Source: Haliclystus octoradiatus (taxonomy: Eukaryota; Cnidaria; Staurozoa; Stauromedusae; Haliclystidae). From it: DNA of 64,000 nucleotides. This document shows, in pieces, positions 1-64,000 of the stretch; position 1 is the first letter of the stretch; each line of letters opens with the position of its first letter. The notes below the pieces were generated by a model. It made no database searches. It was not told the origin of the DNA and saw only the letters and a list, made by a program, of their open reading frames with translations. A program made the position numbers and the translations under genes. The stretch covers positions 23,249,338 to 23,313,337 of the forward strand of contig OU744450.1 of the NCBI GenBank assembly GCA_916610825.1. Direction: 5' to 3'.

Positions 1-142
1 AAGGAAAGGAACAAACTTACATTGCAAAATCTATCAAAATCCAAAATTGTAAAAATGCCGCTCGAATTATCTGGAACTTTTCTCGTCATTCTAGTGACGA
101 AGTTTTCGTTTCACAAGTAAATACAAATAAAACTGATCCTCA

Positions 143-606
143 TGTCGGGAATTAGATATGTCCACGACAAATATTTCTCAGCAACGCGTTGTCTCCGATA
201 GACAGACGTTTATACAAAATAAATACTCCAGCATTTAGTAGCGTAGCGTATATTTCTTATATTCGTTGCCTGATTACACGGTTGTATTCTACGCTTGATC
301 TATAGATGATCCTCACATAGATACTAATGTTATAATAATTTACAAGATTTAGTCGAGTTACTTTTATATTAATTTATGTTGCTAAATATAGAATGTTATA
401 TAATAATTAAGAATATTCTAGATTACATGACAGCGTCAAGGTCAGCATCGAATTTTCCAGTTTTGTATATAAATAGAATAGCGATGACGTCAATCTTGGA
501 GAACAATAGGACCAATTTGATGACGTTAGCTTGAACTTATGACATTGCGTTCTATTCCGCACGTAGATAGTTGCTTCTAGAAAGTTCCGTCTTGCAATTC
601 CCGTCA
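143..606 (-). repeat. 3' LTR of the BEL/Pao element
   Basis: 464-bp long terminal repeat, 3' copy relative to the minus-strand coding direction. It matches 5072-5535 except for one base. A short open frame inside both LTRs is a by-product and is not called as a gene. Confidence 0.95.
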
Positions 607-839
607 CTCTCCCCCTATTTAAGTATATCGTTTATAGTTAAATACACTTTTTCACATGTATAGTTGTATAGTATAATATTTATTCTATGGTTACTTCGTC
701 TTCCTTGTTTGTTGTGTCTTCCGTATCCTTTATTTTCACTCTCGCAATATCTGCTGCATTTCCTCTTAGTCGTTCTTGATTTCCAGGTTTAGGTCTTTTG
801 AAGGGTGTGGCGTGGTAGCGTTTACATTTAAAACAGTCT

Positions 840-3800
840 CTAATGATGGTTTTTTGACAAACGTCGTAAATTTGGTATCCAATATTTGCTTCTGACTTCT
901 GCCATGGTCAAGCCAACTCCCCCATGCAGCGCTTTTGTGTGTGCCTGTATGACTATCTGCTTTCCAAGGATTGTTTTTGGAGGGATAAATACAGGATAGT
1001 CTCCTTGTAGTCTTCCTTTGCATACATAGATATTTTCTTCATTTTGCTGAAGGTTTAATTTGTGTTTGAATGATTCAAATGCGTCTTCTTTGATGAAATT
1101 TTCTTGAATCTTTTTTATTATTTTGTTTGTAGCTGATGTAATCTCTTGCGTTTGTAGGTATCCTCTGTAATTGTTTTCATTAGATGTATTACCGTTGTGT
1201 TTGAGCCTCATGATCCATGCTATAATTCTGGAGGCTTTCCATATACCATGTTTGTCTAGTAGTTTTTGAATGTCGTCGTCTTGACTTGTAATTGTTGTTG
1301 ACAAGATTTCTTTTATGGCTTTTGCTTCTGCTGCACTTTCAGTCGTATCTTGTGTTAATATGTCTTTAGGCCAATTGTCGGCATCTTCTAACCAAATTGG
1401 ACCGTTCCACCAAAGATCTGTGAGCTGTTTTGCTTCTGCCCCTCGGCTTCCTATGTCAGCTGGGTTTTCTTTACCAGGAACATGTCTCCATTGTATGAAT
1501 GGCTTCTCTTTGATCTTTTTCACGCGATTGTTTACGTATTGTTTGTAATTTCCAGAACCTCGGATCCAATGTAGTGTAACAGTGCTATCCGTCCAGGCGT
1601 ACATGTTCCGTATTGGAAAGTCTTTAATGGCTTCGTGAACATTCCAAAGTATATTTGCTGCCATTGTCGCTGCATTTAATTCCAGACGTGGAATAGTTGC
1701 TGCCTTTTGTGATAATCTTGATTTTGCAACAAGTAAACCTTTACTGATACCAGACTTTTGTGCTGTGACAGCGTAGACGACTGCGCAGATACCCTTTTCA
1801 CTTGCATCGCTGAAGGCATGTAGATCTATCCATTCTATGTCTTCCTTGTACGAAGGTATCGATCTAGGTACTTCGAATGTCTCCGGTTGTCTGTCCAAGA
1901 ATGTTTTCCAGCGTGATGTGATGTCTTTGTCGAATTCTTCATCCCAATTGAATTTATTTTCACAGCATGTCCTGAATATATTTTTTCCAACCAATGTTGT
2001 AGGCGATGCAAACCCAAGTGGATCAAATATTGTTGCCAAGTACTGTAGAATCCCTCTCTTGGTCGTCCTTGAAGGTGGTTGTGGTACAATTACGCTGAGA
2101 TGGTCATCTTGCTTATTCCAATAAATGCCCAGTATCTTCGAGTCGTTTTCAAGAGATCCAAGCTGTTCTTTTGCAAATGTCCTTTCTTCTTCTAACGGGG
2201 ATATTTGTGTTTCTTGTTTTCCCTCAATGCAGTTGTTGGTTGAATGCCATTTATGTAGTTGAAAACCTCCATCTTTGAAGATGCTGTAAGTTTTGTCTTT
2301 AAATCTCTGGGTTTCCTCTATTGTGTTGCAGCCAGTGATCAAATCATCTACGTATAAACACTTTCTTATCTCTTCTGTTTCTTCAGGATATTCTTTTTTC
2401 ATTGTGTCCAGATGAGTATCTATTGTTGCTGCCAACATAAAGGGTGATTGTACTAAACCAAATAAGGCTCTTGTGAAACGTAATGTTTCAATCTTTGTTG
2501 GATCTTTATCTTTAATCCAATGAAATCTCAGCGAATCTCGATCCTCTTCTTTAATCCGAACTTGTAGAAATGCCTTTTTAATGTCTCCGGTGAGTGCTAT
2601 TGGTCTAAAACGATTTCTGATCAATACATCCCATAGCTTGTTTTGAAGTGGTGGACCAGTTTCAAGGCAATCGTTTAACGATGGTCGATTAGTGTTTTCT
2701 TTTGCAGATGCATCATACACAATTCTTAATTTTGTAGTCTCCACGTTTTCTCTGATAACTGGTTTGTGAGGTATGTAAAACTCTTTGTTCTTTATGGCGT
2801 CAGGAACTCTTTCTACTATTCCCTCTTGTAGTTGTTCTTGAATAATGTCATCATATTTCTGTAACAATCCTGGTTGCCGATTTAATCTTCTCATTAAATT
2901 ATTTAATCTCCCCATGCTTCCTGCTTTGTTGCTTGCTAACTCTGGGTGATTAGGCTTCCAAATAAGGCTTGTTTCATACCATCCTTCTTTACTTTTAGTT
3001 AGTTGATCCTTAAATGTTTCAAGAATTTCTTCATCATCTGTTTTGTTTGTATCGGCCACGCCCAGTACATCCAACGAGCACAGTCTCTCGAAGTCATATG
3101 TTGAATCTTTTGTAAGATATGTACTTCCCAATGTTGCTTCTTTGCCAGGCGACAGGATGGTCCAACCTAGCTTTGTTCTTTCCGCCACTGGCTCTCCTGG
3201 TCGACCAATTCGTGGTTGTGATGTTGTCTTTACTCTGGCGTATTCACTTGCACCAAGAACTAGGTGAATAGGTAACATCTTATCGTTTTCTTGTTCGTTC
3301 ATTGACACATCTTTTAGGTGAGTATATCTTGCAATCATTTTGTCATAGTTAGGATTCGGTAGTGATAATAACTCTCTTTTATCAACTTTATTTACCTCTG
3401 CTTGAATAACGCATGTTTCATCCAAATCTGTAATTGTAATGTTGTACATTGATATTTTCCTTGTCGTTTTTTCCATCATCATTTCTATTGTTTTCATTTC
3501 TTTACGTATAGGCTGCATTTTTAGTCTGCTAATGAGAGTCGAAGAAGCGTATGAGCTTCCAGCTCCGGTGTCCAATAATGCTCTACATTTGATACCGTTG
3601 GCTCTTACTATTACTACAGGGTATGTTACATCTTTTGATTCAGCAGTTGTCAGTGTTTGTTCCTTTTGTGGTTTTGTTGCAGTGTGGTTGCCTTCGCATA
3701 TTGACGTGTGATGTCTTCTAGAGCAGTTAGAACATTTCCATTTACTCTTGCAATCAGCTGCTCTGTGATCCATTTTTGTGCAGTTGAAACATCGTTTCTC

Positions 3801-4976
3801 TTTCATCAATAGTTGTTTTCTTTCACCAATATCTTTAACTTTTGTACATTCTGATGATTTATGGTCTTGCTCTTCGTCTTTACAGTATACACAGCTTCTC
3901 CATGATGATTGTCTTGTATTAAATATTTTGTCCTTTTTATGGTTATATCTGTCTGTATTCTGACGATCTACAGAAACAGGATTTCTCTCAGTCCATTGCC
4001 AAAGTGCTTCGGTTAGATGGTTGAACTTCCATTCTTGCCAATTGTTATCTGTTCGTACTAAATCTGATCGTATACCAGGTAATTTGTCCAATGTCATTCT
4101 TACGTAACCGTTAATTTCTGTTAACTTTCCCATGGTTTCTAACCCTTGTACATTTGTAACTAGTTTTTGATAGAACTCATTAATTTTGTAAGTATTTGTT
4201 CCATATATTGTAGATAATGATAATATGCTTTGAATATGTGCATTTGTTACTTCACTAGGTCTACCATATTTTGACTTTAATATAGCTTTAGCTCTCTCAT
4301 AACCTTCATTTGTGAAAGGTAGCCCATCAATAACAGGGCGTATTTTTTCTTCAACCAGCTCTTTCAAATATGAAAACTTTGTAACTTGTGCTAAATTGCT
4401 GCTATTTTCTATTTCAGACTCAAATTGGTTCCAGAATCTGTTCCAGTCGATATGTGTCCCATTGAACTTTGTTATAACCAGCTTTGGTAGTTTAGCACTT
4501 ACTATGTTTTGAGAGTTTTGATCTCTCTTAATAGTTTGCTCACTTTCTGCTTCTCTTTGTTTAAACATTTGTAATTCTAGTTTTCTCTCTTCAAGTTTAA
4601 GTTCTTCTTCGTGTTTTTTGCGTAATATTTCTAATTCTCTGATAGAATCTTCTTCTGATACTGTATTGTTGATATCTTTAATATGTTTCTCTAAGGTCTC
4701 CATAGCTGTGTTGCTTAGCTTCAATTGTAATTGTAAATCTTTCTTCCATTGTCTCACTGATAGAGGTTCTTCGCCGTCTTCTATTTTCAGTTCTTGGATT
4801 GATGTCTCCGTTTTGTTGATTTCCTCTAATTGTTTGAGTAAATCTCTCTTGTAATTTTCTAGTTCTCGAACATTATTGCTCGCAATAATTCCATCTGCAT
4901 CTTCCACTGTTAAGTTAAGTAATTGTATTCTGTTTTGTAACTTCTTGAGTTGGCTCTCCAGCATTTCTTCCCCCAT
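840..4976 (-). CDS. BEL/Pao gag-pol polyprotein, 3' end broken
   Basis: A 1378-residue frame. In order: charged coiled-coil gag N-terminus (about 1-150); a DUF1759-type gag domain (about 160-300); two zinc knuckles starting near residue 394 (RCFNCTKMDHRAADC, then a second cysteine cluster); an aspartic protease with LLDTGAGS near 467; reverse transcriptase with YVDD near 873; RNase H with FSDAS near 1054 and TDST near 1128; and the start of the integrase zinc domain (HTKALHGG near 1345). The frame stops at 840, where a 6-T run (850-855, an A run on the coding strand) suggests a one-base indel. The two cysteines expected next in the zinc domain lie in the neighbouring frame. The integrase catalytic core is missing altogether: too little sequence remains before the 3' LTR. 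The defect is therefore a frameshift plus an internal deletion. Confidence 0.92.
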   Translation of the reverse strand: MGEEMLESQLKKLQNRIQLLNLTVEDADGIIASNNVRELENYKRDLLKQLEEINKTETSIQELKIEDGEEPLSVRQWKKDLQLQLKLSNTAMETLEKHIKDINNTVSEEDSIRELEILRKKHEEELKLEERKLELQMFKQREAESEQTIKRDQNSQNIVSAKLPKLVITKFNGTHIDWNRFWNQFESEIENSSNLAQVTKFSYLKELVEEKIRPVIDGLPFTNEGYERAKAILKSKYGRPSEVTNAHIQSILSLSTIYGTNTYKINEFYQKLVTNVQGLETMGKLTEINGYVRMTLDKLPGIRSDLVRTDNNWQEWKFNHLTEALWQWTERNPVSVDRQNTDRYNHKKDKIFNTRQSSWRSCVYCKDEEQDHKSSECTKVKDIGERKQLLMKEKRCFNCTKMDHRAADCKSKWKCSNCSRRHHTSICEGNHTATKPQKEQTLTTAESKDVTYPVVIVRANGIKCRALLDTGAGSSYASSTLISRLKMQPIRKEMKTIEMMMEKTTRKISMYNITITDLDETCVIQAEVNKVDKRELLSLPNPNYDKMIARYTHLKDVSMNEQENDKMLPIHLVLGASEYARVKTTSQPRIGRPGEPVAERTKLGWTILSPGKEATLGSTYLTKDSTYDFERLCSLDVLGVADTNKTDDEEILETFKDQLTKSKEGWYETSLIWKPNHPELASNKAGSMGRLNNLMRRLNRQPGLLQKYDDIIQEQLQEGIVERVPDAIKNKEFYIPHKPVIRENVETTKLRIVYDASAKENTNRPSLNDCLETGPPLQNKLWDVLIRNRFRPIALTGDIKKAFLQVRIKEEDRDSLRFHWIKDKDPTKIETLRFTRALFGLVQSPFMLAATIDTHLDTMKKEYPEETEEIRKCLYVDDLITGCNTIEETQRFKDKTYSIFKDGGFQLHKWHSTNNCIEGKQETQISPLEEERTFAKEQLGSLENDSKILGIYWNKQDDHLSVIVPQPPSRTTKRGILQYLATIFDPLGFASPTTLVGKNIFRTCCENKFNWDEEFDKDITSRWKTFLDRQPETFEVPRSIPSYKEDIEWIDLHAFSDASEKGICAVVYAVTAQKSGISKGLLVAKSRLSQKAATIPRLELNAATMAANILWNVHEAIKDFPIRNMYAWTDSTVTLHWIRGSGNYKQYVNNRVKKIKEKPFIQWRHVPGKENPADIGSRGAEAKQLTDLWWNGPIWLEDADNWPKDILTQDTTESAAEAKAIKEILSTTITSQDDDIQKLLDKHGIWKASRIIAWIMRLKHNGNTSNENNYRGYLQTQEITSATNKIIKKIQENFIKEDAFESFKHKLNLQQNEENIYVCKGRLQGDYPVFIPPKTILGKQIVIQAHTKALHGGVGLTMAEVRSKYWIPNLRRLSKNHH

Positions 4977-5071
4977 TGTAACTCTATATGAATAGTTTAA
5001 TCTCCAATAATTGTGTGTTGTATAATTCTGAATGTAGTCTCAAAATTCTTCTCCCATCACGGGTGCCACTT

Positions 5072-5535
5072 TGTCGGGAATTAGATATGTCCACGACAAA
5101 TATTTCTCAGCAACGCGTTGTCTCCGATAGACAGACGTTTATACAAAATAAATACTCCAGCATTTAGTAGCGTAGCGTATATTTCTTATATTCGTTGCCT
5201 GATTACACGGTTGTATTCTACGCTTGATCTATAGATGATCCTCACATAGATACTAATGTTATAATAATTTACAAGATTTAGTCGAGTTACTTTTATATTA
5301 ATTTATGTTGCTAAATATAGAATGTTATATAATAATTAAGAATGTTCTAGATTACATGACAGCGTCAAGGTCAGCATCGAATTTTCCAGTTTTGTATATA
5401 AATAGAATAGCGATGACGTCAATCTTGGAGAACAATAGGACCAATTTGATGACGTTAGCTTGAACTTATGACATTGCGTTCTATTCCGCACGTAGATAGT
5501 TGCTTCTAGAAAGTTCCGTCTTGCAATTCCCGTCA
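5072..5535 (-). repeat. 5' LTR of the BEL/Pao element
   Basis: 464-bp long terminal repeat, 5' copy relative to the coding direction. It should hold the element's promoter. It is followed on the minus strand by the primer-binding-site-like stretch and then by the gag-pol start at 4976. Confidence 0.95.
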
Positions 5536-5539
5536 CTCA

Positions 5540-6164
5540 TTTCAAACAAATTTAAAACTTGAACACAATTTTGTTAAAATATAAACATTCAGCTTGTTAT
5601 TAATCGAACCATAACAGTTATTTTTTCATAATCTAAATTTTTTCATGAGGCTATCTACCGAATTGAAATGATATAATCATGTTTCTTGTATAATTTTTAT
5701 GAATTGTTCCTATGGTTACTGTTAATTGGTTGCTAAGGCACGAGTCACACCTTCGTGATAGTATGTAGCGAAAAAACGACTCATAAACAATAATTGTAGA
5801 TCTTCTCACAGACTGTTCTATGTGGTTGTTCCTAACTAAAAACTACAGCAACTGTATAATTGGAATTGAGTTCAGTTCGTCCATATAACTCCAGCCTTCA
5901 TTTCTTATGAATTAAAAAGCATGCAATTATATATGTGAAAATAATCTAGACTTCACAAGGTCAGTAATTTGGACGTTTATCAGCGTGTGTGGTGCAACTA
6001 TCAAAGTTTTATTTTTATTTCGTCGTTATCCTCAGAGCCATCGATTGATATATCGATGGCTTTGGTTATCCTGCACTTCAAAATTGTACAGGCCTGGGTC
6101 TTATATATACACGATGAAATGAAAGATCTCTTTCTATATAAATGAGGCTATATATTATTAGATG
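5540..6164. other. Intergenic, nothing recognised
   Basis: AT-rich sequence between the BEL element and the first hammerhead palindrome. I see no gene. One small palindrome around a central ATCGAT lies near 6040-6062. Confidence 0.5.
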
Positions 6165-6270
6165 TTATCTAATAGCAAATAATATATAGTGCTCAATGTC
6201 ATAAATAGCAGAGCTGTAAATAATAATAATAATAGAAAAAGAAAGGAGTCAGAGGCCACACATTCTTATA

Positions 6271-6313
6271 CTGTTACTTCAAGTTTCATGCTTTTATAGC
6301 AATCATCAGACAG
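6271..6313 (-). ncRNA. Hammerhead ribozyme motif (type I, minimal)
   Basis: On the minus strand: stem I CUGU/ACAG; core CUGAUGA; stem II UGCU/AGCA with loop AUAAA and a U-U pair at its base; GAA; stem III ACU/AGU with loop UGA; cleavage position GUA. All invariant core positions are present. The very short stem III is typical of the hammerheads described in Penelope-like elements and animal retrozymes. Cleavage activity is inferred. Confidence 0.72.
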
Positions 6314-6330
6314 AAATAATAGTTTTATTT

Positions 6331-6373
6331 CTGTCTGATGATTACTATAAAAGCATGAAACTTAAAGTTACAG
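6331..6373 (+). ncRNA. Hammerhead ribozyme motif, weakened stem II
   Basis: Mirror copy on the plus strand: stem I CUGU/ACAG, core CUGAUGA, GAA, stem III ACU/AGU with loop UAA, cleavage triplet GUU. One base change in stem II (UACU facing AGCA) breaks a pair, so this copy may be less active than its partner. Confidence 0.62.
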
Positions 6374-6440
6374 TATATGTGTGGTATCTGACTCCTTTCT
6401 CCTTCTATTATTATTAAATGAGGCTATATATATGTGTGTG

Positions 6441-8655
6441 AAGAATGAATTGTTTTTTATCAGTATTTTGTTATTAATAAACCAAAAATAACATGATGGT
6501 TTAGAATAATAACTCAGTGGGATTAATCTAGCTTGATTAAAAGTATAAAAAAAAAATCGTGAAAATATCCTGAGGCTTTATAATCAGATCGCACTCTCTG
6601 TTGGAAATTTCAGTGACATTTAAAAAGTCTATCATTTTCAATATCTAAAATCTAATTCATAATTGAATCAGTATTGGCAACCCTCAGGCGCTGAATGTAT
6701 GGACTTGGACACCCAAGTAGAAGTTGTAACCCCATTAATTCGAAAGGAATAACTGTGGAAAATTCAAATAAAAAATTCGACACGCAGCTTTGCAAAATTC
6801 AATATTCAATTCAAATCAGTCCTATGAAAATAAATTATTGTAAAACTTATCAGGTTTCTGAATAAATGATGGTGATGATGACGACAATGAACTACAAGCA
6901 CAACTCTATTAAACTGTAATCCATAAAAAGCTCTATGGACAATCAAGTATCAATAATTAATCTTCTACGCAACAGACAGAGGCATTAATTCTACCGTTAA
7001 GCGTTCAATTATCTTCTACCGGAGTTTAGTGTCTTTAGTGCTGAAGACGTCAACAAAATGGGTGTAACCCCCGCTATTACCCCCTCCTCAGTTTTGATTT
7101 TAGACCCCATATTGCGTATTGTTGGAAGATAATAGAATTATCCCCCATTGATTCATTGATTGAAAGCAATTATGCAATGGCATTGCCTCTTGAAAATGTG
7201 GGTAAAAAGAAATACGTCACTAGAAAAAGGGCGCGGAATCCTGTTCGTCATTCAGATTTTAAATAACTTTTGGTATCCACGATCGATACACCTAGTACTC
7301 ATTTTGTATGCATTCCGCAGCTGCAGTAGGAGAGTGAACTAACTGATAACTAAATGATGTACGAGGAACTCAAGGAGGGAGTGACTAAAATCTTCCGTGT
7401 GATCATTTATAAAAGCATTCAGCATGATTTAGCATGATCCCAACTTACAAATTTGGCGAGGTCAAGCTATCATAACGGCTAGTAATCAAACTACTAAATT
7501 ACTTGCGATACATCTATACTGTATACTAGTAATTAGTAATCTAAGTTTAATCAATTAATCAGCCTTATCATTTAAATGTGCCATATATTGTTCAAATCAA
7601 TATAGAAAGCGTAAAGTGTATTTGACTGCATTGACTGTAATTATCTTTTAGCAATAATAATATTGCGCGTGATTTCAATAATATCATAATTATTTAGTAC
7701 AAAATCACAATAGAAATCAATAGCAATAACTTACCTCTCCGAGGTTCGCAGCTTTATTCCAAAATAGCTGAATTGCTTATGCTGAGACAAGTTTATCTAT
7801 GACGAGATTCGCCCAGTGCATATTTAGAACTTACGGCAATGCTCAAATATACGTCTGTTATACGTATTTCAGCCCCGGGATTTCAGCAACATTCAAATGC
7901 TATATTAGCCTTCGTCAAGGGAGGGATTGGTCTCCGCTAAGACAATGAAACCATTCCCTAACCTACGTGATCATAATAATGCAAAACTGCGGGCTAAACT
8001 GACATAGCATGAATGAGCACTGTAATATTGTTTAACTGCAGAGTTGCTCAAAGTCAGGCGAATATTCAAGCCACGAATCTTGTATATTGTAACATTTGAG
8101 TATAGGATGAAAGCATTTCCAATGATACCGCAAAATGTATCAACAAATTTTAACAACATCATTTTTAGTTGAACCATAAAATAATATCGTGAAATTCGCA
8201 TAATCAGAAACAGTTTCGGATAAAGTGCAAGAGGGAAACCTGAACCAGCATTTATCACGGCAACAAACTCCTTCTCGCGTGTCTTCATAACAAGTATCGC
8301 GAATGCTGAAGCATAAATGAAGTTGATTTGTGTGAAATCCGTATACACAATTCAATTCAGAACTATAATATATTAGAAGCAAAATTTAAAACCCCAGAAG
8401 AACTGATTCTAGGATTCACAATGATTGCATTGATCCACGTCACAATTGGGACTACAATGAAGGACGTTTCCAGGATGTGTCAAAAGTCTCCCCGAGAAGC
8501 ATTTAAACGCCAACATATTAGCATTGGCTCTTAATTTTGTTTCAAGATTATATTAATTGGCGTTATTGTGTATATTTAATGCTTGTTACTGTATATCATA
8601 TATTTTAGTTTTATAATCAGTCCTGTGAATAAAAATTCTATGTGAATTTATCAGG
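6441..8655. other. Intergenic, nothing recognised
   Basis: About 2.2 kb of AT-rich sequence with no convincing gene. A 125-residue minus-strand frame (7971-8348) has hydrophobic stretches but no family I recognise, no partner exons and no splice context. Confidence 0.4.
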
Positions 8656-8659
8656 TCCT

Positions 8660-8848
8660 GAATAAGAGTTGCAACAAACCGCGCGATAAATTGCAATTCG
8701 GATAAGTGAAATTCCCACTTATTTGCAACCTGGCTTTGAAACCCGTTAAACAATTTTCTCGTCAAATCCTTGGTAAACAATTTCGGATAACTGCAAATTC
8801 GAATAAATGCAATGGCAATTTTGACTTGCACTTAAGCGGGTTACACTG
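8660..8848. mobile_element. pogo-like MITE fragment
   Basis: The right end (AAGCGGGTTACACTG followed by TA) and internal blocks (GGATAAGTGAAATTCCC) match the complete element at 59155-59323. The left end is diverged or lost. No coding capacity. Confidence 0.6.
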
Positions 8849-8849
8849 T

Positions 8850-9561
8850 ATTGGCAATCAATTTCAACATTTTATGCACACTTTTGTGGTGCTGCAAACT
8901 CCCCGGTCATTTCCCCGTACGGTTGTGATAACCATCCGTGTTTTTAAAATTTCGACTTTTAAGAAAAGGTAGAGAAAGTTTATCAAACGCATTGTATTTG
9001 TATTTCAATTTTCACTTCCTTCACCGCTTTCTCAATTTTTCTTTGTTCTCGGTCATAATTATAATAAACAATTTTAAAAATGGTTTAATATATCGAACTC
9101 GACATTCAAGTCTACAATACTTCTTGGTGCCAAACAGTCATCTAAAACACGAAGCTGCACCCAGCTTAAAAGGGCATTAATTAATGTATGCAGCTAGCTG
9201 TATTTACTCAAATACGGTGCATTAACTGTGAATGTGTAATGGTAATGTCTAGATTCCAGTCTTCGTCTATTATCTGACCTCTTCCATAATAATACAGCAT
9301 CTGCCTCTTTTGGAATTATTGAGTTATAATCCAGACGGAGGTAGATTATAGGACAGGCTCATTTGCATCTACATTTTTCTAAAATAGATCAGTCAAGGAG
9401 TATATAGATTACGACGGTTGAAGAAGAATTAGCACCTCATCGTAGTTTAATAAAGTTTTCATTTCCATGAAATTATTAATAAAAACGTCAAGTACAACAA
9501 TAAAATTATTTATAAATATGAATAACTGTGATACACAAACAACAACTACTACACTGTATAC
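8850..9561. other. 3' flank of AGPAT copy A, nothing recognised
   Basis: Non-coding AT-rich sequence downstream of the AGPAT-A stop codon. The 3' UTR must lie within it, but I could not place a poly(A) site with confidence. Confidence 0.4.
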
Positions 9562-12500
9562 TTAGATAGTTTTAATATTTTGCAAAGGAGGTAATAGTTG
9601 TCGATATTCTTCTTCGTGATCAGCCATATCTTTATTATAGACACTAAGCATTATCTTTCTACATTTAACAGCTAGATCATTTACATCATTATCCGTCAAA
9701 CCAATCGTTGAAACTGGTGGTAAGATCTCAACTCTAATATTTCCTAAAAGAAATACAAAGAAGCAAATGAATACTGCACACAGGCAATTTATCACGTGGT
9801 ATGAATTTTATGAATTGGATGCATACAGTTCGTATTCTTGGTGTTCATTTAAAATGTAAATGGAAGAAAGAACATAGAGCTTGCTGCTTAAAGTCATGTC
9901 ATGATAATTAATCATCAATCCATGTTTGATTGTCCAATCGCAGCCAACGTAAGTCATTCTCTATCATTATAATAGAATATATTGCATATTCCAACATGCA
10001 CACACTTTATGCAGCGATTAGGTCTTTACCTAAACCAAATGATCCAGGCAATTTATCACATGGTACGAATTTTATGAATTGGATGTATACAGTTCGAATT
10101 CTTGGTGTTCATTTAAATGTAAGGGACTGCTCATTATTTATGACAGGGGTTGGGACCGAAGAGCTCCAATTTTTCCACTATATATTCCTTTTACCCAACC
10201 AAAAAGAAAGTCAATTTTTTTTTACCCAACCCTATGTAATATCTCGAGGTGCATTGTTTTTTGAAACTCCTTGCACAAGGATATGGAAGTTCTTGTTTCA
10301 AGCTAGCAGCCAAAATTGCTGGTTTAGATGAAAAGTAGAGGTAAAAATGCTTCACTTCCTTCCATTTGGTATTTCAAATGGAATTGGTGGAATCATTACA
10401 TCATTTTTTTTGTTTACCCAACCTTTATTGACAATAATGTATTATTTACCCAACCCCAATCTCTTCAGCCCCAACCCCGGTCATAAATAATGAGCGGTGT
10501 CTGAATGGAAGAAAGAACATAGAGCTTGCTGCTTAAAGTCATGTCATGATAATTAATCATCAATCCATCATGTATATCAATGAATGAAAAATGGAACGTT
10601 TAATTGGTCAGAACTTTGTCCACAGGGACTACAAAAAGATATTTATTATAATATGCGAAACATGCAGTGCCCAGCAAAAAGTTTAGCCTTCTTTTTTTAA
10701 TTTTTTTTTATGCTTCCCAGGAAGATGAGTTGAACTTCGTTTGGACCAAAGTAGTTGGCCATAGCTACACTTGAGTCGTGAAAACTATACTGATAGAAAT
10801 TTCCTTCTCATAAGTGAAGTCCATCGCAGTATTTGAACATGTGTGAACCGACGAGGAATCGAACCCCGTTCTCCCGCACATAGTGCGGACACTGCCACTG
10901 AGCTACCAGTTTAGCCTTATAGAATCTTTGAACGTTTTCAATATTTTCTTCTGGATTTTTGTTGAGGTTTTGTTGGTCGATAAACCGGAAAATTATAAAT
11001 TTTCTTCAGAAATTTTTCTAACCTTCTGGGATCTATAGGATCCCCACTTTTGTCAGACCCGGCTGCGAACAAATTTTCCGGATTCAACTAGTGCATGCAC
11101 ATCGTTTAGTTATTGATTTAGAATAAACACAAAGATGAGGCAAAAGCCTTTTCCGTTACTCGGAGTTTCACGCGTTTACTTTGCGTTCATCAGACGGTTT
11201 ACTGATGAACGCAAAGTAAACGCGTGAAACTCCGAGTAACGGAAAAGGCTTTTGCCTCATCTTTGTGTTTATTCTATATTATGCTTTGTCTTAACAAACA
11301 TTGCGCACTCTCACATACATGTGTTCACCTCATATTATATTATATCATTATAGTTACTGATTTATAAAGTTGTTAGACTTTTGTTATGTGAATAGCATAG
11401 TTGAAGGCTGGGTGCCTTTTCCAGACTATTTTGAAATCTTTTACGTTACCAATTAAGAAGATTTTCAAAATTTTAAATATTTTTCTTTGTTTGATAGTAA
11501 AAATATGAATTTTTAATATTTTCTTTGTTTTGATAGTAAAAAAATGAATTTTTAGGATCAGAATTCTCGACTGCTGTAAAATTTTACCGTCTTCCCTGAT
11601 TTCTGAGAACGGTATATACCATGCACCGTCCAACAAGTATCCATCCCGGGACGAAATATCAGGCTACAAACATGAGTGATGTAATGATTAATTAGTTATA
11701 CCTGAGGTAAACTTCCATCTGAGACTGTCATAAATATTTCTGTAATTTGATACAACTACTGGTAGGACGGGAATCTGGATAAAAACAATACATACAGTGA
11801 AACCCCGTTAATATCACGACCGCGGTGCAAGCAAGAATCGTGATATTAAGCGGATCGTGATATTAAGCGGATTGACCACAGGGAGTACAAATAGTTCATG
11901 AAACAATAGAGGACAAAAGAAACAAGAAACATAGAAATGGCGAACGCAGAAATAATAATCCGAAGTTCTGAGGCGGGATATAGATATATATTATTGTAGC
12001 AGATTAATTGTACATGATTAAATTTATTTCAATAATGTATCCATCTGTGCCTCCCCCGCAAGAGATTTGAGGTGATCCATGTCAAAAGAGGCAAACATAA
12101 AAAGTTATCCCCATCACTCATGGTTTCTCACAATAGTGCTCTTCAGACGGTTTTGTTATATGGTATATCTCGATAACATGATATATATTATATGCCAAGA
12201 TAACCGCCTGATAAGCGTTATCGTTCAAACTGCTGTGTAACGGAGAAAACGTCTTATCTTTGACTCTTAATTCCTATACTGCTCAGCTATATACCTGCAT
12301 CGAGCATTCGACTGATGTTTTGATATTATGTGCTTACAGGTACAGTACAGGGTTATTGGGGTTGATAAGCATTTTAAATTTAAATATTTAAGATTGGTCA
12401 CAAAATTTCGCAGCTACAGTTGAGAGTTGATTGGGACCTATTAATGGAAAAATGCATGAATTTGATCATAATTTCAATACTTTTTGAGTTGTGAGTGTAA

Positions 12501-15500
12501 ATCTATAAGGAGGCTCATTATTTTCACAGTTGCTAAAATGTTTACTCCAAACTGTACTACATTACTCTGTTACTATCGATCAGGTTTATGAGACACATTC
12601 GTGGCAATAATGGAAACGTCGGAGGAGGAGCGACACCCCCAATAAGGAAAAACTTGGGCAATAGGGCTCTTTCACCGACTTATAAATAGATTCGCGCAAA
12701 GCTTTATGGGATAGCACAACGTACAACACTTCGATATCATTTCTGAGTTAGCTGCGTTTTGACCGCGTTCGTTGATGTTTATTGCCCAAGTTAAAAACTA
12801 ATTTACTCGATATGCAATCCACAGAACGTGATAAACCAAAAACGAAAGGTACCACGAAGCATTACTGTTGGGGTACCTGTAAATCAGATTCCTGAAGTCC
12901 GGAGAAATAAGCCGTATGAACGTTTTGTATTCGCTTCACAAATCTTGGCAAAAAGTGTGAATTGGTAGAAAACAGCAAAACAATAACAACAACTAAATCT
13001 AAAAATGTATACCAGTTTTACTAGAAATAAAATAAGGACTTGTAGCAAGTAATACACATGAACACACATATTCAAAACTACCAAGAAGACACGTAGAAAT
13101 TCCTTTCAATTATTTTATAAATAGTATTTTAACTACAAATGAGTATTAGCAACATATCATTCGGTCGGCTTATAGTCGATATTCTCGTCGCTATCAAATG
13201 ACAACTTTTAAACATAATACATTTCAATTAATAATGATGAAATATATAACCAGTAAATACAGTCGATAATCTCTTAATAAATAGTTATATATTGTAAATC
13301 AATTATAAACAGACCCAAGTAAATAGCAATCATCGTAACCACATAATAATCTGAAATACACCATAGTGACATCTTGAGGCTACATAGTTGATCTCTCCTG
13401 AAAATTGATAATTTGAAACACTAAATAACACTAACTGAGAATAATACACATGAAAATAGCCCCGGAATGTCCTAATGGGGATGACAAGAGTGGATAAACA
13501 CTGATGATAAATAGGATAGGTAGCCTACGTTACTACGTAGTTCTGATTTAGCCTAAACAACATCTGCGTATTTGCAATACAAGAGGATGAACACCGATCC
13601 ACTTGCCTTACTTAAAACAATATTCACTTTTAACAAAAATTCTTTTTCCATGGAATTTATGTTAAACATAAGCCCTCAAAAGTAATTTGCTAGATCGATA
13701 TAACAATATCATAAATGTTTCAACAAAACGACGTGCTACAAAATGTATGCTGTAGGCCTACCTTTCTTCAAGGGTTTGGCTGGTAACATGTAGTATATGG
13801 ATCCTCACACACATCTTCTTCTTCTTCACTGTTGTTATATTGATAAAACACATTTTCTGACGATGACTCCACAATGTAATGATAAATATGACCATAATTA
13901 AAGCAAGAATAGCAAGAAGCCAAGTCTCTTGACAGAAATTCACGCCAGTCTGTTGTTGGTATTTGCAACAGACCAACACTAAAACTATCACAAGATAATG
14001 CTGAAGTTGAAAGGGAAATATATTTAAATCCATACTAAATATCCACTATCAATCTTTGGGTCAACTGGTTTTGCAACAGATAAACATGCCTTCGACCCTT
14101 CGACACAACAGAAAAGATTTCAATCCAGTTGTAAAATGTTTTCACCATGACATTTTTCAAGCCAACGTTTTACTTGAACAAATCAACAATTTGAAGGAAT
14201 ATGAGGTAAAACAGCACCAGGCACCTTTACTCTATCTAGAACAATCATAGGATGGTCAAGATCCATAGTGAATCTGATAGCAGCAAGTAAAACAGCTAAA
14301 ATAAATGATGTTGTGAGATAAAATTCAGCCGCGGCTCAACAAATTCGACAACGCAATAAAATGCAATGTACGTTGAGGTATCCCACAATGCTTTTCGCGA
14401 AAAATGTGTGACGTAGGCGTGAAAGAGCCCTATTATGAGACGTAAGATCGTAAGATTGCTAAATCCTGTCATTTTGAAGGTATTGAAGTACTGAAGCGTC
14501 CAATTGAGCATATATGTCACGCCTATTTTTCGGGCAAAACTAGAAATACCTCCAAAGACATGACAGATATACTATAGTTACAACAGAGACACACAGGTGG
14601 CCATTAAACCTTCATGAACAGGGCTCAATGATGAATTAGGAATAATGACATACCTGGCATTTAATGGCTAAATGAAAGGCACCTTTCTTGAATTCTTGGA
14701 TTGTATCTAATTGATATCTTGAACCCTCAGGAAATATAATCATCGACGACTGAATAATATAACAACATAAAGTCTTAATACCGGTTATTCAATGCAGATA
14801 CTAATGTGATATTGATAAAAACATGGAGATGAAGCTGGAAAATACATCAACAAGAATAGACGAATAGATCCGCGGAGTTGACAGGATGGGTCGGTCGGCC
14901 AGAGTTACTTATAGAGTTGCACAACTTAAACACTGTGCTATTACAACTTATTTACATTACAATATTGATATACTTCCTGTAAACATAATCGTGTCATTTA
15001 TAGTTTTAGTTTAGATTCTAATATACTGTTCTGTGATCAACAACGTTTATTCTCTCGTCTCAAGTTCTAGCTTATTCACATAATACTACATGGCGCTGCG
15101 ATTATTCGAACTTTGGGATTGTTATTGTTGATTTGTTATTTATACCTTCGTCTTCGTTTGGTATATTTATTGGTTCATATTTTTCATTCATCTTACTGTT
15201 CGTGTTGTTTACATTATGCCAATGGAGACACGTCAGAATGAAAAAGCTTCCACAAGCACTGCTGGTGATGAAGAATTCTCTGATAATTCTGATTCTCACG
15301 ATCCAATAATACCTTTGGCATCTTCTATTAATCTACCTTCAGGAGATATTCCGCCATGGTTTAACGCCATTTTACAGCAACAACAACAAGCTTTTACCGC
15401 CGCTCTGCAATCCGTCGCTAAAGCAACTTCAAACCACAGAAATAACGAATCTCACTCGGGTTCAGCCAAAAGAATGGACATACCAACATTAAAAAGTCCT

Positions 15501-18500
15501 TCGAAGATAACTATTGCCGATTTTCGTGATTGGGAAGAACGATTTTCAGGTTACGCTGCTGCGACACGTTTGTCAACAGACTGCAATCTCGCTGCTCGAA
15601 GAGGCATACTAAGATCTGCAATTCACGACGATTGGTCAAAGTTGTGGACAGCCAAAGTAATCTTGGTCAACGATATCGATGATACAGACGCAATAATAGA
15701 CAAATTTAGTCATTATCTTCGAGATAAACGAAATCCACTGCTTGATCGAAAAGAATTTCACAACAGGGACCAACTTCCTGATGAGACGATAGATCAATAC
15801 TACGCCGTTCTACGCACGCTTGATGAAAGCTGTGGGTTTTCCCCTGAGTTAACATGCGAAACATGTCACGCAGACACAGGAATATCACAAAACATGCGGG
15901 ACGAAAGACTGCGGGACCGTCTAATATGTGGCCTCCGCGATGTTGACACGCAACAAAAAGTCCTGGCAGAAAAATTTTCTACGCTTACATTAAAGAAAAC
16001 ATTAGACATTTGTACATCTCACGAGGCAAGTAAGACAACACAAGACAAGTTAGCAACCTCTTCAACAATTAATGTCTCAGCAATCAAAAGCAAGAAGCCT
16101 TACAAGAAATCAGAAAAACCAAATACTAACCATGTATATCTTAATGCATTGTCAAATACAACTGATACAATCAAGCTACTAACTACACATGAACATGGAC
16201 CCTCATACCTTCATTGGCTACCTGACACTGGTGCTGCATGTGACGTCCTAAGTGTTCAACATTTAAAGGCATTAAACTGTGACCTTTTATTAAAGTTGAA
16301 GCCAGCTACTGATCAACTATTTACAGCTAATTCAACACCTCTATCAACACTTGGTCGCTGTTCTCTGACAATCAAACTTAACAACAATCAATACACTGCT
16401 GACATTCATGTGGTGGACGCTGTCAATGCACCATTACTAAGCAAAAAAGGATGCATTGCGTTGGGTCTTATTCCTGAAAACTGGCCAGACTTATCAGCAG
16501 CTACTCCTGTCAACACTGTGTCTCTATTGGCAAGCACTGACCAAGAAGCTCATCACATCAATCTACCAACACAGCAATCTTCCAACGATGACGCCACACA
16601 ACTTATAAAGGAATTCTCTTCTGTTTTCACTGACACAGGACCACTACGGAAAATGGATGGCCCTGCAATGAAGATAGAGCTGACCGAAGACGCCACACCT
16701 ACTCGCCAATACAAAGCGTATAATATACCGTTTAAGTGGCAGAAATTGGTACAAGCACAACTAGATTCGATGATCACAAAGGACATCATAGAAAAAGTTC
16801 CTTTGAACGAATCACCACAATGGATTCACCCTATGGTTGTCGTTCCAAAGAAGAACTCTACAGAGCCAAGAATCACAGTTGATCTCACATCACTAAATCG
16901 GTTTGTCAAAAGACCTGGTTATCCATCACGCACACCACGAGATCTGATCGCCAACATCCCGCCTGGAATGAAATACTTCACTACCTTGGACGCCCGTCAT
17001 GGCTACTGGCAAGTACCTCTGGCTACTGAATCAAGACCGCTCACTACATTCATCACACCCTGGGGCTGTTACCGCTTTAGAAGGAATGTCATGGGTCTTA
17101 TCAGCGCTGGCGATGAGCACAACCGACGTGGAGATGAAGCATTGGCTGGCATTGACAACCTACAGAAAGTGGTGGAAGACGTCATCATCTACGACAAAGA
17201 CTATGACACACACATCAAACGAGTCAAAGACGTCTTAAAGAGATGCTCTGATAATGGTATCACCTTGAATAAAAAGAAATTTCATTTTGCTCAATCATCT
17301 GCTGAATGGTGTGGGTATGTTATTACTTCAACTGGTTACACGTTAAATCCTCGCCTGGTTACTGCATTGACAGAATTTCCACAACCAACATCATTGACGC
17401 AACTACGCTCTTTCCTTGGTCTGGTACAACAGTTTGAATCATTTTCATCTGAAATTTCACAACTGGCAACACCACTACGAGCTCTACTGTCACCTTCAAC
17501 ATCTTTCTATTGGAATCAACTCCACCAAGATGCATTCAAAGGCCTCATCAATGAACTAACTAGTCCACGCATCCTTGCTCATTTCAATCCACAAGCTCAA
17601 CTCCGACTTGAAACAGATGCTGCACAATCTAAAGGACTTGGCTATGCTCTATGGTCCGAACAAGATGACAAAACTTGGCGCCTCCTACAATGTGGTTCAC
17701 GCTTTGTCACTGATGCAGAGTCCCGCTACTCTGCTACTGAAATTGAATTGGCCGCAGTCGTTTGGGCAACCCAGAAGTGCAAAATGTTTTTACATGGGTC
17801 ATCATTTAACCTAATTGTCGACCACAAGCCACTAATATCCATCCTCAATGACAAGCGTCTGCACCAAATTCCAAGTGCAAGAATCATTCGCCTCAAAGAA
17901 AAGTTATCATCATTTTCATTCACTGCTATCTGGCGTGCTGGTACAAGTCACACCGTCGTCGATTGCTTCTCACGACATCCAGTTGATCAACCAAGTCCAG
18001 ACGATGTCAACATTGATACAGATGCTGATTCAAGCTTCCAAGTAAATCACATCCAAACTCGTCTTCAATCAACTGATGCTACCAACTTTCCACCAGACGC
18101 AACTCTCAACAAAGTCAAATCTGCAGGTGAAAATGACGCAGTACATCTCAAGCTAGCTGACCTGATCATTAATGGCTTCCCACAACAGAAGGAAAAACTG
18201 GACATCAGCATTCACCCCTATTGGTCACTACGTCACGATCTGTCACTCTTGGAATCATCAATCATCCTCTACCAAGATCGCATTCTTATCCCAAAATCTC
18301 TTCGATCGACTATGCTGAATGAACTCCACACATCTCATCTTGGTCTAACTCGAACTCTTGCACGAGCTCGACAATGTATTTTTTGGCCAAATATGACCAA
18401 CGAAGTCACAAATCGAATTCGGTCATGCGAAGAATGTGCCCAAAGACTGTCATCCAACTCACATGAGCCACTTATTCAAGACACACCACCAACTCGTCCT

Positions 18501-20939
18501 GGTGAAGCGATTGCAACAGACATTTTCTCACACCATGGCCACGAATTCCTTGTCATCACCGATAAGTACTCTGGTTGGCCTCACGTTGTACACTGTGGCA
18601 AGAGCACCGATACAGACACCGTCGTCGATATTCTATCCAGCTGGTTCTGTAGCATGGGTGTCCCTATTCGCTTAACGTCTGATGGTGGACCGCAGTTTTC
18701 AAGTCATGCATTTTCAGCATTCTGCAAAGATTGGGGCATAATTCACGACCCGTCGTCACCATACCATCATCAAGCCAACGGACATGCAGAAGCTGCTGTC
18801 AAAGCTATGGAAAATATTGTCGCCAAAGTAACAACAAATGGACACCTCAACACAGAAGCCTTCTACAAAGCTCTATTGGAATACCGTAATACACCAAGAA
18901 GTGATGGTATCAGTCCAGCCCAGCGTTTATTTGGCAAACCTCTTCGGTCACGAATCCCAATTCATCCATCGCAATTCACTGATGACATCAAGCAACTAAT
19001 TATTATTGCAGACAAGAAAGCAAGCACGCTAAAAGAAAAAGCAAAACAACAACATGACCTTCATGCTCGCCGCCTTGATCCATTCATTCCTGGTGATATT
19101 GTCCGCATCCAAAATCAGAATACCAAACATTGGGATCGCATTGGAGAAATTGTCTCTATTGATCCTCGAGGACGCAGCTATCGCCTAAAAACCGAATCTG
19201 GTCGACTCTACTGGCGCAACCGCCGTCAACTCCGCCGGTACTATGGTCCATCAACATCAACTACAGCTGCTGCTTCAACCACCCCAGAGGAGGAAGAACC
19301 ATCAACAAATACATCTAGTGCATCATTACATTCACCACCTAGACGCAGCACTAGAAAGAAAAACAAAACTAATAAACTAAATTTATAATCAATATTCATT
19401 ACATGTATATTTCTATAATCTCCCAGAAAGGGCATGTGCTATTACAACTTATTTACATTACAATATTGATATACTTCCTGTAAACATAATCGTGTCATTT
19501 ATAGTTTTAGTTTAGATTCTAATATACTGTTCTGTGATCAACAACGTTTATTCTCTCGTCTCAAGTTCTAGCTTATTCACATAATACTACAAACACCAAC
19601 AAATACATCTGTATATTTTCATTGTTATCGCCATTGTTTGTATACTTGTTTGCTTTTCATTCACTTTCTAGAAATTTAATATTAGTACATTTTTGTAGAA
19701 ATTTGAAAATCTAACAAGAGCATATTTTTACCATCAGAAGTAATAGACTGATAAAGTTCTACACGGTCGAAAAGTAGACCGTAAAATGGCACGGACTCAG
19801 ATTATTATTATTTGGAGGTTGACGTGCAGGGCCCATTCTACAAACCTTTCGACTTTTTACTCTCTCGGTTGCTTTATTCATTATCTCAAGGGCGTGTTTT
19901 GTTTTGCCTCTTGGTATAAACGTGCTTCCATACAGCCATGACGCTATACCAAAAACAGGAACGTAAAGAAGAGAGCTTTTCATCAAAACACTTGTTCTTG
20001 GATGGACAAACTATAATATAAAATGTGGATTTGCATCATTTGGTAAAATAATTAACATATCCAGGCAATTTGACCTCCATTATATGACCCCTATAATCCT
20101 CTTTGGAGTTACTTGTCAGTTTCTGCCGTATAGAGAAAAACAAGATATAATTCTATTGAATATATAGTAATAGAATTATCCCACCTCAGCCACAACGAAA
20201 TCTCCCAATTCCGAAGAGACTTATTATTTTTGATCACAGTAAAGCAGTTTACAGGAATCATGGTTTAAAATTGAGTTTATTTTATAGTCTAAAATAATTG
20301 ACTTCGACATTTATTTCTTGAACCATTCAACAGTTGAAATCCACTATATAGTCGATAAAAGTGCTTTTGACTCGGACATTTCAAATTTTCTGAAAACTTT
20401 TCAAATCCACTATATGCACCAACTTTGGACAAATTTGAAAATTAATTTTACAAGTTTCTGAAATTAAAAAAATTTATAACGTTATCAAAATCAATTGGAG
20501 TTTTCTTGAATTTACTTGGAAACTTAAGCTATTACAGTAAATCAGTATATGAGCTGGAAACAAGAAATCGCCTCAGTAAAGTTATACGTTGGGCCTATAT
20601 GAAATGTGTGTATGTTGGAATATGCAATATATTCTATTATAATGATAAAGAATGACTTACGTTGGTTGCGATTGGACAATCAAACATGGATTGATGATTA
20701 ATTATCATAACATGACTTTCACCAGCAAGCTCTATGTTCTTTCTTCCATTTACATTTAAATGAACACCAAGAATACGAACTGTATGCATCCAATTCATAA
20801 ATTTCATACCATGTGATAAATTGCCTGGATCATTTGGTTTAGGTAAAGACCTAATCGCTGCATAAAGTGCTGCTAAACCGATACATAGAGTCATTAATGG
20901 GACTTTGATTACAAAAACAACATAATTTGTTACACCCAT
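9562..20939 (-). CDS. AGPAT: 1-acyl-sn-glycerol-3-phosphate acyltransferase, copy A
   Basis: Converts lysophosphatidic acid and acyl-CoA to phosphatidic acid, an ER-membrane step of glycerolipid synthesis. Exons (minus): 20661-20939, 19846-20010, 14654-14749, 11702-11774, 9562-9743. All junctions are GT/AG and the lengths give one frame of 264 residues. Acyltransferase motifs appear in order: NHQSMFD (HX4D catalytic block I, exon 1), GSTFIPRG (block II, exon 2), FPEGSR (block III, exon 3), IPVLPVV (block IV, exon 4). Exon 1 has a hydrophobic segment before block I. Vertebrate AGPAT1/2 have about 20 more N-terminal residues, so an unseen upstream exon is possible. A pyrimidine-rich AG lies just before the ATG at 20939. 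Intron 2 hosts the Gypsy element, intron 3 a TIR element, and intron 4 inverted copies of exon 1. Confidence 0.88.
9781..9996 (+). pseudogene. Inverted partial copy of AGPAT exon 1 (fragment 1)
   Basis: Plus-strand sequence matching the end of AGPAT-A exon 1 and the start of its intron, including the donor AACGTAAGT. It matches in reverse the sequence around 20600-20830. It has small indels that break the frame. It lies inside intron 4 of the same gene, in antisense orientation. Confidence 0.85.
9997..10568 (+). pseudogene. Second inverted AGPAT exon-1 copy, split by a MITE
   Basis: 9997-10121 encodes, in the plus direction, an exon-1 stretch with SLPKPNDPGNLSHG as in AGPAT A. The copy resumes at 10504-10568 (block I region, degraded) after the MITE at 10123-10503. 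It is not a functional exon. Confidence 0.82.
10123..10503. mobile_element. MITE with about 40-bp inverted ends
   Basis: Ends contain GCTCATTATTTATGAC followed by GGGGTTGGG in inverted orientation. The element splits an AGPAT exon-1 copy, so its limits are well defined. No open frame of note. The target duplication is unclear (at most 1-2 bases) and the superfamily is not assigned. Confidence 0.75.
10690..10915 (-). mobile_element. tRNA-derived SINE-like element
   Basis: On the minus strand it starts with a tRNA-like head holding an A box (TAGCTCAGTGG) and a B box (GGTTCGATTCC), followed by about 150 bp of body and an A-rich tail (plus-strand T runs at 10690-10710). The acceptor stem does not pair, so it is not a working tRNA gene. 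Confidence 0.6.
11110..11330. mobile_element. Palindromic hammerhead-ribozyme element, copy 2
   Basis: Near-perfect inverted arms 11122-11197 and 11201-11275, edged by ATTCTATATTATGCTTTGTC and a GCGCACTCTCACATAC tail. A close relative with a collapsed centre is at 61660-61800. It lies in AGPAT-A intron 4. Confidence 0.75.
11153..11197 (-). ncRNA. Hammerhead ribozyme motif, complete core
   Basis: On the minus strand: stem I CCGU/ACGG; CUGAUGA; stem II ACGC/GCGU with a 9-base loop; GAA; stem III ACU/AGU with loop CCG; cleavage triplet GUA. Every pair is Watson-Crick. Stems I and II differ from copies 1 and 4 but stay paired. The mirror arm at 11202-11242 keeps the core but lacks the 5' strand of stem I. 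Confidence 0.78.
11775..12060. other. AGPAT-A intron 3, 5' part
   Basis: Non-coding. At 11794-11880 there is a decayed repeat with the ACAGTGAAACC-type end and two tandem copies of a CGTGATATTAAGCGGAT block, resembling pogo-like MITE remains. Confidence 0.4.
12060..12320. mobile_element. Decayed hammerhead-palindrome element
   Basis: The layout follows the family: a degenerate hammerhead on the minus strand at 12111-12150 (stem I CCGU/AUGG, core CUGAAGA, GAA, but G at the cleavage position), a decayed mirror half around 12205-12240, then TTTGACTC and a GCTCAG...CATCGAGCA tail. The arms no longer pair well, so this is an old copy. Confidence 0.5.
12664..14430. mobile_element. Non-autonomous TIR element, about 1.8 kb, TA target site
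   Basis: The ends are imperfect inverted repeats of about 110 bp, beginning GGGCTCTTTCAC and including TTCGCG, TGGGATA and CAACGTACA blocks in the same order. TA flanks both sides (12662-12663 and 14431-14432), as for Tc1/mariner-type elements. No transposase is visible. A 91-residue minus frame at 13758-14033 contains one hydrophobic segment, and an overlapping frame has an acidic EEEEDVCED tail. I cannot call either one a gene. Confidence 0.6.
14934..15090 (+). repeat. 5' LTR of the Gypsy element
   Basis: 157-bp LTR, identical by eye to 19435-19591. Unusually short for a Gypsy LTR. Expected to carry promoter and poly(A) signals. Confidence 0.95.
15216..19388 (+). CDS. Gypsy gag-pol polyprotein
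   Basis: Single frame of 1390 residues. Gag (about 1-320) lacks a CCHC zinc knuckle. The protease has LPDTGAA near 336. Reverse transcriptase spans about 500-680 with LDARHGYWQVPL near 590. Where most families have YxDD, this one has VVEDVIIY near 652, so the first catalytic Asp is replaced by Glu. RNase H follows (ETDAAQ near 799, VDHKPL, DCFSRHP). The integrase has an HHCC zinc domain near 1037-1075, catalytic D (ATDIF, 1100), D (TSDGGPQFSS, 1154) and E (NGHAEAAVK, 1191), and a GPY/F-like C-terminal region near 1290. There is no frameshift between gag and pol. The start at 15216 is the first ATG of the frame after the 5' LTR. Confidence 0.93.
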   Translation: MPMETRQNEKASTSTAGDEEFSDNSDSHDPIIPLASSINLPSGDIPPWFNAILQQQQQAFTAALQSVAKATSNHRNNESHSGSAKRMDIPTLKSPSKITIADFRDWEERFSGYAAATRLSTDCNLAARRGILRSAIHDDWSKLWTAKVILVNDIDDTDAIIDKFSHYLRDKRNPLLDRKEFHNRDQLPDETIDQYYAVLRTLDESCGFSPELTCETCHADTGISQNMRDERLRDRLICGLRDVDTQQKVLAEKFSTLTLKKTLDICTSHEASKTTQDKLATSSTINVSAIKSKKPYKKSEKPNTNHVYLNALSNTTDTIKLLTTHEHGPSYLHWLPDTGAACDVLSVQHLKALNCDLLLKLKPATDQLFTANSTPLSTLGRCSLTIKLNNNQYTADIHVVDAVNAPLLSKKGCIALGLIPENWPDLSAATPVNTVSLLASTDQEAHHINLPTQQSSNDDATQLIKEFSSVFTDTGPLRKMDGPAMKIELTEDATPTRQYKAYNIPFKWQKLVQAQLDSMITKDIIEKVPLNESPQWIHPMVVVPKKNSTEPRITVDLTSLNRFVKRPGYPSRTPRDLIANIPPGMKYFTTLDARHGYWQVPLATESRPLTTFITPWGCYRFRRNVMGLISAGDEHNRRGDEALAGIDNLQKVVEDVIIYDKDYDTHIKRVKDVLKRCSDNGITLNKKKFHFAQSSAEWCGYVITSTGYTLNPRLVTALTEFPQPTSLTQLRSFLGLVQQFESFSSEISQLATPLRALLSPSTSFYWNQLHQDAFKGLINELTSPRILAHFNPQAQLRLETDAAQSKGLGYALWSEQDDKTWRLLQCGSRFVTDAESRYSATEIELAAVVWATQKCKMFLHGSSFNLIVDHKPLISILNDKRLHQIPSARIIRLKEKLSSFSFTAIWRAGTSHTVVDCFSRHPVDQPSPDDVNIDTDADSSFQVNHIQTRLQSTDATNFPPDATLNKVKSAGENDAVHLKLADLIINGFPQQKEKLDISIHPYWSLRHDLSLLESSIILYQDRILIPKSLRSTMLNELHTSHLGLTRTLARARQCIFWPNMTNEVTNRIRSCEECAQRLSSNSHEPLIQDTPPTRPGEAIATDIFSHHGHEFLVITDKYSGWPHVVHCGKSTDTDTVVDILSSWFCSMGVPIRLTSDGGPQFSSHAFSAFCKDWGIIHDPSSPYHHQANGHAEAAVKAMENIVAKVTTNGHLNTEAFYKALLEYRNTPRSDGISPAQRLFGKPLRSRIPIHPSQFTDDIKQLIIIADKKASTLKEKAKQQHDLHARRLDPFIPGDIVRIQNQNTKHWDRIGEIVSIDPRGRSYRLKTESGRLYWRNRRQLRRYYGPSTSTTAAASTTPEEEEPSTNTSSASLHSPPRRSTRKKNKTNKLNL
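19435..19591 (+). repeat. 3' LTR of the Gypsy element
   Basis: 157-bp LTR following the purine tract. Directly followed by the AACAC target duplication. Confidence 0.95.
20011..20660. other. AGPAT-A intron 1
   Basis: 650 bp of AT-rich intron with a few short direct and inverted repeats of the TTTCAAAT type. Nothing else recognised. Confidence 0.5.
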
Positions 20940-21126
20940 CTTCTTCAGAATAAAATAAAAATCTTCAGTGTGTTCCACTTCAAATTACATAATTCCTAGC
21001 TTCTTTATAACAATTTTTCACTCTGTAAATTAAATGTGTAAAATGTGTATAGTGTTATACCAAATTCTTTTGCATAGAGAAGCGGGGTGATTTGTTGGCT
21101 TTATTTCTACCTGAACCAAAAAGTTT

Positions 21127-22022
21127 GTGTTGTGTTGTTGTGTTTACAAAAATTTCATGCCTCAATGCTTATTTATCTTCACTTTTGACCTTACACATTG
21201 GCTCATTGTTTTGTCATCCTTTCGCTTACAAATAAAAGCCGCTGATGACAATCACTCACGGTTATCTCGGATGCTGTTTACTGTTGAAAATATCTTCAAT
21301 GAAGATATACCTTTCGGTATTTTCAAAGAACGTTTCATTACCGTGAGAATACTGCTGAAAAATTGAGTGCAAGTGCAAAATTCGACCTCCGTTTTTTGGA
21401 AATATTCATCCAAACCTTCTCCGAAAAACTATCCATCGAGAATCGAGATCCAAATTACCGCTATAGTTATCCCAGAAGCTACCTTGGAGTTATTCGTATC
21501 AGTTTATCATTGGTCGCTCTATCACAACCAGAACCTTTTGTCACAGTAAAAGCCTACACAAGCATCAAGATCAAATATATTGCCAAGAGTGTATTGCATG
21601 GTTTACCCATGCTAGAATTCGAAAAAATTCAAACCACAACGACGATAAACGAGACTCGGCCGAACTATTTATGTGCACAAAATCAGCATTTTAAGTCTTC
21701 AACTTCTACATTCCAATTGCAAAATGAGGCATTCGGCGAAGAAGGATTTAGGCAAGCATTTAAGGATGCTACATTGTTTCTGCTGACTTAGTTGGTAAAT
21801 CGATATCAACAAATACATCGAAGTCGTTCTAAAATCATTCGCAGGAGAAAATCAAATATACAGCCTGTAACAGTAGTATCGTCCCATACATGCACTATAT
21901 GTTTTACTATTACTATTATGTTACATAATAATTTATGTATTCATATAAATATTTATCACATAATTGAATGCTACTTCATTACTTGCTGTATGTTTGAAAG
22001 AAGATGTTTAGTTATTGTATGA
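21127..22022 (+). pseudogene. Possible decayed alpha-kinase-like fragment
   Basis: Between the two AGPAT genes the plus strand holds consecutive frames (21127-21366, 21363-21791, 21792-22022) separated by stops. The middle one ends with AFGEEGFRQAFKDA, which resembles the glycine-rich N-lobe motif of alpha-kinases (FxxGxxRxAF). The next frame opens with VNRYQ, where alpha-kinases have V-K-x-Y. No intact domain can be followed, and the resemblance rests on these short motifs only. It may equally be chance. Confidence 0.22.
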
Positions 22023-22039
22023 TTTATATTTATTTATTT

Positions 22040-25000
22040 TTATTTATTAGATTTAAAATTCTTTTGCAACGGAGGTAGAAGCTCACGATAGTCTTCTTCA
22101 TGTCTTTTCATATCTTTATTGTAAACATCAATCATTAGTTTTCTACATTTCATAGTTAATGCACTTGCATCGTTATCTTTTAAATTGATTGTTGATACGG
22201 GAGGTAAAATTTCAACTCTAATATTTCCTAAATAAAAAAAATTATATAATGAAGCATGCATGTGTAAGATCAAATAACGCCCATAGTTTATATTTATAGT
22301 TGTACTATTTATCATGATAATTGTAGGCCGTGCCTGTTGACGTTACAGGGAGAGACGCTATGGGCTACTATGGCCGTTAGTCAGAGCCCTTTGATATAAA
22401 AGACAACGACCGTACTGTAAGATAGAAAGTGGTAAAATTGGATGTTTACATGACATAACTAAAGATATACAAACGTAGAAATTTACTACATAGTTAGGAA
22501 GAAAGATTAATTAGATTGTTACACATACACTACTGATTATCCTTGTTTTAGTTGGTAAATACCATCAAATAGCAAACTCATGCAAACCTTGTGTCGCGAC
22601 TTTCTTTCACGCTAGGAACTACTTGGAAATCAATAAATCTTGTTACAACAAGGTTTTAATGTTGTAATTGTAACATGCGAGTTACGTCTTCTAAACAGGC
22701 GTCATCTTTAAACCACTGGTTAATATTTTGGGAAGTACAATTCCGATAGGGTGTGGTCAATTTCTAGGTTATCTACAGGAACATTTCTTCTTGACTGTGT
22801 CAGGAAGAATTAAATGTGTAACCTCTTTGATTTAAAAATGTGAAATGTAGGCGAATCCAACTTTAAGTTTACCTGATAGAAATTTCCATCTCTTGCATTC
22901 GTAGATGTTTCTATAATTTGATATTACAACCGGTACGATCGGTATCTACAGATAGAAAATAGGCCCAGAAAATAGAACATAAGGCTAACCATTGCAAATA
23001 ATGACAATCAGTTGAGTTGGAATGCAAATGATACGCTAGGTGACATAGATAAATCAAAGTTTTGAAGTACATTATGATTTGTAAAACAGATTGAGCTAAA
23101 TACAGCTGAATGCATGTATATGAAAAAAAATTTCAAAGCTCGATTATTTAGACACAGAATTAAAAAGTAGTACGGCTATTTGGTTTTAATTATGACTACG
23201 CCATAATTATTTGATCTAAATTAATGTGTAAGTAGATTCCAGATCCATCAAATGAATTGTATAATTGCCCATATATTGATATAAAAACTAGCAATATTGG
23301 TTTCGAATGAAACCAACCAAGATTGGGTTAATTAGCTGCATGCTATTTATAAGGTCAGGGTCATTTAAAAAGGTCATTGGGTGGAGCTGTCAATTTCTTC
23401 ATGAAGCAATCAATTCTCTTAAAACTAAAAATCAACATTTCAAAGAGTCATGTGACATTCCTAATTTAACAACACTCATTTTGTGTTACAATTACCTGAC
23501 ATTTAATGGCCAAATGAAAGGCACCTTTCTTGAATTCTTTAATTGTATCTAATTGATATCGTGAACCCTCAGGAAATATAAGCATTGATGACTGGATAAT
23601 AAGAAAAAATTCAAAGATTTAAATCGATGGAAATTCTATGTTCAGATTTATATATCAAATATATAATTCAATACAGCTTTTACAAATCGGCCATGTTGGT
23701 GTGGTATGACAATACACCTCAGGGTCACGACTTTTTCAAAATACACTATCCGGTTATAAATCTTTTCTATAAATAATTCTCAAGGGACTACCGTCTCCAA
23801 TACTTACCTACTTCGAGGGACTCATTGACAATCTATGGAAAAGCTCTATTGAGGGTTTGTGTTGCTTAAATGCTAAACACGTGAATTAAATATACCGCCG
23901 TGGTTTAGTAATTTCTAGACATCCGACAAGGGATTAGTATTTCTGGAACCCTAGAGACCCACATAGAACATTTCAACATTTTCTTCTCAATAATTCTTGT
24001 TGAATCTTGACCTATCAAAAAAAATCAATTTTCTTCTGCATTTACTCTGAAGCCTTCTGGAATCTATAGGATTGCAGAATCCTTACTTTTGTCAGACCCT
24101 ATATGAAATGACCAATACCCGGGGGGTAACTCCAGCTCTGTAGGGACGAGGAGGTGCCAATTTGTAAAAAGGTAAAGTACCCAAAAAGTTCCAAAATTTC
24201 TGTTGATGCTACCCAAAAAGTTCTAGCCGGTTGATTGATTTCAAGTAAATATGCAAAAATGATTCAAATTTTTTCAAAAATTCTTGAAAAAGTCAAAAAT
24301 GGGATACCCAAAAGCTCCAAACTTTGAAATCTCATACCCGAAAAGTTTTTTCTCAGCTGGAATATAGACCCAAAAAAAGTTGCATGTCCCCGTATAGCCG
24401 TCATAGTGGAGTTATCCCCCCCCCCCGGGACGCGATTTGACAAACAGATAGAAGTTGTGACCACCTGCGCGCGCATGTGCCGTAACATATCCAAAGCGGT
24501 CAATTTGCTCTAATTGTGCGGCCAAAGCCGAACACGTAAGATATCTTTACAAAATGGCGATCAGAAGCAGACGTACGGTTAAACGAAGGATACCTATGAC
24601 TTATATTTAGATTACACTTTATATTTCTTAATGAATATTGAATACTTGTTTACACTTCACAATAAAAAACTTACGATTAAATGGATTCAGAAAAACTTCT
24701 ATTATCAAGTCAAATAGTCGACGGCATAACTCTTAATTTCTGAATGTCATGGCCTATTATTTGATTATTCTATGATTCTAGACACACTGTAGTCGACAAT
24801 CTATATCGCTAAAAAGGTAAGCACATAATAAACTATGACTTATCTAAGTTTGAAACTGTTGGCAGTATTTGATAATGCTTCAACAAAGAGCAGCTCGATG
24901 TTGATTTTGCAAAAACACGACAGTCGAGTTCAACAAAGTCTATAAAACCTTCGATAGGCCTACGTTGGCAATAAAACTGTCTGGTTCTTCTAAAAGCGCG

Positions 25001-28000
25001 CACTAATTTATCTCAAACTGGTTGCACATTTAAAATAATTCATAAACTACTATGATTCTAAGTTTGACTATCATTGCTTGACTCTTTGATACCAAAGTTA
25101 TTTAGTTTGCAAAATATGAATTATACTATACTCATTCCGCTTTGTTGACAAAGTCTCAAAGCCATCTTTTTCTTTTTGAATTATAAGGTCTCTCAAATCA
25201 AAGCAAGATATGCCGCTGACTACATATCACTCAACATGTATCACATGCATAGACATGTATCGACGTAAATTGATAAAATTTCATGAAAAAGCTCTATCAA
25301 ATTTATTATGTTTAGATATATAACCGTCCAGGTTGACAAAGGTTTTTTTGGGGGAGGGGGGTCAAAATGCTGGTCTTTCACTTGAACTTGTAGGTCTATC
25401 CAAATAAATTGAGACATGCAGATGACTAGATATCACTAGATACTACTCTTAGACATGTATCGAAGTAAATTCAAAATATTTCTCGAAAAAAGATCCAGTT
25501 TATATTTAGATATAGCCGCTTGAGTTGACAAAGGGGACATTTGGGGTTTTTCAAAAAGCTGGGCTTACACCTTCTCCAACTTCTAGGTCCCTCAAAGTGA
25601 AACAAGGGGTGCTGATGATTAAGTATCATTAGAGATTACTCTTTGACAAATTATATTGAAGTAGGTTCAAAACATTTCTTGACAAAATATCAAGTTTATA
25701 TTCAGATTGAGCCATTTAAGTTATCAAAGGGGGCATTTGTGTCTTTTCAAAAAGCCGGATTTACACTTTTTCCAATTTCTAGGTCCCTCATATTAAAATA
25801 AGGGATGCCGATGACTAGATATCAATAGAGATTTCTCTTAGACAAGTATTCAAAACATTTCTTGAAAAAATATCTAGTTCATATCTAATAATAAATAAAC
25901 ACAAAAATCAGACATTCATATCATATCTATAGATTAAATTGCATGATGATCGCTCAAGGCGAAACTATTAGTAGCAAATATGAATGTCTCATTTTTGCAT
26001 TTATTTATTATTAAACAGCTCTGCTTTTATGGCATCAAACAATATTAAAACAGCAATGACTACACAATCACTTTTATGTTATTATTAGTGTATATTTAGA
26101 TACATCAATTTGAGGCTATATATTTTATACCTTAAATTAATATTTTTTCATGAAATTTGTGCTTTTTATTTAGTTAATTAATTAATGGAATTCTTAATTT
26201 ATCGGCCTCTTTTTATATTATTACATGATTGTTTAATTACAAATGTTAAACTTGGATGACGTAGCTACATGAATAGGTATTCTGAATTATGCCTAAGTTT
26301 GATTATGGTGTCGTTATTTGAATGTAATAGATGATAGCATGTCACATCTTTAACTTATAACGTAATGTTACTTCGGGATTGTTTTGAGAGCACTATATTC
26401 AATCATAACGTAGCCCTATTTTTAGAATGCTGAGCAATTAGATAATTTAGGTATTTTGCCTATATAGGTAACCTAGTTTAAAGAGCACATGACACAACAA
26501 ATTTTTAACACAGATTCAAGTAGCTGAAGCTAAATGATGAAGAATGGTGACAATGATTTCTTAGTTGAAACTGTATAAGCGGAGATATTTAATGTTGAAT
26601 CTGTCCTATTTTCAATCATTTTTTATGCTTGAAATAAATATAATTTATTAAGAAATACATGAAATACAAGGGAATTTAGTTGTTGGATTTATCTCTCAAA
26701 AATGTGGCAGTCATCCTCAGCAGCATGCAGTTGGACTGTGCACATGCTGTTTTACGTACACATTACCTCAATTTGTGACATTTGTTTGTCAGGTGTTTGG
26801 GTGTTCTACGACGACGGAATTATTAATTTGAAATAGTTAATTTTAATAGCAAAGATATTCATGTGTTTAGTGTTATGTTGTTTCAATGTTCTAACAATTT
26901 CATTTGTTCCTCAATGTTCTAATAGTTGAACAAATATACAAACTGTAACACAAATTAAACTCCACAGACGCTGGGTGTCGTTTACAAGTAATATCTGGTG
27001 ATATCTAGTCATCGGCATCCCTCGTTTTAATTAAAGGGACCTAGAAGTTGGAGAAAGTGAAAATGCGGATTTTGAAAACCCCAAATGCCCCCCTTGTCAA
27101 CTTAAATGGCTCTATCAAAATATAAGCTAGATGTTTTTTGAAGAAATGTTCTGAATTTACTTCGATTTATGTCTAAGAGTCCCATCTAGTGATATCTAGT
27201 CATCTGCCTGTCTCAATTTACTTTCAGAGACCTAGAAGTTGGAAAAAGCGTAAAACCCAGCTTTTTGAAAAACTCAAAATGCACCCCTTGTCAACTTAAA
27301 TGGCTCTATCTATTTATAAACTAGATATTTTGTCAAGAAATGTTTTGAATTTACTTCGATATGTGTCAAGGAGTAATCTCTGATGATATCTAATCATTGG
27401 CACCCCTTGTTTTAATTTGACGGACCTAGAAGCCGGAGAAAGTGTGAACCCAGCTTTTTGAAAAACCCAAAATGCACCCTTTGTCAACTTAAATGGCTCA
27501 ATCTAAATATTAGATATTTTGTCAAGAAATGTTTTGAATTTACTTCGATACGTGTCAAGGAGTAATCTCTGATGATATCTAATCATTGGCACCCCTTGTT
27601 TTAATTTGACGGACCTAAAAGCTGGAGAAAGTGTGAACCCAGCTTTTTGACAAACCCAAATGCCCCCTTTGTCAACTTAAGTGGCTATATTTACATATAA
27701 ACTCGATCAATTTTCGAGAATTATTTTGAATTTACTTGAATACATGTCTAGGAGTAATCTCTAATGATATCTTATCATCGGCATCCCTTGTTTTATGTTG
27801 AGAAACCTACCTAGAAGTGGGAGAAAATGTAAACCTAGCTTTTTGAATAAACCCAAATGCCCCCTTTGTCAACTTAAGTGGCGGTATCTAAATATAAACT
27901 TGGTCGATTTTCAAGAAATATTTTGAATTGATTTTGATACATGTCTAAGATTACTACCTAATGATATCTAGTCATCTGCATGTCTCAATTTATTTGGAGA

Positions 28001-31000
28001 GACCTACAAGTTGAAGTAAGTGAAAGACCTACATTTTGACACCCCCTCCCCCAAAAAAACCTTTGGTAACTTGGATGGTTATATATCTAAACATATTAAA
28101 CTTGATACTTTTTCATGAAATTTTATCAATTTACGTCGATACATGTGTATGCATATAGGTACATGACTACATGTACGTGACTACATATCACTCAACATGT
28201 ATCACATGCATAGACATGTATCGACGTAAATTGATAAAATTTCATGAAAAAGTATCAAGTTTAATATGTTTAGATATATAACCATCCAAGTTGCCAAAGG
28301 TTTTTTGGGGGGAGGGGGTGTCAAAATGTAGGTCTTTCACTTACTTCAACTTGTAGGTCTCTCCAAATAAATTGAGACATGCAGATGACTAGATATCACT
28401 AGGTAGTACTCTTACACATGTATCAAAATCAATTCAAAATATTTCTTGAAAATCGACATAAAACTTAGGTAGGTTTCTCAACATAAAACAAGGGATGCCG
28501 ATGATAAGATATCATTAGAGATTACTCCTAGACATGTATTGAAGTAAATTCAAAATAATTCTCGAAAATTGATCAAGTTTATATTTAAATATAGCCACTT
28601 AAGTTGACAAAGGGGGCATTTGGGTTTTTCAAAAAGCTGGGTTCACACTTTCTCCAGCTTCTAGGTCCGTCAAATTAAAACAAGGGGTGACAATGATTAG
28701 ATATCATCAGAGATTACTCCTTGATACGTATCGAAGTAAATTAAAAATATTTCTTGACAAAATATCTAGTTTATATTTAGATAGAGCCATTTAAGTTGAC
28801 AAGGGGTGCATTTTGGGTTTTTCAAAAAGCTGGGTTCACACTTTCTCCAGCTTCTAGGTCCGTCAAATTAAAACAAGGGGTGCCAATGATTAGATATCAT
28901 CAGAGATTACTCCTTGACACGTATCGAAGTAAATTCAAAACATTTCTTGACAAAATATCTAGTTTATATTTAGATAGAGCCATTTAAGTTGACAAGGGGT
29001 GCATTTTGGGTTTTTCACAAAGCTGGGTTTTACACTTTTTCCAACTTCTAGGTCTCTGAAAGTAAATTGAGACAGGCAGATGACTAGATATCACTAGATG
29101 GGACTCTTAGACATGTATCGAAGTAAATTCAGAACATTTCTTCAAAAAACATCTAGTTTATATTTTGATGAAGTTGACAAGGGGGGCATGTGGGTTTTCA
29201 AAAGCCGCATTTTCACTTTCTCCAACTTCTAGGTCCCTTTAATTAAAACAAGGGATGCCGATGACTAGATATCACCAGATATTACTTGTAAACGACACCC
29301 AGCGTCTGTGGAGTTTAATTTGTGTTACAGTTTGTATATTTGTTCGACTATTAGAACATTGAGGAACAAATGAAATTGTTAGAACATTGAAACAACATAA
29401 CACTAAACACGTGAATATCTTTGCTATTAAAATGAACTATTTCAAATTAATAATTCCGTCATCGTAGAACACCCAAACACCTGACAAACAACTGTCACAA
29501 ATTGAGGTGATGTGTACGTAAAACAACGGGTGCACAGTCCAACTGCATGCTGCTGAGGCTGCCACATTTTTGAGAGATAAAGTAAATCCAACAACTAAAT
29601 TCCCTTGTATTTTATGTATTTCTTAATAAATTATATTTATTTCAAGCATAGAAAATGATTGAAAATAGGGCAGATTCAACATTAAATATCTCCGCTTATA
29701 CAGTTTCAAACTAAGAAATCATTGTCACCATTCTTCATCATTTAGCTTCAGCTACTTGAACCTGTGTTAAAATTTTGTTGTGTCATGTGCTCTTTAAACT
29801 AGAGGCCCCGCGAAGCGAGGGGCGCAGCCCCGAGCTCAGGCAAGGGGCCGCGAAGCGGCCCCGACAGCCAGCCCAGATCCGCGCATACGGAGTCAAAATT
29901 CAACCAAGGATACTGGAGACCCAAATTTCAGCCGATAGTTTCTCCTGTACGCTTTACAAAGATGGTGTCTGTGTCGCAAGAATGTTCCACTAGTTATTAG
30001 CATCGTGGTTCTGTTTTTATCAAGATCGATGATGTATTTTATTTTATGAATTTTTAAACTTTTCCTTTTCTGTGATACCCTTTGTTCTACTCTTTTGTCT
30101 TTCACAGTTTTTTACAGTCACGTGGTCTTGCGATTTTGTCTGCTCGCTGGTGTGTTGTGCTTCCGGGCACGTAGTTCTAACGCTGTCACGTTTACACATG
30201 GTTGTTAATTGTTACCCTCATTGTTGTTGCTTGCTGATTGCACCTATTGTTGTTTTATATTCACTATGTTATGCTCTGTTAAATTCGTCAAGTTTAATCA
30301 TTTTATGCACAAGGAAGTAGTGCTTTCTATCAACATTGGACGAAATTGTTTCTGCCTAAGTATGGAATCATTCTGTTAGGCCGATAGTGATTTTTTGCAC
30401 TAAAAGGCGGTTATGAGGAAATGGGCTTTAATCTGGAGAGTTGTGCCTACTGGACTACATGTTTGACACCAACTATTGACTGTAAAATACTTTCTGGGGT
30501 TCAAAGAGCTTCCTGACGGATGGGAAAAGATCTCTGCGGTTTGTTTCTTTCTTTGCGTTTGTTTAATTCAACGTTAATTTTATTCTTGACAATCCTGTTT
30601 AAAGCCTCCTTGAAAAGACCAAAATTCTATGGGGTGGTGGGGCTGATAAGATTGGGGAACACTGATATCGCCAGGTAGCATTTCAGAGAGCTTGTGCTCT
30701 GCATCAATGAATACATAAATACATCGTGATCAATTCAATCAAGCTATCAGGTCAACCCAGTCTGTGAACAGTTATTTTACTAAATACTTATCAGGTTATA
30801 ACTTTGTGGGCATATTGCTGTGTGACATTCTTATAATGAAGTTACTTTACTGGTTTTTCCGTACGCAAACACAAACGTAATTGATAAAATGGCATTTAAA
30901 CGAAGTTTTTCATCAAATAAAGTTGTTTAATCGTGTTGAATAGAGAGATATGCTTCGGAACTTGACTATGGATTATGAGAGTATCCTATGGAAGGACCCG

Positions 31001-33661
31001 TAAGGGTCCTTCCACACAATTATATCCCTGCTATTGGGTTACCTATATAGGCAAAATATCTAAATTATCTAATTGCTCAGCATTCTAAAAATAGTGTTAC
31101 GTTATGATTGAATATTAGTGCTCTCAAAACAATCCCGAAGTAACATTACGTTATAAGTTAAAGATATGACATGCTATCATCTATTACATTCAAATAACGA
31201 CACCATAATCAAACTTAGGCATAATTCAGAATACCTATTCATGTAGCTACGTCATCGAAGTTCAACATTTGTAATTAAACAATCATGTAATAATAGAAAA
31301 AGAGGCCGATAAATTAGGAATTCCATTAATTAATTAACTAAATAAAAAGCACAAATTTCATGAAAAAATATTAATTTAGGATATAAAATATATAGTCTCA
31401 AATTGATGTATCTAAATATACACTAATAATAACATAAAAGTGATTGTGTAGTCATTGCTGTTTTAATATTGTTTGGTGCCATAAAAGCAGAGCTGTTTAA
31501 TAATAAATAAATGCAAAAATGAGACATTCATATTTGCTACTAATAGTTTCGCCTTGAGCGATCATCATGCAATTTAATCTATAGATATGATATGAATGTC
31601 TGATTTTTGTGTTTATTTATTATTAGATATGAACTAGATATTTTTTCAAGAAATGTTTTGAATACTTGTCTAAGAGAAATCTCTATTGATATCTAGTCAT
31701 CGGCATCCCTTATTTTAATATGAGGGACCTAGAAATTGGAAAAAGTGTAAATCCGGCTTTTTGAAAAGACACAAATGCCCCCTTTGATAACTTAAATGGC
31801 TCAATCTGAATATAAACTTGATATTTTGTCAAGAAATGTTTTGAACCTACTTCAATATTTGTCAAAGAGTAATCTCTAATGGTACTTAATCATCAGCACC
31901 CCTTGTTTCACTTTGAGGGACCTAGAAGTTGGAGAAGGTGTAAGCCCAGCTTTTTGAAAAACCCCAAATGTCCCCTTTGTCAACTTAAGCGGCTATATCT
32001 AAATATAAACTGGATCCTTTTTAGAGAAATATTTTGAATTTACTTCGATACATGTCTAAGAGTAGTATCTAGTGATATCTAGTCATCTGCATGTCTCAAT
32101 TTATTTGGATAGACCTACAAGTTTAAGTGAAAGACCAGCATTTTGACCCCCCTCCCCCAAAAAACCTTTGTCAACCTGGACGGTTATATATCTAAACATA
32201 ATAAACTTGATACTTTTTCATGAAATTTTATCAATTTACGTCGATACATGTCTATGCATGTGATACATGTTGAGTGATATGTAGTCAGCGGCATATCTTG
32301 CTTTGATTTGAGAGACCTTATAATTCAAAAAGAAAAAGATGGCTTTGAGACTTTGGTCAACAAAGCGGAATGAGTTACATGAGTATAGTATAATTCGTAT
32401 TTTGCAAACTAAATAACTTATCAAAGAGTCAAGCAATTATAGTCAAACTTAGAATCATAGTAGTTTATGAATTATTTTAAATGTGCAACCAGTTTGAGAT
32501 AAATTAGTGCGCGCTTTTAGAAGAACCAGACAGTTTTATTGCCAACGTAGGCCTATCGAAGGTTTTATAGACTTTGTTGAACTCGACTGTCGTGTTTTTG
32601 CAAAATCAATATCGAGCTGCTCTTTGTTGAAGCATTATCAAATACTGCCAACAGTTTCAAACTTAGATAATTCATAATTTATTATGTGCTTACCTTTTTA
32701 GCGATATAGATTCTCGACTACAGTGTGTCTAGAACCATAGAATAATCAAATACTAGGCCATGACATTCAGAAATTAAGATTTATGCCGTCGACTATTCGA
32801 CGAAATTGACTTAATAATAAAAGTTTTTCTGAATCCATTTAATCGTAAATTTTTTATTGTGAAGTGTAATCAAGTATTCAATTTTCATTAAGAAATATAA
32901 AGTGTAATCTAAATATAAGTCAATGGTTTCCTTCGTTTAACGTCTGCTTCTGATCGCCATTTTGTAAAGATAACTTACGTGTTCGGCTTTGGCCGCACAA
33001 TTAGAGCAAATTGACCGCTTTGGATATGTTACGGCACATGCGCGCGCAGGTGGTCACAACTTCTATCTGTTTGTCAAATCGCCCCCGGGACCAATATATA
33101 GAAAAAAAACATGGTTGAAGTATATCGTATTATTAAATACCTTAAGATTCTGCACTCTTGCTGCTGCATCATTCATAACTTCAATTGCATTTTTTGTGTT
33201 TCCTCTTGGGATAAACGTACAGCCATAAAGCCATGATGATACACCGAAAAAGGGAACATAAAAATTGGAACTTTTCATTAGGCAACTTGTTCTTGAAGAG
33301 GCAAACTAACAACATAAAGATTCATTAACATAATTACTGAATCAAAGTTAAAAATGAATCATAAGTAAATTTCAAAACTTACATGTGTCAATATTGGCAT
33401 ATCAAGCATAGACTGATGATTAATTATCATGACATGAGTATCGCCAGCCAATTTTAAATTTTCTTTTCCTTTAATTTTCAAACGAAGGCCAAGAATACCA
33501 ACTGTACGCATCCATTTTGTAAAATTTATTGCATATGAAATATTTCCTGGATTATTTGGTGTTGGTAATGACAAAATGGCAGCAAAAAGGGCCGCAAAGC
33601 CAACCCACAAACACATAACTGAGAATTTTACATGAAATACAATATAATTGATAAAACTCAT
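22040..33661 (-). CDS. AGPAT: 1-acyl-sn-glycerol-3-phosphate acyltransferase, copy B
   Basis: Tandem paralogue of copy A with the same role. Exons (minus): 33383-33661, 33141-33305, 23496-23591, 22873-22945, 22040-22227. Exons 1-4 have exactly the lengths of copy A (279, 165, 96 and 73 bp), with the same phases. The product is 266 residues. Motifs: NHQSMLD (HX4D, exon 1), GCTFIPRG (exon 2), FPEGSR then FKKGAFHLA (exon 3), IPIVPVV (exon 4), LPPVST in the last exon. The frame is open upstream of the ATG at 33661 without another Met, so an extra N-terminal exon is possible, as in copy A. Intron 1 is only 77 bp. Intron 2 is 9.5 kb because it holds nested foldback elements. Confidence 0.88.
22228..23495. 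other. AGPAT-B introns 3 and 4
   Basis: Two introns of about 645 and 550 bp around exon 4. I see no element in them. Short blocks near the exon-3 donor resemble copy A, consistent with the duplication including introns. Confidence 0.4.
24118..24431. mobile_element. MITE with C/G-run ends, interrupted
   Basis: Begins CCCGGGGGGTAACTCC and ends with GGAGTTATCC plus a C run, an inverted pair also seen at 46778-47128. It is flanked by ACCAATA at 24111-24117 and, beyond the giant insertion, at 33090-33096. The giant foldback element therefore landed at this MITE's right tip, leaving its last bases at 33083-33089. Confidence 0.72.
25150..25880. repeat. Subrepeat array in the left outer arm
   Basis: Three to four tandem units of about 190-210 bp, recognisable by CTAGGTCCCTCA, GACAAAGG and AGATATCA blocks. 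The mirror-image array is at about 31640-32330. Confidence 0.75.
25939..25977 (+). ncRNA. Degenerate hammerhead motif
   Basis: Stem I UUGC/GCAA, AUGAUGA in place of CUGAUGA, stem II CGC/GCG, and stem III ACU/AGU followed by A. The G of the GAAA box is missing, so it is probably inactive. It lies in the inverted pair 25890-26030 of the left outer arm. Confidence 0.45.
26482..29793. mobile_element. TTAA foldback element, 3.3 kb (nested)
   Basis: Bounded by TTAA on both sides (26478-26481, 29794-29797). Terminal inverted repeats begin AGAGCACATGACACAACAAA. The outer 0.5 kb of each arm (26482-26995 and 29285-29793) match in inverse. The interior is two opposed arrays of about 190-bp subrepeats meeting near 28165. 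TTAA sites fit piggyBac- or Kolobok-type transposition. A relative is at 34107-36359. No open frame of note. Confidence 0.82.
27000..29280. repeat. Opposed tandem arrays of about 190-bp units
   Basis: Five to six units point one way (about 27000-28140), and five to six point the other way (about 28190-29280). Units share GACCTAGAAG, CCCAGCTTTTTGA, TTTGTCAACTTAA and TTGAATTTACTTCGATAC blocks. The same unit is found in the outer arms of the host element, so the unit predates or has moved between the two elements. Confidence 0.8.
29802..31033. other. 1.2-kb insertion with GC-rich hairpin start
   Basis: Present only in the right arm. The left arm joins directly at the equivalent site near 26476. 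It opens with GC-rich palindromes (GGCCCCGCGAAGCGAGGGGC, GGGGCCGCGAAGCGGCCCC) and ends near a 10-bp stem hairpin GGAAGGACCC/GGGTCCTTCC (about 30989-31013). It was acquired after the palindrome formed. Element class unknown. I see no coding sequence I trust. Confidence 0.6.
31534..31572 (-). ncRNA. Degenerate hammerhead motif (mirror copy)
   Basis: Minus-strand counterpart of the motif at 25939-25977 in the right outer arm, with the same AUGAUGA core and missing G. Probably inactive. Confidence 0.42.
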
Positions 33662-34106
33662 ATTAACAAGTTCCAACTTTTCTTAACAAATATTATAAAG
33701 TTTAGCTTTATTTAAAAATGTACTAGTCTTTGGCCTTAATTAATACCGTCGTGCCGCTAGATCGTAGATATGATTATATCAGCTATTAAATAGTAACACG
33801 TTTGTCATCCAAAGGAACAATTAATTAAGTTGTCCGAAGTCAAATATGTCAAATATGTTCGAAGAGTGGAACGTCAACGCAATCAAAATACCAACAATAT
33901 TCATACACGATTGTATTTGAATCTTCGTCACTAATGAGCTCAATATGATTAATCAAATATCATTTAAGAATAGCTCAAGGGTCTTATTATGCACTAAAAT
34001 AAAATTGTATGCTTTGTAACTGTGCGTACAACATAATGCGTACAGACTGAACGTCCGAACAGAGTATACGATACGTGTTTCGGGTCCACAGTTTTCTATT
34101 TATTAA

Positions 34107-36359
34107 AGTGCACATGACACCAAAAAATTTTATTCCGGAATCAAGTAGCCCATGCAAAATAAATAGGAATGGCGGCAATAATTTTTCGATTTGGACTCTT
34201 ATAAGCGGAGATATTTAATTTTGAAAGTACCATATTTCAGAAATTGTGCTCCTTCGAAAGTCGGAACTCATGCCGGAATGACAAGAAAGCCCACTATGGA
34301 AAAATAACCAAGTCTAGACTTCAAAAAATCGTAACTTTTTTCTCGCGAAAAAGAAATTGTCCACTTTCCAGAACAGATATGCCCATATCTTCGGGACACC
34401 TTGTTGGCCATTTATGACTGAAATTTAACCTTAAATTGTAGAGTTTATAAAGGTTTTATTAGACTTCGATAAAGTTTTTCTGTCAAAAAGGTGTTAAAAC
34501 ACTGGATTAACGCATGTTATGCATCAAGGTGTTGACTACTAAAACAGCGGCAAAATGCTTTGTATTCACTTCGCCGCGGATGATGATCTAAACGTCTATA
34601 AAATTAAAAAAAAATTCATTGCGCTATTTTGGTCGATCTCCCGCAGCTTAACGTCAGTGATTCACTGATTTGTTAGCTTCAATCTCAATGATTGGCTATT
34701 AAAAACCATTGCATGACCCCCTGTTTGCCTTGCAGCAGACGCGTTTCTTCAACAAAAACACAATTACTGAAAGATGAAATCGACACACGCAATGTGTTTA
34801 ATATAGTTTTATATTCGACGGACAACGGTTGTTGTCGACTTCTTCACAAAGCTATCCTGTCTAAGAATTATATTTAATCAATGAATTTAATATGCTGGAG
34901 ATGTTTTTATCTGATATATAAAATACAATATTATATCACAAAAGACGTAATATATTGACGACACAGAGAGGTGTCTCATATTCGGGGAAAGATGGATATA
35001 ATAATTCACTGAAACTAAAACATTTTGTACAGTTTAGACACACATATGGACAGTTTTACATTAATTTTGGCTTTCAAATCAGCTTCATTGTTCAACTAAT
35101 TTACATTTTATGTTGACTAAGACTAGATGTTATTCGTGAAATTATACACTACAGTAACAAATCATATGATATTGCATTGTTTTTCGTTTCGAGCACTTCA
35201 GTGAGTGAATCATCGCTACAGATACACATGGCGAGTAGAACCGCCTTCAATGTCTGTATTATATTTACCTAGACCCTGAAATAATTCGAGTGTGCCCAGT
35301 GCATATCAGCATGCGAGTGTTGTTCAAGCAGAATCAAATCATGAGGATCATCACGAATAACATTTAGCCTTCGTCAACATAAAATGTAAATTACTTGAAC
35401 AATGAAGTTGAATTTGAAAGTCAAAATTAATGTAAAACTGTCCATATGTGTGTCCAAACCGTAGAAAATGTTTTGGTTTCAGTGAATTATTATTTCCATC
35501 ATTACCCAAATGTAAGACACCTCTCTGTGTCGTCAATTGATATATTAAAGTCTTTTGTGATATAATATTGTATTTTATATATCAGATAAAAACATCTCCA
35601 GCATATTAAATTCATTGATTAAATATAATTCTTAGACAGGATAACTTTGTGAAGAGGTCGACAACAACCGTTGTCCGTCGAATATAAAACTATATTAAAC
35701 ACATTTGCGTGTGTCGATTTCATCTTTCAGTAATTGTGTTTTTGTTGAAGAAACGCGTCTGCTGCAAGGCAAACAGGGGGTCATGCAATGGTTTTTAATA
35801 GCCAATCATTGAGATTGAAGCTAACAAATCAGTGAAGCACTGACGTTAAGCTGCAGGAGATCGACCAAAATAGCGCAATGAATTTTTTTCAATTTTATAG
35901 ACGTTAAGATCATCATCCGCGGCGAAGTGAATACACACCTTGATGCGTAACATGCGTTAATCCAGTGTTTTAACACCTTTTTGACAGAAAAACTTTATCG
36001 AAGTCTAATAAAACCTTTATAAACTCTACATTTTACGTTCAAATTCAGTCATATATGGCCAACAAGGTGTCCCGAAGATATGGGCATATCTGTTCTGGAA
36101 AGTGGACAATTTCTTTTTCGCGAGAAAAAAGTTACGATTTTTTGAAGTCTAGACTTGGTTATTTTTCCATAGTGGGCTTTCTTGTCATTCCGGCATGAGT
36201 TCCGACTTTCGAAGGAGCACAATTTCTGAAATATGGTACTTTCAAAATTAAATATCTCCGCTTATAAGAGTCCAAATCGAAAAATTATTGCCGCCATTCC
36301 TATTTATTTTGCATGGGCTACTTGATTCCGGAATAAAATTTTTTGGTGTCATGTGCACT
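34107..36359. mobile_element. TTAA foldback element, 2.25 kb
   Basis: TTAA at 34103-34106 and 36360-36363. Ends begin AGTGCACATGACACC. The arms (34107-35145 and 35348-36359) are near-perfect inverses around a spacer of about 200 bp. Its end sequence and an internal ATAAGCGGAGATATTTAAT block are shared with the element at 26482-29793, so both are one family. No coding frame. It lies between AGPAT B and the GTPase gene. Confidence 0.85.
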
Positions 36360-36369
36360 TTAAATATTT

Positions 36370-37284
36370 GGATTATTTTACAATTTGTTTATTATTGTTG
36401 TTTTTCAATGGATGAGCGGGTAAAATGCTGCGCAGAGAAATTTCTGCGACGCATGCGTGGAGTCATAGTTTCATAGATTTTTGCTATAATGCCGGTATTC
36501 ATCGAAAATCGAAGAATTATAAGAAAATCGAAGACTGAGAAACTCCATTTCCTTTAGAATTCATCTAAGATCCGTTATTGAAGCCTGGAATGTGGAAATA
36601 TCATCAGAATATCCCGTTAATATCCATATAGTCAAATGAAGTATGGGATATTTGAAAATTTCTATGATAAATGAAATAGCGCAGAGTATGAGATATGAAG
36701 ACATGTAAGAAAACTTTACAGAAATATGATTTATTGAAATAAAAATGTTAAAAAAAACTCGCTAGAGCTACAGTGGTTAGTTTACATACGCATTTGATGA
36801 CAGAAAACAAATCTTCTAGAAAACTACTTATTTATCTATGCTTTATCTTCAAGATGCGATAAAAAAATTCATGTTCTCTTTGAGAAGTAAGCTAATTATC
36901 TCTGCAAAGGCAAATTTAATTCTTGGAAGGATATTTTGCTTGGCCTGTTTCAACTTGTTATGAGACGAAAATTTCTTGTATCGAGCAAAAAAATTATTGT
37001 TCATGTTCAATTTTAAGCGGTTTGGAGTAAAATATATTTTGCTTGAAACAAGACAATTTTCCTCAAGATAACAATATTTTTGGCTCAAAACAAATGAAAA
37101 AACTTGAAACAAGACAATTTTCCTCAAGTTAAGAATATTGTTGGCACAAAACAAATAAAAAACAAACTTGAAACAAGACAATTTTCCTCAAAATAAGAAT
37201 ACTTTTCGCACCAAACAAATGAAACAAACTTGAAACAACAAGCAAAATATACAATAATTAAATTTACCTGCGTAGACAGTTATT
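36370..37284. other. 3' flank of the GTPase-like gene with a tandem repeat
   Basis: Downstream of the stop codon at 37285. About three units of 61-64 bp lie at 37040-37235, each with CTTGAAACAAGACAATTTTC followed by an AAT-rich spacer and CACAAAACAAAT. If the transcript reaches this far they would be in the 3' UTR. Nothing else recognised. Confidence 0.6.
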
Positions 37285-39715
37285 TTAACAACAAAACAAT
37301 CCGCCTCCCTTTCGTAATAAATGATATGAAAGAGATTGATCAGCAACGAGGCAACAATGAAATAACATATCAATTATACTATCATCTGTTGTCTTCCGAT
37401 TGACGTGATCGCGGTATGTATAATTCGATAGACTGAAAACACGTGCACAGTTCAGGGTTTGGAATTGACTTGTTCGATTTTGAATGAGATTAGCATCAGC
37501 TACTGCGTCTTCATTGGTTAGAATAACAATTGGTGAAGCACCTTTAAAGAAAACAAAATTCTGATTAATAAATTTTACGGAGTGAGGTTTGAATTTGATT
37601 TAAGCATATATTTGATACAGAGGAGACGACATTACAGAATATTACATTCAATAAAGTAAAACCTGTATTGACCGGTCAATATGACGCATCATCGTAAAAC
37701 GGTCATTCAATACAGGGAGTGCTTAATGGTCTCTATAAAAATACTCTTCTGCAGTATACAATTATGTAGGAAAAAAGAAAGTGGTCACTTAGACAGGTGG
37801 TTGATGTTGAAGGCTACCTGATTTAACCATCGAGCAACATGTTAATATGGAAATCAAGTTTCACATTTCGTGTTTTCTAACCGTTATGGGCCATGGCGCA
37901 AGGACGCGATGGGTATTTGCGTTGAAATACATCAAAATTGATGTTATGAAAATATTATTCAGAATTGAGCTGTCAATCATTGACTACAACAGTTATTGAT
38001 CTCAGGATCGATGAATATCAGCATAATGGACATCGATCATTATCAGCCGGTATTCACATCGCCTTGGCGGTCAATATTAATGAATCTATTATAAGCTAGA
38101 TTATTCGACAAAACTGCACTTTAAAAATTGAAAATTACAGAAACGGTTGGAAGCTTTTTCGAAACTACGAAATATTTTATAAACAATGCAAGATCTATGT
38201 GGATGCTCTGCTTGTCATTAATCATACAGACGATTTTTAAAACTGTATTTACCTGTTGACGTTTTGATTCGATCAATAATAGTCCTGAGACTATATACGT
38301 CTTGGTCTTGACGAAGACTAGAAAGCAATTATAGTAAGAATGGTAATATCGAAGGCAGCAGAACCAGGGAATTGATTTTGACAACCTTTCGGCTGTCCAG
38401 CCATAAAAACTAGACACACGATTTAAACTAACCGGGGAGGGGGGGGCACAAACTGCGCACAAGTTTTGTCTTTTTCAAGGTCTTATGGAAGATAAGTTAT
38501 TCGAATAATGAGTTACGCTAGTTAAATATATAGTCCAGTGAAACCAGATGCAGCTATGAGATGTAGAGAAATTGACTGTTATATGCAGGTGACCGTTATA
38601 TCAGGTTCGATTGTACACATACCCGTGATACAGTAGATACATCAATGACATACCTGTATACAATAATCGGGCAATGGACCATCCGAGAAAAATCTTTTGA
38701 AACACATATGCCTTTAGCTGCATCTTTCAGAGCAGCTGTGGCAGACTGTTGCCAACTATCGGGGACTGATTCACCTGTTGATCGGAGACCATCTATCAAA
38801 AGTAAAAATAGCAATTACTAATAATAGAAATGCATCGTTGAATTCCCATACATTTACATCAGGCTTTTCATGCAATAAAAGCTATGAAAACTTTGATTTC
38901 GCTGTCGATGGCCAGTCAATTGCTATATTTGCACGAAGCATCCTGAAATTTTATTGACAGATTAGATTCCAGAAATTTGAGAACATTTTGGTTTTTTACA
39001 AGTTTTCTGTATACTATTCATGGGCCTCAATTTTCATCTGCTTTGAAATTTTTTAGTCTTCCTTGTCTCTATTACGACTGAGGATGTTATGAGTCTGAAA
39101 ATACTCAATCCGATTGATCGTATGATCCGATTAAAATCATGCTATAATGATTATTTACGAGCTTGAGGCATCAATAAACGACCGACATATGGCAATAATG
39201 AAACTTTCATGAATCTACAACAATAATTTATCAAATTTATTATCAATCAAAGCCAAAGTATATGTAAATCTATTATTGAAAAATTCACACTCACCGCATT
39301 GCTTTCCAACTTCATTAATAACATCTGATGTAATATCATTAAATCCTTTATTATCAACTAATTGGATACATTCAGTTAAACGCAATGCAGATCGTCTATT
39401 TGTTATACTTTCACCATTTTCAGATGGCATTTTACCTTCCGGACAATACTCTAAGTAATTACCAGTCATAGCAAAACATATAGAATTAATTAAGGATGAT
39501 TTACCACTGCCAACATAACCGTACATACAAAGTTGAACTGAATTTACTTCATATCGTCGTAGATATCTTTGTAATGCTGAACGATCAGGTGGAGGCAAAG
39601 TATCTCCTGGTCTATAACCATTTACTAAATGAAAAGATTGTGCAGTTTTTGGATCAAATTCATGAACTCTATTTTTGAAAATTCCATTCTGAATTTGATG
39701 ATTATCAAATGCCAT
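37285..39715 (-). CDS. P-loop GTPase-like protein (IFI44-like), 282 residues
   Basis: Exons (minus): 39295-39715, 38654-38792, 38253-38284, 37285-37541. All junctions are GT/AG and the phases agree across a 32-bp microexon. Walker A GYVGSGKSS is at residues 66-74. A G3-like VDNKGF (DxxG) is at 120-125. A G4-like ILTNED near residue 204-208 keeps only part of the usual N/T-KxD, and VFSLSNYT follows. This arrangement resembles the interferon-induced-44-like GTPases of animals, which are often lineage-expanded. Nucleotide binding is a fair inference. Role and partners are unknown. Start: ATG at 39715. The C-terminus ends in LFCC. A donor-like CGCAGGTAAAT lies just past the stop, so alternative 3' splicing is possible. 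Confidence 0.75.
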
Positions 39716-40847
39716 GATTATTTTTTATTCAATCATAGGGATGTGATATGAACTTGACAAAATAATTTTTCAAGACCTGCTCAACTATATATGCTAGTTT
39801 TTCGTATATAGAATTAAAAATGTGAAATCTAGCAGGTCAGCATCGATTTAGATAATTTGAAACGACGCGTGAAATGTTATCAATCAACAATGACTGAATT
39901 ATTAATACTTTATCGTTTGGAATTTTCTCGAATGTGGGAATTATTGTAAAGTTTGCATGCAGAGATTTTACGTGATTATACTGTATGCAGGTGATCTTTA
40001 GCATTGCATTTTGCAAAACTTATAGTAATTTTATACATGCTACTGCCAGCGGAGAGAGAGAGTATCCCATCAATAATTTAAAAAAAAATACAAAATATAC
40101 ACGAATGTAACTATAAATCCTTCTGATCGGGACTTTTTTTTGTCAATTTTGCCCGACAAAACCGACGACTAATGGGTATTATGCCCGAGAAAAGGGCATG
40201 GCATTTGCATATTTGTGGGCTTCAGTACTGTAAGTCTTCAAAAATGCACAGTTTTGCAATTTTTCGGTCCAAAATTGCCCAAAATATGAGTCAAAATGTT
40301 TTGACAGGGAAGAGGAATTTAGGGTCGGTAAAGTATCATAGTATATAGACATCTGTACAATAAAAGTTACCAAAAATTTGTTCATATTATTCATATATTT
40401 ATGATGTTATAGTGCATTACATTTTTAATGTCTAAAATTAAAATCCAATTTTATAGAAATCAACAATTTCAAAAACAAATACAAAACAATGAATTTAAAC
40501 TGTCGATCAAAACAAAATTAACAATCAATTACAGTTGCGTAGCAACAATTACGTAGCGCTGTAACATCGCTGCTATATAGTGTGATACAATATTCTAGAG
40601 GATAAAAACATGTAAATTTCCTTAAATAATACAGTATTTACAAAATACACAAGAGTATTGAAGATCTCTTATATGCGTAATTTGATACGTTTAAGCAAAA
40701 TATAAAATCCGTTTCCTGTGATTTTTGTTGATATAGTGATACTTATTTGTGGCTATGTAGAAACGAATTTGCATTTGCTAATCTCATGATATTGATTTGT
40801 TGCTATAGTGCGGATAGTGATTATACCCACGTAATTTTGAATTGGCG
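39716..40847. other. Intergenic between the GTPase-like gene and ZER1
   Basis: About 1.1 kb, AT-rich. It holds the promoter side of the GTPase-like gene and the 3' side of ZER1, which point the same way. No element or RNA gene recognised. Confidence 0.4.
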
Positions 40848-60247
<19,400 letters not shown>

Positions 60248-60365
60248 TTTGTATATTATAAAAGTATATTATTTCGAAATATTCAGTGAAATATAATGTC
60301 TTGATTGAATAATCATAAGAAAATCAATAATTAAAAATAAAGTCTCCTTGGTGTTGACCGTGTTT

Positions 60366-60385
60366 CCGGCCGCCATTTTTAAACA
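60366..60385 (-). promoter_or_regulatory. YY1-like motif upstream of ZER1
   Basis: On the minus strand AAAAATGGCGGCCGG, about 125 bp upstream of the ZER1 start codon. AAnATGGCGGC is the strong YY1 site often found at or just after TATA-less transcription starts, in this same orientation. A core promoter here is inferred. Confidence 0.45.
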
Positions 60386-61215
60386 CACACAATCCGCTTT
60401 TGCAAGGAGTTTTTGCAATGAAAACAATAGTAGGGAAAAACCTGGGGTTAGCTATGCGGACATTTTCTGGAAAAATTGCTTTATCGTATTACCCGAACCA
60501 TCTATTTATATTTGTAAATAGATGGCCCTGACAGTAACCTCTCAAGTAACTTAGCGTGTTTTATATATACGATTGTCTACATGAAATTGTACGCCTTTAC
60601 GCTACTTAAAATTCAGCCGTTAAGAGAAGGTAAATCTTACTGCAATAATACTGCATGTAACACTCATGATGCTGTTCAAATAATGTATTTCTACGGAATA
60701 GATAAATCAATGAATAAAATATACCGGTAATTTAAAACAGATTTGATACCAGTAATATTTATATATATACAATAACACGTTTACAATATCATAATATAAA
60801 TTTGTTAAAATATACTTTGACATTAGAAATTGATAATTGGAATCAAAATTTGAAAATATCGAGGTGCTTAAAAATAAAGTACTGTCTTCAATCTAATGAT
60901 TATACAACTGTTTTATCGATGTTTCTTTTTGAATTGTAAGCTTGCCAGCAGACATTAGAAGTTGATTTATACTCCGAGAAGCCATATATATCGTTAATGA
61001 ATAATTAAATCAATTAAGATAATTCCATACTTCAAAATTCAATTCCTTGAAATCATTTTTAGAACAGCACCCACGATTCAACGTGTCTGCTAGCTATAGT
61101 CAGACTATAGAGTTACGTCAACTATGTCCTTGGGAAGGAATATTGACGATAAATAAATCTCTAATCTGGTCCAATCACTCAGTTCCAATGGCGTTGAGGG
61201 ATCAACATGAGATAT
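60386..61215. other. Intergenic upstream of ZER1
   Basis: No gene seen. Near 60504-60533 an ATCTATTT...AAATAGAT inverted pair resembles the fused tips of the hAT MITE family. Confidence 0.4.
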
Positions 61216-61329
61216 TTACAGCAAACATGTTTCTGAAATCGAAGGAAGAAGTTCTGAAGAGAGTTTCAGTGCATCAGATGCTGCTGTGTTGCGTTCCTTT
61301 ACAAATCCAAGTTCATCGTAGACACAAGC
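61216..61329 (-). CDS. Possible terminal exon of an unidentified gene
   Basis: Minus-strand frame of 37 codons plus a stop, preceded by a good acceptor (TTTTATTTTTTAG). It reads YDELGFVKERNTAASDALKL and onward to a TAA at 61216. Composition is protein-like and no plus-strand frame is better. Upstream exons would lie above 61330 or beyond the window, and I could not find one. The hAT element at 61830-63565 would then be in its intron. Family not recognised. Confidence 0.35.
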   Translation of the reverse strand, partial: ACVYDELGFVKERNTAASDALKLSSELLPSISETCLL

Positions 61330-61659
61330 CTAAAAAATAAAACATAATACTCAAAATTAGAACTTAAATGTGAAATAATTAAGTATGTATTATCCGGTAT
61401 GGGGGAGGAGGCATTTTTAAAAATGACTTTACGAGCAAACAAAGGAAAAGTTAAAAAAAAAAGAAAATCTCTAAATTGACAGCGTAAAATTTGATAAGAA
61501 TCTGGAAAAGGCACCCCTTACAAATGGCACGTCCCCATGCAGCCGATGTATGGAAGTCCATCGATAGTATAATTATTACCTATGCACGACATTGCACAAG
61601 GTCAAGGTATTAGGGATGAACAGCACAAGGTATAATTATAATTTTCAATATATAGAATT

Positions 61660-61800
61660 GACACAAAGACGAGGCAAAATCCTTTTCCGTTACTCGGAGT
61701 TTAACGCGTGAAACTCCGAGTAACGGAAAAGGCTTTTGTCTCATATTTGTGTCTATTCTATATTATGCTCTGTCTTAGCAAACATTGAGCACCCTCACAT
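61660..61800. mobile_element. Hammerhead-palindrome element with collapsed centre
   Basis: Same edges and arms as the copy at 11110-11330 (CCGTTACTCGGAGTTTAACG, then its inverse), but the CUGAUGA core and stem II are deleted. The tail GCTCTGTCTTAGCAAACATT with GAGCACCCTCACATAC is kept. Confidence 0.75.
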
Positions 61801-61829
61801 ACAATATAGAAACAGCCAATAACCAGAAA

Positions 61830-63565
61830 CAGGCGCGGATCCAAGGGGGGGCAAAAGGTGCTTGAGCACCAGTCAGATTTTCAAAGCTGTGATGTTATCG
61901 CAATGACGTATTTGATATTGCCATAGAAACGGAAGGAAGTTATTTTCGCGTTTGCCATATTTTACTGCTGATAGCAGTCCCGAACTCTCTCAGTGAACCA
62001 TTTCATTGGATCAATGATTCAAAGCAATCTTCCAATCAGCAACAAGGGCTGAGCACCCCTGGAAATCTAAAAGCCAATCGTATGTCGTCTTTGAGCACCA
62101 GTCAGAACAATCAAAATTCCATTCTCGCTTTCGCCCAATCGTTTCAACCAATCATATTCTCTAAATTAGGAATCTCAGGAATTTGAGCACCAGTGAGCAC
62201 CAGTGAGCACCTCCATTGCTTTTTTTAGTGCTAGAATTAGAATGACGTCAAGTAATCAAGTACAATACAAAGTCCGACTGTGTTGTTCTCAACTTCGTGT
62301 TAACTTATCAAGTCTAATCAAGTCAAGTTGTTTATGCCTTCCACCTTTGCAAGCATGGCGTCTAGGAAAGCTAACATTATCTTGCTGCGCTATTACAGAA
62401 TCTGCTCTATATTGACAATTTAACATGTAATTTAAAGAAGAAAGTTCCAGTCGACAAAAGCTAGCTGATTCAAGACTTATTATCAACCTTTCAATGTAAA
62501 AAATCAGCACAAAGAAACAAGAAGTTTGAGAATGTAAATAAAATTCGCAGAATTGCAAGAAGAACTCATTTTCCTATCAAAAATTGGAAGCGCTATTGCA
62601 TGCATTATCACAAGAGGTTAGTAGATTAAAAGTTAGTAGTCTTTATTTTGGCTTTAAATTCACTGGTTTCAATATTTTATTGTAGCCGAGTACCGTATGC
62701 TTGAGATCTGTATTTACATATTTTGGTTGTGGATCCTCTTCTCGTTTCCAACAAAGGTCCTTAAGGCCTGATAAATAGGCCTACTTTTACAGGCCTAATA
62801 AATTATTGTATCATTATGTCCATTTAGTTTCAGCACACATATTCAGATGATCTTACGATAACACATTGACATAATTCCAGCCTGAATGAATAATGATTGG
62901 CTGCAAACCCTTCCATTTGCGCCGCTGTCGCCTGTTGGTAGACCCAGCCCAGGGTAGGCTTGCTGTTTTGCTGATGTCTAGTGACAGGGAAAATACATCT
63001 GTTTTCCATTCCTTTTTTGTAGAACGTCTATTCAGATGTTGATGGATTGCCCCTATAATTCATTTGTGTACATGCATTCAAAAGCTTTTACAACTGGATG
63101 TAATAATTACAATTTTAAACATCAGAAGATTTATATAACTTTTTGTTTTACAATTATTACTACTGATGATGATGTCTAAACAGCTTATTTGAATTTAAGT
63201 AGTTGTTAATTATTTCGCATTTGAAACGTTTTATTCATAATGTATGCTGTATAGCCTGTCTGAGTGCATGCAGATCTAATTAAGCACAAAATGTTTTTAT
63301 TTTCAATAAAGTACATTTTTAATTTTTTCTGTGTTTTTATTGTGTTTATTTATTTGATGGTGTAAAATTTGATCATCTAAGCTTTATAATTACGTTGAAA
63401 TATTGCTGATGGAGTTACGAAAGTGGTGTTACAGCCCTTCAATAGCTTTTGAATATCAAAATTTTTCCGGGGGGGCATGCCCCCGGACCCCCCTAGATGA
63501 CGGGGCTTCGCCCCTTTATTGGCCCCTTTCAGCACCAGTCAGATTTTCAGCTGGATCCGCCCCTG
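61830..63565. mobile_element. Non-autonomous hAT element, 1736 bp
   Basis: Inverted ends CAGGCGCGGATCCA.. and ..TGGATCCGCCCCTG, with GCACCAGTCAGATTTTC just inside both. Exact 8-bp target duplication ACCAGAAA (61822-61829, 63566-63573). A G/C-run hairpin (GGGGGGGCATGCCCCC) lies near the right end. No transposase frame. Confidence 0.9.
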
Positions 63566-63709
63566 ACCAGAAACAAGTACTAATTAGCGCACCTAACAAT
63601 TGCACCTATATTGTGATATCATATTGGAACAATCTATTATTTAACAGTGAATAACTTCCCCCAAAAATACAACCACATGTAATCATTTTGAATTTTAAAT
63701 GTTCAGCAT

Positions 63710-63849
63710 ATTGATATTTGGCACACGAGAGAGAGGCACGTAATGACCAAGGAGAAAACGAAAAGGCATCAGAAAATCGGGAGCCGCGGCCATTGGTTTT
63801 CGCCTTCCAGTTTTCTCCTGAAATGACTCGAGTGTGCCAAATATCAATA
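63710..63849. mobile_element. Short TIR element (MITE)
   Basis: 140 bp bounded by TTGATATTTGGCACAC and its inverse GTGTGCCAAATATCAA. The centre contains GCCGCGGC. Class not assigned. Confidence 0.6.
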
Positions 63850-64000
63850 GTTTACAGGAAACTGTGCGCTATTGCTTTGTATAACTAGCACAACTTTTAC
63901 AAGCATTACTTTTTTGCTAATGAAGTGTTTTTGAAAACTCCTGATCACATTGTAAATTCTCATTCGTGATATCAATTTCGAATTGTAAGATCGATTGTGT

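Follow-up and report, generated by a model that had tools for sequence, protein, structure and literature searches.

Hammerhead-bearing palindromes of Haliclystus octoradiatus look like insertions of Penelope-like elements

Results

Hammerhead-bearing loci in the window

The window analysed here is a 64,000-nt stretch of contig OU744450.1 of the stalked jellyfish Haliclystus octoradiatus. A sequence-only reading had proposed about ten loci sharing one plan, and our profile of five arm types agrees, with 11 loci and 17 arms in total. The palindrome scan revealed clear head-to-head palindromes at six of the 11 (6261-6383, 11108-11287, 42377-42825, 43469-43693, 58136-58353 and 61646-61767). When the other five were checked against a null, an inverted partner above it was found for 25944-26043 and 31477-31567, which are copies of each other; 12203-12309 was borderline, and within the window 57246-57308 and 58404-58543 had no such partner. 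The features are as follows, with cores given by strand and position.

6139..6155, plus strand: target duplication of the F6 insertion, left copy, 17 nt, TAAATGAGGCTATATAT
6160..6412, both strands: F6-type head-to-head pair; (-) arm with core 6309 and tail to 6160, (+) arm with core 6335 and without tail
6415..6431, plus strand: target duplication of the F6 insertion, right copy
11116..11329, both strands: F11-type head-to-head pair; (-) core 11193 perfect, (+) arm tailed
12203..12309, plus strand: decayed arm, inverted partner borderline
25944..26043, plus strand: decayed arm with inverted partner; A in place of the first core C
31477..31567, minus strand: other-strand copy of the element at 25944-26043
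42275..42981, both strands: F42 Penelope-like element (PLE), 5'-truncated inverted pair inside a (TAA)n tract; cores (-)42349 and (+)42854, (+) arm tailed
42526..42594, minus strand: final codons of the PLE reading frame in the left F42 arm (91% identity over 23 residues)
42599..42676, plus strand: final codons of the PLE reading frame in the right F42 arm (92% identity over 26 residues)
43484..43735, both strands: F43 leader palindrome; cores (-)43566 and (+)43596, tail (stem-loop) on the (+) arm, (TAA)n at left
57246..57308, minus strand: decayed single arm, F6-like
58135..58148, plus strand: F58 target duplication, left copy, 14 nt, TAAAGCTTAAAGTA
58147..58394, both strands: F58 leader palindrome; cores (-)58223 and (+)58266, (+) arm tailed
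58404..58543, plus strand: older F6-like arm adjoining the F58 insertion
58424..58437, plus strand: F58 target duplication, right copy, inside the older F6-like arm
61650..61803, both strands: F11-type pair, truncated, with its centre inside the hammerhead; (+) arm tailed

The hammerhead motif

Our motif scan placed hammerhead-like core starts at (-)42349, (-)11193, (-)6309, (-)58223, (+)42854 and (+)58266, with every scored stem perfect at 11193 and 42349. It returned ten matches at a score of at least 9, including four that look fortuitous; the null, consisting of six shuffles, gave 0-2 such matches per strand. Searched for with no pairing filter in the window and 131 further loci, the core CTGANGA..GAAACT..AGT occurred in 70 distinct sequences forming 12 clusters, against 0 matches in one mononucleotide shuffle of the same DNA. 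The core is invariant, and the proposed minimal, type-I-like hammerhead is supported.

The motif has a conserved core and three helices, and stems I and II covary, as had been suggested. When each cluster is represented by a single sequence, 88.6% of cells are paired (slid controls, 30-47%), and seven of the 11 stem pairs change on both sides, a count reached by 11 of 500 shuffles; the number of further pair types did not exceed that of shuffles (388/500). Stem III is as invariant as the core and therefore provides no evidence of covariation. At the stem II position adjoining the core, 8 of 12 have no base pair, and several variants oppose U to U at the base of this stem. A first covariation count, based on 13 sequences obtained mostly through a filter requiring pairing, was circular and was discarded in favour of the unfiltered one.

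The covariance-model check turned out negative: in Rfam, nothing reached the gathering score. At E<=1, palindromes with any match yielded microRNA models only, as these models detect just the hairpins, and the sole hammerhead match, at 46710, is a different motif. When four isolated motifs were folded, that of F43 alone did better than shuffles, and its fold is not a hammerhead. The transcript of the F43 palindrome at 43 kb is predicted to form a single hairpin (-158 kcal/mol), which makes a working pair of ribozymes within it unlikely. Hammerheads occur in both arms of intact pairs, as had been claimed, but not in many F11 copies, whose shared centre is so short that only one arm retains stem I, nor at 61646-61767, where the centre of the palindrome falls within the motif. 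The shared tail was likewise supported, and the GAGTC box is common to most arm types.

Arms shared with coding units

Units of 2.5 kb that encode a reverse transcriptase of PLE type are flanked by the same arms, and the suspected Penelope connection is supported. A genome search found 497 exact occurrences of the 43-nt F43 arm. F42 arms, which occur both inverted and in tandem (spacing 2523 bp), enclose a PLE frame when in tandem. This frame of 461 aa, which has its stop just before the hammerhead and ends 9 bases from the locus edge, is probably incomplete, since its relatives have about 700 aa. Among the 100 matches listed of the 497, four of six tandem F43 cases have arms 2490-2518 bp apart, and in one coding F43 copy, read by eye, the PLE C-terminus precedes the hammerhead. 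At the F58 loci there is a relative with about 57% identity.

Relatives of the PLE protein number 3730 at E<=0.001. One of these, P0004, is related to the genome's own frame at 61%, and its predicted model (pLDDT 89) shows a reverse transcriptase fold. Its best PDB match is TERT 3du5 (E 1.8e-8), a nearest neighbour by rank, with further telomerases at ranks 4, 6, 9 and 10; retron, DRT, LINE and viral polymerases occupy the ranks between these and others lower down. In the family alignment, the C-terminus reads VYxA..YIG..RY..H..E with a predicted strand-strand-helix-helix-strand-helix order and has no Pfam match; motif and order resemble those of GIY-YIG endonucleases, which this region may represent. 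Pfam scans and PDB sequence searches named no PLE domain for the PLE protein, and the Aegerolysin, MTS and prion rows that they returned look like chance. Precomputed annotations assign PF26215.1 or PF28514.1 to many relatives, including P0004; our own Pfam scan did not reproduce them.

Both head-to-head inverted and tandem pseudo-LTRs (pLTRs), as in PLEs, are found for F42 and F43. From their sequence, the palindromes look like PLE insertions and not like a class of their own, since coding PLEs have the same arms as their pLTRs; F6 and F11 are presumably PLEs as well. The idea of an undescribed class of coding-free palindromic element is not supported, the more so as inverted pLTR palindromes are described in PMC3846280. 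F6 and F11 may be non-autonomous, considering that their arms stop at about -7 and that neither yielded a coding copy.

Arm order, centres and 5' ends

Among the 100 matches listed of the 497, 34 of 41 F43 neighbour pairs within 5 kb are divergent, with spacings of either 57-94 nt (17 pairs) or 566-3757 nt (17 pairs) and none between, and six tandem neighbours lie 1.9-4.1 kb apart. Genome-wide, the short class numbers 75 places, with 10-40 nt separating the exact inner 15-mers. At the fetched loci, 25 neighbour pairs are non-divergent, 16 of them F11. Two loci, L012 and L009, carry short head-to-tail arrays of F11-type pieces.

Arms end sharply. Counted from the hammerhead core, 50 of 68 F43 arms (34 distinct centres) end at -17 or -18, and 17 of 28 F58 arms end at -16 to -19 (the other 11 elsewhere); conservation falls at these ends. 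F6 and F11 arms stop near -7, with a blurred edge in F11, so that in the four families measured no more than some 7-18 nt separate the core from the arm 5' end. The base adjoining the -18 ends of F43, where the element has C, is G in 20, A in 7 and T in 2 of 29 arms, although a C would register as a longer match and three arms do run longer. In a stricter F43 set, 14 of 20 arms with A at -18 have GA before TTGAGT, and one has the genomic CA. At the -17 ends, the commonest adjoining base is T (13/21), which the cap reading does not explain. These G counts suggest a capped RNA 5' end. Cap copying occurs in LINE-1 and is a parallel to the untemplated G; our literature search found no paper on it.

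The 42 pooled F43 rows, some of which represent the same place, have 34 distinct centres, and at the 21 of 34 centres with both arms extending to TTGAGT the filler measures 0-14 nt, while the arms diverge by only 0.2%. Because its centre varies among copies, the palindrome does not look to be inherited as a unit. Arms are slightly more alike within than between pairs in F6 (only 9 of 2000 shuffles gave so low a value), borderline in F11 (108/2000) and not so in F58 (533/2000). Of the 288 arm rows, a number that counts overlapping loci, not one begins within 3 nt of the hammerhead cut site; the use of hammerhead probes to collect these loci does, however, create a bias against arms starting at the cut.

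Tails and targets

In 77 of 79 pairs the tail stem-loop is present on exactly one arm. The tail-less end does not change with the target, whether (TAA)n, (TTA)n or (TA)n. For three families summed, shared flanking words of at least 8 nt containing G or C, i.e. target duplications, were found in 26 of 46 pairs compared to 52 of 688 mismatched flanks. (TAA)n lies on both sides of 14 of 17 F43 pairs versus 46 of 2666 24-mers in the window, an excess favoured by the probe, which itself included about 16 nt of (TAA)n. Such flanks surround F43 and most F42 pairs, so that duplications are unreadable there. AT-rich targets and target duplications are both characteristic of PLEs.

Discussion

Several properties of these palindromes are read directly from their sequence, namely the coding units that share the arms (F42, F43 and F58), the divergent order, the sharp 5' ends, the variable filler, the single tail per pair and the target duplications. 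We infer a cap, double priming and end-joining in addition, and consider two-sided target-primed reverse transcription of a capped PLE mRNA leader from two start sites to be the best, and a likely, explanation. The PLE enzyme would make a staggered cut in AT-rich DNA, and PLE RNA would be reverse-transcribed from each 3' end as primer, at one end from a first, (AUU)n-like start site and at the other from a second site beyond the GCUC..GAGC stem-loop, the 'tail'. The two cDNAs would meet 5' end to 5' end and be joined with few filler bases. Where the pLTR copy at the mRNA 5' end is used, both cDNAs would run off the capped end (in F43, 17-18 nt before the core), leaving a short coding-free palindrome; synthesis from the downstream pLTR would give long, 5'-truncated arms, as at 42275-42981. 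The minimal hammerhead would belong to the PLE pLTR or 5' leader, and the palindrome would be rebuilt at each insertion. An arm with an intact hammerhead must derive from RNA uncut at that site, and the ribozyme would presumably have its effect in PLE RNA other than the palindrome. The Anolis PLE has been shown in vitro to cut both strands and extend them, with a preference for ATT and two internal start sites, relying mainly on unprocessed RNA (PMC11167929). No difference in start site between the strands was seen, however (PMC11167929); this does not predict one tail per pair and speaks against our model.

Inverted junction palindromes of rotifer Penelope elements have been read as self-priming (PMC3846280): the cDNA 3' end would snap back and copy itself, making the second arm a copy of the first. 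The slight within-pair similarity excess in F6 is what this predicts, and some fillers resemble, by eye, element sequence. Yet the copy would be tailed as well, unless synthesis always halted at start site 1, whereas 77 of 79 pairs have one tail; the tail-less end stays constant in all three target types, and fillers of 0-14 nt and the G adjoining A on many arms fit two separate run-off ends better. We therefore regard self-priming as rather unlikely. That the whole hairpin is a non-autonomous foldback retroelement, transcribed and inserted by PLE proteins, would suit the many near-identical short palindromes and the missing coding copies of F6 and F11, but is very improbable, as a copied unit would retain its centre, and F43 has 34 distinct centres in 42 rows with arms differing by 0.2%.

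Short, palindromic, coding-free elements with target duplications also recall a MITE or foldback DNA transposon with long terminal inverted repeats. Their outer ends are unequal, though, the tail being confined to one side in 77 of 79 pairs, and the same arms are PLE pLTRs; this origin is ruled out by the PLE units for F42, F43 and F58 and has next to no likelihood overall. Hardly more plausible is a retrozyme, a small circular hammerhead RNA inserted as tandem head-to-tail copies. Short animal elements with type I hammerheads are known (PMC7229834), and F11-type pieces do form short head-to-tail arrays at L012 and L009. These arrays are exceptions: F43 arms are not arranged head to tail, 34 of 41 neighbours being divergent and the six tandem ones 1.9-4.1 kb apart (among the 100 listed of 497), and 0 of 288 arm rows begin within 3 nt of the cut, subject to the bias of hammerhead probes.

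Under two-sided priming, fresh leader palindromes would form a natural archive in which both junctions and the 5' end of the RNA are preserved, pointing to a sense, capped and uncut template and to two coupled start sites. As a more speculative extension, to which we give a limited chance, PLE integration could be obligately two-sided and asymmetric, with a dimeric RNP placing one start site at each DNA end on a capped mRNA, so that every insertion would combine a tailed with a tail-less arm. Leader palindromes would then be traces of mRNAs that had been used at their 5' pLTR. The hammerhead cut would act as a switch: by stripping cap and leader, it would turn the RNA from leader insertion and translation to full-length templates.

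Comparison with known systems

Minimal PLE hammerheads with a conserved core, little or no helix III and a need for dimers were reportedly described by Cervera and De la Pena in 2014. The present motifs likewise have a conserved core and little helix III, and do not differ essentially, save for the U-U opposition at the stem II base in several variants. That study is cited in PMC6155905 and PMC7229834. Hammerheads in PLEs and inverted pLTRs are already known, and head-to-head inverted pLTRs with junction palindromes are a published PLE feature (PMC3846280). In the literature searched, we found no leader-only class, no near-strict one-tail rule and no paper joining hammerhead ribozyme, palindromic, inverted repeat and retrotransposon.

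Animal retrozymes are also short and coding-free with type I hammerheads but, according to PMC7229834, are circular-RNA elements arranged in tandem repeats, whereas the present elements are divergent pairs tied to PLE units. With the Penelope/Poseidon PLEs (Adineta vaga Pen, Anolis PAc and Drosophila virilis Penelope), as described in PMC3846280 and PMC11167929, they share a TERT-like reverse transcriptase with a C-terminal region that may be GIY-YIG-like, tandem and inverted pLTRs, junction palindromes, a tail on one inverted pLTR, AT-rich targets and a hammerhead in the pLTR. The F42 hammerhead precedes the reading frame, while that of PAc overlaps its start (PMC11167929). Unlike in those elements, the palindromes here form a discrete, abundant, coding-free class with arms ending sharply before the hammerhead, and the tail rule, optional there, is nearly strict.

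Inverted hammerhead arms in the window

A palindrome scan returned six clear palindromes in the window, and a profile search with five arm types (F6, F11, F42, F43 and F58, named by window position) found 17 arms, all of one kind and spread over 11 loci. Read in sense, an arm runs from a short leader through a hammerhead (CTGANGA, stem II, GAA, ACT..AGT, A or T, stem I) and a GACTC box to a first 3′ end. The 3′ ends of paired arms face outwards, and on one arm only the first is followed by a tail, a GCTC..GAGC stem-loop leading to a second 3′ end. The sequence-only reading had described about ten loci of one plan, which is borne out except for the box, present in every arm type but F11. Also noted in the window are:

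840-4976, (-) strand: BEL/Pao-type ORF (Peptidase_A17, reverse transcriptase [RT]; domains computed, clade name our own)
15216-19388, (+) strand: Gypsy-like ORF (RT, RNase H, integrase; domains computed, clade name our own)
46710-46760, (+) strand: hammerhead outside the palindromes, with classical core CTGATGAGTCTC..GGGACGAAACACGTGTC and stems I GGTCT/AGATC and II GTCTC/GGGAC
25944-26043 and 31477-31567, opposite strands: one decayed element with identical upstream sequence, flanking large inverted repeats at 27-29 kb

The hammerhead at 46710-46760 matches Rfam Hammerhead_3 at 25 bits, below gathering, and its MFE fold pairs stem I differently and is no better than shuffles; the motif resembles type I motifs of animal retrozymes.

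Covariation of the hammerhead stems

The check proposed earlier, Rfam's hammerhead model, gave no hit at gathering score for the F-type hammerheads. A search for the core alone, demanding no pairing, found 70 distinct sequences in the window and 131 loci fetched from the 262-Mb, evidently eukaryotic genome, and none in one shuffle of the same material. They form 12 clusters; all of these belong to a single genome and most lie in loci retrieved with the arms themselves, so that counting them does not count independent events. With one sequence per cluster, two degenerate ones included, 88.6% of stem cells are paired (30-47% in slid controls), and 7 of 11 pairs are altered on both sides, a number reached in 11 of 500 shuffles. 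Cells altered on both sides number 17, compared with 6.2 in shuffles (17 reached in 0/500); the number of further pair types in this set is not above shuffles. Stem III is invariant across clusters, and the stem II pair adjoining the core is unpaired in 8 of the 12. On these counts, stems I and II covary between families, which upholds the earlier claim that pairing is kept while the bases change.

Coding units behind the arms

A search with the F42 arm (40 of 1249 candidates scored) revealed arms in tandem at a distance of 2523 bp, and also inverted. Within the unit lies a reading frame whose stop comes a short way ahead of the hammerhead. Across the tandem junction, the order is ORF end, UTR, hammerhead, GACTCC, (ATT)n, stem-loop, (ATT)n, second stem-loop and ATG, the following codons fitting the start of the family alignment. 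The encoded protein has 3730 relatives; the predicted structure model of one relative has telomerase RT as its best match, and the family alignment contains a GIY-YIG-like pattern at the C-terminus. F43 has the same design, as read by eye in copy L131, where the C-terminus of a Penelope-like element (PLE) and its stop lie ~170 nt before the core. F58 loci carry a second PLE (~57% identity), interrupted in locus L082. In the window, each arm of the F42 pair at 42 kb keeps the last 23-26 codons of the PLE ORF. Because coding PLE sequence is tied to their arms, F42, F43 and F58 are PLE families, and a Penelope-type RT sharing the element's ends, for which a search had been suggested, is found in the F42 unit. 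No coding copy of F6 or F11 was seen; these two have plan, tail and one-tail rule in common with the other three.

Short palindromes and the one-tail rule

Exact copies of the 43-nt F43 arm number 257 + 240, against 0 for the reversed control. In the 100 places listed, 34 of the neighbour pairs no more than 5 kb apart are divergent, 6 are tandem and 1, formed by two adjacent palindromes, is convergent, and 23 arms stand alone; divergent spacings there are 57-94 nt in 17 cases and 566-3757 nt in 17, with none between. A pattern search for the short class gave 75 places, and an alignment of 21 F43 copies shows near-identical arms around differing centres. Short palindromes are a discrete class.

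F11-type pieces also form short head-to-tail arrays, with 65-nt units in the vicinity of C6:3032349-3032625 (locus L012) and 126-nt units in L009. At one F6 palindrome centre (L112), the filler includes GGTTAGGGTTAG, two telomere-like units; this is one case and may be chance.

The pair set comprised 83 head-to-head pairs distinct in sequence (identical places counted once, which dropped four F43 places), and 79 were scored for the tail after leaving out four without flank. Exactly one arm bears it in 77 of 79: 21/21 in F6 (L120 and L121 looking like copies of one event), 14/14 in F58, 5/5 in F42, 17/17 in F43 and 20/22 in F11, where L028 has two tails and L014 none. The probes were tail-free except that of F43, which reached ~14 nt into the tail. 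Free choice of start site would predict one-tail pairs in about half of cases, and the near-strictness of the rule suggests that two RT start sites are used together. Non-divergent neighbour pairs in the fetched loci number 25, of which 16 are F11, some stemming from the L009 and L012 arrays.

The GCTC..GAGC stem-loop of the tail lies right after the first start site in all five families, with inner pairs varying by family (TGTC/GACA, TGA/TCA, TGT/ACA; only the outer four in F6), and F42 has a second, similar one after the second start site. This stem-loop probably serves the RT as a binding site or start signal.

Arm ends, targets and ages

Mapped on the coding copy L131, 50 of 68 F43 arms (34 distinct centres) end at -17 or -18 nt relative to the core; of the rest, 15 fall short of that point and 3 extend past it. 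F58 arms end at 16-19 nt in 17/28 (pairs off this pattern: L078, L090, L081, L079), F6 arms near -7 and F11 arms, with a blurred edge, near -5 to -7. The base adjoining the -18 end in F43 is G in 20/29, A in 7 and T in 2, where the element itself has C (p 9e-5 for G against one third, arms being taken as independent, yet two share a centre). In a stricter set (filler of at least 3, TTGAGT on both arms, 16 centres), A stands at -18 in 20/31 arms, preceded by G in 14/20. Copying of a cap would leave an additional G ahead of the first A of the transcript, as it reportedly does in LINE-1, although our literature search on it found no paper; the extra G in F43 arms would be the expected trace of such copying. 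The commonest base adjoining -17 ends, T (13/21), does not follow from the cap model. Since the filler varies, each palindrome appears to have been joined anew.

F43 is flanked on both sides by (TAA)n in 14/17, its probe holding ~16 nt of that repeat. Target duplication was sought as shared flank words of at least 8 nt containing G or C, which occur in F6 in 8/18 (32/306 in mismatched flanks), in F58 in 5/11 (3/110) and in F11 in 13/17 (17/272); in the window, TAAAGCTTAAAGTA lies on the flanks of the F58 insertion and TAAATGAGGCTATATAT on those of the F6 insertion. Arms differ by 9% in F58, 11-12% in F6 and F11, and 0.2% in F43 (17 pairs, the copies being best matches to the window copy), which suggests very recent F43 activity.

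A probable origin of the palindromes

These features fit two-sided target-primed reverse transcription of capped leader RNA. Reverse transcription of a capped sense RNA would be primed at a staggered break, from either side, the two cDNAs taking start sites 1 and 2, one each; both would run off at the cap, and their ends would then be end-joined. Starting in the 5′ leader would yield the short class and starting in the downstream terminal repeat (pLTR) the long truncated arms, two locations from which the gap in F43 spacings would follow. Self-priming is a less probable origin; in its favour, F6 arms show a slight excess of similarity within pairs.

In a computed fold, the transcript of the palindrome at 43 kb is a single hairpin (-158 kcal/mol), in which neither hammerhead should be active; ordinary PLE RNA must be where the stems are under selection.

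Comparison with known elements

No arm among 288 rows (fetched loci, overlapping ones included) starts within 3 nt of the hammerhead cut, although fetching with hammerhead probes disfavours arms that had been cut; this is consistent with the in vitro preference for unprocessed templates of an Anolis PLE (PMC11167929). In that element, the tail reaches from one RT start site to a second, and no strand difference was seen in vitro (PMC11167929). Published features of PLEs include the hammerhead, inverted pLTRs, palindromes at the junction, the tail and AT-rich targets. Neither a class of leader-only palindromes with a sharp cap-like 5′ end nor the near-strict one-tail-per-pair rule was found in the PLE and hammerhead literature searched (listings and text of PMC11167929, PMC3846280, PMC7229834 and PMC6155905), whose coverage leaves out much PLE literature. 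In rotifer PLEs, one of the inverted pLTRs may carry the tail, which is described as optional (PMC3846280), whereas in this genome it is near-strictly one per pair, a rule that adds to the published features of PLEs.
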